A stretch of 48,666 nucleotides of DNA from a virus, in the IMG/VR virus record IMGVR_UViG_3300031654_000005, positions 1 through 48,666 of that record; one strand, 5' to 3'. The first letter of the stretch is position 1, and each line of letters starts with the position of its first letter. The notes under the pieces were generated by a model. The model did not search any database, was not told the origin of the DNA, and was given only the letters and a program-made list of their open reading frames with translations. This document shows, one piece after another, positions 1 through 48,666 of the stretch. The translations under genes were made by a program, and so were the position numbers.

Positions 1-149
1 TGGATAACAAAAGTAAAGAAATTGTCCGCCAAATGGCCAGAGAATTCGGTTACCAGATCTGGGCGGAAGAGGTGGATGACACTGGTACAATTGGATTTTA
101 TATCGAAAATGGAGAAATAAAAGCCGAAAACGAAGATGCACCGTTTTAA
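1..149 (+). CDS. C-terminal end of Rad50/SMC-like ATPase (partial, duplicated end)
   Basis: This is the last 48 codons of the ATPase gene that is complete at 47389-48639, appearing here only because the assembly ends overlap. It is read from base 3 and stops at TAA 147-149. It covers the region after Walker B and ends with the acidic, SSB-like tip NEDAPF. It should not be counted as a second gene. Confidence 0.9.
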   Translation, partial: DNKSKEIVRQMAREFGYQIWAEEVDDTGTIGFYIENGEIKAENEDAPF

Positions 150-176
150 CGTGAAAAATAATATTAGGAGATTATT
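1..176. repeat. Terminal direct repeat (left copy)
   Basis: Bases 1-176 repeat 48491-48666 with a single difference (G at 49, A at 48539). This is the signature of a circular or circularly permuted molecule linearised by assembly. The mismatch changes Gly to Asp in the ATPase reading frame, so it probably reflects population variation or a sequencing error. The SPP1-type portal and terminase fit headful packaging of permuted DNA, which is inference. Confidence 0.95.
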
Positions 177-179
177 ACT

Positions 180-794
180 GTGGTAAACAGAAAAGAGATA
201 GACAGAAGATATTATCTTGGACATAAAGAAAAAATAAAAGAAAAAAATAAAAAATTCAGAGAAGAAAATCCTTTATATTCTAAAGAATGGTGGAAAAATA
301 ATCGTAAGAAACAAAGAAAATATCGAAAGGAATGGAAGGAAAAGAATATAAAGAGAGCAAAAGAAATCTGGGATAAACACTATATGGAAAATATTGCAAA
401 TATAAGAGTGAGAGATAAAAAATTTAAAAAGGAGAAATACCACAATGATTTAAGTTATCGTATTAACGATTTAATGAGCAGGGCAATAAGACATTCTCTA
501 AAAGGTAATAAAAATGGTAAACACTGGGAAAAATTAGTTAAATATACAACAGAAGACTTAATCAAACACTTAAAGAAAACAATACCAAAAGGATATAACT
601 GGCAAGACTTTTTAAAAGGTAAATTACATATTGATCATAGAATACCTAAGAGTATATTTAATTTTGATAAACCAAATCAAATCGATTTTCAGCGATGTTG
701 GGCTTTGGAAAACTTAAGATTATTACCTGCAAGAGAAAATCTAATAAAAAGTAATAAATTAATAAGACCGTTCCAACCTGCATTAAAAATCTAA
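180..794 (+). CDS. HNH homing endonuclease, free-standing
   Basis: A 204-residue, very basic protein. Residues 20-70 hold lysine-rich Y/W-x-N-type repeats. The C-terminal nuclease part has IDH at 151-153 and the CWALENLRLLP block at 173-183, typical of the phage HNH family in which an Asp-His pair and a downstream Asn bind the metal. The GTG start is set by AGGAG at 166-170. It sits between the ATPase and the RDF-like gene, so it interrupts the recombination block without breaking either gene. Three relatives with the same C-terminal block lie at 3440, 29805 and 46273. It probably nicks or cuts DNA of related phages to spread itself. Confidence 0.88.
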   Translation: MVNRKEIDRRYYLGHKEKIKEKNKKFREENPLYSKEWWKNNRKKQRKYRKEWKEKNIKRAKEIWDKHYMENIANIRVRDKKFKKEKYHNDLSYRINDLMSRAIRHSLKGNKNGKHWEKLVKYTTEDLIKHLKKTIPKGYNWQDFLKGKLHIDHRIPKSIFNFDKPNQIDFQRCWALENLRLLPARENLIKSNKLIRPFQPALKI

Positions 795-813
795 AAATTG
801 GGGAGGAAAATTA

Positions 814-990
814 ATGAGTCTAAAGTCTATTGCTAAATACAGAGCAAGAAAAAACGATACTAGTATTAAAGAAGAAATGAAATGGCTTAAAGCAAAAGAA
901 CAAATCGATTATGAAAAATTATTTGGGGCCGAAGTAAAGATAAATAAATACGGCCGCAAAATAAAAAATTTAGGAGGTAATTTTAAATGA
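814..990 (+). CDS. Small charged protein of unknown function (58 aa)
   Basis: A 58-residue, lysine-rich, probably helical protein (begins MSLKSIAKYRARKND) with no recognised domain. A good ribosome site (GGGAGG at 801-806) precedes the ATG. The stop TGA overlaps the ATG of the 538-residue RDF-like gene (ATGA), so the two are translationally coupled. The coupling suggests a partner or accessory factor for the downstream DNA protein, but nothing in the sequence shows a function. Confidence 0.7.
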   Translation: MSLKSIAKYRARKNDTSIKEEMKWLKAKEQIDYEKLFGAEVKINKYGRKIKNLGGNFK

Positions 991-2603
991 ATAATACGGG
1001 TGGCACAAATTTTTTTAAACGATTTACTAAGATTGTAGGTGAACATCCTATTAGCAGTATCCGGAGATTAACCTGGAAAGGCAAAATCCGGCTGGGGATA
1101 AAGGTCCCTACTATAGCAAAAGATAAGGATGGAAAATATAAGAAGGATCAGAATGGGGATCCCCTACAGGCAAGAGATAAATATGGAGAATTGGCATTTC
1201 ACCCTAAAGATGTCCCTTACTTTGTATGCCCTAAGGAAGTTAAGACAATGTTCGGAGAAGAACCCACTGAATTAAAAATTGCATTCCCCTTATCCGGATT
1301 AGATGAAAATGGTTTGCCGGATATCGGGGGTCTGTTTCCCCAAGCCTATAAATGGTATGGAAGCTCCAGGGGACTCAAATGTGTGGGGAATGGAGAAAGG
1401 GCAATGAGGGCAAACGAAAAAGGGGTTTTTGAAGAAGTGGAATGCCCCTGCGATAAGTTTGGCCAAAAGGATGGCTGTAGTAAGCGGGCCAGCCTTTTCT
1501 TTTTTATCCCCGATATATCAATGGGTGGTATTTATGTAATTGATTCCGGCTCCTGGAATACTATGGTTGATGTCCAGAGTGGGATTTACCTGGCTTTAGA
1601 ACTACTAAAAGATCCTATAACTAACCGATATAACAGTATTACAATGTTGCCTTTTAAGTTAAGGCGAATGCAAAAGGAGACCCAGCACGAAGGTAGAAAA
1701 GATAAGCACTGGCCTTTAACCTGTGAATTGGATTTGCCTATACCGGAAATAAAAAAGATTAGGGAAGGTCAGACATTATTCTTAGGCCAAAAAAGAATAT
1801 ACCAGCTCCCTGATATTCCAGACGAGAATCCTAAATCAGATAGTGAAAAAGAGGGGGCGGTAATCATTCCAAAGAATGAAGAAGAAGCAAAAAATTTAGC
1901 AAAAAAACAATCAAAGGAATTCAAAAAAGAACTTAAAGAAACTGAAGCAAAAATAGCAGAGAAAAAAGAAAAATTGGCCAAAGAGACCGAAGAATCAAAA
2001 GACCAGGAAGCCCAGCTAAAGAAGGATCGGGAAGAAGGAAATGGCAAACTCAAATCTTATCAAGAATCGAAAAAAACTTATAAAGAAAAGGTTAAAGAAG
2101 AAACTAAAATTTTACTGGTTATATCGAAACAGGCTCAAAAGGCCGGGATTGATTCCTTCGATAAGCTGGTTAAGTTCGCTGTAGATATGGGAATATTTAA
2201 AACCATGCTTAGCGAACATCTGGCCAGAAAGGTTTTAACTTCTAATAAAGATAAATATAATCAGCTCATGAAAGCCCTGGAACCACCCACCGAAGATGAT
2301 AAAGAAAAATTGGATAAGATGTTTGAAACATTTAATAAGGCGGGTTTAGATACCTGGAAAGAGATTGCCTGGTTTGCCTGTAAAGCCAATGTAAAAGAGC
2401 CGGGCAGTCCAATTGAGGAATTGAAACAAATCTTACTTGATAACCCAGAAGCAGTAGAAAAAATAATAGAGATGTCGAAAAGTGAAGAAGAACAGGAAAC
2501 TGCTAAAGAGAATATCTCGGATAACAAAAAATCACTTGAAATAATCAATAAGGATGCACCTTTCCCAGACGAAGAAATTGCTGATGAGGATATACCGTTT
2601 TAA
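987..2603 (+). CDS. RDF-like / metal-binding DNA protein with SSB-like C-terminal tip
   Basis: A 538-residue protein. Residues 1-285 resemble the phage family annotated as recombination directionality factor-like (phiC31/phiBT1 gp3 type) or 'hydrolase or metal-binding protein'. Four cysteines (132, 153, 155, 164) look like a zinc site. A charged coiled coil spans about 300-380, followed by a helical region. The protein ends in an acidic tail finishing ADEDIPF, close to the DDDIPF tip by which bacterial SSB recruits repair and replication proteins. The family usually sits next to an SMC-like ATPase, as here across the HNH insertion. No integrase is present, so a recombination or ssDNA-binding role is more likely than control of excision. 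Confidence 0.6.
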   Translation: MNNTGGTNFFKRFTKIVGEHPISSIRRLTWKGKIRLGIKVPTIAKDKDGKYKKDQNGDPLQARDKYGELAFHPKDVPYFVCPKEVKTMFGEEPTELKIAFPLSGLDENGLPDIGGLFPQAYKWYGSSRGLKCVGNGERAMRANEKGVFEEVECPCDKFGQKDGCSKRASLFFFIPDISMGGIYVIDSGSWNTMVDVQSGIYLALELLKDPITNRYNSITMLPFKLRRMQKETQHEGRKDKHWPLTCELDLPIPEIKKIREGQTLFLGQKRIYQLPDIPDENPKSDSEKEGAVIIPKNEEEAKNLAKKQSKEFKKELKETEAKIAEKKEKLAKETEESKDQEAQLKKDREEGNGKLKSYQESKKTYKEKVKEETKILLVISKQAQKAGIDSFDKLVKFAVDMGIFKTMLSEHLARKVLTSNKDKYNQLMKALEPPTEDDKEKLDKMFETFNKAGLDTWKEIAWFACKANVKEPGSPIEELKQILLDNPEAVEKIIEMSKSEEEQETAKENISDNKKSLEIINKDAPFPDEEIADEDIPF

Positions 2604-2618
2604 AACGGCCGTGAACGG

Positions 2619-2641
2619 AAGATAACCATGTTTATCTTTTT
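2619..2641 (+). terminator. Weak intrinsic terminator candidate
   Basis: AAGATAA (2619-2625) pairs with TTATCTT (2632-2638) around a 6-base loop, and the stem runs into five Ts (2637-2641). It lies 16 bases after the stop of the RDF-like gene. The stem is AT-rich, so termination would be partial at best. Confidence 0.35.
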
Positions 2642-2647
2642 AGGCCT

Positions 2648-2687
2648 GGGGGAGTAGGAATGGGCATGCAATTAAAGCTACTTCCCC
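2648..2687 (+). promoter_or_regulatory. GC-rich leader hairpin
   Basis: GGGGGAGTAG (2648-2657) pairs over 10 bp with CTACTTCCCC (2678-2687), with a G-U wobble at the fifth pair and a 20-base loop. It sits 57 bases before the next gene. The hairpin at 5538-5572 has the same outer half (GGGGG/TCCCC with G-U at pair five) and a different inner half, so the two look like relatives with compensatory changes. A 26-codon ATG frame at 2660-2740 lies in the loop and beyond and is not called as a gene. Confidence 0.5.
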
Positions 2688-2744
2688 GCTGTTATTATAT
2701 TTTATATTTTATCAATTATATTAAAAATGGAAGAGGATAAATGA

Positions 2745-3047
2745 ATGAAATATTTTATGGAGAGTGAAGATGAGGATGGAGTTTCTACCATAGATGGCTA
2801 TATGGATAGGATAATAGACGGAGAGGATGAAGAAATAGAATTATTTGAAATGAAAAGAGATATTGGTGGACAAATGTGGTGTGATGAGGGTTTTGAATTT
2901 GTGGAAAAAGGTGATTGTGGTAAATGGTGTCTCTCCTATAAACCTTGTAACGGGAAAAGTGGAAGATGTAGAAATTTAAAGAATGGGTTTATACGAACAG
3001 GAAGAAAATTCTTCTTAACAAAAAATGGATTAAAGAAGATAGAATGA
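2745..3047 (+). CDS. Cysteine-rich small phage protein, unknown
   Basis: A 100-residue protein with an acidic N-terminal half and a basic C-terminal half. Five cysteines lie in the central part, spaced C-x11-C-x3-C-x5-C-x6-C, which suggests a zinc-binding or disulphide-stabilised fold. No family was recognised. The start has an AGAGGAT ribosome site about 6 bases upstream. Its stop overlaps the start of the 3D-domain gene (ATGA), so the two are co-translated. Confidence 0.65.
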   Translation: MKYFMESEDEDGVSTIDGYMDRIIDGEDEEIELFEMKRDIGGQMWCDEGFEFVEKGDCGKWCLSYKPCNGKSGRCRNLKNGFIRTGRKFFLTKNGLKKIE

Positions 3048-3433
3048 AAAAACTAATAATCATAATTGAAATTATAATATTAATCTTATTAATTTATATC
3101 GCTATACCAAAACAGGGGAATGGAGAAGAGCCTAAATATTTTATCTTAGAATCTACCGGATACTATCCTGGTCCGGAATCATGCGCACCCTTTAATGATG
3201 GCTTTACTGCCATAGGCGATGTGGCTGGCAGGGGCTGTATTGCTATAGATCCTAATGCTGGAATTTTAAAAATGGGGCAAAGAGTATTTGTAGAAGATTA
3301 TGGTCATGGAAAATGTAACGATGTGGGCCAAGCTATTAAGGGTTGGAAAATTGACTTATGTTTCGATACGCTTCAAGAGGCGAAAGATTGGGGTAGGAAA
3401 TTAGTTCATGTATACATAATTGAGGAGAAATAA
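3044..3433 (+). CDS. 3D-domain cell-wall protein, membrane anchored
   Basis: A 129-residue protein. Residues 4-21 form a hydrophobic segment (signal anchor or uncleaved signal peptide), so the rest is probably outside the membrane. The C-terminal part matches the 3D domain (PF06725), named for three conserved aspartates: D69 in AIDP, D93 in NDVG and D104 in KIDL, followed by the typical eA..WGrk..hVyi end. 3D domains have a double-psi barrel related to lytic transglycosylases and act on peptidoglycan. In phages they occur with lysis or DNA-entry functions. It lies in the early region, far from the M15 endolysin at 44607, so an entry or wall-remodelling role is possible. Confidence 0.8.
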   Translation: MKKLIIIIEIIILILLIYIAIPKQGNGEEPKYFILESTGYYPGPESCAPFNDGFTAIGDVAGRGCIAIDPNAGILKMGQRVFVEDYGHGKCNDVGQAIKGWKIDLCFDTLQEAKDWGRKLVHVYIIEEK

Positions 3434-3439
3434 ATAATT

Positions 3440-4033
3440 ATGCCATATAAAGATAGAAATAAAAAAAGAGAAAGTGATAAACGATATAGAGAAAATAATC
3501 GAGAAAGAATAAGAGAAAGAGAAAAGCAATATTATAAAAATAATCAAAAAGAAATAAAAGAATATGCGAAATGCTGGCGTAAAAATAATTCCGAAAAAAT
3601 AAAAAAAATATATAAAAGATATTATAAAAATAATTATGAAAGAGTAAAAAGATTGGCAAGAAATTGGCAGAGAAATAAAAATAGAACAGATTTGAAATTT
3701 AACCTTAATTGTAAAATAAATAGAATGATAAATCATTCATTAAAAGGTAATAAAAATAGTAAGTGCTGGGAAATTCTCGGATATGACAAGGCTGACTTAA
3801 TTAAACGTTTAAAATTTACTTTACCCGAAGGCTATAATTGGAATGATTATTTAGAAGGTAACCTTGAAATAGATCATATTATACCGAAGAGTATTTTTAA
3901 TTTTACTAAAACAGAAGATACTGATTTTAAGTGTTGTTGGAATCTGAAAAATTTAAGATTATTACCAGCGAAAGAAAATCGTATTAAAAAAGATAAATTA
4001 ATTAAATCTTTTCAATTAGCATTAAAAATATAA
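3440..4033 (+). CDS. HNH homing endonuclease, free-standing
   Basis: A 197-residue paralogue of the protein at 180-794. The N-terminal 80 residues contain several short repeats of the form YYKNNxxExIK, probably DNA-contacting helices. The nuclease core has IDH at 144-146 and the CWNLKNLRLLP block near the C-terminus, with matching DNA-level similarity around the SLKGNKN segment. The ribosome site (GAGGAG, 3421-3426) is a long 13 bases from the ATG, which may keep expression low. It separates the 3D-domain gene from an unknown early gene. Confidence 0.86.
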   Translation: MPYKDRNKKRESDKRYRENNRERIREREKQYYKNNQKEIKEYAKCWRKNNSEKIKKIYKRYYKNNYERVKRLARNWQRNKNRTDLKFNLNCKINRMINHSLKGNKNSKCWEILGYDKADLIKRLKFTLPEGYNWNDYLEGNLEIDHIIPKSIFNFTKTEDTDFKCCWNLKNLRLLPAKENRIKKDKLIKSFQLALKI

Positions 4034-4084
4034 AGAGTGGGGTCGGAAACTGACAAAGGTTTATGTGATTGAAGGAATTGAATA

Positions 4085-4417
4085 ATGTGTGATTGTGTAA
4101 ACGTTAAAATGGGTAGTTATGATAATCAAATTACATTAAAAATACCTAATGGTGAGTTGATGGGAATTGATAAATGTATAGCTGACGAAATTAAATATTT
4201 ATGGTCATTAAAAATTAATACGAATGGTTGCTGTTGTGGACACAATATTAATAAGGGCTATATAGGTGTTGATGATAAAGATATTGAGTTCATGAAAAAA
4301 TTAGGATACAAAATAATAATATTCAAAAACGACCTAGGAAATGAAAATCATTTTTATCCTAAAAGTCATAAAGATAAAAATGGAAAATTGGAATATATGC
4401 ACTATGAAGGAGAATAA
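4085..4417 (+). CDS. Conserved phage protein with CCCGHN motif, unknown
   Basis: A 110-residue protein with Cys at positions 2 and 4 and a central INTNGCCCGHN stretch followed by GYIGV. This motif is familiar from small uncharacterised phage and prophage proteins and probably binds metal. The C-terminal half is a short alpha/beta unit (EFMKKLGYKIII). No function is known to me. It is followed two bases later by the 56-residue zinc-finger-like gene. Confidence 0.7.
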   Translation: MCDCVNVKMGSYDNQITLKIPNGELMGIDKCIADEIKYLWSLKINTNGCCCGHNINKGYIGVDDKDIEFMKKLGYKIIIFKNDLGNENHFYPKSHKDKNGKLEYMHYEGE

Positions 4418-4419
4418 AA

Positions 4420-4590
4420 ATGAAAAAATACAGGCTGCAAGAAGGCCTTGCCTGGATATGCTTCCGGTGCGGGAAGAAGATCCTTAATTTAGACGATATG
4501 ATTATGTATGATCATAGACTTTATCACAAGAAATGCGCTTTAACTTTACTGGATAAAATAAAGAAAAAATTATTTGGGGATAAAAGATAA
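4420..4590 (+). CDS. Small treble-clef/LIM-like zinc protein (56 aa)
   Basis: A 56-residue protein. CFRC at residues 15-18 and the later DHRLYHKKC make a likely Cys-Cys-His-Cys metal site of half-LIM or treble-clef type, followed by a basic C-terminal helix. AAGGAG at 4407-4412 serves as ribosome site. Such proteins usually bind nucleic acid or protein partners. No family was assigned. Confidence 0.65.
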   Translation: MKKYRLQEGLAWICFRCGKKILNLDDMIMYDHRLYHKKCALTLLDKIKKKLFGDKR

Positions 4591-4592
4591 CC

Positions 4593-4790
4593 ATGACAAG
4601 CGGTGTATATAAACGTATCAAAAGGAACAAACGGGGGATTTATAAGACTAAATTTCGTAGATCTGTAGAAGAATTAAGAGAATTTACTAAAGAGAATGAC
4701 ATCAAACTTTTGGATCTGCTGAAATATATGAGAAGAAGAAATGATAAAAAGATTCAAAAGGAAACCATAGATGTCAAAAATAATTCTTGA
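4593..4790 (+). CDS. Small basic protein, unknown (65 aa)
   Basis: A 65-residue protein with an Arg/Lys-rich N-terminal third and a predicted helix (SVEELREFTKEND). The opening MTSGVYKR resembles the first residues of the NUMOD3-HNH protein at 29805, which starts MTTGIYKR, so it may be a DNA-binding N-terminus. The start lies two bases after the previous stop. The last 20 bases overlap the next gene. Function not recognised. Confidence 0.55.
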   Translation: MTSGVYKRIKRNKRGIYKTKFRRSVEELREFTKENDIKLLDLLKYMRRRNDKKIQKETIDVKNNS

Positions 4791-4989
4791 TCTTTGTGGC
4801 GGGACCGGAGCGTGGAGTAAAAAATATAAAGATAAATGGGGTTATAGCCAAGCGAAAGATATAAATATAAATGAAATAAAATGTTTTAAAAGAAATTGTT
4901 TCAGACCACACGATTGGAATCATGATGGGCATTTAGTTTGTATTACTAATGCTAATTTTGGATGTCCAGAGGATTGGAAGAAAAGATGA
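4771..4989 (+). CDS. Truncated DNA methyltransferase N-terminus fused to Cys-rich tail
   Basis: A 72-residue protein that begins with ILDLCGGTGAWSKKYKD, the SAM-binding motif I of a phage DNA methyltransferase family that is normally several times longer. The catalytic and target-recognition parts are missing. The remaining residues are unrelated: a Cys/His-rich stretch (CFKRNC, HDWNHDGH, C, C) ending GCPEDWKKR that could bind zinc. It is either a decayed gene or a new small protein formed by fusion after a deletion. It overlaps the previous gene by 20 bases, and its stop overlaps the next ATG. Confidence 0.5.
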   Translation: MSKIILDLCGGTGAWSKKYKDKWGYSQAKDININEIKCFKRNCFRPHDWNHDGHLVCITNANFGCPEDWKKR

Positions 4990-5120
4990 AAACATTAGAG
5001 AATATTTACGAATGGGTAATTATAGTTTTGGCAATATTTATTCTCGTAATACCCGAAATAGCTTATAGTTGCTTGCTTAGAACGAGGGATAAACTGGAAG
5101 ATATTATAGGGGAACTATAA
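4986..5120 (+). CDS. Single-pass membrane microprotein (44 aa)
   Basis: A 44-residue protein with one hydrophobic segment (VIIVLAIFILVIPEIAYS) preceded by a short acidic N-terminus and followed by a charged tail. Its ATG overlaps the stop of the previous gene (ATGA). It could act at the inner membrane, for example in exclusion or lysis timing. The sequence alone does not decide. Confidence 0.5.
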   Translation: MKTLENIYEWVIIVLAIFILVIPEIAYSCLLRTRDKLEDIIGEL

Positions 5121-5165
5121 AAGTTATATAAATAAACTATAAAAAAAGAGGGGAGAACTATAAAT

Positions 5166-5372
5166 ATGACCTATAAAGAATTATTTGCGGTAACAGATCT
5201 ATTAAACGATATCAGGGAAGACCGGGAAATTAAAATTCACAATAATACCAGGATAGATTTAATGGAAGTAGAGAATTATTTTAAGAACTTGATTGCCGAT
5301 ATAGACAAGAAGAAAGTAAAAAGTAAAGATCCGGTTATGTACTACCGATTAGCCATTGAGGTTAATAAATAA
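5166..5372 (+). CDS. Small helical protein, unknown (68 aa)
   Basis: A 68-residue acidic/basic helical protein (MTYKELFAVTDLLND...). A GGGGAGAA ribosome site lies about 9 bases before the ATG. No motif was recognised. It is the last gene before the GC-rich structured stretch at 5387-5572. Confidence 0.55.
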   Translation: MTYKELFAVTDLLNDIREDREIKIHNNTRIDLMEVENYFKNLIADIDKKKVKSKDPVMYYRLAIEVNK

Positions 5373-5386
5373 AAAGGGGTGAATCC

Positions 5387-5572
5387 CGGCGATCCGGCTT
5401 TCTCTCCAGGGTTCTCCGGATTGCCGATCCCTGCTCCTTTGACCATATTTCAGGGGGGCAGGGCTGATTAAAAAAGGGGGAGATGATGCCTTTGATTGTG
5501 GTTTAATATTTCTTTATGTAAGAATGACTAAAGTGTCGGGGGCAGGTTTTTGTGGCTATTTTACCTGTCCCC
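5387..5572 (+). ncRNA. Candidate structured RNA / leader with three hairpins
   Basis: This 220-base gap without a gene is GC-rich in an AT-rich genome and folds locally three times. Hairpin 1 pairs 5387-5397 with 5416-5426 (11 bp). Hairpin 2 pairs 5429-5441 with 5451-5463 (13 bp). Hairpin 3 pairs 5538-5547 with 5563-5572 (10 bp). Each stem contains G-T pairs that work only as G-U in RNA read from the + strand. No stem is followed by a T-run, so they do not look like plain terminators. The last one ends just before the ribosome site of the 5593 gene. It may be a leader, an RNA-stability element or a small RNA. Confidence 0.5.
5492..5520 (+). promoter_or_regulatory. Promoter candidate for the replication operon
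   Basis: TTGATT (5492-5497) and TATGTA (5515-5520) are 17 bases apart. This would start transcription near 5527, making hairpin 3 (5538-5572) the 5' leader of the operon from 5593 through the O gene. The match to consensus is moderate. Confidence 0.35.
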
Positions 5573-5592
5573 AGAAAAAGGAGATTAATTAA

Positions 5593-5940
5593 ATGAAATT
5601 TAAATTAGGTCAAAAAGTAAGATATAGAAGAATAACCAGAAAAAGAAAGATAGATCAAAAGTATTGGGAGTTTGACGATTTTAAGGAATATGAGGAAAAA
5701 CATCTGAAAAGAAGGGAACTTGTTTATCTAGATAAAGAAATTAATGGCTATGTCGTAGGCAGAAGAAAGTTAGTCTTTTATACAATATTCGAAGCAGTAA
5801 GAGAAGAAGGGGATTTCTTAGAACCTAGGGCCGAATGGGTAAAAATAAAAAGACAAGAATATGGATTTGCTTATTTGGTTGCCTATACTATGGGCAAAAC
5901 TGATTATGTTTTAGAAAAAGATTTAAGAGGGGTTAATTAA
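5593..5940 (+). CDS. Conserved phage protein, unknown (115 aa)
   Basis: A 115-residue, strongly basic, beta-rich protein. It begins KFKLGQKVRYRR and later has NGYVVGRRKLV, a pattern seen in small phage proteins with SH3-like barrels, so nucleic-acid binding is possible. AAGGAG lies 11 bases before the ATG. It leads the run that contains the winged-helix protein and O protein, with one base between its stop and the next ATG. Confidence 0.6.
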   Translation: MKFKLGQKVRYRRITRKRKIDQKYWEFDDFKEYEEKHLKRRELVYLDKEINGYVVGRRKLVFYTIFEAVREEGDFLEPRAEWVKIKRQEYGFAYLVAYTMGKTDYVLEKDLRGVN

Positions 5941-5941
5941 A

Positions 5942-6325
5942 ATGACAAATCATGTCTGTAGAGGGCACAAACAAATTTACAATCAGGATATTTGGAATAT
6001 CATCAAAGAACATGTAGGTGCTTTTAACGCTATCAGTCAATATGAGATAGTCAATAAATATCTTTACTGGCACAATGATGGAATTACCGATAGGTCGGTC
6101 CGCGTGGCAATCAGGGAATTGCGACGGGAAGGCTATCCGATCCTAAGCACCCCGCATAAGCCAGGCGGATATTTTATCCCCTTTACCCACGAGGAAGCAA
6201 AAGAGTGGCGGGAGCGTATGCGCAAGAAGGCGATCAAAGAATTAGCGATAATCAATCCGGTATTGAAGGCTTGCAATGAGATGTTTCCACAAAAGGTAAG
6301 TCAGTTAGAAATATTCGAGAGGTAG
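5942..6325 (+). CDS. Winged-helix DNA-binding protein of the replication region
   Basis: A 127-residue protein. Residues 20-85 look like a winged helix: DIWNIIKEHVGAF, then a recognition helix around TDRSVRVAIRELRREG, then a wing (PILSTPHKPGGYF). This resembles small phage HTH proteins found directly before replication initiators. A helical C-terminal part (70-127) may mediate oligomerisation. It lies six bases before the O gene, so it may help load replication proteins or control the operon. Confidence 0.65.
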   Translation: MTNHVCRGHKQIYNQDIWNIIKEHVGAFNAISQYEIVNKYLYWHNDGITDRSVRVAIRELRREGYPILSTPHKPGGYFIPFTHEEAKEWRERMRKKAIKELAIINPVLKACNEMFPQKVSQLEIFER

Positions 6326-6331
6326 GGTAGA

Positions 6332-7093
6332 ATGGCTAACCCACAAAGAGAAGATGGTCACGTAGATTTAGCTAATGAAATAGTTGAAGCGTTGGCCAAA
6401 ACATATTTATCGAGTTATGAAAGCCAGATATTGTGGGCTATTTTTAGAAAAACTTATGGTTGGCACAAAAAAATGGATTGGATTACTGGCAGCCAATTGG
6501 TAAAAATGACTGCAATATCAAAAAGTCATGTTAGTGAAACTTTAAAAAGATTGATACATAGAAACTTAATTATTAAAAATGGTAATAAATTGGGATTTCA
6601 GAAGGACTTTGAAAAATGGGAAAAGTTCCCTAAATGGGGAACTATTAAAAAGTTCCCTAATCAGGATAAAAAGTTCCCCAAACAAGGAACTGGAGTTCCC
6701 CAAATAAGGAACAAAAAGTTCCCCAAACGGGGAACCACAAAAGAAACTAAAAGAAACTATACAAAAGAAAATATACAAAAGGTACAAAATCAGCCTTTTA
6801 AATCATTAAATAAGAAAAAGAAACCGGCCAATGAAATAGAATTCGATTTTGTATTATGGAGCTGGCATGGCATAGATCAGGATATTAAAGACCGGTGGGG
6901 AAAAATCTTCCCTAATACCGATATAGAAATAGAATTAAATAAGATCCGGGTACATTTCAAAAAGCATCCCGAATACGAAAAGATAATAAAGGAAAAATTT
7001 CATAACAATTACTCGATATATATATTTGATTGGCTGGCAAGGGCAGAAGAATATATTGAAGAAAAAAAAGGGGAGATAAAGATTAATGAGTAA
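6332..7093 (+). CDS. Phage replication initiator, O-protein family
   Basis: A 253-residue protein. Residues 1-95 match the phage replication protein O N-terminal winged helix (PF04492): NPQREDGHVDLANEIVEAL, then RKTYGWHKKMDWI and HVSETLKRLI. The linker (about 96-150) repeats KFPK-x-GT and is encoded by the iterons described separately, as in lambda where the origin lies inside O. The C-terminal part (160-253) would contact the helicase or its loader. No helicase, loader or polymerase gene is visible, so host replication proteins are probably recruited. Its end overlaps the next HTH gene by 8 bases. Confidence 0.85.
   Translation: MANPQREDGHVDLANEIVEALAKTYLSSYESQILWAIFRKTYGWHKKMDWITGSQLVKMTAISKSHVSETLKRLIHRNLIIKNGNKLGFQKDFEKWEKFPKWGTIKKFPNQDKKFPKQGTGVPQIRNKKFPKRGTTKETKRNYTKENIQKVQNQPFKSLNKKKKPANEIEFDFVLWSWHGIDQDIKDRWGKIFPNTDIEIELNKIRVHFKKHPEYEKIIKEKFHNNYSIYIFDWLARAEEYIEEKKGEIKINE
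6625..6735 (+). repeat. Iterons inside the O gene: probable replication origin
   Basis: Five 18-bp units start at 6625, 6652, 6673, 6695 and 6718, spaced 21-27 bases. The best copy is GTTCCCCAAACGGGGAAC (6718-6735), a perfect 7+4+7 inverted repeat. Copies 1, 3 and 4 keep most of the dyad, and copy 2 (6652-6666) has lost its right half. An A-rich, strand-asymmetric stretch follows (6736-6830) and could be the unwinding element. The arrangement copies lambda ori. Confidence 0.75.
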
Positions 7094-7442
7094 AAATCTT
7101 ACTGGAGCAAAGATCAAGGCTGAAAAGGAAAAAATAATAAAAATGTATAAAGACGATATCCCAATATTAAATATTGCCAAAGAGTATGGAGTCGTCTCAA
7201 CTTCTCTATGGCGACATTTAAAAAATTGGGGTGTGACAGTAAAGCGGAAAGTATATCAAAGGAAAAAGAAAAAGGTTGATAATCCTAAGCAAAAGATCAG
7301 TCCAGAATTACAGGCCAAAAGGGAGTATAACACTAGGATAAATAATAAACATATAAAATTTTTTAATACTATTGATACCGGTAAAGATAAGTTTTTGGTC
7401 CGGAATATATTAAAAAAGGAGAGGGCGATTGCAAATGAGTAA
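7086..7442 (+). CDS. HTH protein (homeodomain-like), 118 aa
   Basis: A 118-residue basic protein. Residues 15-52 form a helix-turn-helix of resolvase/homeodomain type (IIKMYKDDIPILNIAKEYGV, then STSLWRHLKNWGV). A very basic linker follows. The gene at 12853 carries a clearly related HTH before the terminase genes. It overlaps the O gene by 8 bases. It may be a small terminase-like or regulatory DNA-binding protein. Confidence 0.6.
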   Translation: MSKNLTGAKIKAEKEKIIKMYKDDIPILNIAKEYGVVSTSLWRHLKNWGVTVKRKVYQRKKKKVDNPKQKISPELQAKREYNTRINNKHIKFFNTIDTGKDKFLVRNILKKERAIANE

Positions 7443-7467
7443 AAATAAAGAAAGGAGAAAATAAACA

Positions 7468-7701
7468 ATGAGACCTAAGATTAATTTTGAATCTAATTTT
7501 TCTAAAACTATAGTGGAAAGGGTATTTGATGAGTCTGAATTTATGCTAAGAAACAATGCAACCCTAAAAACTACTGCTCTAAAATTTAAAGTATCTACAA
7601 CTACCGTTTGGCGGGATATGAGAAAAAGGCTACTACTCATAAACCCGGGTCGATATGAAGATGTAGATTATTTTATCGATTCCCACAAAAAAGGTGTTTA
7701 A
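7468..7701 (+). CDS. SpoIIID-like HTH regulator
   Basis: A 77-residue protein. Residues 15-60 resemble the SpoIIID family: a first helix ending FMLRNNATLKTTALKFKV, the recognition helix STTTVWRDMRKRL, then LLINPGRYEDVDYFIDSHK, which parallels the RLPxINPxL...VxxxLxxN tail of SpoIIID. SpoIIID is a sporulation transcription factor of Firmicutes. Phage copies are probably used to steer phage or host genes. It has AAAGGAG upstream and lies between two other basic small genes. Confidence 0.65.
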   Translation: MRPKINFESNFSKTIVERVFDESEFMLRNNATLKTTALKFKVSTTTVWRDMRKRLLLINPGRYEDVDYFIDSHKKGV

Positions 7702-7702
7702 C

Positions 7703-7909
7703 ATGAAGAAATCAAAAATCTTAAAAAAGAAAAAATGGCTCAAAAATAGACAAAGAGAAAAGAAAAACAGAAAACAGCAAAATTATGAATCTAAAACATA
7801 CAAAGGAACCGGGCCATTTAATCTAACTCAAAATATAATAAGGAGAGAACAAGAGGAAAAGGAACAAAAGGAAATTTTATTAAAAATGAAAAAGAAAATA
7901 TTAGGTTAA
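7703..7909 (+). CDS. Highly basic small protein, unknown (68 aa)
   Basis: A 68-residue protein that is about half Lys/Arg/Glu, with a strongly basic N-terminal 30 residues. I chose ATG 7703, which AGGTG at about 7692 serves well, over an in-frame GTG at 7694 that would overlap the SpoIIID-like gene. It probably binds nucleic acid, but no family was recognised. Confidence 0.5.
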   Translation: MKKSKILKKKKWLKNRQREKKNRKQQNYESKTYKGTGPFNLTQNIIRREQEEKEQKEILLKMKKKILG

Positions 7910-7927
7910 AAGAAGGAGATTAAATGA

Positions 7928-8305
7928 ATGAATATAGAAAAAATTAAAGAGGCGATAGAGTTTTTGGAGGAATTTTTGGAATATGCAAGAAAAAATCGGG
8001 ATATTCCAATACAGGACAGGTATATTCACAGTGGAACATTTTTGGTAAATGATGCGGAAAGCCTTAAACAAGTTATCGCCCTACTCCAGCGTGGCGAAAA
8101 GATCGAAGAAGATTTGATCCAATTTTTGGAAAAGGAAAATCCCTATCCCGAAGATGTTTTTTTACCAATTCCAAAGAAAGATTTTGATAAAATAAATGAT
8201 TTTCTTAAAAAAGAGATGGGTTATCCGATAGATAGATTATCGGGAAATATGGGTAGAAAATTGTATAAATCAATTATAGAGGTTATAAAGGAAGTTATTA
8301 AATGA
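7928..8305 (+). CDS. Acidic helical phage protein, unknown (125 aa)
   Basis: A 125-residue, mostly helical protein (IEKIKEAIEFLEEFLEYARKN at the start). GGAGATTA lies before the start, and ATG 7928 is used because ATG 7924 gives only a 7-codon frame. The stop overlaps the next ATG (ATGA). No domain was recognised. Confidence 0.6.
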   Translation: MNIEKIKEAIEFLEEFLEYARKNRDIPIQDRYIHSGTFLVNDAESLKQVIALLQRGEKIEEDLIQFLEKENPYPEDVFLPIPKKDFDKINDFLKKEMGYPIDRLSGNMGRKLYKSIIEVIKEVIK

Positions 8306-8454
8306 GCTTAAGATGGGGCGAAGAAAAACTAAAAGAATTTAGTAAACCAGTTAAAAAAGCAGAAGAAGTTAATGAGTGGGGTTGGTGGGCGCTTTTTGGC
8401 GTAATAGTGATCATGGAGATTCTGTTTGCATTAAAAATATTCGAGAAGATCTGA
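8302..8454 (+). CDS. Single-pass membrane microprotein (50 aa)
   Basis: A 50-residue protein with a charged N-terminal half and one membrane segment (WGWWALFGVIVIMEILFAL) ending in a short basic tail. It is coupled to the upstream gene by ATGA and is followed two bases later by the radical SAM gene. It may anchor a partner at the membrane. Function unknown. Confidence 0.55.
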   Translation: MSLRWGEEKLKEFSKPVKKAEEVNEWGWWALFGVIVIMEILFALKIFEKI

Positions 8455-8456
8455 CT

Positions 8457-9194
8457 ATGAAGATCGGTTTATTTGACATAGATTCAAAATATCACAATTT
8501 AGCCTTAATGAAATTGTCTACTTATCATAAACGGAGAGGGCACAAAGTAGAATTCTACCAACCTTATTATTCTCTTTATAATCTTGATTATTCTCTGGGC
8601 TTTACTACCCGGGGCTGTATTAGGAATTGCAAGTTTTGTATCGTACCGGAGAAAGAAGGGATGATCAAAGAACATGCAGAAGTGGAAGAATTTTTGAATA
8701 CCAAATCTAATGTAGTGGTTTTATTAGATAACAATTTTCTGGCCCTGCCTTCTCATATTAAAAAATTACAGAAATATATTAACAAAAGCTGGCGAATGGA
8801 TTTTAACCAGGGATTGGATGCCCGGCTTATAAATAAAGAAAATGCCAAACTGCTGGCCAGAATAAAATATAAGGAAATGATAAGGTTTGCCTGGGATAAT
8901 ATTAAAGATGAAACTGAAATAATAAAAGGATTAAAACTTGTTATTAAGGCCGGGATCAGGCCTAGAAATATAACTGTATATGTCCTAATTGGGTTTGACA
9001 CTACATTTAAAGAAGATCTTTATAGAATACAAAGATTAAGAGATATTAAGGATGAACGAGGATCAATTAAGCCATACGTTATGAATTATAATAATACGTT
9101 AAAGAGTAGAAAATATAAGGATTTTATGAGGTGGGTAAACAACCCCTGGATATTCAAATCTTGCGAATGGGAGGAATATAAAAAATGGAAGTAG
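8457..9194 (+). CDS. Radical SAM protein, internally shortened
   Basis: A 245-residue protein starting at ATG 8457; the upstream in-frame extension overlaps the microprotein and lacks family similarity. The radical SAM 4Fe-4S motif is C54-x3-C58-x2-C61 in TTRGCIRNCKFC. It matches a phage/prophage radical SAM family whose N-terminus resembles a B12-binding domain (MKIGLFDIDS...LALMKLSTYHK). From memory of the family, some 60-80 residues usually separate that part from the cysteine motif. Here they are only about 20 apart, so an internal deletion is likely. The substrate is unknown; DNA or nucleotide modification has been suggested for such phage enzymes. Confidence 0.75.
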   Translation: MKIGLFDIDSKYHNLALMKLSTYHKRRGHKVEFYQPYYSLYNLDYSLGFTTRGCIRNCKFCIVPEKEGMIKEHAEVEEFLNTKSNVVVLLDNNFLALPSHIKKLQKYINKSWRMDFNQGLDARLINKENAKLLARIKYKEMIRFAWDNIKDETEIIKGLKLVIKAGIRPRNITVYVLIGFDTTFKEDLYRIQRLRDIKDERGSIKPYVMNYNNTLKSRKYKDFMRWVNNPWIFKSCEWEEYKKWK

Positions 9195-9211
9195 CTAAAG
9201 GGAAAAGTTAA

Positions 9212-10024
9212 ATGCAAAAACTATTCCAGAGTAGAGATTGGTTATATAATAAATATTGGAATGAGAAATTATCTACATGCCAAATTGCTAAAATATGCAA
9301 AGTAACTCATGAAACTATACGAAAATGGTTAATAAAATTTAACATTTCTCGTCGTTCTCGAAAAGAAAACAGCGAAATTCAAAAAAAGCTTTGGCAAAAT
9401 CCCGATAGTAAATATAATTCATTGGAGTGTAGAAGAAAATTAAGCGAAGCATCGAGAAATAACAAAAATATGTTAGGTAAACATTTTTCAGAGGAAGCAA
9501 AAAGGAAAATAAGTGAATCTCTTAAGGGTGAAAAAAATGGTTTTTATGGTAAATATCATACAAAAAAAACGAGACAGATAATAAGTAATACGCATAAAGG
9601 TAAAATCCCTAAATGTATTAATTATTATCCAAATGGGATTAGACCTTTCGGAAATGTCAAAAGAGGATATTATAATATTAATGGTAAGAATATATTCTTC
9701 AGAAGCAAATGGGAAGCAAATTATTCTTTATATCTTGATTTTCTTGTTAGACAAAAACAGATACAAAGGTGGACTTATGAAGAAAATGTATTTATGTTTG
9801 AAAAAATAAAATTAGGAGTAAGAAGTTATAGACCAGACTTTAAAATTTATAATAACGATGGTAGTTCGGAGTATCATGAAGTAAAGGGTTATATGACGCC
9901 AAGAAGTAAAACAAAAATTAAAAGAATGGCAAAATATTACCCCAAAATAAGGCTAATTATCATCGATGTAGAAATATATAGAGAGATAAAAAATAAATTG
10001 GGTAAGATGTTAAAATTTTATTAA
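9212..10024 (+). CDS. Homing endonuclease: HTH + NUMOD3 + PD-(D/E)XK
   Basis: A 270-residue modular protein. Residues 8-50 are an HTH (LSTCQIAKICKV, then HETIRKWLIKFNI) nearly identical in layout to the N-terminus of the LAGLIDADG protein at 20378. Residues 88-130 hold two NUMOD3-type helix repeats (GKHFSEEAKRKISESLKG, GKYHTKKTRQIISNTHKGK). The C-terminal nuclease shows E169, D209 in YRPDF and E223/K225 in YHEVKGY, a PD-(D/E)XK active site. It follows the radical SAM gene. A short open tail (10025-10096) after its stop might be a remnant of the gene it invaded. Confidence 0.8.
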   Translation: MQKLFQSRDWLYNKYWNEKLSTCQIAKICKVTHETIRKWLIKFNISRRSRKENSEIQKKLWQNPDSKYNSLECRRKLSEASRNNKNMLGKHFSEEAKRKISESLKGEKNGFYGKYHTKKTRQIISNTHKGKIPKCINYYPNGIRPFGNVKRGYYNINGKNIFFRSKWEANYSLYLDFLVRQKQIQRWTYEENVFMFEKIKLGVRSYRPDFKIYNNDGSSEYHEVKGYMTPRSKTKIKRMAKYYPKIRLIIIDVEIYREIKNKLGKMLKFY

Positions 10025-10096
10025 ATCTTTTTTGAGGAAATATTAAGCTATAAAGAAATGGAAAAATATAGCAGTCTGATTCCGGGGTGGGAATAA

Positions 10097-10303
10097 TTGA
10101 TTAAAAGAAATAAGAAATATAAAATGAAAAGGGTAAAAATAAGATGTATAAGATGTGGTAGACCTCTTTTCTTTTCTATCAGCAAAAACCACCAGGAAGG
10201 AGGCCCTATAATAGAAATTAAATGCTCAAAAGACCGTTGCGGCGCGATAAATATAATCGATTATGAGAATCCAGATAGATTAAAGGTGAAATTAAAGGAA
10301 TGA
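10097..10303 (+). CDS. Com-like zinc-ribbon protein
   Basis: A 68-residue protein starting at TTG 10097 behind GGGGTGGG. CIRC and a later C-x4-C (KCSKDRC) form a zinc ribbon separated by about 20 residues containing GGPIIEIKC, as in Mu Com and related phage proteins. Mu Com is a translational activator of the mom DNA-modification gene. Whether this copy regulates the methyltransferases here is inference. An internal ATG at 10124 has no ribosome site. Confidence 0.65.
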   Translation: MIKRNKKYKMKRVKIRCIRCGRPLFFSISKNHQEGGPIIEIKCSKDRCGAINIIDYENPDRLKVKLKE

Positions 10304-10319
10304 AGAAGGGAAGTCTGAA

Positions 10320-10532
10320 TTGATAGAAGAAAAACTTACACAAGAAGAACTTGAATATTTATATAATCTTGCTGAAATGGATTATAAATATAATACCGTA
10401 AAGCATGATGAGAAAAAAATAAATTTTGTGAGCTGGCTAATGGTAAAACTTCGATTGGGAAGTTGGGGAATTTTAAGATTTTATAAAATAGAGGGAAATA
10501 TAATTGATGGGATAATGAAAAAAGAAATTTGA
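10320..10532 (+). CDS. Small phage protein, unknown (70 aa)
   Basis: A 70-residue protein from TTG 10320 with AGAAGGGA 8 bases upstream. It has an acidic N-terminal helix (LTQEELEYLYNLAEMD) and a more hydrophobic C-terminal half. No motif was recognised. Its TGA stop lies inside the -35 box of the promoter at 10529-10556. Confidence 0.5.
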   Translation: MIEEKLTQEELEYLYNLAEMDYKYNTVKHDEKKINFVSWLMVKLRLGSWGILRFYKIEGNIIDGIMKKEI

Positions 10533-10556
10533 CAATCTATTTTTTTAGTATATAAT
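10529..10556 (+). promoter_or_regulatory. Consensus sigma70/sigmaA promoter of the first moron-like cassette
   Basis: TTGACA (10529-10534) and TATAAT (10551-10556) are both perfect and 16 bases apart. Transcription would begin near 10563 and read the zinc-ribbon gene and the secreted protein. No repressor dyad is obvious, so expression may be constitutive. Confidence 0.8.
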
Positions 10557-10595
10557 GTATGTATGTAAAGATATTAAAAAGGGGGAAATAGTAAA

Positions 10596-10751
10596 ATGAA
10601 AAAGGAACAACCTATATGCCCAAAATGTAATAGTAAAAATATCATAGCACAAATAAAAACTGGCAAACTTACTTGCAGGCGTTGCGGGTATGTAGGGAAA
10701 CGAGAAGAGTTTTTTGATTTTAGAATAAAATTAAAGGAAATTAAAAAATGA
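10596..10751 (+). CDS. Zinc-ribbon microprotein (51 aa)
   Basis: A 51-residue protein with CPKC (residues 8-11) and CRRC (31-34), a classical zinc ribbon, and a basic C-terminus. GGGGGAAA precedes the ATG. The stop overlaps the ATG of the secreted protein (ATGA). A 40-base stretch of its 3' half recurs at 19167-19206 with three mismatches, so a piece of this gene or its relative was copied elsewhere in the genome. Confidence 0.65.
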   Translation: MKKEQPICPKCNSKNIIAQIKTGKLTCRRCGYVGKREEFFDFRIKLKEIKK

Positions 10752-11266
10752 AAAAGAATTTGTCTATTTTATTATCGGCAAGTATTTTAATATTCTTGAT
10801 TACAGGAATAGGATTTGCTTTCCAAAATGAACCTGATGGATTTAGAGGGTTGAAATGGGGAGATGCCCCGACAGAGGATATGAAGTTTATAGGTGAAATT
10901 AACTCTTCCTATAATTTGTATTATAGAAAAGATGATAAAAAAAATATTGGCAGTGCTAAACTTGATAATATATTTTATCGTTTTAATCTTTATAGTAATC
11001 AATTTTATGATGTGTCTGCAACCTTTTTCGGTGAAACGAATTATGATATTCTGAAAATAATCTTTGAGGAGAAATTTGGTGAACCAACACTAAAATTAAA
11101 AGATGGTTATTCACTGATATGGAATGGAGAAAATGCGAAAATTTCTTTAACTTTCAATTCAAAAGAATGGAAAGGATTTTTTATGATTATAAGTACGAAA
11201 ATCCTTCCAGAAAGACCTGAAGATAATAAACAAAAAGAGTTAGAAAAAGCTAAAGACGATTTTTAG
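10748..11266 (+). CDS. Secreted moron-like protein, WG-motif family
   Basis: A 172-residue protein with a signal peptide (hydrophobic residues 5-22, likely cleaved near FA-FQ). The mature part opens GFRGLKWGD and contains ILKIIFEEKFGEP. This resembles bacterial secreted proteins with an FRGxKWG start and shares layout with the protein at 41793 (NTNWG, then LKNILIEKYNKP). It has its own strong promoter and is followed by the repeated terminator element, the usual arrangement of a moron expressed from a prophage. A role in changing the host envelope or blocking superinfection is inference. Confidence 0.65.
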   Translation: MKKNLSILLSASILIFLITGIGFAFQNEPDGFRGLKWGDAPTEDMKFIGEINSSYNLYYRKDDKKNIGSAKLDNIFYRFNLYSNQFYDVSATFFGETNYDILKIIFEEKFGEPTLKLKDGYSLIWNGENAKISLTFNSKEWKGFFMIISTKILPERPEDNKQKELEKAKDDF

Positions 11267-11287
11267 ACAACGATAATTTCAGTAGAT

Positions 11288-11316
11288 TTGAAGTAATTAA
11301 ATTCAAATGATATAAT
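11288..11316 (+). promoter_or_regulatory. Promoter of the packaging operon
   Basis: TTGAAG (11288-11293) and TATAAT (11311-11316) are 17 bases apart. Transcription would start near 11323, placing the whole AGAGCTCCA hairpin element in the 5' leader of the methyltransferase-terminase operon. Confidence 0.65.
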
Positions 11317-11336
11317 TAAAAAAATAGAATATTTGT

Positions 11337-11401
11337 AGAGCTCCAAAATAGAGAGCCATTTAAAAGAAGTTTAATACTTCTTTGGTGGCTCTCTTTTTTT
11401 T
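11337..11401 (+). terminator. Leader attenuator, repeated element copy A
   Basis: AGAGCTCCA (11337-11345) is followed by AGAGAGCCA (11350-11358), which pairs perfectly with TGGCTCTCT (11386-11394). An inner stem pairs 11363-11370 with 11376-11383 over 8 bp. A T-run (11394-11401) completes an intrinsic terminator. It lies between a promoter and the ribosome site of the 11421 gene, so it would cut the leader unless antiterminated. Copies B (22310) and C (42410) share the motifs but have different inner stems. It may also end transcripts of the upstream moron. Confidence 0.75.
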
Positions 11402-11420
11402 ATTTTAGGGAGGAGAAATA

Positions 11421-12359
11421 ATGCAATATTTAGAAAATTATAACAAAATGAAATTTGCTATACAGGAATGTTATAGGGTTGATGAAATTAAGTTAATTAG
11501 AGATAAGGCTGAAGCATATCGTTATGTAATGATACAGGCAAAGGAAAGTCCTGAATTAATTAGAAAAGCAGAAGAAATAAAATTAAGGGCAGAACGAAGA
11601 GCAGGGGAGTTACTGAAAGAACAGGTAAGAAAACCAGAAGAAGGAAGACCAAAAGAAGGGTCAGAGACTCTTACCCTTATTGATATGGAAGTACGCAAAG
11701 ACCAATCTTCTAATTGGCAAAGAATAGCTTCTATACCCGAAGAGAAATTTGAAGAATATATACAGACTAAAAAAGAGATAACTACTTCCGGGGCTATTAA
11801 ATTAGCGAGAAAATTGCAAAGGGAAAACGAATTTGAAGGAACTCCTGAATTGCCAAAAGGCAAATATAATGTTATCTATGCCGACCCTCCTTGGTCTTAT
11901 GGAGATACACTTGTTGAGGGTTATGGTTCAGTTGAGCGTCATTATACTTCAATGACTATACAAGAATTATGTGATTTAGATATTAAAAGTATTGTAGATG
12001 ATAATGCAGTTTTATTTTTGTGGGTTACTTCGCCATTATTAGAGGAATGTTTTGAAGTAATAAAAGCATGGGGTTTTAAATATAAGGCATCTTTTATCTG
12101 GGATAAAGTGAAGCATAACTGGGGACATTACAATTCTGTAAGGCATGAATTTTTATTAATATGTGTAAAAGGTTCTTTCCCTAAACAAAATAAAGAATTG
12201 GAAGATAGCGTGATATCAATAGAAAGGTCAAAAGAACATTCAGAAAAGCCAGAATATTTCCGTAAATTGATAGAAAAGATGTATCCGAATAGTAAAAAAG
12301 AAGAATTATTTGCCAGACGAAAAACAGAAAATTGGAATATATGGGGAGCTCAAATATGA
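11421..12359 (+). CDS. MT-A70 family DNA N6-adenine methyltransferase
   Basis: A 312-residue protein. The C-terminal domain (about 145-312) is an MT-A70 methyltransferase with catalytic DPPW at 155-158, followed by HYTSMTIQELCDL and LFLWVTSPLLEEC, as in phage and bacterial adenine methylases. The N-terminal 140 residues are helical and charged (AERRAGELLKE), an extension common in phage members that may recognise DNA. It is the first gene after attenuator A and has a strong AGGGAGGAG site. It overlaps the nuclease-like gene by ATGA. It probably methylates adenine to protect phage DNA or to mark it for packaging or replication. Confidence 0.85.
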   Translation: MQYLENYNKMKFAIQECYRVDEIKLIRDKAEAYRYVMIQAKESPELIRKAEEIKLRAERRAGELLKEQVRKPEEGRPKEGSETLTLIDMEVRKDQSSNWQRIASIPEEKFEEYIQTKKEITTSGAIKLARKLQRENEFEGTPELPKGKYNVIYADPPWSYGDTLVEGYGSVERHYTSMTIQELCDLDIKSIVDDNAVLFLWVTSPLLEECFEVIKAWGFKYKASFIWDKVKHNWGHYNSVRHEFLLICVKGSFPKQNKELEDSVISIERSKEHSEKPEYFRKLIEKMYPNSKKEELFARRKTENWNIWGAQI

Positions 12360-12832
12360 ATAATTACGAAAATTATTCTGAGGAAAAGCGAAATGAGGGA
12401 GAAGAATATCAAGATTTTGTAGTTAATAAATTATATGAAATTGGATTGGTAATTGTAACTTATATAAGTAGAAAATATCAATTTACAGAGGGCGAAAATA
12501 AAGCAGGACTTGAAATAAAATTTGATGAGAGGCTTGAAGAAACAGGAAATCTTTATATAGAAATAGCAGAGAAATCTAATCCAGATAATGAAAATTATGT
12601 TTCCTCTGGGATTTATCGTAAGGATAATTCTTGGCTTTGGGCTATTGGGAATTATCAATTTATATATATATTTAGTAAAAAATATTTAAAACTATTATAT
12701 GTTTCAAAAAGATATCAAGAAGTTGAAAATAAAACAAAAACATCAAGAGGATTTTTATTACCTACGATAAAAAGTAAATTTTCTCATAAAGGAGATGCAG
12801 AAAAATATTCCATTAAAGAAATTATTTGTTGA
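12356..12832 (+). CDS. PD-(D/E)XK-like protein paired with the methyltransferase
   Basis: A 158-residue protein starting at ATG 12356, coupled by ATGA to the MT-A70 gene. An N-terminal helix (EGEEYQDFVVNKLYE) leads into GENKAGLEIKFD (46-57), where E53-x-K55 could be the ExK of a restriction-endonuclease fold, then NLYIEIAEKSN. This resembles small bacterial and phage proteins with a nuclease-like core. Coupling to a DNA methyltransferase suggests a compact restriction-modification pair or a nuclease acting on unmethylated DNA. Catalytic competence is not proven. Confidence 0.5.
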   Translation: MNNYENYSEEKRNEGEEYQDFVVNKLYEIGLVIVTYISRKYQFTEGENKAGLEIKFDERLEETGNLYIEIAEKSNPDNENYVSSGIYRKDNSWLWAIGNYQFIYIFSKKYLKLLYVSKRYQEVENKTKTSRGFLLPTIKSKFSHKGDAEKYSIKEIIC

Positions 12833-12852
12833 AAGGAAAAGTAATTATAGAG

Positions 12853-13065
12853 ATGAGGAGAACTTGGAAAGAAAAACATAATGATGTATTAAAAAATAAA
12901 AAAGACATTATTAGAAAATATAATAACGATATGCCAATTAAAGAAATAGCCAAAATATACAAAGTATCTACGGGTTGCATAAGCAATAATCTAAAGCTAT
13001 GGGGAATACGGAAAAAACATGGTATTAAATATATTTTAGGCAAGTTAATTTTAGAAGGTAATTAA
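12853..13065 (+). CDS. HTH protein upstream of terminase (70 aa)
   Basis: A 70-residue protein, taking ATG 12853; TTG 12826 is possible but would overlap the previous gene. The HTH runs through DIIRKYNNDMPIKEIAKIY, then STGCISNNLKLWGIRKK, closely related to the protein at 7086. It ends two bases before the terminase small subunit. It may be a DNA-recognition accessory of packaging or a regulator of the late operon. Confidence 0.55.
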   Translation: MRRTWKEKHNDVLKNKKDIIRKYNNDMPIKEIAKIYKVSTGCISNNLKLWGIRKKHGIKYILGKLILEGN

Positions 13066-13067
13066 TT

Positions 13068-13529
13068 ATGAAATTAAAAAGAACTTTGCGAGTACGAAAA
13101 TTTATAGACGCATATATCGATAATGGTGGCAATGCTACAAAAGCATTTTTGACTATTAATCCTAATGCAAAAAACCCCCGTCAATATGGTTATAGAATGT
13201 TACAAAAAGTAGACATTTCAGTATCTGAATTTTTTGATAAAGCAGGGATAACCGATATTCAGTTAAGCAAGAAATTAAAAGAAGGTTTAGACGCTACTAA
13301 AGTAATATCAGTAATACCTATTCCACCGAAAGAAGCAAAGCCAGGCACCGGTGATTTACCCGATGCCAATTCCAAAAATATAGAATTTATTGATGTGCCA
13401 GATTTCAATGTGAGGGTGAAGTATTTGGATATGGCGTATAAGCTAAAAGATAAATTTCCTTCTGAAAAGCATAAATTGGAAGTTGAAGGAGATATTACAA
13501 TTAAGGTGAAATTGCCTAAAAATGATTAA
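13068..13529 (+). CDS. terS: Terminase small subunit
   Basis: A 153-residue protein. Residues 8-30 are the characteristic RKFIDAYIDNGGNATKAFL helix-turn-helix that binds the packaging site. The middle (ISVSEFFDKAGITDIQLSKKLKEGL) and the end (MAYKLKDKFPSEKHKLEVEG) match the family of small subunits paired with PBSX-type large subunits. It would form a ring that selects phage DNA and regulates the large subunit. It overlaps the large-subunit gene by 8 bases. Confidence 0.88.
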   Translation: MKLKRTLRVRKFIDAYIDNGGNATKAFLTINPNAKNPRQYGYRMLQKVDISVSEFFDKAGITDIQLSKKLKEGLDATKVISVIPIPPKEAKPGTGDLPDANSKNIEFIDVPDFNVRVKYLDMAYKLKDKFPSEKHKLEVEGDITIKVKLPKND

Positions 13530-14781
13530 AGTTGATATTTCTGATAAGGGACTTTTTAACGAAGTTTATATCCCCTATCTAAAAAACAAGATAAGAACAC
13601 AAATATATTACGGTGGGGCATCTGCTGGGAAATCGGTATTTATTTCTCAACGGTGCGTAACCGACATTTTAGAAGGTGATAGAAATTATCTCGTAATTAG
13701 AAACACAGCCAATACTCTGAGAACATCAATATATAATGAGATTAAAAAAGTTATCTCAAATTATAATCTTGAGAAGTTATTTAAAATTAATAAATCCGAG
13801 ATGACTATTACTTGTGTTAATGGATATCAAATTCTTTTTAGGGGACTGGATGATGCAGAAAAACTCAAATCGATAATCCCGGAGAAAGGGGTCATTACCG
13901 ATATTCTGATAGAAGAAGCAACCGAAACAAAAAGAGATGATGTTAAACAATTATATAAGAGATTAAGAGGTAAATCTAAAGTCTTAAAACGGTTAACATT
14001 ATGTTTCAATCCCATTTTCCGGACCCACTGGATATTCAAAGAATATTTTAAAAACTGGGTAGAAGGCGAAACCGAATATCATGATGACAGATTATCGATT
14101 CTAAAGACAACCTATAAAGACAACCTGAGATTCCTAGAACAAGACGATATTGATGAGCTGGAGAATGAGCAAGATCCTTATTACCGGGAAGTCTACACCT
14201 TGGGAAACTGGGGGATTTTAGGAGATTTAATCTTTACCAACTGGAAGATCGAAGATCTTTCGGGAATTAAAAATACCTTTGGTATCTACTATAACGGGCT
14301 TGATTTTGGATTTGCGAACGATCCTACCGCAGCAGGAAGACAGGCCATAAAGGGGAAGAAATTATATATACTGCAGGAATTATTATATGAACTCGGGTTA
14401 AATAATGATGTTATAGCAACGAGACTAAAACCGGATATTAATAAAGAATATATAAGGTGTGATTCATCTGAACCAAAATCAATAGCAGAATTAAGGACTT
14501 ATGGAATAGAAGCTTTGCCGGCCAAGAAAGGTCCGGGAAGTGTCAATTTTGGTATTCAATATATGAGACAATTCGAAATTATAATTGATAGAAAATGCCA
14601 GAATGCAATAAATGAATTTCAATTATATCAATGGAAAAAGAATAAAGACGGAATAAACATTAATGAACCGGTGGATAGAAATAATCATTTTATTGATCAG
14701 GTCCGTTATGCCCTTAACGACAGGATTTTCGAGAAGAAGGAAGAAAAACCTTATACTGCCCAGGAACTAGGAATATTTTAA
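13522..14781 (+). CDS. terL: Terminase large subunit
   Basis: A 419-residue packaging motor and nuclease. The ATPase domain has Walker A GGASAGKS (31-38), Walker B ILIEEATE (128-135) and the coupling segment around LCFNPIF (160-166). The RNase-H-like nuclease domain has D261 in GLDFGFANDP, D314 in RCDSSE and D392 in NHFIDQVRYAL as likely metal ligands. Length and motifs fit the PBSX/SPP1-like group, suggesting headful cleavage, which agrees with the permuted ends. It works with the small subunit upstream and the portal downstream. Confidence 0.95.
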   Translation: MIKVDISDKGLFNEVYIPYLKNKIRTQIYYGGASAGKSVFISQRCVTDILEGDRNYLVIRNTANTLRTSIYNEIKKVISNYNLEKLFKINKSEMTITCVNGYQILFRGLDDAEKLKSIIPEKGVITDILIEEATETKRDDVKQLYKRLRGKSKVLKRLTLCFNPIFRTHWIFKEYFKNWVEGETEYHDDRLSILKTTYKDNLRFLEQDDIDELENEQDPYYREVYTLGNWGILGDLIFTNWKIEDLSGIKNTFGIYYNGLDFGFANDPTAAGRQAIKGKKLYILQELLYELGLNNDVIATRLKPDINKEYIRCDSSEPKSIAELRTYGIEALPAKKGPGSVNFGIQYMRQFEIIIDRKCQNAINEFQLYQWKKNKDGININEPVDRNNHFIDQVRYALNDRIFEKKEEKPYTAQELGIF

Positions 14782-14803
14782 AAATAAAGGAAAGGAGAAT
14801 ATC

Positions 14804-16183
14804 ATGAAGATAGAAGATATCTTAAAAATGCATGGTAAGGATTTTAAGAAATTAACAGAACTATTATGTAAGGACCCAAAGGAAAGAGATCTTGAATTAT
14901 ATGAAAAACAATATACTGGTGATCATGAAATAAAAAACCGGCCCGATAAAATTATAGGCAAAGGTAAAACGTTAAAGAGAATTCCACAAGCGAAAGAAGT
15001 CATCCAATTTCAAAAGAAGATTGTCAATATGGCCGTATCTTTTTTATTCGGCGATCCAGTGAAATTAATATTAGGGAATAAAGAGGATAAATTCCAGGAG
15101 ACTTTTTCTCTAATAGATGATATCTGGAAAAAAGACAAATTAGATTATTTCAATAAGAAGTTGACGCGCAGGCTATTTGTGGAAACGAAAGTGGCCGAAC
15201 TTTGGTATACAATAATCGATAACGAAAATAATAAATATATTAAAGTGTCCCTGCTATGTAAGAAAAACGGCGATGATATCTATGCTCATTTTAATGAAAA
15301 CGGAGACATGGATGCCTTTACCCGCAGGTATAAACTTGAAGATATTGACGGTAAAAAATACGAGCATGTAGATATTTATACTGCGGATAAAGTTAGGAAA
15401 GGAACGAAAAAAGAATCTTGGGAAGTTGAAGAAAAAGATAATCTATTTAAAAAAATCCCGATAATTTATTACGATCAGGATGAGCCGGAATGGATGAGTG
15501 TTCAGACTGAAATTGACAGAATCGAAATGTTAATTTCTAAATTTGCCGATACAAACGATTATTTTGGAGCACCTATTATAAAACTAAAAGGAAAAATAAA
15601 AAACCCACCGGAAAAGGGGGAAATAGGCAAAACCTTGCAATTCGAAGGTGAGGCCGGGGCGGAAGGTAAAATAGAGTATGGAGATGCCTCATATTTAACC
15701 TGGGAACATGCACCGGAATCCGTAAAATTAGAATATGAGACTTTGAAAGATATCATATATTCTATAACTTCAACCCCCGATTTATCCTTTAATAACGTTA
15801 AAGGATTTGCGAAAACATCAGGAGAAGCCCTCAAATTCCTTTTCATGGATGCTATTCTAAAAGCGAAAGACAAAGAAGAACTATTCGGAGAATCATTGAC
15901 TAGGAGAATCAATTTATTAAAGGCAATATTATCTATAACAGATGTAAGAGAAGCAAAGAATTTACAGGAGCTAGATATATCAATTAAATTCGGGAATATT
16001 CTACCTCAGGATATGTCGGAACTTATAAAGGCATTATCAACAGCAAGAGCGGGCGATGCCATCATGAGCGAAAAGGAAGCAGTAAGACAAAATCCACTAG
16101 TAGAAGATTCAGAAGAAGATATCAAAAGACTAGAAGAAGAGCGGGGAAAATTATCAAAATTAGGGGAATCCTATGAAACATAA
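14804..16183 (+). CDS. Portal protein, SPP1 gp6-like
   Basis: A 459-residue protein of the SPP1 gp6-like portal family (PF05133), close to the usual length. The region around residue 325 (ITSTPDLSFNNVKGFAKTSG) followed by EALKFLFMDAILKAKDKEELFGE is the typical clip/stem area. The C-terminus is acidic and helical. Twelve copies would form the portal vertex through which terminase pumps DNA. AAAGGAGA precedes the ATG. Its end overlaps the sugar dehydrogenase gene by 11 bases. Confidence 0.92.
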   Translation: MKIEDILKMHGKDFKKLTELLCKDPKERDLELYEKQYTGDHEIKNRPDKIIGKGKTLKRIPQAKEVIQFQKKIVNMAVSFLFGDPVKLILGNKEDKFQETFSLIDDIWKKDKLDYFNKKLTRRLFVETKVAELWYTIIDNENNKYIKVSLLCKKNGDDIYAHFNENGDMDAFTRRYKLEDIDGKKYEHVDIYTADKVRKGTKKESWEVEEKDNLFKKIPIIYYDQDEPEWMSVQTEIDRIEMLISKFADTNDYFGAPIIKLKGKIKNPPEKGEIGKTLQFEGEAGAEGKIEYGDASYLTWEHAPESVKLEYETLKDIIYSITSTPDLSFNNVKGFAKTSGEALKFLFMDAILKAKDKEELFGESLTRRINLLKAILSITDVREAKNLQELDISIKFGNILPQDMSELIKALSTARAGDAIMSEKEAVRQNPLVEDSEEDIKRLEEERGKLSKLGESYET

Positions 16184-16973
16184 CAGAATAAATCTTGCTG
16201 TAGTGGGTTGTGGAGTTATCGGAAATAGTCTCATTGGTTTATTAGAAGATATGGGGCATATAGTTCAGCGATATGATCCACCTAAAGGTTACGGTTGTGA
16301 TATTTCCAGATGTAAAATTGTATTCGTTTGCGTACCTACTGAAGCTGATATGAAATTTGAAGATGTCAGAATGGCAGTAAACTATATAAACTCTAAAAAC
16401 AAAAAAGGAATAATCGCCATAAGGTCCACCATCATGCCAGGAATGACTGATGAATTTACAAAAAGATATAAAAGGGAATTTGTCTATCTGCCTGAATTCT
16501 TACGGGAACGGACAGCGTTCTTAGACGAAATCTGTCCTGATAAAATAATTGTAGGGACCAGGAAAAGAGAAGTATTCGAGATATTCAAAGGACTTTTCAA
16601 GCGTGCGGTAGATAATAAAAACAAAATAATAATGATGAAACCGGTAGAAGCAGAATTATTAAAGGTGGCCCTGAATAGTCTGTATACCGTAAAAGTAGTA
16701 TTCGGGAATGAGCTATACGATATATGCCAGAAATATGGGGCAGACTACTATAAATTATTACAGGCATTTAAGCTGGATAAATATATTAATGCAATGCATC
16801 TTGATCCATTATTCGATGGTTACAGGGGGGCAGGGGGTAAATGTTTAAGCAAGGATATAAAGTTTTTGATAAAAGCGGGAGTTGTAAAGGGTTACTTGCC
16901 TGAGATGATGGAGTTGGCTGATGAGGAGAATGAGAGTTTGTTGGATAAGGGGGTAATAGTTGGAAGTAAATAA
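16173..16973 (+). CDS. Nucleotide-sugar (UDP-glucose type) dehydrogenase, short form
   Basis: A 266-residue member of the UDP-glucose/GDP-mannose dehydrogenase family. The NAD-binding Rossmann motif is GCGVIG (12-17). RSTIMPGMTD and LPEFLRER follow, and the catalytic cysteine is C224 in GAGGKCLSKDI. Bacterial enzymes run to about 430 residues with a second Rossmann-like sugar-binding domain, and this one stops about 40 residues after the active site. It may use a partner, a small substrate or be inactive. It sits unexpectedly between portal and minor head genes and overlaps the next gene by 14 bases. It may supply uronic acids to the glycosyltransferases at 19449 or 28611. Confidence 0.78.
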   Translation: MKHNRINLAVVGCGVIGNSLIGLLEDMGHIVQRYDPPKGYGCDISRCKIVFVCVPTEADMKFEDVRMAVNYINSKNKKGIIAIRSTIMPGMTDEFTKRYKREFVYLPEFLRERTAFLDEICPDKIIVGTRKREVFEIFKGLFKRAVDNKNKIIMMKPVEAELLKVALNSLYTVKVVFGNELYDICQKYGADYYKLLQAFKLDKYINAMHLDPLFDGYRGAGGKCLSKDIKFLIKAGVVKGYLPEMMELADEENESLLDKGVIVGSK

Positions 16974-17613
16974 AATCTATAATGAAGATTGTTTAAATAC
17001 AATGGCAAAGATGCCTGATAATTATGTTGATGTCATCTTTACTTCACCCCCTTATAATAGAAAAAGAAATGATAAATATTTATTTTATAATGATATTATC
17101 AAAGATTATTATTCATTCCTAAAAACATTTATCATTGAAGCAATAAGAGTTACGAAAGGTAATGTTTTTATTAATTTACAAAAAAATTATTATAATAAAA
17201 AAGATGTTTTCCGCTTAATAGGTGATTTTTATAATGAGATATTTGAGATATTTATTTGGGAAAAATCGAATCCAATGCCTGCAAAAGGTTTTAATATAAC
17301 AAATGCTTATGAATTTATTATTTGTTTCGGTGATAAATTGAAATCCAATAATACATATACAAAGAATCATTTAACAACTTCGGTTGCAAAAATGAGCAAA
17401 GAACATAAGGCAATCATGCATGATTATGTAGCTAAGTTTTTTATTATGAATTTTACTAATGAACATAATATTATTTACGACCCTTTTATAGGTATTGGCA
17501 CAACTGCAAAAATAGCAATTAATAATAATCGTAATTATATCGGCAGCGAAATATCAAAAGAATATTATAAGATAGTCAAGAAGGTATTAAATGACCATAG
17601 AAGACCAATTTGA
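16960..17613 (+). CDS. DNA methyltransferase, N4-cytosine/N6-adenine (beta-type order)
   Basis: A 217-residue protein with the catalytic TSPPY motif (28-32) before the SAM-binding motif DPFIGIGTT (174-182), the order of beta-class amino-methyltransferases. The TTG start at 16960 is supported by AAGGGGGT 7 bases upstream. It has little room for a target-recognition domain, so a short recognition site is likely. It is the second DNA methylase of the genome and lies inside the head module, overlapping the minor head gene by 23 bases. It probably protects phage DNA from host restriction. Confidence 0.85.
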   Translation: MEVNKIYNEDCLNTMAKMPDNYVDVIFTSPPYNRKRNDKYLFYNDIIKDYYSFLKTFIIEAIRVTKGNVFINLQKNYYNKKDVFRLIGDFYNEIFEIFIWEKSNPMPAKGFNITNAYEFIICFGDKLKSNNTYTKNHLTTSVAKMSKEHKAIMHDYVAKFFIMNFTNEHNIIYDPFIGIGTTAKIAINNNRNYIGSEISKEYYKIVKKVLNDHRRPI

Positions 17614-18655
17614 AGCTAAGTCTATTCAAAATATAATCAAATACAACCGCAAAATCGAGGCGGCACTTAATCAGGCGTCCCGTGACCTTGCTAAACGAAT
17701 CAGCATCTTCGAGCTAAAGAACCCGACAGCAGTATATCAAGGCTCGTTTTATGTAAGAAACAGAGGGCTGGAAAAGCAGGTAAATATAATCTTAGGCAAG
17801 CTCAACAAGGATATCGAGGCTTATATCGGAAATGGCGTTGTGTCTAACTGGGATATGGCTAATCTAAAAAATAATAAGCTGGTGGGTAAGTGGGCTGATG
17901 GAATAAAGTTGACCAAAAACGGCATACCGGCCTCGTTTAACCAATTAAATATAGGAGCAATGGAGGCTTTTTTGGCTCGAACCGCAGCGGGAATGACTAT
18001 TAGCGAAAGAGTCTGGAATTTGACGGCGGGAGCTAAGGATCAAGTTGAACTTTATTTATCAAGTGGGATATCTACTGGGAAAAGTGCGGCAGGTATTGCG
18101 AGGGATATAAAGCAGTATTTGAATGAACCGAATAAGCTATTTAGGCGGGTGAGGCAAGAGGGGAAGCTGGTGCTATCTAAAGCCGCAAGGGGTTACAGAC
18201 CGGGAGCGGGCGTTTATCGAAGCTCATATAAGAATGCTCTTAGGTTAACAAGGAATGAAGTGAACGTTGCTTATAGATTAAGCGACTACACAAGAAGGCA
18301 ACAGCTTGATTTTGTTACTGGAATTGAGGTTCACCTATCGGCGAGTCATCCCCGGCTTGATATGTGCGATGATTTGGTTGGCAAATACCCGAAAGGATTT
18401 GTCTTTATGACTTGGCACGTAGGCTGTTTATGCTATACAACGTCGATTATGCTTAACAAAAAGGACTCGCTTAACTTTATGAAGACTGGCAAGATAGCGA
18501 AATCAAATTATATTACAAAGATACCTAAAAAAGCAACAAATTGGATCAAAACAAATGCTTCCAAAATTGCCAAATATAAGAATAAACCATATTGGATAAA
18601 TGATAATTTTGATAAAGATTTTAATTTGAAAGAAGAAATAATCGAGGTGAAATAA
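17591..18655 (+). CDS. Minor head / head morphogenesis protein (SPP1 gp7 / Mu F-like)
   Basis: A 354-residue protein. The C-terminal half contains ALRLTRNEVNVAYRLSD, GIEVHLSASHPRLDMCDDL and the Cys/His-rich MTWHVGCLCYTTSIML, the hallmark of the phage head morphogenesis family. The N-terminal half is helical. It is a low-copy capsid protein bound near the portal and probably ejected with or helping DNA exit. Base composition looks less AT-rich than the methyltransferase before it, suggesting the methylase is the newer arrival. Confidence 0.85.
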   Translation: MTIEDQFEAKSIQNIIKYNRKIEAALNQASRDLAKRISIFELKNPTAVYQGSFYVRNRGLEKQVNIILGKLNKDIEAYIGNGVVSNWDMANLKNNKLVGKWADGIKLTKNGIPASFNQLNIGAMEAFLARTAAGMTISERVWNLTAGAKDQVELYLSSGISTGKSAAGIARDIKQYLNEPNKLFRRVRQEGKLVLSKAARGYRPGAGVYRSSYKNALRLTRNEVNVAYRLSDYTRRQQLDFVTGIEVHLSASHPRLDMCDDLVGKYPKGFVFMTWHVGCLCYTTSIMLNKKDSLNFMKTGKIAKSNYITKIPKKATNWIKTNASKIAKYKNKPYWINDNFDKDFNLKEEIIEVK

Positions 18656-18656
18656 T

Positions 18657-18833
18657 ATGCCATTAGTGAGATGTAGAAAAGATAATAAACCGGGCTGGAA
18701 ATACGGAAGAGATAATAAATCTTGTTTTACTTATACTGCTGGCAATGAAAAATCCGAAGCGGCAGCAAAATTAAAAGCCATTAAGCAAGGGATTGAAATT
18801 AGCAGGGAATCAGGAGAAAAGTTTGAACCGTAA
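18657..18833 (+). CDS. Small conserved head-region protein (58 aa)
   Basis: A 58-residue protein starting PLVRCRKDNKPGWKYG, then CFTYTAGNEKSEAAAKLKAIKQG. This pattern is familiar from short phage proteins lying next to head morphogenesis genes, with unknown function. ATCGAGGTGAA precedes the ATG. It overlaps the metallopeptidase-like gene by 11 bases. Confidence 0.7.
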   Translation: MPLVRCRKDNKPGWKYGRDNKSCFTYTAGNEKSEAAAKLKAIKQGIEISRESGEKFEP

Positions 18834-19158
18834 AAATAAGAAATTTAAAAAGATTAGAATTATATCGAGCAATTATAAGATTACCTACCACAAAGAATTA
18901 AACGATGAGAAGGGCAATTTAGATGGTAGAATATCTGAAACTTGGAAAGAAATCTTAGTACGTAATAGTATGCCTTATCAAAGGACTTTGCAAGTAATTA
19001 TGCACGAATCTATGCACGGAATAAAATTTGAAATGTGTCTTAATGGTAGTGAAGAAAATATAAATATATTAATTACTACTGGCGTTACCTGCTTTATTCG
19101 GGATAACCCGGAATTTATTATAGAATATATAAGGGTATTAAATGGAAAAGTTGAATAA
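18823..19158 (+). CDS. Zincin-like metallopeptidase-fold phage protein
   Basis: A 111-residue protein, taking TTG 18823 because CAGGAGA lies 7 bases upstream; a longer start at 18793 would bury itself in the preceding gene. HESMH (61-65) in QVIMHESMHGI is a zinc-protease HExxH motif, preceded by a short N-terminal beta sheet and a helix, like small phage relatives of ImmA/IrrE. It may process a head protein, cleave a repressor or be a structural remnant. The third zinc ligand is not certain. Confidence 0.65.
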   Translation: MNRKNKKFKKIRIISSNYKITYHKELNDEKGNLDGRISETWKEILVRNSMPYQRTLQVIMHESMHGIKFEMCLNGSEENINILITTGVTCFIRDNPEFIIEYIRVLNGKVE

Positions 19159-19166
19159 AGTGGTGT

Positions 19167-19206
19167 AGGCGGTGCGGATATGTAGGGAAAAGAGAAGAGT
19201 TTTTTA
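19167..19206 (+). pseudogene. Relic of the zinc-ribbon gene (40-bp duplication)
   Basis: Bases 19167-19206 match 10677-10716 at 37 of 40 positions, the part of the 10596 gene that encodes RRCGYVGKREEFF. No start or intact frame remains here. It marks a rearrangement between the metallopeptidase-like gene and the following small gene, whose ribosome site (AAGGAGG, 19206-19212) touches its end. Confidence 0.7.
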
Positions 19207-19246
19207 AGGAGGATAAATAAGTAGACCATATTTTGAAACTCAAGTA

Positions 19247-19399
19247 GTGAAAGAAGAAGTAAAAAAAGCAAATAAATGGTTTGATAATATTAACAGCAAT
19301 GCACTTTATTCTGAATTATGGAGAATATTATCCGTTGAAGCAAGATTAGAATTATATGAGGAATATAAAAAGTTGGTAGAGCCCAAAAGAAGGGTATAA
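19247..19399 (+). CDS. Small protein with uncertain start (50 aa or 60 aa)
   Basis: From GTG 19247 the frame encodes 50 residues with a helical, acidic/basic pattern (ALYSELWRILSVEARLELY). The same frame is open upstream to ATA 19217 and reads SRPYFETQVV, which looks like genuine protein. The only good ribosome site, AAGGAGG at 19206-19212, suits 19217 and not 19247. Either ATA is used as a rare start or an original ATG was lost. Function unknown. Confidence 0.45.
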   Translation: MKEEVKKANKWFDNINSNALYSELWRILSVEARLELYEEYKKLVEPKRRV

Positions 19400-19448
19400 A
19401 AAACAAATCTTGATAATCAGAATTACTATTTTAGAGAAGGAGGATTAA

Positions 19449-20378
19449 ATGAAAAAGATAGGTTTTATATGCCTGGCAGGACTTGACCAATTTATGGACC
19501 CGATAATCGAAGGACTGTCAGCTAATTACATTGTCAGAAAATTTATAATTAGGGCCCAACAAGAAATTTATAGCGCGATTGAATGGGCTGATATTGTCTG
19601 GTTGGAATGGTGTAATCAATCGGCCATTATAGGGACGAATTACGAGGGGATCAAGGGCAAAAAAGTTATAATCAGACTCCACAGTTACGAAGTGTTTATG
19701 GATTTTACTAAACGAATTAATTGGCCCGTGGTAGATAGATTAATCTTTGTAGCTCCACATATCAGGGGGATTTTAAGGGAATTTATCCCGGATATTGAGA
19801 ATAAAGTAAAAACAGAAGTGGTTTATAATGGTTTAAATATAAATAGAATCAAATCATTAAATCCAGACTCGGGATATAATATTGCTGTTGTGGCATCAAT
19901 AAATTATAAAAAAAATCCGCCAATGGTATTACAAATAATGAGTAAACTTGTCGATATTGATAAAAGATATATACTCCTTTGGGCAGGTGCATTTCAAGAT
20001 TCTCGTTATGAGATATATCTCGATTATATGATTAAGGAAATGAAGCTTGAAAATAATATTAAATTCTATGGTTACATAGAAGAAATGGATGAATTTTGGA
20101 AAGGTAAAAATTATCTTTTAAGTGCGTCAATTCATGAAGGACATCCTTATAATGTTATGGAAGCTATGATTCGTGGAATAAAACCCGTGATTCATAATTT
20201 TTATGGAGCGAAAGAATTATATTCACCAGATTTACTCTTTAATACAATTAACGAAGCAGTTGGTAAAATCACCGAAAACTGTTATAATATAAGGGGATAT
20301 AGAGACTGGGTGATTAAAAAGAATTGGACTTTAAAGAATCAATTAGCTCAAATAGAACAAATACTTGAAGGGTTATAA
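19449..20378 (+). CDS. Glycosyltransferase, GT-B fold (GT4-like)
   Basis: A 309-residue protein with two Rossmann-like halves. The C-terminal donor-binding half carries the E-x7-E motif of retaining GT4 enzymes at E230 and E238 in IHEGHPYNVMEAM, followed by GIKPVIHNFYGAKELY. The N-terminal acceptor half is short. It has a strong GGAGGA ribosome site. It heads a three-gene run with an endonuclease and a SAM methyltransferase, inserted between head genes. It may decorate virion proteins, DNA or host glycans. The acceptor is unknown. Confidence 0.82.
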   Translation: MKKIGFICLAGLDQFMDPIIEGLSANYIVRKFIIRAQQEIYSAIEWADIVWLEWCNQSAIIGTNYEGIKGKKVIIRLHSYEVFMDFTKRINWPVVDRLIFVAPHIRGILREFIPDIENKVKTEVVYNGLNINRIKSLNPDSGYNIAVVASINYKKNPPMVLQIMSKLVDIDKRYILLWAGAFQDSRYEIYLDYMIKEMKLENNIKFYGYIEEMDEFWKGKNYLLSASIHEGHPYNVMEAMIRGIKPVIHNFYGAKELYSPDLLFNTINEAVGKITENCYNIRGYRDWVIKKNWTLKNQLAQIEQILEGL

Positions 20379-21151
20379 TGTTAAGATTATATCATAATAA
20401 AAATTGGTTAGAAAATAAATATATAAAAGAGAAATTATCCATGTATCAAATTGCCGAAATATGTAATGTAGAATATTACATTATAAATAATTGGATACAT
20501 AGGTTAAACATTCCAGTCCGTTCTGTAAGTGAGGGAACGCATTTAGCTTTAGCTAATCATTGTAATTTATCCGAAAAAGCTATCGAATGGATAAATGGAG
20601 AACTTTTAGGTGATGGTTGTATTGCTTGCAGACATCCTTATTCAGCAAGGATTATATATACTTCTCAATATTTAGAATATTGCCAATATATTAAGAATGC
20701 TTTAGAATCTTTCGGGATAGAAGGAGGAAAAATAAGAAAAAGATATAATAAAAAAAATAATTGTTGTAGTTATAATTATTTTTCATATGAATATGAAGAA
20801 CTTTTACCTATTAAAAAACAATGGTATCCTAATGGTAAAAAAATAGTGCCTAAAAATATTAAATTAACCCCGTTAACATTAAGACAATGGTATATAGGGG
20901 ACGGACATTTAGCATATCTTCGAAAGGGGAATCCTATGATAGTATTAGCTACCAATGGTTTTTTAGCTAAAGATGTGGAATGGCTAACAGAACAATTAAA
21001 TAAGATTAACTTTAAAGCAACGATAAGACATAGTAACAATAATATCGGAATATCAACATATTCAACGAAGGGATTCTTAGATTATATTGGACGACCAGAA
21101 GTAAAATGTTATCAATATAAATGGGATTATGAAAAGTGGGTAACTAAATGA
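20378..21151 (+). CDS. LAGLIDADG homing endonuclease with N-terminal HTH
   Basis: A 257-residue protein. Residues 8-50 are the same HTH module as in the PD-(D/E)XK protein at 9212 (EKLSMYQIAEICNV, then IINNWIHRLNI). The nuclease part has two LAGLIDADG helices, WINGELLGDG (71-80) and LRQWYIGDGH (168-177), each ending in the catalytic-type aspartate, so it can act as a monomer. It overlaps the glycosyltransferase stop by one base and the methyltransferase by ATGA, so the endonuclease is inserted neatly between two sugar/methyl genes. Confidence 0.85.
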   Translation: MLRLYHNKNWLENKYIKEKLSMYQIAEICNVEYYIINNWIHRLNIPVRSVSEGTHLALANHCNLSEKAIEWINGELLGDGCIACRHPYSARIIYTSQYLEYCQYIKNALESFGIEGGKIRKRYNKKNNCCSYNYFSYEYEELLPIKKQWYPNGKKIVPKNIKLTPLTLRQWYIGDGHLAYLRKGNPMIVLATNGFLAKDVEWLTEQLNKINFKATIRHSNNNIGISTYSTKGFLDYIGRPEVKCYQYKWDYEKWVTK

Positions 21152-21822
21152 ACTCAAAACCCACTACAAAAGAAGTAAAGACTTACTACGATAATTTCCT
21201 CGGCCATCTTAGATATGATCATACCCGGGAGAATCCAAGACATATCAAAGTAAAGAGGGATTTAAAGGGCATAATCAAAGAAGAGATGAATGTTTTAGAT
21301 TTGGGTTGTGGCACGGGAATAACTACGAAATATATAGCTGGATTAGGAGCAAAGGTAATTGGGATTGACATATCCCCTAAATTAATTCAATTCGCAAGGA
21401 AAAATTCTGATCATCAAAATATCGAATATCGAATAGAGGATATAACAAATTTTAGCCTTGATAAAAAAGATTTTGATGTAATATGTCTAGTTGATATAAT
21501 GGAGCATATCCCAAGAGAGAAAATCCCGTATTTAATAGATAATATAGAGAGGCATTCTAATGACAATACAATTATCTATCTTAATATTCCTGATGCCAGA
21601 TTGCAGTCCTGGAAGAAAGAAAAATGTCCAAAGAGGCTTCAAATTATAGATGAAGCATATTCTATGATCGAAATCCTGAATTGGTTTAAATCAATTAATT
21701 TTGAGGCGATTAAGAACGAAATATATGGGATAGATCTACCAACCCAATATGTGAGTTATATTTTTGTGAGGAAAGATATAATTTCTTATAATTATAATAA
21801 ATATTTAACGATAATTGGATAA
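21148..21822 (+). CDS. Class I SAM-dependent methyltransferase (UbiG-like)
   Basis: A 224-residue protein with SAM motif I LDLGCGTG (50-57), an acidic ribose-binding end (GIDISPKLI) and the DVICLVDIMEHIP segment typical of UbiG/COG2227 enzymes that methylate small molecules, sugars or lipids. It lacks an S/TPPY or DPPW motif, so it is not a DNA amino-methylase. Being next to a glycosyltransferase suggests it methylates the transferred sugar. Confidence 0.75.
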   Translation: MNSKPTTKEVKTYYDNFLGHLRYDHTRENPRHIKVKRDLKGIIKEEMNVLDLGCGTGITTKYIAGLGAKVIGIDISPKLIQFARKNSDHQNIEYRIEDITNFSLDKKDFDVICLVDIMEHIPREKIPYLIDNIERHSNDNTIIYLNIPDARLQSWKKEKCPKRLQIIDEAYSMIEILNWFKSINFEAIKNEIYGIDLPTQYVSYIFVRKDIISYNYNKYLTIIG

Positions 21823-21946
21823 TAGGCTACCAATAGCCTTAATAAAGTAAAGATGCATGGAGAGAGGCATTCCACGTTTGAATTTAGGGTATTCTGGAGG
21901 ATTTTAACCGATTTTATTTAAAATAAAAATTAAGGAGGCGAATCAG

Positions 21947-22228
21947 ATGCCATACCCGAATGAACATAGCTGCAGAATAAAGAGTCCCGGTTTATTTCAG
22001 AAAGATAGTTTTAAAAGAATCGAATCGGGGAAATTATCTATCATTATCGGAAGATTGAAGGGAAAGACCACGACTACAACCCAGGCTTTTCGTTATCCGA
22101 TAGATGCCTATACAGAACTGGCGGCAAGAACGCATTGCAAGGAAAATAAGGGAACTTTTGAAGCAGCGACTAAGGAGAAAGTAAAAGAAGCAGCAGAAAG
22201 ATTAAAAAAGGCAATATCAAAGAAGTAA
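21947..22228 (+). CDS. Conserved head-module protein, unknown (93 aa)
   Basis: A 93-residue protein opening PYPNEHSCRIKSPGLFQKDSF, then KLSIIIGRLKGKTTTTTQAFRYP. This combination recurs in uncharacterised proteins or domains next to head genes of many phages and prophages. A strong AAGGAGGCG site precedes it. It is the last gene before promoter and attenuator B. Confidence 0.7.
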   Translation: MPYPNEHSCRIKSPGLFQKDSFKRIESGKLSIIIGRLKGKTTTTTQAFRYPIDAYTELAARTHCKENKGTFEAATKEKVKEAAERLKKAISKK

Positions 22229-22255
22229 AAGGGGATAGGATTATTTTATTTTAAC

Positions 22256-22284
22256 TTGCAAAAGATAAAAAAATGTTGTAATAT
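22256..22284 (+). promoter_or_regulatory. Promoter of the head-tail operon
   Basis: TTGCAA (22256-22261) and TAATAT (22279-22284) are 17 bases apart. A transcript starting near 22291 would carry the double AGAGCTCCA element as its leader. Confidence 0.55.
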
Positions 22285-22309
22285 GAATAAAAGAAAAAAA
22301 TAAGTAAAT

Positions 22310-22407
22310 AGAGCTCCAAGAGAGAGCCAGAACCCCTAGAGGGTCAGAGCTCCAAGAGAGCCATTTTGAGAAGTTTTAAAAGCTTCTTCGAGTGGCTCTT
22401 TTTTTTT
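22310..22407 (+). terminator. Leader attenuator, repeated element copy B (tandem)
   Basis: Here the motif pair occurs twice. AGAGCTCCA and AGAGAGCCA lie at 22310-22318 and 22321-22329, and again at 22346-22354 and 22355-22363. The second AGAGCCA (22357-22363) pairs with TGGCTCT (22393-22399), an inner stem pairs 22368-22373 with 22383-22388, and nine Ts follow (22399-22407). It lies between a promoter and the small gene before scaffold. The extra upstream AGAGAGCCA could compete for the same 3' strand, which would give an antiterminated form. Confidence 0.75.
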
Positions 22408-22442
22408 ATGCAGGAATAATTAAATCAGGAGCGTACAAAAGA

Positions 22443-22634
22443 ATGCCAGAAACAGAAAAAGAAAGACAGAAAAAATGGGAAATTACCAACGCAGTGGATA
22501 CTTTGATTAAAGCTGTGGAAATCAGAAAAGATAAGAAACTGATGTCAGAAGTAGAAAGGGAAGTAAAAAAGAAACAGAATGATATATCTGAAGTATTGAG
22601 AAATTCGGCTATAAAAGTAATTTCGGAAAAATAA
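22443..22634 (+). CDS. Small helical protein before scaffold (63 aa)
   Basis: A 63-residue charged helical protein (PETEKERQKKWEITNAVDTL...). I chose ATG 22443, with AGGAG at 22427-22431; the frame is open further upstream only through the terminator. It is the first gene after attenuator B. No family was recognised. It may be a scaffold partner or a regulator of the module. Confidence 0.55.
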   Translation: MPETEKERQKKWEITNAVDTLIKAVEIRKDKKLMSEVEREVKKKQNDISEVLRNSAIKVISEK

Positions 22635-22655
22635 AATTAATAAGGAGAAAATAAA

Positions 22656-23402
22656 ATGGACTTAATAACTCAAATTAAAACTGCTTTAAAGAAAGCGGGG
22701 CTTGATGAGGGATTAGCAGAAAAAATCAAGGTGACAGATGAAAGTCAAATTGATGCAGAAATTGAAAAGTTAAAAGGGAAAATTGAACTGACCCCGGAAC
22801 AACTTGTCGCTGCTGTTAAAGAAGCTGGGCTGGAAGAAAGTTTTAATAAGTACCTGCAGAGCGAGACAGACCGGAGGGTATCGCAGGCCATCACTACACA
22901 TGATCTAAAATCGGCAAAAGAAAAAGAAGAGACAGCCGCAAAGGAAAAGGCCGAAGAAAAGAAAAAGAAAGAGCAGGCAGATATGAGCGATTCCGAAAAG
23001 AAAATATCAGATCTGACCGAAGAAGTTAGTAAATTGACTACTTTAGTAAAGGATTTGAGCGGGACAACTGTTAAGACAAAGCGGGAGACTTTAATCAAAG
23101 ATGCCCTAAAAAAAGCAGATTTGAGCGAAGGATTCTCAAAATATATTACAGTTGATAAAGACGAGGACATCGAGGAAAGTGTAAAAAATCTAAAGGATCA
23201 AGTTCTGGAACACAAACAAGCCGAAATTGATGAGAAACTTAAAGGTGGAGAAGTACCTCCGAAGGGTGAACCGGCGGGAACCGTTGGAGAAGAAACAGCG
23301 AAGACTTTTGCAGAAGAAAAAAATAAAGGGGCCAAAGGACAACCTTTTCAGGGACTATCAGAAGAAGAAATCAAGAAAGGCGAAGAAATTAAAGAAAAAT
23401 AA
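22656..23402 (+). CDS. Scaffolding protein
   Basis: A 248-residue, extremely charged, helical protein with a long coiled coil (about 85-140, rich in Lys/Glu/Ala) and a disordered C-terminal tail. Two similar segments (KKAGLDEGLAEKI near 13, KKADLSEGFSKYI near 156) suggest an internal duplication. Size, composition and position just before decoration and major capsid genes fit a phage scaffold (DUF4355-like) that organises the procapsid and then leaves. No protease gene is evident. Confidence 0.75.
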   Translation: MDLITQIKTALKKAGLDEGLAEKIKVTDESQIDAEIEKLKGKIELTPEQLVAAVKEAGLEESFNKYLQSETDRRVSQAITTHDLKSAKEKEETAAKEKAEEKKKKEQADMSDSEKKISDLTEEVSKLTTLVKDLSGTTVKTKRETLIKDALKKADLSEGFSKYITVDKDEDIEESVKNLKDQVLEHKQAEIDEKLKGGEVPPKGEPAGTVGEETAKTFAEEKNKGAKGQPFQGLSEEEIKKGEEIKEK

Positions 23403-23426
23403 TAAATCAAACGAGGTGAAAATATA

Positions 23427-24029
23427 ATGAGTTTACAGATAGAAAAAGATTCAGGATCTGTTTATGATCCTGTATTTCTAAAAATATTAGAAGATATTCC
23501 CGGCGGGGTGACTATAAAAACTAATAGATTCCCAACTGCCACCAAGGAAATTAAAAAAGGAGCATTATTAAATGCTGATGTTTCCAGTGCGGGATTATAT
23601 AACGTAATCAAAACTGTAAAAATAGTTAATAAAGTAGTTTCGGCAGGCACTGTTATGGTAATCGAACCTACTGATCATTTATTTAAAGTAGGTGAATTCC
23701 TATATATTTATGGGGTAACTGCCTCGACAATTACCAGAGTATCAACTACTGGAATCGCTGTTGCGGGAGCACTGGTAGGAGCAACTGGTGGTATAGTATC
23801 AGGTTCAGTCTTATACGAAACTGCCACTGTTGCCACTGCAACCGCTCTGTATGGCGCAGATGCCATTTTACGGGATAACGTAGAGGTAAGAAAAGGCGGA
23901 GTAGCAACTCTACTGGATAATTTATTTGCGGGTGCTGTTGTTAGAGGAACCGTAGATGAGTCCGAATTACCTTATTTCGTTACAACCCAACATAAAACTG
24001 ACTTAACTGCCAGGATAAGATTTGCATAA
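23427..24029 (+). CDS. Head decoration / head fibre protein candidate
   Basis: A 200-residue, Ala/Val/Thr-rich beta protein with low charge, as for capsid-surface proteins. It begins SLQIEKDSGSVYDPVFLK and contains repeated GxVVxAGTVM-like strands. Its place between scaffold and major capsid protein is the usual position of decoration proteins. It shares the CGAGGTGAA ribosome site style with the capsid gene. It probably stabilises the shell. Confidence 0.6.
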   Translation: MSLQIEKDSGSVYDPVFLKILEDIPGGVTIKTNRFPTATKEIKKGALLNADVSSAGLYNVIKTVKIVNKVVSAGTVMVIEPTDHLFKVGEFLYIYGVTASTITRVSTTGIAVAGALVGATGGIVSGSVLYETATVATATALYGADAILRDNVEVRKGGVATLLDNLFAGAVVRGTVDESELPYFVTTQHKTDLTARIRFA

Positions 24030-24064
24030 AGATTAAATAAAAATATCAAACGAGGTGAAATAAA

Positions 24065-25189
24065 ATGGAATATAGTTTATTAAAAGAAATAGACAAAAAA
24101 AGTTTGCAGGCCTATCTTATTGCCCGTGTATTCGAAAAATTATTTTGGCCTACATTTTTTCCTTTAAAATCAACACCTTATTTAACTTACGAAACCTTAG
24201 TCGGGAGTAAGGGAAACAGGGTAGCTGCCGATGTAGTTGCATACGATGTAAGTGCACCGCTAAAGACTAGAAGGACCGTAAGTAAATTAACTGGAGAAAT
24301 CCCTTCTATCAGAATGAAAAAGAAAATGACAGAAAAGGATTTGAACACCTATAATATTTTAAAGGCAATGGCGAGACCAGAACAGAAGGCTCTACTTGAC
24401 CTTGTATTTGGAGATGTAGACGATTGTATAGATGGAGTAAATGCCCGGTTAGAGTGGATAATATTCCAGGCATTATCTAAAGGACAAATAACGCTTTCTA
24501 CCGTTACAAATGCTGCAGGAGTAATAACAGAAGAGGCCATCGATTTTGGACTTCCTTCAGCTAATAAAGAAGTCGTTGTGGGTGCCAATACTACTAAATG
24601 GACAATTTCTCTTGCTGCAACTTCTAAACCTATAACCGATATAGAATATGTCCTTGAGCAGGCCCGGGACGCCGGAGTAGACCCAAAATATATACTAATG
24701 AATCGTTCTAAATGGTTAGCATTTAGAGTATCAACTCAAGTTAAAGATTTCGTGCTTCCATTTGCTATTTATGGCGGAACAAGGCTAAAAAGAGCTCCTA
24801 CAATTGAAGTGGCAAATAATGCTTTAAAATCTGAAGGACTCCCTCAGATAGTCATAATTGATACCAGGATAAGCTACGAGGATGCAGAACATACAATTAC
24901 ATCAGTTGATCCCTGGTTAGATTCTGCTGGCGCGGACAGATATGTAACTTTCATGGAAGATCTAAAGTGCGGAGATATGCTCTACGGACCAATAGCCGAA
25001 GAAACCAATCCACCCAAACAAGTGGTTCAAGCCAAGAAAGGACCTATTTTGATTTCCAAATGGTCTGATGTAGATCCTGTGGCCGAATATACCAAAGGTG
25101 AACTTAATGCATTCCCATCCTGGCCCACAATAGATAGAGTATTTTCTCTTGATACCGAAATGTCGACTACCGGAGCATGGGGTACATAA
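24065..25189 (+). CDS. Major capsid protein
   Basis: A 374-residue protein with HK97-like features of the major capsid protein E group: an N-terminal arm, FEKLFWPTFFP, an alanine-rich spine helix region and a C-terminal domain with WSDVDPVAEYTKGE. Size, position after scaffold and decoration genes, and the strong ACGAGGTGAA ribosome site support the call. It would form the icosahedral shell. Confidence 0.85.
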   Translation: MEYSLLKEIDKKSLQAYLIARVFEKLFWPTFFPLKSTPYLTYETLVGSKGNRVAADVVAYDVSAPLKTRRTVSKLTGEIPSIRMKKKMTEKDLNTYNILKAMARPEQKALLDLVFGDVDDCIDGVNARLEWIIFQALSKGQITLSTVTNAAGVITEEAIDFGLPSANKEVVVGANTTKWTISLAATSKPITDIEYVLEQARDAGVDPKYILMNRSKWLAFRVSTQVKDFVLPFAIYGGTRLKRAPTIEVANNALKSEGLPQIVIIDTRISYEDAEHTITSVDPWLDSAGADRYVTFMEDLKCGDMLYGPIAEETNPPKQVVQAKKGPILISKWSDVDPVAEYTKGELNAFPSWPTIDRVFSLDTEMSTTGAWGT

Positions 25190-25199
25190 TCTAAATATT

Positions 25200-25493
25200 A
25201 TGAATAATAAAGAGTCTCTACAATCATTAACCGAATATGAAAATGATAATTTATTGGAGAAACTTCTTTTGGATCGAGGGGTTGCAACAGGGGGAACTTA
25301 TTCGGCAGCTAATGCTAAAGATATAGATTTATGCGCGGCCGATTTATATTTTACTCTTGCAGCCCATCCCGACCTGAAAGAAGGATCTTTTACCATAAAA
25401 TATAGTGGGGCTCAACTTATCGCAATGGCCAAAAGGATCTTACAGAAATACGATATGGACGAACCGACAGTTAACGGGGAAGCGGTATGGTAA
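25200..25493 (+). CDS. Head-tail adaptor candidate
   Basis: A 97-residue helical protein, from ATG 25200; TTG 25149 would overlap the capsid gene. No good ribosome site is present, so translation probably depends on coupling to the capsid gene. It is acidic and helical, with LCAADLYFTLAAHPD and IKYSGAQLIAMAKRIL like gp6/gp15-type adaptors. It lies between capsid and head-closure genes and overlaps the next by 7 bases. Confidence 0.6.
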   Translation: MNNKESLQSLTEYENDNLLEKLLLDRGVATGGTYSAANAKDIDLCAADLYFTLAAHPDLKEGSFTIKYSGAQLIAMAKRILQKYDMDEPTVNGEAVW

Positions 25494-25795
25494 TAAAAAG
25501 ATATCCTCATACAGCAACTTTAAGTTATTATGGAGCCGGGACTACCAGCTCAATTGGAATATATACTCCCGGAACTCTAGTAACGATAGGGATTATCTGT
25601 AATGCTCAACCGAATTCAACTAAATATATTATAGGGGAATCCGGTAATATGATCGGATATAATTGGTTTATTTCTTCTCCATTATTCGCTGGTGCGGGAA
25701 GCGTCCCTAAGGCTGCAAAATTAACCTTTTTTAGCAAGGAACATATAATTTTACAATTGTTTGAATATCAAAAACATATAGAAATGAAGTGTTAA
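25487..25795 (+). CDS. Head closure (stopper) protein candidate
   Basis: A 102-residue beta-rich protein (KRYPHTATLSYYG...) in the position of SPP1 gp16-like head-closure proteins. Low charge and repeated hydrophobic strands fit a small barrel that seals the connector after packaging. One base separates it from the next gene. The call rests on position and fold impression. Confidence 0.55.
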   Translation: MVIKRYPHTATLSYYGAGTTSSIGIYTPGTLVTIGIICNAQPNSTKYIIGESGNMIGYNWFISSPLFAGAGSVPKAAKLTFFSKEHIILQLFEYQKHIEMKC

Positions 25796-25796
25796 T

Positions 25797-26222
25797 ATGC
25801 CTTTGATTCCTGGATTTTCACAAGGGGACGTAGACAGACGGATAGATAGATTTACGGTTAGCATAGAACAAAGGATCATCTGGACCCTAGCTATGATAGG
25901 CGAAAAATTCGTCAATGACGCCAGGAGTACACAAACATATCACGACCAAACGGGTAATTTAAGAAGTTCAATCGGATATATCATTGCCCGGGATGGAAAT
26001 ATTATTCAAGAAAATATAGAGGGGAAAGCAGAAGGCAGAGCCCAAGCAAAAAAAATAGCAAATGAGGTATTAAGAGAAAATAGCAAAGGATTTGTCCTGA
26101 TCGGAGTTGCAGGGATGGAATATGCTGCAGCGGTTGAAAGTAAAGGATATGATGTAATTACCGGAAGCGTGCCGGCAGCGAAGGCTCTCTTAAAATCAAA
26201 GATAAAGGAATATAGTCTATGA
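25797..26222 (+). CDS. Neck protein, HK97 gp10-like
   Basis: A 141-residue protein with the family signature: an N-terminal helix (RFTVSIEQRIIWTLAMIGEKFVND), then YHDQTGNLRSSIGYII, and a C-terminal GVAGMEYAAAVESKGYDV before a final helix. HK97 gp10-like proteins join head and tail or complete the tail. It overlaps the tail-terminator gene by 4 bases. Confidence 0.8.
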   Translation: MPLIPGFSQGDVDRRIDRFTVSIEQRIIWTLAMIGEKFVNDARSTQTYHDQTGNLRSSIGYIIARDGNIIQENIEGKAEGRAQAKKIANEVLRENSKGFVLIGVAGMEYAAAVESKGYDVITGSVPAAKALLKSKIKEYSL

Positions 26223-26617
26223 AAACAACATTTGATATAAACGATATATTATATCCTATTATTAATGTAGATCCAGTTAAGGCCACAATAGATGGTAGGG
26301 TTTACAGGAATAAAAAACCTTTAAATTCTGAACTGCAGGATATTATAATAATTCCTTTATCTAACTATAACGGAGACGAAATAATAAACGATGCCACCTT
26401 TATGATAAATTGCTATTGTAAAAATTTTAATAACGGGACCCCTGACATAACAAAATTAAGAGCAATAACCGATGCGGTGATAGCCAAAATAGAGGCATAT
26501 AATAACACTTCAAAATACTATATTTTTGATATCGTGAGTCAAATACTATTACCGGACGTTGACCAAAAATCAATGAGTTATGTAAATTTGAGAATAAATT
26601 GTTTTATAGAAAAATAA
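26219..26617 (+). CDS. Tail terminator / completion protein
   Basis: A 132-residue alpha/beta protein in the canonical place between gp10-like neck protein and major tail protein. It has a KPLNSELQDIIIIPLS segment and an N-D-A-T-F strand typical of minor tail completion proteins that cap the tail tube. It starts at the ATGA overlap. Function inferred mainly from order. Confidence 0.65.
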   Translation: MKTTFDINDILYPIINVDPVKATIDGRVYRNKKPLNSELQDIIIIPLSNYNGDEIINDATFMINCYCKNFNNGTPDITKLRAITDAVIAKIEAYNNTSKYYIFDIVSQILLPDVDQKSMSYVNLRINCFIEK

Positions 26618-26635
26618 AAACGAGGTGAATAAAAA

Positions 26636-27136
26636 ATGAGCGATATAAGACTGATAGGAATAGAATCAATAAAAATAGGACCGTCTCTTACTACTCTTGT
26701 TACTATACAATATATAGTGCCTGACAGCGCACATCTAGTGCTTAATGCGGCTTCAGTAGCAGATCTGTTTTGTGAGGATTTCGAATATCCCGATGTACAA
26801 GTAATCACCGGAGGCAAGAAAACAATAGAATTCGCTACAAGGGATATGTCAACTACCATAATGATACAGGCTTTCGGGGGAAGCGTGAGTGGTACATCTA
26901 TTTGGAAATCGCCTCATACGGCAATAGCAATTGCAGAGAGGGCCTTTGAGCTTACTTCTAAACTAATAAGCGCGAAGCAATTAAAGTTTGAGATAGCCAG
27001 GGCTTCTCTTTATGCCGGTGGGGAATTGAGATTTGCCAAAACCGAATCAGGACAGATCACATTTACAGCTGATGTGCTATTACCACCTACCACGGCAAAT
27101 GCACCAATTAAAATGACGATCCTTCCATTAACTTAA
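26636..27136 (+). CDS. Major tail (tube) protein
   Basis: A 166-residue beta-rich protein with low charge (SDIRLIGIESIKIG... ending PIKMTILPLT), directly before the frameshifted chaperone gene, which is the standard place of the tail tube subunit. An ACGAGGTGAA ribosome site and a GC-rich hairpin after its stop (27150-27185) fit high expression. Confidence 0.75.
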   Translation: MSDIRLIGIESIKIGPSLTTLVTIQYIVPDSAHLVLNAASVADLFCEDFEYPDVQVITGGKKTIEFATRDMSTTIMIQAFGGSVSGTSIWKSPHTAIAIAERAFELTSKLISAKQLKFEIARASLYAGGELRFAKTESGQITFTADVLLPPTTANAPIKMTILPLT

Positions 27137-27149
27137 AATAATAGATCAC

Positions 27150-27185
27150 TACCCGCCCTATATAGAAATATTATCAGGGCGGGTA
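27150..27185 (+). terminator. Hairpin after major tail protein gene (partial terminator)
   Basis: TACCCGCCCT (27150-27159) pairs perfectly with AGGGCGGGTA (27176-27185), 10 bp with a 16-base loop. The bases after it (TAATTTAAG) have only a short T stretch, so it may protect the 3' end of the tail-tube message or stop part of the transcription rather than all of it. Confidence 0.5.
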
Positions 27186-27205
27186 TAATTTAAGAAAGGA
27201 AAAAT

Positions 27206-27766
27206 ATGCCCAAAAAGAATAAAAAAAAAGAGATCAAGGACAAGCTCGGGGCCCCGAGTGAAAAAGAAAATAAGCAGATCCGCCAAAATGCTGTAAATTC
27301 AATTCTTGAAAAGGGAGTTGATTTTACTATTACAATACAAAATAAAAATATACTTAATAGACTTAATTTAATTCCTTCCGAAAGAAAATTCATTATCTAT
27401 CCCATTAAAATGGGGACCCTATTAAAAATCAGTAAAATACTACTGGATTTAAATACCGATGAATTAGTAGGAGCTATGAAAAAAAACGATAAGGAAATCA
27501 ATTTTATGGATTTAGGAGCTAAAAATATAGTAGAGAATAAAGATAAATTAGTTAAGATGATTGCCTATGGAATTGTCAATAGTGAAAAGGAACCGTCAAA
27601 AAGATTGATTAGATTCCTTAATGAAAATCTAACTACAAAGGAGGGGCTGAAATTAATGACCTTAGTAATTCAGCAAATGGATGTCAGCCCTTTTTTAGCA
27701 TCTTTAGTCTCGATAAGGGGTATGAATCTACTACAGATCAAGAAAGAGGAAACCCCTGGCGAATAA
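27206..27766 (+). CDS. Tail assembly chaperone, upstream frame (G-like)
   Basis: A 186-residue, charged, helical protein after the major tail gene, equivalent to lambda gpG. Near its end, T TTT TTA (27691-27697) lies in register for -1 slippage, and the -1 frame stays open to 27948. So two products are expected: this protein and a longer G-T fusion. Such chaperones coat the tape measure during tail assembly and are absent from the virion. Confidence 0.8.
   Translation: MPKKNKKKEIKDKLGAPSEKENKQIRQNAVNSILEKGVDFTITIQNKNILNRLNLIPSERKFIIYPIKMGTLLKISKILLDLNTDELVGAMKKNDKEINFMDLGAKNIVENKDKLVKMIAYGIVNSEKEPSKRLIRFLNENLTTKEGLKLMTLVIQQMDVSPFLASLVSIRGMNLLQIKKEETPGE
27691..27697 (+). promoter_or_regulatory. 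Programmed -1 ribosomal frameshift site
   Basis: The heptamer T TTT TTA fits X XXY YYZ in the zero frame (codons CCT TTT TTA, with the first T as the third base of codon 162). It is the same slippery heptamer as in HIV-1 gag-pol. No stop occurs in the -1 frame between here and 27946. Confidence 0.75.
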
Positions 27767-27948
27767 TTGGCGGATTAATGCATTATTTTCCCCGGATGTC
27801 CATGAGGGATATCCTATGGGATTATAGCTATATAAATATTGCAATGCTGATGAGTAGTATTCCCAGTTATGATCCTAAAAAACAAAAAAGGAAAGAAATA
27901 ACTGATATGGAGATTAAAGATATTAGCGAAATTAAAAATTTATTATAA
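27697..27948 (+). CDS. Tail assembly chaperone, -1 frame extension (T-like)
   Basis: After slippage at 27691-27697 the -1 frame reads 83 residues to TAA 27946-27948, giving a fusion of about 247 residues with the upstream frame. The extension contains WRIIGGLMHYFPRMSMRDI and ends in a Lys/Glu-rich helix. This mirrors the G/GT pair of lambda, where the T part recruits tail tube protein to the tape measure. A separate start within the extension is possible but has no clear ribosome site. Confidence 0.7.
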   Translation, partial: SIFSLDKGYESTTDQERGNPWRIIGGLMHYFPRMSMRDILWDYSYINIAMLMSSIPSYDPKKQKRKEITDMEIKDISEIKNLL

Positions 27949-27962
27949 ACAAAGGAGAATAA

Positions 27963-28610
27963 ATGAAAGAAGGAAGTCACCACACTAAAGAATCCATAGA
28001 AAAAATGAGAGAAGCCAGAAAGAAACAAATTTCCCCTATGTTAGATAAACATCATACAAAAGAAGCTAAAGAGAAAATGAGAATTGCTCATTTAAATAAA
28101 CCTGCTTGGAATAAAGGATTGACTTTTGAACAAGATAATAGGATTGGTAAACCGTGGTTAGGCAAACATCGCTCAGAAGAAATTCGAGAAAAATTAAGGC
28201 TGTCCCATTTGGGGAAACATCTTACAAGGGAAATAAAAGAAAAAATAGGCAATGGAAATAAAGGCAAAACAATAACCAAAGAGCAACTTAAAAATATGTT
28301 ACGTAGACATATCCCTTCTTCCTTGGAAGAAAAATTTCAATCCATAGTGGATAAATATAATTTACCTTATAAATATGTTGGTGATGGCTCTTTTAAAATA
28401 GATAAGTATAATCCCGACTTTATTAATACTAACAGCGAGAAGATAGCAATTGAGGTTTATACCAAATATTTTAAGAAAAGAAATAATAACAATATTGAAG
28501 ATTGGAAAGAAAAACGAAGTAAAATATTTGCCAAATATGGCTGGAGTATATTTTTCTTTGATGAAACTCAAGTCAATGAAGGCTATGTATTAGAAAAACT
28601 GGAGATTTAA
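27963..28610 (+). CDS. Homing endonuclease: NUMOD3 repeats + Vsr/EDxHD-like nuclease
   Basis: A 215-residue protein. Residues 5-110 hold several NUMOD3-type helix repeats with the GKH...E.REK pattern (HHTKEAKEKMRIAHL, GKHRSEEIREKLRLSHLGK). The C-terminal domain has E122/E123, D152 in NPDF and E164 in IAIEVY, like Vsr-type homing enzymes such as I-Bth0305I. It has AAAGGAG upstream. It is inserted between the tail chaperone and a GT2 glycosyltransferase, whose ATG follows its stop directly. Confidence 0.75.
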   Translation: MKEGSHHTKESIEKMREARKKQISPMLDKHHTKEAKEKMRIAHLNKPAWNKGLTFEQDNRIGKPWLGKHRSEEIREKLRLSHLGKHLTREIKEKIGNGNKGKTITKEQLKNMLRRHIPSSLEEKFQSIVDKYNLPYKYVGDGSFKIDKYNPDFINTNSEKIAIEVYTKYFKKRNNNNIEDWKEKRSKIFAKYGWSIFFFDETQVNEGYVLEKLEI

Positions 28611-29804
28611 ATGGAAAAACCAAAATTATCAATATTTATGATAGTCAAAAATGAGGAAGCAAATCTGCAAAGATGTTTGGATTCCTTCTTACCTATTATT
28701 CAGATGAAAGATGATAAAACACTAAAATTACTTACCGAACTGGTTATAGTGGATACAGGGTCAACAGATAGAACGATAAATATCGCCAAAAAATTTACCG
28801 ACAAGGTATATAAAAAAGAATTTATCCCCTGGGATTTCAGTAAAGCCCGCAATTACGCAATCGGAAAAGTTATCGGAGATAAAATTATGTATATGGATGC
28901 CGACGAGGAATTGCGCCATGAATGCATATATCCTTTAGAAGATATAATATTAAATCCAAAATATAAAGAACCAACGGTATTTGTAAGTTTATATAACTAT
29001 TATACCCAGGATTGGAAACAATATTCGGAAATGCTGCAACCTAGAATATTCAAAAACGAAAAGGAATTCCACTTCGAACAAGCTGTTCATAACAGACCAA
29101 TTATAAAATCTCCTTATCTTTTTGCCCCTCATATAATTTTTAATCATTACGGATATATTTTTCGGGGGGAGAAGGGCGAAAAACTATTTGAAAATAAAAT
29201 GAAACGCAGTTTGCCAATGCTTCAAAAAGAATATAAGAAACATCCGGATAATTTTCACAATTTTACTCATTTAATCAAAACTTATTATGTAACTCGTGAT
29301 TTTAAGAATGTTATCAAATACGGTGAAATATGGATCAAAGAAATGAGAAAGCAAAAATATAATGAAGGCTGGACCGCGTTCCTTGAACCTTTTATGAATT
29401 TAGTAGGTTCCTATCTGGCGCTTGATGATATAAAAAATGCGGAAAGAATAGAGAAAGAAGCCTGTCATTATTCAAGTAGAATTTCTCAAATATATTTAAT
29501 GTTAGGAAATTATTTTACCGGCAAGAATAACAAAAAAGCAAAAGAATATTTCGAAATTGCACTCAATATATTTAATGCAAAGGGGAGCTTATACGATCAA
29601 TTATTAGTTAGTAATACAAAAGTAATTTTACCGGAAATTTTAAATTGGCTGGCTATTTACGAATTCGAGGAAGGAAATAGCGAAAAAGCTGGGGGATATT
29701 TGAATCAAGGGATTAAATTAAACAAAGGAAGCTTATCTCTCCGTTGGGATATATGGAATGCTACAGAAAAAACAAGAAAAAAATTAATAAAGGACGATAA
29801 ATAA
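28611..29804 (+). CDS. Glycosyltransferase family 2 with TPR-like C-terminus
   Basis: A 397-residue protein. The GT-A domain covers about 1-200: KLSIFMIVKNEEANL, VDTGSTD (47-53) for nucleotide binding and DADEE (96-100) as the metal-binding DxD equivalent. Residues 230-397 are helical hairpins resembling TPRs (AKEYFEIALNIF). Such two-part enzymes glycosylate proteins or surface sugars. It lies between two endonucleases inside the tail module, directly upstream of the tape measure region, so it was probably acquired with or near mobile elements. The target could be a tail protein. Confidence 0.82.
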   Translation: MEKPKLSIFMIVKNEEANLQRCLDSFLPIIQMKDDKTLKLLTELVIVDTGSTDRTINIAKKFTDKVYKKEFIPWDFSKARNYAIGKVIGDKIMYMDADEELRHECIYPLEDIILNPKYKEPTVFVSLYNYYTQDWKQYSEMLQPRIFKNEKEFHFEQAVHNRPIIKSPYLFAPHIIFNHYGYIFRGEKGEKLFENKMKRSLPMLQKEYKKHPDNFHNFTHLIKTYYVTRDFKNVIKYGEIWIKEMRKQKYNEGWTAFLEPFMNLVGSYLALDDIKNAERIEKEACHYSSRISQIYLMLGNYFTGKNNKKAKEYFEIALNIFNAKGSLYDQLLVSNTKVILPEILNWLAIYEFEEGNSEKAGGYLNQGIKLNKGSLSLRWDIWNATEKTRKKLIKDDK

Positions 29805-30668
29805 ATGACAACTGGAATATATAAACGGACAGAAGAGGCTTTAGAAAAAATGAGGATTGCCCATCTAAAGGAAAATTTAAGTGATGAGACTTTAGGAAAA
29901 ATGAGGAAAGCTCAATTAGGTAAACATCTTTCAGAAGAAATTAAATTAAAAATAAGTAAAACAAATAGTGGAAAACATTATTCTCCTAAGACTGAATTTA
30001 AAAAAGGACTTATACCTTGGCACAAAGGAAAAACAAAAGTCTATTCTGAAGAAACTTTAAGAAAGATGAAAATAGCCAAAAAAGGGAGACTACTTACGGA
30101 AAGACATAAACGGAAAATAGGGGAATCTCTTAAAGGACGCATATTTACAGAAGAGACAATATCAAAAATGAGCGAATCAGCTAAAGGTAGAATTATTACC
30201 GAAGATACGAAAAGAAAAATAATGGATACACTTAAGGGCAGATATTGCAAAGAGAATAATCCTAATTGGAAAGGCGGATTAAAATTAGCATGGGCAAGAA
30301 GTTACGAAAGACAAAAAAATAATTTGCAATTTAGATTAAATAACCGAATACATGTGGGAATTAATCAATCTTTAAAAGGTGAAAAAAATGGGCAAAAATG
30401 GGAATCCCTCGTTGGTTATAATTTAAAGCAATTAAAAAAAAGGTTAGAATTTACTATGCCTATTAATTATACTTGGCAAGATTTTATGAATTGTGAATTA
30501 GAAATTGACCACATCATCCCAATTGACGCCTTCAATTTCTCAAAACCAGAAGATTTACAATTCAAACGGTGTTGGGCATTAAGTAATCTTAGATTATTGC
30601 CCAAAAATGAAAATCGCAAGAAATCGAATAAAATTATTAAACCATTTCAAATATGTTTTGAAATATAA
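29805..30668 (+). CDS. Homing endonuclease: NUMOD3 repeats + HNH
   Basis: A 287-residue protein. Residues 10-150 contain six or so NUMOD3-type repeats with E.x.RKI and KGR/GKH turns, which track along the DNA groove. The C-terminal 110 residues are an HNH nuclease closely related to those at 180, 3440 and 46273, with IDH at 234-236 and CWALSNLRLLPKNENR. It starts on the base after the GT2 stop (TAAATG) and ends just before the tape measure gene. Confidence 0.86.
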   Translation: MTTGIYKRTEEALEKMRIAHLKENLSDETLGKMRKAQLGKHLSEEIKLKISKTNSGKHYSPKTEFKKGLIPWHKGKTKVYSEETLRKMKIAKKGRLLTERHKRKIGESLKGRIFTEETISKMSESAKGRIITEDTKRKIMDTLKGRYCKENNPNWKGGLKLAWARSYERQKNNLQFRLNNRIHVGINQSLKGEKNGQKWESLVGYNLKQLKKRLEFTMPINYTWQDFMNCELEIDHIIPIDAFNFSKPEDLQFKRCWALSNLRLLPKNENRKKSNKIIKPFQICFEI

Positions 30669-30693
30669 AAAAATTTAATTAAGGTGATATAAT

Positions 30694-33600
30694 ATGGCGC
30701 TTGACGTTTCAGGAACTAATTCATTATACTGGAAAACCGGCATAAATAATGCTGGCCTATTAGCTGGCTCTACTCAGGCCAAAGGAATATTGAGAGGCCT
30801 TGCTGGCGCTATAACCAAAATGGATGTTTTTGCAGGCTTGGCAATAGGATCTGCTCTTGTCTTTGCTAAAATGTCTAAACAGGCCTACAACTTCTCCAAA
30901 GAATTTGAAACCGCAATGAAAGAAGTCCAGACTATCTCCAAAGCGACACAAGATAATTTTAAAGGCATCTCTCAAGAAATTATAGATATGTCAAAGACCG
31001 TTCCCGATAGTGCCCAGAAATTAACCAAGGCTCTTTATCAAATTGTTTCGGCTGGCTATGACGGTGCAAAGGCTATGGATATCCTTAAAACCTCTGCTGA
31101 GCTTGCTGTAGCCACCGTAACCGATACTTTTACCGCTGCTGATGCTCTTACCTATGTTATGAACGCCTATGGCGAATCCGCTGGAACTGCCGCTGAAATT
31201 TCCGATAAATTATTTACCATAGTAAAACTCGGTAAGGTCAAAATGGAAGAACTTGGACCAACTTTATCTATGGTAACAGGACTTGCTGCTGAAGCTGGGA
31301 TGAGCTTTAATGATCTCGGTGCTTTTTATGCTGAGGCAGTCAAGAAAATACAACCTCATATTGTTTCTACCGGTATAAGAGGATTTGTTACTGCCTTGCT
31401 TCGTGCATCAAAAGAAGGTGCTGAAGCAGCTAAAGCAGCTAAAGAAATGGGGATTGAATTTGATATAGCTACCCTGAAATCAAAAGGTCTTGAATACATG
31501 CTAAAACAAATGTCAGAAGCAACCGAAGGCCAAAAAGAAAAATTAATGGAATTATTCCCGAATGTGCGTGGACTTATCGGATTATTGGCAATTATGACAA
31601 ATGAGGGTATGAATTTTAAGGAAACTTCAGATGCGATAACGAATTCTTTAGGAAATAATACTAAAGCTTTCAAGACCATGATGGACACCACCGAAAATCA
31701 ATTAGCTATCTTACATAATAATGTAATGGCTAAATTGAAACCTCTCGGAGACGAAATATTAAAATCTATGAACGGTATAGCCAAAGGAATTAATATAGCC
31801 ATGAGCGGTGCTACTGATTCACTATCTAATATGAGCCGTGCATATTCAGAATTAGCAGATACTTTGCGAAGAAAACAGAGTAGGATTGATGAATTAACCG
31901 CTAAAATAGAGGATTTACGAAGTAAATTAAAAGAGGGTAAAGATGTATCGATTGAATTAAAATCTGCCGAAGATGCCTTAATTACTCTCTTACCAAATCT
32001 TGGAAAAGCTGCCAGAGAAGCTGGGGCAGACTTTGATATTCTAACCGCAGCCAAAGAGGAAACTGCAGAAGCAACTTTACGAATTATGAAAACAGAATTA
32101 ACTTTAGCAGAAATTGAGGAAAAGCAAGCAGCAATAGCATTGACAAGATTTGAAAGAAGTGAGGATGAAGCAAATAAAGAAGTAAAAAGATTAAAAGAAA
32201 AAGTAGCTACTTGGTATGAAGAAATCAGTAATAGACAGACTGCTCCTATTAAGGAACTTTTTCGAACAATGAGCATGTATTATGGTGATGATTATACTAA
32301 ACAGATAAAAGCACTTATTGAAGTATATGATGGAGCAGGAATATCAGTCATGAATTTTGGTGGAAGAATACGTGACATTCAAGAAGATATGAAACTGGGA
32401 GAGGATACTACCGAAAGGCAAATAAAATTAATAAAAGAAGTTACCGATGCATTATTTGCAAAAGATACAAACCTTGAGGAAACAATGCTTGATTTGGCAA
32501 CAGCGGAATTGAAAGTGGGCAAAACAGAAATACAATTAAGGCTTGATGTGGAGAAAACAACAGAAGAAGTAAATATACAAACTGAAGCTGTAAAAAAATT
32601 AGAAGAAATATTAAGCAAACCACCAACTAAATATTATCCTGAAAGTAAATATGGACCCGAACCCATAACTAAAGAACCTAAAATTATAACCACTCTTACA
32701 GATGAGCAGGTTAAAGATATAGAAGCCAAATTAAAATATATGGCAAGTCAATACAAAAGATATAATAATGATTTAACTGTAATGACAGAAGAAGAATTAA
32801 AAAAACGCTATAAATTATTACATGAAGAAGGTAGTAATTATGGTGAATGGCTCAATGGGCAAAAAGAGCTATATAAAGACAACGCTGAATTAATTAAAAT
32901 AATTGATGACGATATATATGAATATAATAAAGGGATATTAATAAAAAGAAAACAAGATGAAAAAGAGGTATTTGATTTTATTGCCACTAATAGAGAAAAA
33001 GACCTTGCAGCCCAAAAGGAAAGTTTCGATAAAGTGATTAGTATTTTAGATGAAGGTACTGCTGATTATTTAAAGGCTCAAGAATTAAATAAACAGGAAG
33101 AGACAGAAATTAACCTTAAATATGATAAAGAAATAGCAGAAGCAAAATTGGCTATATTCAAAGAGGGCTGGGAAAAGCAAATAGGGGAAGAAAAAGAAGC
33201 CTATGTCAAAAGACTTGAAGCGAAATTGAAAGAACTCGAAGCAGAAAAAGTAATTGATGTAGAACGTGTTGAATTTATAAGAAATAAATTACAGGAAATA
33301 ATTAAAATAGAAAAAGCAGCAGCCAAAGAAAAAAGAGAATTATTAGATTCTTATTTTGCTGCTTACCAGACCACGGAAGAAAAAATTATTTCTATCCATA
33401 AAAAGACCGCTGAATTATTATTATTAACGGACGATGAATATGAAAAAGAAAGATTAAAAAATATAGAAGAAATGCTTATTGCAGAAATAGAAGCAAGCGA
33501 AGCAACAAAAGAAGTTAATGAGAAATTAGCAGCATTTGGGGAAGATTTAAATAATAAAGAATTAGAAAATAAAATTAAGACTCTTGAAGCAATGAAATTA

Positions 33601-34836
33601 GAATATGCTAATTATCGCAACGAAATAATTAAAATCGATGAAGCAATTGCCGAATCACAAAAGCAGATCTGGGAAAACGTGAGAAGTGAAATCGATGATA
33701 CTGTAAATGCACTGCATAACTTAGCTGATGCCGTAGGTAATTTTGATTCCGAACTTAAAGAAGCTATAAATGATATGGCTGATTTAGTAAGTGGAATTGG
33801 ACAAATAGCCTCTGGGTTTTCTATGGGTGGTATTGGTGGTATTGCAACAGCCTTAGGTGGAATCGCAACTATTATAAGCAGTATTATTAATTTGTTTGTG
33901 CAACATAAAACTGATGTTCCAGAATTAGAAGAAGAGTTAAAAAAGATTACTCTTGAATTACAGGCACAACAGTATATATTGAATCAGGCAACAGGAATAG
34001 CAGAAACAGCAGCAATAAAAGAGAGAATCGCCTTATTGCAAGAGCAGATTGATGTATATTATGATCTGATAGCTGCAGAAGAGGCAGCTTATGGACAATT
34101 CCTATGGTGGACATGGGATGAGACTAATCAAGAAGCAATAGATAATTGGTTATCTTCCATAGAAAGTGTGAATGCAGAAATATTTAATTTGAACCAACAA
34201 TATCAACAAATCCTCACTGGAACTACTGCCGAAACAATCGCTGATGCTATTGCAGAGGGATTTTCTCAAGGATTAGACTCGGCCCAAGTTTTCGCCGACA
34301 CTTTTAACGATATGATGAAAAAGGCGATTGTAGATGCCTTTAAAAGAACCATAATCACGAAATATATTGAGGATTGGTATAATTTATTTAGTATATTATC
34401 TGGAGGTGGATTTGCAGGTCTTCTCGGACTTGGCACTCCTGATGGAGGGTTAACAGCTCAGGATATAGAATTTCTATCAACAACATTTCAAAATATGCTT
34501 GAAGATATAGAAACAGAATGGGGTGCATTTGCAGATATATTAGAAGCAGCAGGTCTAGGATTAGAAGAGGCAGTGGGGGCGATTCCAAGTGTAACAGGTT
34601 TAACCGGGGCTATTGCAGGTATAACAGAAGAAACAGCAGGATTATTGGCTGGCCAATTCCAGGCAATTAGAATAAATACCGTAAGTATACTTTCTAATAT
34701 GGAGAATATTATAATAATCAATTCGAGAATTGCCGATAATACCGAATACAATAAATATTTAGAGAATATCTGGAATAAAATGAATACAGGTGTCTCTTTA
34801 GAAAATGAAACTTTAAGGGGTATAGGAGGCAGTTAA
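30694..34836 (+). CDS. Tail tape measure protein
   Basis: A 1380-residue protein. The N-terminal 350 residues match the TP901-type tape measure core (SKTVPDSAQKLTKALYQIVS, then AADALTYVMNAYGES and KVKMEELGPTLSMVTGLAAEA). The middle (about 380-1010) is long coiled coil. A hydrophobic glycine-rich region (about 1025-1070) is probably a membrane-inserting segment for DNA delivery. At about 1.5 angstrom per residue it predicts a tail near 200 nm. AAGGTGAT precedes the ATG. Confidence 0.95.
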   Translation: MALDVSGTNSLYWKTGINNAGLLAGSTQAKGILRGLAGAITKMDVFAGLAIGSALVFAKMSKQAYNFSKEFETAMKEVQTISKATQDNFKGISQEIIDMSKTVPDSAQKLTKALYQIVSAGYDGAKAMDILKTSAELAVATVTDTFTAADALTYVMNAYGESAGTAAEISDKLFTIVKLGKVKMEELGPTLSMVTGLAAEAGMSFNDLGAFYAEAVKKIQPHIVSTGIRGFVTALLRASKEGAEAAKAAKEMGIEFDIATLKSKGLEYMLKQMSEATEGQKEKLMELFPNVRGLIGLLAIMTNEGMNFKETSDAITNSLGNNTKAFKTMMDTTENQLAILHNNVMAKLKPLGDEILKSMNGIAKGINIAMSGATDSLSNMSRAYSELADTLRRKQSRIDELTAKIEDLRSKLKEGKDVSIELKSAEDALITLLPNLGKAAREAGADFDILTAAKEETAEATLRIMKTELTLAEIEEKQAAIALTRFERSEDEANKEVKRLKEKVATWYEEISNRQTAPIKELFRTMSMYYGDDYTKQIKALIEVYDGAGISVMNFGGRIRDIQEDMKLGEDTTERQIKLIKEVTDALFAKDTNLEETMLDLATAELKVGKTEIQLRLDVEKTTEEVNIQTEAVKKLEEILSKPPTKYYPESKYGPEPITKEPKIITTLTDEQVKDIEAKLKYMASQYKRYNNDLTVMTEEELKKRYKLLHEEGSNYGEWLNGQKELYKDNAELIKIIDDDIYEYNKGILIKRKQDEKEVFDFIATNREKDLAAQKESFDKVISILDEGTADYLKAQELNKQEETEINLKYDKEIAEAKLAIFKEGWEKQIGEEKEAYVKRLEAKLKELEAEKVIDVERVEFIRNKLQEIIKIEKAAAKEKRELLDSYFAAYQTTEEKIISIHKKTAELLLLTDDEYEKERLKNIEEMLIAEIEASEATKEVNEKLAAFGEDLNNKELENKIKTLEAMKLEYANYRNEIIKIDEAIAESQKQIWENVRSEIDDTVNALHNLADAVGNFDSELKEAINDMADLVSGIGQIASGFSMGGIGGIATALGGIATIISSIINLFVQHKTDVPELEEELKKITLELQAQQYILNQATGIAETAAIKERIALLQEQIDVYYDLIAAEEAAYGQFLWWTWDETNQEAIDNWLSSIESVNAEIFNLNQQYQQILTGTTAETIADAIAEGFSQGLDSAQVFADTFNDMMKKAIVDAFKRTIITKYIEDWYNLFSILSGGGFAGLLGLGTPDGGLTAQDIEFLSTTFQNMLEDIETEWGAFADILEAAGLGLEEAVGAIPSVTGLTGAIAGITEETAGLLAGQFQAIRINTVSILSNMENIIIINSRIADNTEYNKYLENIWNKMNTGVSLENETLRGIGGS

Positions 34837-34837
34837 T

Positions 34838-35611
34838 ATGCAAAAAAATTACCTATTCGACGGTTTAGATTTAGCAGATACATACGGAATATACGTAGAA
34901 AAATCAAGCGGATTCTGGGATTTTCCAAAACGGAAAGGGGTAACTGAGTACAGTTGGGAAGATTCCAATGGGGTGCAATCATTTACAGACGAAGAAGATA
35001 TATATTGGGATGCTCGAAATGTCAGATTAATTTGCCATATTGTAGCTGATTCAAAAATAGATTTCTTGACAAAATTAAATGCTTTTAAAACGGTATTGGT
35101 AAGTTCGGGTCTGCATACCCTAAAATTGCCATACGGAAGCATGGTTTACAATGTATATTTTAAAGAAAATTCAACATTTAATATTTTGACGAAATGGGAC
35201 GGAGATAAGTTGGTGGGCAAGTTTTATATTCCATTAAGAGAACCTGTTCCTATAATAGTGCCAACTTTTGTTTTTGTCACTTCTCCTAACGGAGGAGAAA
35301 ACTGGCAACCGGGAACGAGCCATAATATAACCTGGGATAGCGATGGCGTAACTAATGTAAAGATAGAATATAGTGATGACAATGGAGCATCTTGGAGGGT
35401 AATTAATTATGAAACAACGAGTGACGGAATTTATAGCTGGACAATTCCCTATATAGATTCTTCAATATGTCTGGTGAAAATTACTGAAACAAATGGATAT
35501 GATGTGAGTAATTTGGTATTTACCATAGCAATTGTTTATGATGATTTCTTAGATTCTGATGGAAGTCCAGTGTTAGATTCCGATGGACTTACATTTACGA
35601 TAAGAGAATAA
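34838..35611 (+). CDS. Distal tail protein (Dit-like) with C-terminal Ig-like domain
   Basis: A 257-residue protein directly after the tape measure. Residues 1-140 fit a distal tail ring protein. Residues 145-230 are an Ig/fibronectin-like domain of the type that begins TSPNGGENWQPGTSHNITW and continues VKIEYSDDNGASW and DGIYSWTIP, seen in bacterial secreted proteins and thought to bind surface sugars. A short acidic tail with the near-repeat LDSDGSPVLDSDG ends it. It probably connects tail tube and baseplate and may help first contact with the host. Confidence 0.7.
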   Translation: MQKNYLFDGLDLADTYGIYVEKSSGFWDFPKRKGVTEYSWEDSNGVQSFTDEEDIYWDARNVRLICHIVADSKIDFLTKLNAFKTVLVSSGLHTLKLPYGSMVYNVYFKENSTFNILTKWDGDKLVGKFYIPLREPVPIIVPTFVFVTSPNGGENWQPGTSHNITWDSDGVTNVKIEYSDDNGASWRVINYETTSDGIYSWTIPYIDSSICLVKITETNGYDVSNLVFTIAIVYDDFLDSDGSPVLDSDGLTFTIRE

Positions 35612-35649
35612 GAGAATAAAAAAATATAAATATATAAGGAGATAAAATA

Positions 35650-36888
35650 ATGACAGATTATAATTCGATTCACAAAGGAGCGGACATCGATGAGGCTGTA
35701 AGAAATGTTCTTGCAGCTATGAGACAAGAGACATTTATCCATACAGATGGAGTGACGGCTCTTGCATCTCATTCAAATATGATATGGATACCAAAATATG
35801 TAACTGCGGGTTTTGTAGCTCAACCGAATTTAAACGGGATAAATATGGGCGGATTCTGGGTTGATAAATATCAATGCAGCCAACCTGACTCTACTATGGC
35901 TTCGAGAGGTGGCACAGCAGCTAATACCCCCGGAGCTATTCCCGGAGTATCACAAGTACTCAAAGTGCCCTGGACAGATATTTCCTGGGTTAATGCAAAA
36001 GTAGCCTGTGAAAATAGGGGAGCTTCTAACACGAGCACAGCTTCGGCGGCAGCAGGAGCAGCCAATGAATTAACCGATACAGTCCACTTACCCACATATG
36101 CAGTAGGTACACAAATACAGATTACTCTTGTCGCTGATGGACTAACTTATATAAGGCGAATTACTGGATTTAATCCTGCTGCAACAACGGTATATTTTGA
36201 ACCTGACCTACCGTCGAATGTGGCAAGTGGCGATAGTTACACTATACCAGAATACCACATGGTAACAGCTTACGAATGGGCAAGTATGGCTTATTTGGCT
36301 TGTATGATTTTTGGTGATAAGAGAAGAGCAGGGATTGACCTTCCAAAAGGAAATAATAATTATGGTAGAGATTACCAGGATGCTGATTCCCCTGAAAATT
36401 ATGGAATGAGAGATCCTATAGAACCTGGAACTGATGATGGTATCGATAGATGTCTTACCGGAAGCGGTCCGAACACTTGGAGTTTAACCGGACATCCACT
36501 CGGAGTTTGGGGTTTAAATGGAAATGTTTATGAATGGATAGACCTACTTATGGGTGGCGGAAATAGTGTATCTGGAGTAGGCGGAACAGACCATATAATT
36601 AATCCTGGATTCCCGGAAGCTGGATTAACTCTGCCAAATTCGTCTAATTACATAGCTACCCTTGAAGATTCTGACGTTAACGGGAAAAAAGCAGCATTAC
36701 CTAAAACGACTGGCTCAGCTGTTCTTGAATATGGAAGTGACAAGGCTTACTTGGCTTATACTGGCGAAAGGGCTGCGGGACGTGGCGGCTTTTGGGATAT
36801 TACTTTGGATGCTGGAATTCTCGGTCTGAATTTGGGTTATGCACCGTCGAGTACGTACAGCAGTCTCGGGTTCCGTGCTGCAAGATAA
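35650..36888 (+). CDS. C-type-lectin/FGE-fold tail protein, DGR variable protein
   Basis: A 412-residue protein. The first 60 residues are a helical attachment region. From MIWIPKYVTAGF onward it has the formylglycine-generating-enzyme-like C-type lectin fold (GGFWVDKYQCSQPD, WTDISWVNAKVAC, MVTAYEWASMAY, GNVYEWIDL). The end (378-412) runs RGGFWDITLDAG to APSSTYSSLGFRAAR, the usual form of a DGR variable region in which AAY codons of a template have been randomised. It would be the receptor-binding protein on the tail, with a binding site on the exposed lectin face. Confidence 0.82.
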   Translation: MTDYNSIHKGADIDEAVRNVLAAMRQETFIHTDGVTALASHSNMIWIPKYVTAGFVAQPNLNGINMGGFWVDKYQCSQPDSTMASRGGTAANTPGAIPGVSQVLKVPWTDISWVNAKVACENRGASNTSTASAAAGAANELTDTVHLPTYAVGTQIQITLVADGLTYIRRITGFNPAATTVYFEPDLPSNVASGDSYTIPEYHMVTAYEWASMAYLACMIFGDKRRAGIDLPKGNNNYGRDYQDADSPENYGMRDPIEPGTDDGIDRCLTGSGPNTWSLTGHPLGVWGLNGNVYEWIDLLMGGGNSVSGVGGTDHIINPGFPEAGLTLPNSSNYIATLEDSDVNGKKAALPKTTGSAVLEYGSDKAYLAYTGERAAGRGGFWDITLDAGILGLNLGYAPSSTYSSLGFRAAR

Positions 36889-36896
36889 TATTATCT
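36781..36896 (+). promoter_or_regulatory. DGR variable repeat and downstream palindrome
   Basis: 36781-36885 encode the last 35 residues of the lectin protein. Codons at the expected variable positions (GAT, ATT, ACT, TAT, AGT, TAC, AGC) are what adenine-specific mutagenesis of AAT/AAC would give. A perfect 14-bp palindrome AGATAATATTATCT (36883-36896) straddles the stop codon, in the place where DGRs carry a hairpin needed for retrohoming. No template repeat was seen elsewhere. Confidence 0.6.
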
Positions 36897-36921
36897 GTAA
36901 TCTGGTATCGGAGAATCTGTT

Positions 36922-37188
36922 TTGAATGAAAAATTAATAATTTACCAAAAAACATATGATTTAATTTTATATCTGTTTCCAATTCTCGATAAATTTCCGA
37001 GAAAGCAGAGATTTGTTTTAGCTCAGCAGGTAGAAAATTGCATGGTAGATATACAAAAACTTATTATTCAGGCGAATAAAAGTAGATACAAGATTCCACA
37101 TCTTTTCCAGATTGACGTGGAATTAGAAAAACTAAGATTACTAATTAGACTTGCTAAAGATTTAAGATTTTTATCAATTACTGGATAA
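36922..37188 (+). CDS. avd: DGR accessory protein Avd, C-terminally shortened
   Basis: An 88-residue protein from TTG 36922 behind CGGAGA. Its helices (IIYQKTYDLILYLFPILDKFPRKQRF, AQQVENCMVDIQKLIIQA, VELEKLRLLIRLAKDLRFL) match the four-helix Avd/23S-intervening-sequence-like family that binds the DGR reverse transcriptase and template RNA. Family members run to about 110-130 residues. This one stops within what should be the fourth helix. The reverse transcriptase that normally follows is missing, and an HNH gene stands in its place. Confidence 0.75.
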   Translation: MNEKLIIYQKTYDLILYLFPILDKFPRKQRFVLAQQVENCMVDIQKLIIQANKSRYKIPHLFQIDVELEKLRLLIRLAKDLRFLSITG

Positions 37189-37213
37189 CTGGATAAACGA
37201 ATTGGAATAACTC

Positions 37214-37242
37214 TTGTTATTATGTATATTATATGGTATAAT
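37214..37242 (+). promoter_or_regulatory. Promoter of the HNH gene (leaderless)
   Basis: TTGTTA (37214-37219) and TATAAT (37237-37242) are 17 bases apart. The ATG at 37248 is only 5 bases after the -10 box, so transcription would begin at or next to the start codon. Confidence 0.6.
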
Positions 37243-37247
37243 AAGAT

Positions 37248-37949
37248 ATGTTAAAATACAGTAATTATATAATATATAGAGGGAAGAAGATTCCTTTAAA
37301 TAAATTAAAACCAAATAGTAAGAAAAAAATTGTTATTACGTGCCCTAAATGCGGAGTTGTTTTTGAAAGATATTTTTCAGTATTAAATAAATCGGGTTCT
37401 TTTCTTTGTCAAAAATGTGCAATTAAAAAAAAGTTATCAAAAACAATAAAGCCTGGCACAAAGAAAAATAGATTAACGGTTTTGAAACCTGCGGAAAAAA
37501 GTGGGTATTCAATTTTTAGATGTGACTGCGGAAATATATGTGAAGTATCAAATAGTAATTTTTTATTAGACAAAACAAAAAGCTGTGGTTGTTTAAGGAA
37601 AGAGAATATAAAAAAAGTCTCTCGCCATTATTTTGGCAAAAAACATTGGAATTGGCAAGGTGGAATTACAGGAGAAAGACAATGCAAAATGACAAAAGGC
37701 AATTATAGGATATGGAGAAAAGATGTATATAAAAGAGACAATTATATTTGCCAAAAATGCGGGCAAAAAGGTGGCATTTTAAATGCTCATCATATCAAAG
37801 ATTATCAAGGGAATAAAGATAAGATTCTCGATATAAATAACGGTATTACGTTTTGCGAAGATTGTCATAAAGAATTTCATAGAATTTATGGAAGGAAAAA
37901 ATTAACAAGAGAAATGGTCAATGAATTTTGCGAAGAAAAAAGATTTTAA
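37248..37949 (+). CDS. HNH endonuclease with N-terminal zinc modules
   Basis: A 233-residue protein with paired cysteines at 32/35 and 54/57 (zinc ribbon), 92/94 and 113/115 (a second, CDCGN...CGCL module) and a C-terminal HNH domain: CQKC (168-171), HH (181-182), N198 and CEDCHKEFH (203-211). This is a different HNH subfamily from the four related proteins elsewhere in the genome. It sits where the DGR reverse transcriptase would be expected and has its own leaderless promoter. Confidence 0.82.
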   Translation: MLKYSNYIIYRGKKIPLNKLKPNSKKKIVITCPKCGVVFERYFSVLNKSGSFLCQKCAIKKKLSKTIKPGTKKNRLTVLKPAEKSGYSIFRCDCGNICEVSNSNFLLDKTKSCGCLRKENIKKVSRHYFGKKHWNWQGGITGERQCKMTKGNYRIWRKDVYKRDNYICQKCGQKGGILNAHHIKDYQGNKDKILDINNGITFCEDCHKEFHRIYGRKKLTREMVNEFCEEKRF

Positions 37950-37994
37950 GGAGTTTTGTTTTAAAATAATAATATAGAAAGGAGATTAAATAAA

Positions 37995-38366
37995 ATGTAT
38001 AAATATTTAATTAAAGAACAGATAAATTCTGAAACCGGCAAACAGGAAGAAACATTATTTGCCGAGGATATTTTAGAGGATAAAATAATTGATAAAAAAG
38101 TGATTGCTAAAATTAGAAAAGAATATAGTATAGATGAAGAAATTAAAGCATTAAGGAAAGGGATATTAGACAAGAATAATATAGATTTTCAAAGTTATAA
38201 TTCCCATGTAGAAAGCTGTAAAACCTGGGGAGAAGAGCAAAAAATAAAGGCTGGACAGGAAAGGCAAGTCTGGAAAGATAATTTTAGGCTAAGAAATGAA
38301 TCAGAAAAAGAATATATTGGTCGTCTAAAAGTTGTCTTAAAATCGCAGGAAATCATTAGTAAATAA
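37995..38366 (+). CDS. Tail-region protein, unknown (123 aa)
   Basis: A 123-residue, charged, helical protein (YKYLIKEQINSETGKQEE at the start; KEYIGRLKVVLKSQEII at the end) with AAAGGAG before the ATG. It lies directly before the tail hub gene, as do small tail-assembly or fibre-associated proteins in related phages. No domain was recognised. Confidence 0.6.
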   Translation: MYKYLIKEQINSETGKQEETLFAEDILEDKIIDKKVIAKIRKEYSIDEEIKALRKGILDKNNIDFQSYNSHVESCKTWGEEQKIKAGQERQVWKDNFRLRNESEKEYIGRLKVVLKSQEIISK

Positions 38367-38375
38367 GGAGAAATA

Positions 38376-41231
38376 ATGCTAGATATCTATAGAGGTGCAG
38401 AAGTTAATCTTAGTCTTCATATAGATGATAACACGAGACTCATTCGTCAGTTGTTGGGTGAGGATATCATAAAGTCAACGTTTAATTCTCATGATATCTT
38501 AGACATCACTATCGGCGATTACGTTATTTATGATGGTATAAACTATTATGTAAATAACCTCCCAAATATCAAAAAGAGCAGTTCAAATTCATTTGATTAT
38601 AACCTCGTTTTCGAGTCCGAGTATTATGAATTATTGAAGACCCAATTTTTAGATAGTGACGGAAACTCCGATTTTGACTTGGTGGGGAATTTAGAAACTT
38701 TTATTAATTTAATTGTAACCAACATGAACCGAACGCATTCAGATTGGGCAAAGGGGACTTGCGACCAGACAAATGCAGACTATAAGCTGCTACACTTTTC
38801 CAAAGCTAATTGTATGCAAGTCTTGCAAAAACTATGTAATGAATTTGAAGGGGAATTTTATTTCGATGAAAAAGATATTTGTTTTACTGATAAGGCGGGC
38901 AGTGATTCCGGTTTAACTTTTATGTATAAGCAAGGTTTGAGAAATATACAACGGACTACACTAAGTGAAAAAAATATCATTACAAGGCTGTATGCTTTTG
39001 GCTCAGAGAAAAATTTAGCAAATGATTACAGAGACCATTCAAGAAGATTGATATTTGTAGATGGCGGATTATCCTACCTTGAAAAGAATGTTGATGAGTA
39101 TGGCACAATTGAACATACAGAAATATTTGAGGATATTTACCCACACCGGGAAGGGACTATTAGCGCGGTTGATGGGGCGGATATAACAAAATTTACTGAT
39201 AGTGGAATGGATTTTAACCTGAATGATTATCTGCTTTCCGGCGTAACTGCAAAACTCCATTTTAATTCTGGGAATTTAGGCGGGTATGAATTTGAAGTCT
39301 CTGCTTATAATAACGCTACCAAAGAATTTACTATTATAGCCTATAAGGACGAGGTAGGTTATGAAATGCCGAATGCCACTTTAAAGCCTGCTGTTGGTGA
39401 TAAATATGTTCTACTTGAAATATATCTTCCACAATCTTATATAGATACTGCTGAAACAGCCCTACAAGCCAAAGCCCAAACCTATATTGATGATAACTGC
39501 GAACCGAGAGTAACCTATATCCTCACTCCTGACCCCCGTTATTTTAAAACCCATCTTATTGACCTTAAAGCAGGGGATTTTATTACAATAGAAGATACAG
39601 ATTTAGGGATAGATGTAATGACCCGGATAGTAGAATTAACTAAATCGGTGGCTAATGAATATAAATATACTCTAAAATTAACTGATCATTTAGAAGTACA
39701 ATTGATCCAACGGCTATATTCCGAGCAGGAAGATTTGAAAGAAAAAATAGAGATTGGTTATGGTGGCGATATTATAAGGTCAAGGCGGAATTGGAGAACT
39801 TCAGAAGAATTAAGGACGATGGTTTTTGATACAGACGGATATTTCGATATGGGAAATATCCGGCCTGCTTCGGTTGAAACCGGAATGCTGTCAGTTGGGG
39901 CAAAATCTACACAGTTTATTTTAAAGGAAATTGAAATTGAGGGGAACTATCAATCCGATGTAAGCAAATTCCATGCCAGTGCAGGTCAACTGATTCATTT
40001 ATCGATTGCGGATGAGATAAGAACATGGACACTATCGGAGAATACCCAGGATAGCTTGGTAAATGCTACACCATATTATATTTACGCAAAATGCACTAAA
40101 GAGCCCGGATATACCGGGCAGATTGTAGTCGATGAAACGCAAAAAAAATTTGATGATGACGAGACCTATTATTATTTCCTGATTGGTGTATTGCATTCTG
40201 TAGTTGAAGGAGTGCGGGGAGTATCTCTTACTTATGGCCAGACGATTATAAACGGTAAATATATCCGAACCGGAAAAATAGAATCCACTAATGGATTGGT
40301 ATATTTTGATTTAGATAATAATACGCTCGTTCTTCCCAATGGCTCGGTTACTGCCGGCAAAATAACAGTTGATAATCTGGCAGCTATTAATGCTGATATG
40401 GGAAGTCTAACCGCAGGTGATATTACTTTAGATAATACTGGCTTTATTCGTTCATCCGGTAAAAATTATGGCGATGCTGTAGCCGGTTTCTGGATGGGTT
40501 ACAATGTAGATAAATATAAATTGCATATCGGAACGAATACGGAATATCTAAAATGGGATGGTTCTAATCTTACTATTGCAGGAAGTATTATAATAAAAGG
40601 TGGTTCAGGAATAGCAAATTTAACCGATGCGGGAGCTTTAGCAACTTTAGATAGTATTGCCTATTCGGCTATAACAGGAACAAAACCTCCGACCAATGCA
40701 GACCATACCGATGATATTGTAAGTGATTTGGCCTATTATAATTTAGTATCGGCAGCCCTATTGGATAATACCGTTATTGTAGGTGGTTATATAAAAACGA
40801 GTCTATTAACTGCAACTAACATCAGGACAGGAACTTTAAGGTCAGTTCGAGTTCAAGTTGGTGGCGGAACTAATGAAGATATATATTTTGAAGATAGCGG
40901 AATCAGGTTTTATGATGCAAGCGGAAGTGGATTAATATTTTCTAAGGCAGGTTTGCAAAGTTTCTTTATTAATATGATTTCCACCGCTATCTCATTCGGT
41001 GGAATTGGAATAGCAAGAGTGGAAGTATATAACGACAATAAAATAGTTCTCAATGCTGTAAATAATGCTTTGATATTTTATAGCGGGGGAACATTACAAA
41101 TGCCTTCTTTAACTTCTGCACCTACTGCGCATGTAGGAGATTACGCTTATATGAACGTTTCCCCTTGGCAAATGAAATTTTATAATGGTGCTGGTGGATG
41201 GGAATATGCTTTAGATGGAAGTGGGTGGTAA
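38376..41231 (+). CDS. Tail hub / tail-associated protein with fibre-like C-terminus
   Basis: A 951-residue protein. Residues 1-430 resemble the tail hub (Tal, gp27-like) of siphophages: LDIYRGAEVNLSL, then KANCMQVLQKLCNEFEGEF and a late strand-rich part with DLKAGDFITIEDTDLG. Residues 470-951 are beta-rich repeats with GKITVDNLAAINADMG and ATNIRTGTLRSVRVQVG, like trimeric fibre shafts. The C-terminal tip (HVGDYAYMNVSPWQMKFYNG) is the usual end of phage tail-fibre proteins. It probably closes the tail tip and opens during infection. Confidence 0.75.
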   Translation: MLDIYRGAEVNLSLHIDDNTRLIRQLLGEDIIKSTFNSHDILDITIGDYVIYDGINYYVNNLPNIKKSSSNSFDYNLVFESEYYELLKTQFLDSDGNSDFDLVGNLETFINLIVTNMNRTHSDWAKGTCDQTNADYKLLHFSKANCMQVLQKLCNEFEGEFYFDEKDICFTDKAGSDSGLTFMYKQGLRNIQRTTLSEKNIITRLYAFGSEKNLANDYRDHSRRLIFVDGGLSYLEKNVDEYGTIEHTEIFEDIYPHREGTISAVDGADITKFTDSGMDFNLNDYLLSGVTAKLHFNSGNLGGYEFEVSAYNNATKEFTIIAYKDEVGYEMPNATLKPAVGDKYVLLEIYLPQSYIDTAETALQAKAQTYIDDNCEPRVTYILTPDPRYFKTHLIDLKAGDFITIEDTDLGIDVMTRIVELTKSVANEYKYTLKLTDHLEVQLIQRLYSEQEDLKEKIEIGYGGDIIRSRRNWRTSEELRTMVFDTDGYFDMGNIRPASVETGMLSVGAKSTQFILKEIEIEGNYQSDVSKFHASAGQLIHLSIADEIRTWTLSENTQDSLVNATPYYIYAKCTKEPGYTGQIVVDETQKKFDDDETYYYFLIGVLHSVVEGVRGVSLTYGQTIINGKYIRTGKIESTNGLVYFDLDNNTLVLPNGSVTAGKITVDNLAAINADMGSLTAGDITLDNTGFIRSSGKNYGDAVAGFWMGYNVDKYKLHIGTNTEYLKWDGSNLTIAGSIIIKGGSGIANLTDAGALATLDSIAYSAITGTKPPTNADHTDDIVSDLAYYNLVSAALLDNTVIVGGYIKTSLLTATNIRTGTLRSVRVQVGGGTNEDIYFEDSGIRFYDASGSGLIFSKAGLQSFFINMISTAISFGGIGIARVEVYNDNKIVLNAVNNALIFYSGGTLQMPSLTSAPTAHVGDYAYMNVSPWQMKFYNGAGGWEYALDGSGW

Positions 41232-41728
41232 AAATTAAATTATACATAAACATTAAGCAAATGACTTTTGAAGAGGATAATATTGAACACGATATTGTTG
41301 TAAATATAATAGGAGAAAAACACCTTGGTTATGATTTGGAGATTGATTTACCCGATGATGATAAATTCATCAAAAAGACACTAAAAACAATTTACAAAAA
41401 AGATAAAGATAATAAGGATACAGACGAGATAGAACATAAGATATTCATTACAAGAGAACAGGAAACTTGGAATAGCTTTCCTTTATACGAGATATTGGAT
41501 GGAGTAATAGTTGATTTTAATTATACCAAATATGGATATTTTGCAGATACAGATAGGAGAGTGGCTTTAGGGAAAAAGATAAACAACTTGTATAACGTTT
41601 ATGCAGAGTTAAAAATGTATAGAAAAACCCTCAAAACAATATTAGACCACTTGGGGATTGTAGATGAAAGTTTTGAAAAGTATAATACAAAGATAGAAAA
41701 TATTATAAATAAGAATCCAAAAAATTGA
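41225..41728 (+). CDS. Tail-tip associated protein, unknown (167 aa)
   Basis: A 167-residue protein, taking GTG 41225, which overlaps the hub stop by 7 bases and has GATGGAAG upstream; a longer frame from TTG 41198 lies inside the hub gene. It is rich in Asp/Lys, with VKIKLYINIKQMTFEED first and a C-terminal helix (KTILDHLGIVDESFEKY). No family was recognised. It is the last gene before the second moron-like cassette. Confidence 0.6.
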   Translation: MVKIKLYINIKQMTFEEDNIEHDIVVNIIGEKHLGYDLEIDLPDDDKFIKKTLKTIYKKDKDNKDTDEIEHKIFITREQETWNSFPLYEILDGVIVDFNYTKYGYFADTDRRVALGKKINNLYNVYAELKMYRKTLKTILDHLGIVDESFEKYNTKIENIINKNPKN

Positions 41729-41753
41729 AATGTTTAAAAAAGAGGTTTATAAT
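41725..41753 (+). promoter_or_regulatory. Promoter of the second moron-like cassette
   Basis: TTGAAA (41725-41730) and TATAAT (41748-41753) are 17 bases apart. It would start a message near 41760 that reads only the secreted protein and ends at element C (42410-42473). Confidence 0.72.
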
Positions 41754-41792
41754 TAGACATAGAAAAATTTAATATATTTGAGGGGGTATAAA

Positions 41793-42380
41793 ATGAAAAG
41801 AAAAGTATTTTTATCATTCTTTATTATGTTATTAATCTTTTCTTTAACCCTAACAATTTTAGCAGAAAAGCAAGTATATGATTTAAGAAATACAAATTGG
41901 GGAACGAGTAAAGAGCAGGTTAAGACAGCAGAAAAAAGTGAAATTGCAGAGTTATATGAAGATGGTTTTGCTTATAAAGATAAAGTTGCTGATCTTGATT
42001 GTAATGTTATCTTTCAATTTTTAGAAAATAAATTATATATTGCTGGTTATATGTTTACTCAATATCATACAAATTTAAATTTTTGGATTGATGACTTTAA
42101 TAAATTAAAAAATATATTGATAGAAAAATATAATAAACCGGTTGCAGATAAAATAATATGGTTAGATGACATGTTTAAAGGAGATGCTCAAAATTATGGA
42201 ACTGCAGTCTCCGCAGGTCAATTAGTTTATTATACTGAGTGGGATACCCCAAAAACAAAAATATGGATAGGTTTAAAGGGTGATAATTATCAAATAGATT
42301 TGAGAATTATATACGAAAGCAAAGAATTAAAAGAATGGTCAGATAAAATATTAGAAGAAAAAAGCAAAAGTGAATTTTAG
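41793..42380 (+). CDS. Secreted moron-like protein, WG-motif family
   Basis: A 195-residue protein from ATG 41793 with GAGGGGG 7 bases upstream; TTG 41778 is in frame but sits before that site. Residues 1-23 are a signal peptide, probably cut after ILA. The mature part has DLRNTNWGTSKEQVK and FNKLKNILIEKYNKP, which parallels the 10748 protein in layout though the sequences have diverged. It has its own promoter and terminator, so it is probably expressed independently of late genes, for example in a lysogen. Confidence 0.65.
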   Translation: MKRKVFLSFFIMLLIFSLTLTILAEKQVYDLRNTNWGTSKEQVKTAEKSEIAELYEDGFAYKDKVADLDCNVIFQFLENKLYIAGYMFTQYHTNLNFWIDDFNKLKNILIEKYNKPVADKIIWLDDMFKGDAQNYGTAVSAGQLVYYTEWDTPKTKIWIGLKGDNYQIDLRIIYESKELKEWSDKILEEKSKSEF

Positions 42381-42409
42381 TTAAATAATTTCTAAAAATT
42401 AAATAATGG

Positions 42410-42473
42410 AGAGCTCCACTTTTAGAGAGCCAAGAATAAGAATGATAAAACATTCTGTTTTTGGCTCTTTTTT
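42410..42473 (+). terminator. Terminator/attenuator, repeated element copy C
   Basis: AGAGCTCCA (42410-42418) and AGAGAGCCA (42424-42432) precede a terminator: AGAGCCA (42426-42432) pairs with TGGCTCT (42462-42468), an inner stem pairs AGAATG (42439-42444) with CATTCT (42451-42456), and Ts run 42468-42473. No clear promoter lies between the moron stop and this copy, so here it may mainly end the moron transcript and limit read-through into the tail-fibre and lysis genes. Confidence 0.72.
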
Positions 42474-42494
42474 ATTTTAAGAAAGGAGAATATT

Positions 42495-42668
42495 ATGGAA
42501 AATTTATCAAAAGAAATTGACAAGATACTAACCCAATTTCTGCAAGAAGAGCTTGGGAATAGAATAAGCCAGTTTAGTATGAAGGGTCTTAGGGATGTGC
42601 TTATAACTACGATTCAAAATTATAAACCGGTTAAAAGTGAGGTGGTAAAAGAAGATGTTAAAAAATAA
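42495..42668 (+). CDS. Small helical protein, unknown (57 aa)
   Basis: A 57-residue amphipathic helical protein (ENLSKEIDKILTQFLQEELGN...). AAAGGAG precedes the ATG. It is the first gene after element C, in the same relative position as the 63-residue protein after element B. It overlaps the next gene by 14 bases. Confidence 0.6.
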   Translation: MENLSKEIDKILTQFLQEELGNRISQFSMKGLRDVLITTIQNYKPVKSEVVKEDVKK

Positions 42669-43755
42669 AAGATATTTAGGGATCATCTTATCGATTATCC
42701 TATTGGTATTTAGCATAAATGGCTTCGCTATTGACTATTATAAATTTACTCAAGAAAGCGGAGATCTTTTTTATGTTGGTACTGGGGATAAAGCCAATGC
42801 CTGGGAAGATACTAATGAATTAAGACAAATTGTTTCTGATCTGGGGGCTTTGTTAGTACATGATAAGAAAAATAATTTATATCCTAACGATGGCACTACC
42901 GGAGGTACAATCCAGATTCCCGAAACTGGATTAAAATTTTCTAATGTTCCTGAAAATGATGATATTGCTGCTTATATCGCCGGCGAAATGACCTGGCAGA
43001 CTAAGACAGAATTGGGTCTTGATTTATCTCTTTATTATCTTAAAACCGAAATAAACACATTGCCAGAATTAGAGACTATCTATAAAAAGGATATAATTGA
43101 TAGTGATGAACTTGCTGCTTTAAAATTTACAGATTTAACTGATACCCCCGCTAACTATACAGACCAGGCGGGAAAATATGTCAAAGTTAATGCAGGTGAA
43201 ACAGCTTTAGAATTTGGGATTCCTGCTGGTGGAGCTAAAACTTATAATATAGTAGATAAAGCTGAAACCGTTGACGATGGGGCAGGAAACAGCTCTACCG
43301 CTGCGGATGTTAAGGATGCAGTAACCAAAAAGCATACTCAAAATACCGATACTATTTTTGTATTTACTAATGCTTTAGCTTCTGACCTTACCTGGAGTGG
43401 GGATATAGATACCCAACCTGTAGGTGAATCGGTTACTTTTGGAGCTTTATTATATTTTGATTGGACCGATAAAGAGTGGAAATTGGCCGATGCAGATTTA
43501 GCAGCTAATATGCCAGGATTGAGAATTGCCCTTGAAAGTAAAACCGATGGACAGACTTGCTTAATGTTGGTTATGGGATATATAAGAATAGATGCATGGG
43601 ATTTTACAGGGGCGATGGTTTATACCAGTGCCACCGCTGGGGGCGTAACCTCTACTGCCCCTTCTACTACTGGACAGCAATTACAAAGGGTAGGTGTGGC
43701 AAAATCTGCCGATATTTTATTCTTTGATCCATCGATTGACGTAGGGGAGATTTAA
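42655..43755 (+). CDS. Tail-fibre-like protein with signal-peptide-like N-terminus
   Basis: A 366-residue protein. Residues 5-25 form a hydrophobic segment (YLGIILSIILLVFSINGFA) with a signal-peptidase-like end, unusual for a virion protein. The middle has KFTDLTDTPANYTDQAGKYV, the typical 'DvpanYsgqAGKyvkvn' linker of phage fibres. The C-terminal part (ADAAxNMPGLRIALESKTDGQ..., then LQRVGVAKSADILFFDPSIDV) is a structural domain common in phage tail or head fibres. It could be a secreted fibre, or the segment may serve assembly or membrane contact. Confidence 0.65.
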   Translation: MLKNKRYLGIILSIILLVFSINGFAIDYYKFTQESGDLFYVGTGDKANAWEDTNELRQIVSDLGALLVHDKKNNLYPNDGTTGGTIQIPETGLKFSNVPENDDIAAYIAGEMTWQTKTELGLDLSLYYLKTEINTLPELETIYKKDIIDSDELAALKFTDLTDTPANYTDQAGKYVKVNAGETALEFGIPAGGAKTYNIVDKAETVDDGAGNSSTAADVKDAVTKKHTQNTDTIFVFTNALASDLTWSGDIDTQPVGESVTFGALLYFDWTDKEWKLADADLAANMPGLRIALESKTDGQTCLMLVMGYIRIDAWDFTGAMVYTSATAGGVTSTAPSTTGQQLQRVGVAKSADILFFDPSIDVGEI

Positions 43756-43757
43756 TC

Positions 43758-44292
43758 ATGAAAAAAATATTATTGATAATTTTTACTATCGGAAGATTAT
43801 ACAGCTTCATGGGCTCATGGAACTTTAATTAATAAATCAAATCCAGCTAACGCGTCAGGGGTAATTACTACCATACATATATATGGGAAAGCGAATATGC
43901 CAGAGGTTACAGTAGCTATTTTTTATTGTCCTGACCCGGATGGGTTTCCTAATAATCTCACTACTCGTGATGAGGAATATATAACTGATTTATTAGAGCC
44001 AGGCTATCATGAATATACAGTTGATTTAGATGTCATAAAAGGCGATTACATTGGAATACATTATACTAATGGAGATATAGAAAAGAAGTTAGGCGATGAG
44101 CAAGGTATTTGGTATAAGAATGCTACAGATGCTATACCTTGTACTAATTATACATTTTTTTTTCAAGCCAGCAATGCTATTGCTCTTTACGGAACAGGAA
44201 CGACTGCTGTTGGTTGGGATCATAAATGGAATACCCAAACCATAACTAAGTGGAACACCAAAGAATTTACTAAATGGAATGGGCTGGAGTAA
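43758..44292 (+). CDS. Tail-fibre-region protein, interrupted by a frameshift
   Basis: ATG 43758 opens MKKILLIIFTI and runs into a stop after 24 codons. The frame that encodes convincing protein (DYTASWAHGTLINKSN, MPEVTVAIFY and so on to TAA 44292) has no start of its own until ATG 43897. Removing one T from the T-run at 43780-43784 joins the two into a protein of about 178 residues. So this is a sequencing error, a real lesion or a slippage site. The C-terminus repeats W-N pairs (KWNTQTITKWNTKEFTKWN). It is probably a fibre or receptor-contact protein. Confidence 0.6.
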
Positions 44293-44305
44293 GGAGATGA
44301 GATAA

Positions 44306-44620
44306 ATGGAAGGGACTGAAATAGGGAAAGCAATATCTGAATATGGGATAGCAATTGTAACCGGTATATTTTTAGTATTAATCTCTTGGTTGGTTAGATA
44401 TCTTATTACAGAACAAAGTAAGAATATGAAAAGTATTTTAAGCATGTTTAAAGTGGAACTAAAAGCATTACATAAAGATGGTTTAACGAATGCAAGATTA
44501 AACCGCAAAAGTATAAGTATGGTGGGAACATTAACCAAGTATTTAAATAGGCATTTTAATGGGAATATAGATAAAGTAAATTTTAATAAAAAGGTTAAAA
44601 AGGCGAATGGACGGAAATAA
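44306..44620 (+). CDS. Holin-like membrane protein (104 aa)
   Basis: A 104-residue protein with one transmembrane segment (about 13-34, YGIAIVTGIFLVLISWLVRYLI), an N-out-like short start and a basic helical C-terminal tail. Size, topology and its 14-base overlap with the endolysin gene fit a phage holin of the BhlA/UviB kind. The family match is not firm. Confidence 0.6.
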   Translation: MEGTEIGKAISEYGIAIVTGIFLVLISWLVRYLITEQSKNMKSILSMFKVELKALHKDGLTNARLNRKSISMVGTLTKYLNRHFNGNIDKVNFNKKVKKANGRK

Positions 44621-45071
44621 GAAATCTTTAGGTGATCTCTCTACTAATTTCTGGAAGTCAGAATTTAGATGCCCCTGCAAAAAATGCAGAAGAAAAAAAG
44701 TTAGAGTAAGTCAATTATTAATATTCAAATTAGAAATGTTAAGAATTGCTTTAGGCAATAAACCTATAATTATTAATAGTGGAATCCGGTGCCCGGAAGA
44801 AAATAAAAAGATCGGTGGCTTTCCTAACTCTCCACATATAACCGGAGAGGCTGCCGATATTAGAATAAAAGGGGTAAAACCCATCGATATAGGATTGGCT
44901 GCTGAAAAGATTGGTGGTCTTAGAATAGGGATAGGTTTTAATTATTGTCACCTAGACGTAAGGCCCCCAAGTCCGAGTAAATATTGGATATATTTGAATA
45001 AGATTATCTATTCTGGATCGATAGAGAATAATGATCTGTTAAAGTTCTATCAAATAATAAAAGGAAAGTGA
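44607..45071 (+). CDS. Endolysin, peptidase M15A family
   Basis: A 154-residue protein of the M15 D,D-/L,D-carboxypeptidase-like family (PF08291). NSGIRCPEENKKIGGFPNS leads into H77 and D84 in SPHITGEAADI, and H115 in CHLDV completes the zinc site. An N-terminal Cys-rich stretch (RCPCKKC) is common in the phage members. It cuts peptide cross-links of peptidoglycan for release. Lacking a signal peptide, it needs a holin from the genes beside it. Confidence 0.88.
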   Translation: MDGNKKSLGDLSTNFWKSEFRCPCKKCRRKKVRVSQLLIFKLEMLRIALGNKPIIINSGIRCPEENKKIGGFPNSPHITGEAADIRIKGVKPIDIGLAAEKIGGLRIGIGFNYCHLDVRPPSPSKYWIYLNKIIYSGSIENNDLLKFYQIIKGK

Positions 45072-45081
45072 GGTGAAAAAG

Positions 45082-45360
45082 ATGAGTAGCATATTAAAAT
45101 TATTAGCTCTTATAGGCGGGATCGTTCCTATAATTCTGACCCTAATCAAAGAATTTGAAACTCCCGGTTTTGGGGCTGAAAAGAAAAAGGCCATAATGGA
45201 TGCCATTGCTTTATTCTATGATAAGCTGGCTGAAGGTAACGTTCTACCCATAACCAAAGAAAAGTTATTAGGTATTGCAAGTGGTTTTATTGACATAGCA
45301 GTAGCATTCTTTAATCTGGTCGGTTGGTTCAAACATGGAAACCCTACCGTCAGTACCTAG
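45082..45360 (+). CDS. Lysis-module membrane-associated protein (92 aa)
   Basis: A 92-residue protein; ATG 45082 is chosen because GAGGTGA lies 7 bases upstream, making GTG 45073 part of the ribosome site. It has two hydrophobic stretches (ILKLLALIGGIVPIILTLI and IASGFIDIAVAFFNLVGWF) separated by a helix. This type often accompanies endolysins and may be a second holin or holin partner. Confidence 0.6.
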   Translation: MSSILKLLALIGGIVPIILTLIKEFETPGFGAEKKKAIMDAIALFYDKLAEGNVLPITKEKLLGIASGFIDIAVAFFNLVGWFKHGNPTVST

Positions 45361-45611
45361 GCGATTCCTGGTTAGAAAAAAAGACTATGCCCTATTGGGA
45401 GAAGCTATTTAAGGCCTGGGGAATATTTGACGCAGACTACCATAAAAAATATAGGAAATATCTTCACTCTGAGAGATACAAAACTTATATTAATTTAGTT
45501 ACCGAAGATATCCAGGAAAATATTAGGTCAATGAATAAGGCCCAAATCGAAGAATGTATGAAAGTGTTTTCCCGGAAAAAAGAATTTGTATGCCCGGATC
45601 TTCCAAAATAA
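45324..45611 (+). CDS. C-terminal gene of the lysis module, unknown (start uncertain)
   Basis: The frame from TTG 45324 gives 95 residues and overlaps the previous gene by 37 bases. ATG 45387 gives 75 codons. Neither has a good ribosome site. The protein is aromatic and basic (WEKLFKAWGIFDADYHKKYRKYL) with a helical acidic end. It is the last gene of the late region. No family was recognised. Confidence 0.45.
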   Translation: MVQTWKPYRQYLGDSWLEKKTMPYWEKLFKAWGIFDADYHKKYRKYLHSERYKTYINLVTEDIQENIRSMNKAQIEECMKVFSRKKEFVCPDLPK

Positions 45612-45662
45612 ATATTGCTTGCCACCAACCCACGATACTTTTTCATTTAGGTACCTCCTTAA

Positions 45663-45687
45663 CTCCCGGGATTCTAGGGCCCGGGAG
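45663..45687 (+). terminator. GC-rich hairpin at the end of the late region
   Basis: CTCCCGGG (45663-45670) pairs perfectly with CCCGGGAG (45680-45687) with a 9-base loop. There is no T-run, so it may be a factor-dependent or 3'-protecting end. ACCTCC (45653-45658) can instead pair with GGAGGT (45684-45689), giving an exclusive alternative fold. Confidence 0.4.
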
Positions 45688-45905
45688 GTCAATTTATCAT
45701 AATCATAAAATCCTACCCTATATCTGCTATTTTTGTGCGACATTTTGATATATACGCTTATGATTGTATGTAAAAAGCATAATTTGCCACTACGATAGCC
45801 ACAGACCCCTTAAAGGCGATTATATATAATCCGCACAAAAAACAAGCTAATATAATGCTATTTTTTGTTCAAACTCACATTTTTTAATTTATTTTCAAAA
45901 AGGGG

Positions 45906-45934
45906 TTGACATATTACTATACATATAGTAATAT
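45906..45934 (+). promoter_or_regulatory. Early promoter with overlapping operator dyad
   Basis: TTGACA (45906-45911) and TAATAT (45929-45934) are 17 bases apart. A perfect inverted repeat fills the spacer and -10 box: ATATTACTAT (45911-45920), a 4-base gap, then ATAGTAATAT (45925-45934). A dimer bound there would block RNA polymerase. The next gene encodes a Cro/CI-type HTH protein, so autorepression is likely. Confidence 0.75.
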
Positions 45935-45954
45935 TTTTATGGGAGGTTAGTTAT

Positions 45955-46140
45955 ATGATAATTGATTTAAGCAAATTAAGAAAAACAAGGGAAAAAGCTA
46001 ATTTGACCAGGCGAGAGCTTGCTGATAAGATTGGCTGTAGAGAGCATACAATAGTAAGATGGGAATTAGGGACAACTAGAAAACCTTTACCAATATATCA
46101 AAAAGCAATAATGGATTTTTATAAAGAAGTATTATTATAA
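45955..46140 (+). CDS. Small Cro/CI-type (XRE) HTH regulator
   Basis: A 61-residue protein consisting of one XRE-type HTH: LRKTREKANLTRRELADKIG, then CREHTIVRWELGTTRK and a final helix that could dimerise. There is no oligomerisation or cleavage domain, so it is Cro-like rather than CI-like. GGGAGG lies 8 bases before the ATG. The dyad over its own promoter is the probable operator. It would set the level of early transcription. No second, larger repressor is visible. Confidence 0.8.
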   Translation: MIIDLSKLRKTREKANLTRRELADKIGCREHTIVRWELGTTRKPLPIYQKAIMDFYKEVLL

Positions 46141-46183
46141 AAAAATATTTTAAATGTTTCGGGGTTTAATTTTAGTTATTTAG

Positions 46184-46212
46184 TTTACATAAGATATATT
46201 ACAGGATATAAC
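46184..46212 (+). promoter_or_regulatory. Promoter candidate before the HNH gene
   Basis: TTTACA (46184-46189) and TATAAC (46207-46212) are 17 bases apart. The start near 46219 would put the hairpin at 46239-46266 in the leader of the endonuclease gene. Confidence 0.45.
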
Positions 46213-46238
46213 ATATAATATATCGAATACCAAAAAAG

Positions 46239-46272
46239 ACCCTGAACATTTAAGAATATTTGGGGTTTTTTT
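46239..46272 (+). terminator. Terminator-like hairpin covering the HNH start
   Basis: ACCCTGAACATT (46239-46250) pairs with AATATTTGGGGT (46255-46266), with two G-U pairs and one mismatch, followed by Ts to 46272. The ATG of the endonuclease is the next base. The only purine-rich ribosome-site candidate (GGGG, 46262-46265) is inside the stem, so the hairpin could both end transcription and hide the translation start. Confidence 0.65.
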
Positions 46273-46692
46273 ATGTATAACAAATCTTTTTATGAATATT
46301 ATAAAAAGTATCAAGCTAATAGATTAAAAACTGACGAAAGATTTAGATTAGATAGAAATATAAGTCGCTCGATTAGAAGGGCTTTAAAAAATAGTAAATC
46401 TAATAAAGAAAATCATTGGAAAATAATATTAGGATATACAATAAGGGAATTAAAAGCAAGATTAATTTCTACAATTCCCGAAGAATATACCTGGCAGGAT
46501 TATTTAGATTGCAGATTAGAATTAGACCACATAAAACCTATTAGAATATATAAATATTCTAAAACAACGCATATTGGTTTTAGAAAAGCTTGGGATTTAA
46601 ATAATCTAAGATTATTACCTAAAAAAATAAATAGAATTAAAGGCGGGTCTTTAAACAGTTTCGCATTTAAAGCCGAATATTTGGTTGGTTAG
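46273..46692 (+). CDS. HNH homing endonuclease, free-standing
   Basis: A 139-residue protein, the shortest of the four related HNH enzymes: it lacks most of the N-terminal repeats and begins YNKSFYEYYKKYQ. The nuclease core is complete, with LDH at 84-86 and AWDLNNLRLLPKKINR. Its start codon is placed directly after a terminator-like hairpin and lacks an exposed ribosome site. It lies between the Cro-like gene and the structured RNA at 46744. Confidence 0.83.
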   Translation: MYNKSFYEYYKKYQANRLKTDERFRLDRNISRSIRRALKNSKSNKENHWKIILGYTIRELKARLISTIPEEYTWQDYLDCRLELDHIKPIRIYKYSKTTHIGFRKAWDLNNLRLLPKKINRIKGGSLNSFAFKAEYLVG

Positions 46693-46743
46693 AAATAACC
46701 GGTTGGATATTTGGCTATTTTTATTTTAAGGATAAATGTAAAA

Positions 46744-46818
46744 CAGGCCCCCGCAAGGTTGAGTTAAGGTTTTTGCCAAGACTTTGGATCTTAACCAAAG
46801 GACCTAAACGGGGGCTTG
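46744..46818 (+). ncRNA. Candidate structured RNA (75 nt, four stacked helices)
   Basis: Four nested helices fit together: 46744-46753 with 46809-46818 (10 bp), 46756-46760 with 46801-46805 (5 bp), 46763-46770 with 46788-46795 (8 bp), and CCAA (46776-46779) with TTGG (46784-46787) closing a 4-base loop. Three pairs are G-T, which pair only in + strand RNA. No T-run follows; instead AAGGGGGT and a TTG start come next. It could be a riboswitch-like leader or a small RNA. I do not recognise a known class. Confidence 0.6.
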
Positions 46819-46839
46819 ATAAAAAAGGGGGTATAGAAA

Positions 46840-47016
46840 TTGGAAGAAAAAAAGTTAAAACAATTAAAAAGAGTTTTTAAAAAGATGTTACGTCATTTAA
46901 TAAAATCAGTTGATGCAAGACATGGATATAAAGATGAGAAATTAAATGAAATACTGGCCAATGAATATACTAATAATTTGCTATATGAAGTAAAGATCCG
47001 AATCAATAATAAATAA
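46840..47016 (+). CDS. Small helical protein behind the structured RNA (58 aa)
   Basis: A 58-residue protein from TTG 46840, with AAGGGGGT 8 bases upstream. It is basic and helical (KKLKQLKRVFKKMLRHLIK) with a mixed C-terminal half. It begins 21 bases after the 75-base RNA fold and leads the small-gene run up to the ATPase. No family was recognised. Confidence 0.6.
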   Translation: MEEKKLKQLKRVFKKMLRHLIKSVDARHGYKDEKLNEILANEYTNNLLYEVKIRINNK

Positions 47017-47030
47017 GGAGGTGAATATCG

Positions 47031-47144
47031 ATGCCAAAAGTAAAGTGTCCTAAATGTGGAAAGGTCTGGTATGGCTGGGCCTTGAAATACAAAGTTTGTT
47101 TTTGTGATTGTGGAGAAATATTAAAAATTAAGGAGGAAATTTAA
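47031..47144 (+). CDS. Zinc-ribbon microprotein (37 aa)
   Basis: A 37-residue protein with CPKC near the N-terminus and C-F-C-D-C after residue 20, enough for one zinc ribbon and little else. AAGGAGGTGA precedes the ATG. Such tiny zinc proteins are common in phage early regions, and their partners are unknown. Confidence 0.65.
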   Translation: MPKVKCPKCGKVWYGWALKYKVCFCDCGEILKIKEEI

Positions 47145-47146
47145 AG

Positions 47147-47353
47147 GTGGAAAGAAGCAAAGAGATACAAAGTTTTCTTGATAACTTTGCCAAAAAAGCC
47201 TTTGGAAGATCACCGACAGAAGCCAAAGAAAAAAATGTTTGTGTTTTTTGTGGCAAAGAAATAAAAATGGAAGATTTTAAAGATCAATTATCCATTAAAG
47301 AATATGGGATTTCAGGGTTTTGCCAGAAGTGTCATCCTGACACCTTTGGCTAA
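47147..47353 (+). CDS. Zinc-finger phage protein (68 aa)
   Basis: A 68-residue protein from GTG 47147 with AAGGAGG 10 bases upstream. CVFC (32-35) and CQKC (59-62) frame KEIKMEDFKDQLSIKEYGISG, a form familiar from uncharacterised phage proteins of early operons. It probably binds one zinc. It directly precedes the ATPase gene. Confidence 0.7.
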   Translation: MERSKEIQSFLDNFAKKAFGRSPTEAKEKNVCVFCGKEIKMEDFKDQLSIKEYGISGFCQKCHPDTFG

Positions 47354-47388
47354 TTTTGGAAAAATAATATTTTAGGAGGTAATTAAAA

Positions 47389-48639
47389 GTGAAAATCATT
47401 AATTTGAAAAGTAGAAATATAAAAGGGATTAAGGCAATAGACATAACGCCCAAGGACAACGTGGTGATTATATCCGGCAAAAATGGGGCCGGTAAAACCT
47501 CGGCTCTTGACTCTATTTGGTTTATTTTATGCTGGAAAGCTGGGGCGAAGGAAACCCCTATGCCCATTAGAAAGGGCGAAAAAGAAGCAGAAGGTGAAGT
47601 AACCTTATGTGAAGATTTGACGGCGGAAGATGTTGAACAGGGGAAAACTCCGGAACCGCTATTTATTGTAAATAGGGTATGGACAACTAAGGGCGATACC
47701 CAACTAAAAGTAACTAATGGAAAAGGATTAAAGTACACTACCCCACAAAAGCTATTAGATGACTTTATTGGCTATCTAAGTTTTGATCCGCGGTTATTTT
47801 CACAAATGAAGGGAAGAGAACAGAGGCAGGTGCTTATTGATTTAACTGGATTTGACATCACCGAAATAGAAAAAAGAATTGCTTACTTATATGATCAAAG
47901 ATTAGAAAAAGGCCGGGAAGTAAAATTACTATCCGGGAATAGGGAAGAAATAACACTTGAAAATCTACCGGAAGAATTAATTTCAGTTGAAGATATTAAT
48001 TATAGATTACAAGAAGCAATGGTAACCAATACAAAAATTGATGAAACAGTTAGGAAAAGAGAACAGGCACTAAATGAAATAGAAATGCTAAAAACTAATG
48101 TTATTGAATATGGGGATTATTTAAAATCACATGAAAAAATACCGGTTGAATCTCTAAATGAAAAGCTAACCGAATCGCAGGCAATAAATGAGCAGGTAAG
48201 GGCCAGGGATCGTAATAGGGCAGCAGACAGAAAAGAAAATAAGGCCAAAAATGAATATGACGATTTTACCAATGACATAAACGAACAAATTAAAATAAAA
48301 GAAGATGGCCTGAGAGAAAATTGGCATAAAATCCCCGATCAAAAACTAAGCCTAATCGAAGATGGTATAGCCTATGATGGTACTCCATACTCCCAAATAG
48401 CGTACTCAGAACAGTTAAGGATCTGTATAAAAATAGGAATGGCCTTAAATTCTAAATTAAAGGTTTTAAGGATTTCAGATTGGACTTTATTGGATAACAA
48501 AAGTAAAGAAATTGTCCGCCAAATGGCCAGAGAATTCGATTACCAGATCTGGGCGGAAGAGGTGGATGACACTGGTACAATTGGATTTTATATCGAAAAT
48601 GGAGAAATAAAAGCCGAAAACGAAGATGCACCGTTTTAA
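47389..48639 (+). CDS. Rad50/SMC-like ATPase
   Basis: A 416-residue protein starting at GTG 47389 behind AGGAGG. Walker A is GKNGAGKTS (30-38). A coiled-coil middle (about 195-300) is much shorter than in SMC or Rad50. The C-terminal ATPase half has a signature-like YSEQLRI and a degenerate Walker B/D-loop region (LKVLRISDWTLLDNKS). The tip NEDAPF is acidic and SSB-like. In phages it usually pairs with the RDF-like/metal-binding protein found at 987. It probably works with a nuclease or annealing partner in recombination. No SbcD/Mre11 gene is visible. Confidence 0.82.
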   Translation: MKIINLKSRNIKGIKAIDITPKDNVVIISGKNGAGKTSALDSIWFILCWKAGAKETPMPIRKGEKEAEGEVTLCEDLTAEDVEQGKTPEPLFIVNRVWTTKGDTQLKVTNGKGLKYTTPQKLLDDFIGYLSFDPRLFSQMKGREQRQVLIDLTGFDITEIEKRIAYLYDQRLEKGREVKLLSGNREEITLENLPEELISVEDINYRLQEAMVTNTKIDETVRKREQALNEIEMLKTNVIEYGDYLKSHEKIPVESLNEKLTESQAINEQVRARDRNRAADRKENKAKNEYDDFTNDINEQIKIKEDGLRENWHKIPDQKLSLIEDGIAYDGTPYSQIAYSEQLRICIKIGMALNSKLKVLRISDWTLLDNKSKEIVRQMAREFDYQIWAEEVDDTGTIGFYIENGEIKAENEDAPF

Positions 48640-48666
48640 CGTGAAAAATAATATTAGGAGATTATT
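48491..48666. repeat. Terminal direct repeat (right copy)
   Basis: This is the right copy of the 1-176 repeat, holding the end of the ATPase gene and the ribosome site of the HNH gene at 180. Only one copy exists in the circular genome. Confidence 0.95.

Follow-up and report, generated by a model that had tools for sequence, protein, structure and literature searches.

Com-like RNA boxes joined to terminators before late genes of an uncultured phage: a probable antitermination switch

Com of phage Mu (PF10122, Zn_ribbon_Com) is a small zinc-ribbon protein that acts on the mom mRNA. Its target has the form GA-N4-C-NNN-GA-N4'-C, and the 3' half of this target overlaps an inhibitory hairpin. The core motif selected by SELEX is GAG(N)2CC, which in most cases is present twice around a 3-4 nt stem, and the GA dinucleotide proved to be crucial (PMC6483171). 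The protein binds a 19-mer of the Mu mom mRNA, GAAUGCCUGCGAGCAUCCC, and a Com zinc finger also bound a designed synthetic hairpin, RNA I (CGAGAACCAGAGAGUUCCGG), in gel shift (PMC6483171). The known role of Com is translational and does not concern termination (PMC6483171). com-like genes have further been seen before lectin-like bacteriocin genes of Pseudomonas, and the review that touches upon them considers a more general regulatory role of Com as still to be explored (PMC6240691). A report of Com acting through terminators was not found in the open-access literature. So far, Com is known mainly as a translational switch of one Mu gene.

Read-through of terminators is achieved elsewhere by other means. 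The antiterminators BglG, SacY and LicT work with the RAT RNA, a hairpin that is stabilised by the protein and overlaps the 5' foot of a terminator; these proteins bind RNA by a CAT domain and also have PTS regulation domains. The put element of HK022 is a phage RNA that favours read-through of distant terminators without any phage protein. The Q protein of lambda uses a DNA site within the promoter for its loading. The late genes of lambda are held behind an early terminator until the phage factor appears (PMC6606751).

The DNA considered here, called the window, is the entire stretch of 48,666 nucleotides that makes up positions 1-48,666 of IMG/VR record IMGVR_UViG_3300031654_000005. An original prediction had placed a repeated motif pair at 11337, 22310 and 42410, and the pair is present in the sequence at these positions. 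A scan of the window with AGAGCTCCA-N0-12-AGAGAGCCA gave four matches on the + strand (11337-11358, 22310-22329, 22346-22363 and 42410-42432) and none in the backward-read control of the window. Copy B had been called tandem; its units are indeed repeated, but there are three of them and not two, since GAACCCCTAGAGGGTC at 22330 is the same motif with another stem, unrelated to that of the other boxes in the window.

All these units can be written as one paired formula. On the + strand, box A (11338-11357) reads GA-GCUC-C-AAAAUA-GA-GAGC-C, box B1 (22311-22328) GA-GCUC-C-AAGA-GA-GAGC-C, box B-mid (22330-22345) GA-ACCC-C-UA-GA-GGGU-C, box B2 (22347-22362) GA-GCUC-C-AA-GA-GAGC-C and box C (42411-42431) GA-GCUC-C-ACUUUUA-GA-GAGC-C. 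The box B-mid recurs in another locus (L042). When both strands of the window were scanned for the formula with any stem, five sites emerged, all within the elements noted before, while + strand shuffles of the window contained 0.06 boxes on average and never more than one. The loops comprise 2 nt in B-mid and B2, 4 in B1, 6 in A and 7 in C. At gathering score, Rfam had no match in the window, and in 11 loci with an element or a com gene it recognised tRNAs only.

The resemblance to the Com target is close. AGAGCTCCA and AGAGAGCCA are exactly two copies of GAG(N)2CC enclosing the stem GCUC:GAGC; the five hairpins of the window all consist of two halves that resemble GAG(N)2CC, and both the mom 19-mer GAAUGCCUGCGAGCAUCCC and RNA I fit GA-N4-C-loop-GA-N4'-C. 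In boxes A and C the loop of 6-7 nt is longer than in known Com targets; the leaders of com genes have 2-3 nt, a size that the loop of 2 in B2 matches. Judged by sequence, the case for boxes of the Com target type is strong.

All three sites of the window end in a hairpin closed by TGGCTCT and followed by a T-run. The last copy at each site folds as a strong intrinsic terminator: A at 11350-11401 (-24.3 kcal/mol), B at 22355-22408 (-25.2 kcal/mol) and C at 42424-42474 (-23.5 kcal/mol), all on the + strand, with the second half of box A, B2 or C, respectively, as the 5' foot. By itself the box hairpin is weak (-3.4 to -4.2 kcal/mol). Because of this difference, termination should be the default state, and it must be the binding of a protein that does the work, since about -4 kcal/mol is all that the box hairpin can offer. 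Forcing the box hairpin to form removes about six pairs from the terminator foot, so that the T-run is no longer adjacent to the stem. In all three copies of the window, the ribosome site and start codon of the next gene come only after the T-run and are not part of the terminator hairpin; the Mu-type trait, in which one or the other is enclosed in the inhibitory hairpin, is thus absent from them.

Good promoters had been claimed before copies A and B. The one before A exists as a sigma-70-like sequence on the + strand (11288-11316; TTGAAG-17-TATAAT with an extended TG, 10/12, a match to the consensus only). The one before B fell below the threshold of the promoter scan, which also detected no promoter close upstream of copy C. 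A stretch resembling AAATA is seen 8-13 nt before AGAG, e.g., at 11324-11336 and 42396-42409 of the window. It occurs in 49 of 60 copies of the C/A class (base-shuffle mean 21.5, maximum 30) but not in those of the T class, and it may serve as a phage-specific kind of promoter element.

The first gene behind copy A (11421-12359, +) encodes an MT-A70 DNA methyltransferase (PF05063, E=7.5e-25; phrog_359), and terminase and portal genes follow. Copy A thus precedes a DNA methyltransferase gene, and in Mu, B3, AP3, KS5 and TJ1 com precedes a DNA-modification gene. Behind copy B, a small ORF is followed by genes for a scaffold-like protein, an unknown protein and the major capsid protein (22443-25189, +; PHROGs). 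Copy C is situated after the tail module; an ORF of 57 amino acids, among small ORFs, and a gene for a virion- or tail-like protein come next (42495-43755, +).

The window also contains a com-like gene. The ORF at 10097-10303 (+), with a TTG start and an internal ATG at 10124, encodes a zinc-ribbon protein of 68 amino acids (RCIRCGRPLFF...IEIKCSKDRCGAINII). It is located some 1-32 kb from the boxes and has the family trait, i.e., a small protein with one four-cysteine zinc ribbon of the type RCxxCxxxL...IEIKCxxC. PF10122 alone missed it: the protein scores 16.4 bits, below the curated cut-off of 22.9. A broader profile built from 20 Com-like proteins then found it (match at 10124-10294, E=1.4e-8). 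Its second knuckle is C-x4-C, a variant that is conserved in related phages. Homologues that are 58-80% identical are present in three of them (G001, G002 and G006), all carriers of the element, and there com is followed on one strand by three elements, as in the window. In four more carriers of A- or C-class elements (G012, G013, G014 and G028), com exceeds the PF10122 cut-off.

A TFIIB-type zinc ribbon (10596-10751, +; PF08271, E=3.4e-7), which lies between com and copy A and is also found in G002 and G031, had been our first candidate for the regulator. It was dropped, as no more than two of 30 other element records contain it, whereas Com-like genes are common. The early region of the window further harbours the gene of a radical SAM protein (8376-9194, +; phrog_9298, E=1.2e-67).

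The element is not confined to the window. A scan of the 2.9 million viral contigs of IMG/VR for the exact motif pair yielded 78 stretches, and in all of them but one (L074) the pair is followed by a hairpin with TGGCTC, or a sequence close to it, as the closing strand, then by a T-run and a nearby start codon. We conclude that the element is genuine and frequent among a group of uncultured phages related to one another. A relaxed search within these contigs revealed three places that change together: GCTC/GAGC/GGCTC, GCTA/TAGC/GGCTA and GCTT/AAGC/GGCTT. A further compensatory change, GCGC/GCGC/GGCGC, is seen in L097. When the three positions were left free, 75 distinct elements remained after filtering, including a few genome_contigs loci found with the T-class pattern; distinct here, as in some of the other counts, means separated by simple identity cut-offs. 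Strands 1 and 2 pair in 73 of these 75 (permutation mean 37.7, maximum 52). In ten cases the terminator pair between strands 2 and 3 is lost, and in nine of these the pair between strands 1 and 2 is kept. This covariation and its persistence indicate that the RNA folds into a small hairpin, the 3' strand of which also belongs to the terminator foot. The repeats are members of a large RNA family of the form GA-N4-C-loop-GA-N4'-C, in which the N4 strands pair and the second one doubles as the foot of an intrinsic terminator a short way ahead of a start codon. The two outcomes that had been named as a test, further copies in other phages and covariation, were thus both obtained, and the presumed selection on the fold is supported. 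Six loci (L163, L167, L168, L179, L181 and L187) have an additional Com box, with a stem of its own, at the tip of the terminator hairpin. A scan for a G class (AGAGCTGC...) produced only matches within coding sequence that seem fortuitous.

The start codon follows the end of the matched terminator tail at a median distance of 27 nt, and this distance does not exceed 45 nt in 76 of 98 cases. The genes would, therefore, be reached mainly by read-through, as there is little room for a promoter. They encode portal, head maturation protease, major head protein, terminase, scaffold, DNA methyltransferase and ParB-like proteins. A terminator in front of downstream genes that must be read through, as had been proposed, is supported by these data.

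The linkage of elements and com genes was seen in both directions. Many contigs have, just upstream of the element, a gene for a zinc ribbon with the pattern RCxxCxKLL...EIKCPRCxxxN, which is that of Mu Com. Small zinc-ribbon ORFs on the same strand, up to 600 nt upstream, accompany 27 of 104 distinct elements; 26 of them are Com-like, most of these within 30 nt, and the exception (L057) is of the TFIIB-like type known from the window. The profile search detected a small Com-like ORF (E<=2e-8) in the window and in 15 of 30 other element records, a count to be read with the fact that some of these proteins, or close relatives, were themselves in the profile. It detected none in 19 records with false pattern hits and none in three Marinitoga phages; the only two hits among these controls were weak and lay in frames of more than 400 amino acids. 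For the reverse test, com genes were picked by protein similarity alone, and the 160 nt after the last cysteine were scanned. A paired box was present in 45 of 55 distinct com leaders, but in only 2 of 54 and 2 of 53 stretches that served as controls (mean of shuffles 0.8, maximum 3). The loops of the boxes in com leaders comprise 2-3 nt in 60 of 63 cases.

Most of the boxed com loci that were found by protein (57 of 62) are without a T-run and resemble mom-type leaders. In two loci (L277 at 1632 and L297 at 1661) it is the Shine-Dalgarno sequence or the start codon region of the next gene that is paired to the 3' half of the box, an arrangement that may represent a translational version of the switch. 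The common principle would then be that the 3' half of a box provides the 5' strand of an inhibitory hairpin, be it a terminator or a ribosome block. In another Com match (L311; G046:34581-34715) one TAG was reported within the matched frame, a possible case of stop recoding or of a frame artefact.

Taken together, a Com-like protein probably switches on the late genes by cancelling terminators via the box hairpins. Each leader would carry one or more Com boxes, the last of which lends its 3' half to the terminator as 5' foot. As long as Com is absent, the terminator hairpin would win, and transcription would stop some 70-100 nt into the leader, before the gene. Once the Com-like zinc ribbon (10097-10303) accumulates, it could bind the box RNA as it emerges and keep GCUC paired to GAGC; this would take about six base pairs from the foot of the terminator and part its stem from the T-run. 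RNA polymerase would then read on into the genes for DNA modification, packaging, head and distal late functions. The observed basis of this proposal comprises the elements and the way in which they pair, their agreement with the published target of Com, the com-like gene and the two-way linkage. Binding of Com to these RNAs, read-through as the outcome and the timing are what we infer from it.

This scheme has been weighed against others that share some of its components. If the boxes bind Com, the action might still be post-transcriptional, by freeing a ribosome site or protecting the mRNA, and the hairpins with T-runs would be incidental or end upstream transcripts. The precedent is the translational role of Com on Mu mom (PMC6483171), and L277 and L297 fit. 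In the window, however, the ribosome sites are outside the terminator hairpin, and the canonical stem with its T-run, which a translational switch does not need, is present in nearly all copies. We thus regard a post-transcriptional action as unlikely. That the sites are just ordinary terminators insulating neighbouring operons, with a functionless repeat upstream, accords with their position between transcription units; yet it does not account for a box formula with varied stems, the covariation, the linkage to com and the short distance to the next start codon, and we consider it very improbable.

The original prediction had thought of antitermination that is either put-like or mediated by a protein and controls all late modules. 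Antitermination of several late modules by a protein has become the leading idea. A put-like RNA that modifies RNA polymerase without a phage protein could be imagined, as the element is an RNA present in multiple copies before late genes and in contigs of many sources. But it is not supported: com and the element are linked in both directions, the sequence matches a consensus for protein binding, and a strand shared with the terminator foot bespeaks a local switch, while put acts on distant terminators. The probability of such an RNA is very slight, and the protein in charge is likely the Com-like zinc ribbon of the window, which the original prediction had not noticed. It had also been suggested that two near-identical 5' strands compete for one 3' strand. 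By inspection, a part of AGAGCTCCA (AGAG and CCA, with a bulge of two bases) can indeed pair with TGGCTCT, and a folding switch free of protein could be built on it. This assignment of strands turned out to be wrong, since GCUC pairs with GAGC, and it is GAGC that the terminator foot also uses. The covariation is between strands 1 and 2 (73/75), which remain paired where strand 3 has changed (9/10), and B-mid has another stem without any 3' strand of the TGGCTCT type. A protein-free switch is hardly credible.

A switch operated by a Com-like protein would combine features of the systems mentioned at the beginning. By target and protein it belongs with Com, and its mechanism would resemble that of the RAT-type antiterminators, in which the hairpin likewise overlaps the terminator foot, although protein fold and RNA differ. 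Mu has one site and controls the translation of one gene beside com; the window has several distant boxes joined to terminators before several gene blocks. Unlike put, the element shows linkage to com, and the terminator with which it overlaps is its own. As in lambda, late genes would be kept behind an early terminator, but the signal would be an RNA structure. Like the gene of the window, the com homologues of Pseudomonas are located outside mom operons; an RNA element or a terminator is not described for them in the pertinent passages of the review (PMC6240691).

With somewhat less assurance, we lean towards a wider view: Com proteins may be widespread antitermination factors of phage late genes that use one modular RNA box. 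Its 3' half would be built into a terminator before the late structural modules of phages from several host phyla, or, at mom-type genes, into a hairpin that blocks the ribosome. The data would provide Com with a general rule of RNA recognition and a second type of device, box plus terminator. They suggest that, in phages of many different environments, Com has a multi-gene regulon that includes genes for DNA modification, packaging and the head, and they predict target genes for many uncharacterised phage com genes. They also offer a compact protein-RNA antitermination switch that is testable in E. coli.

By terminase, Marinitoga phages are the nearest (57%), which is a host hint only; the three Marinitoga phages in question have neither the element nor com. 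Searches of INPHARED by blastn or tblastn retrieved no cultured phage with box plus terminator, and in the INPHARED phages inspected com adjoins a methylase or mom-like gene. The T-class element turned up in bacterial genome bins (L155, L156, L159 and L161, from the PVC group, Peptococcaceae, Bacteroidales and Nitrospiraceae), where it usually adjoins a com-like gene; from its presence there, prophages of several phyla seem to carry it. Two prophage-like records, those of L092 and L094, whose identifiers look isolate-derived, combine an A-class box and its terminator with a com above the PF10122 cut-off. They are a possible route to a culturable test system.
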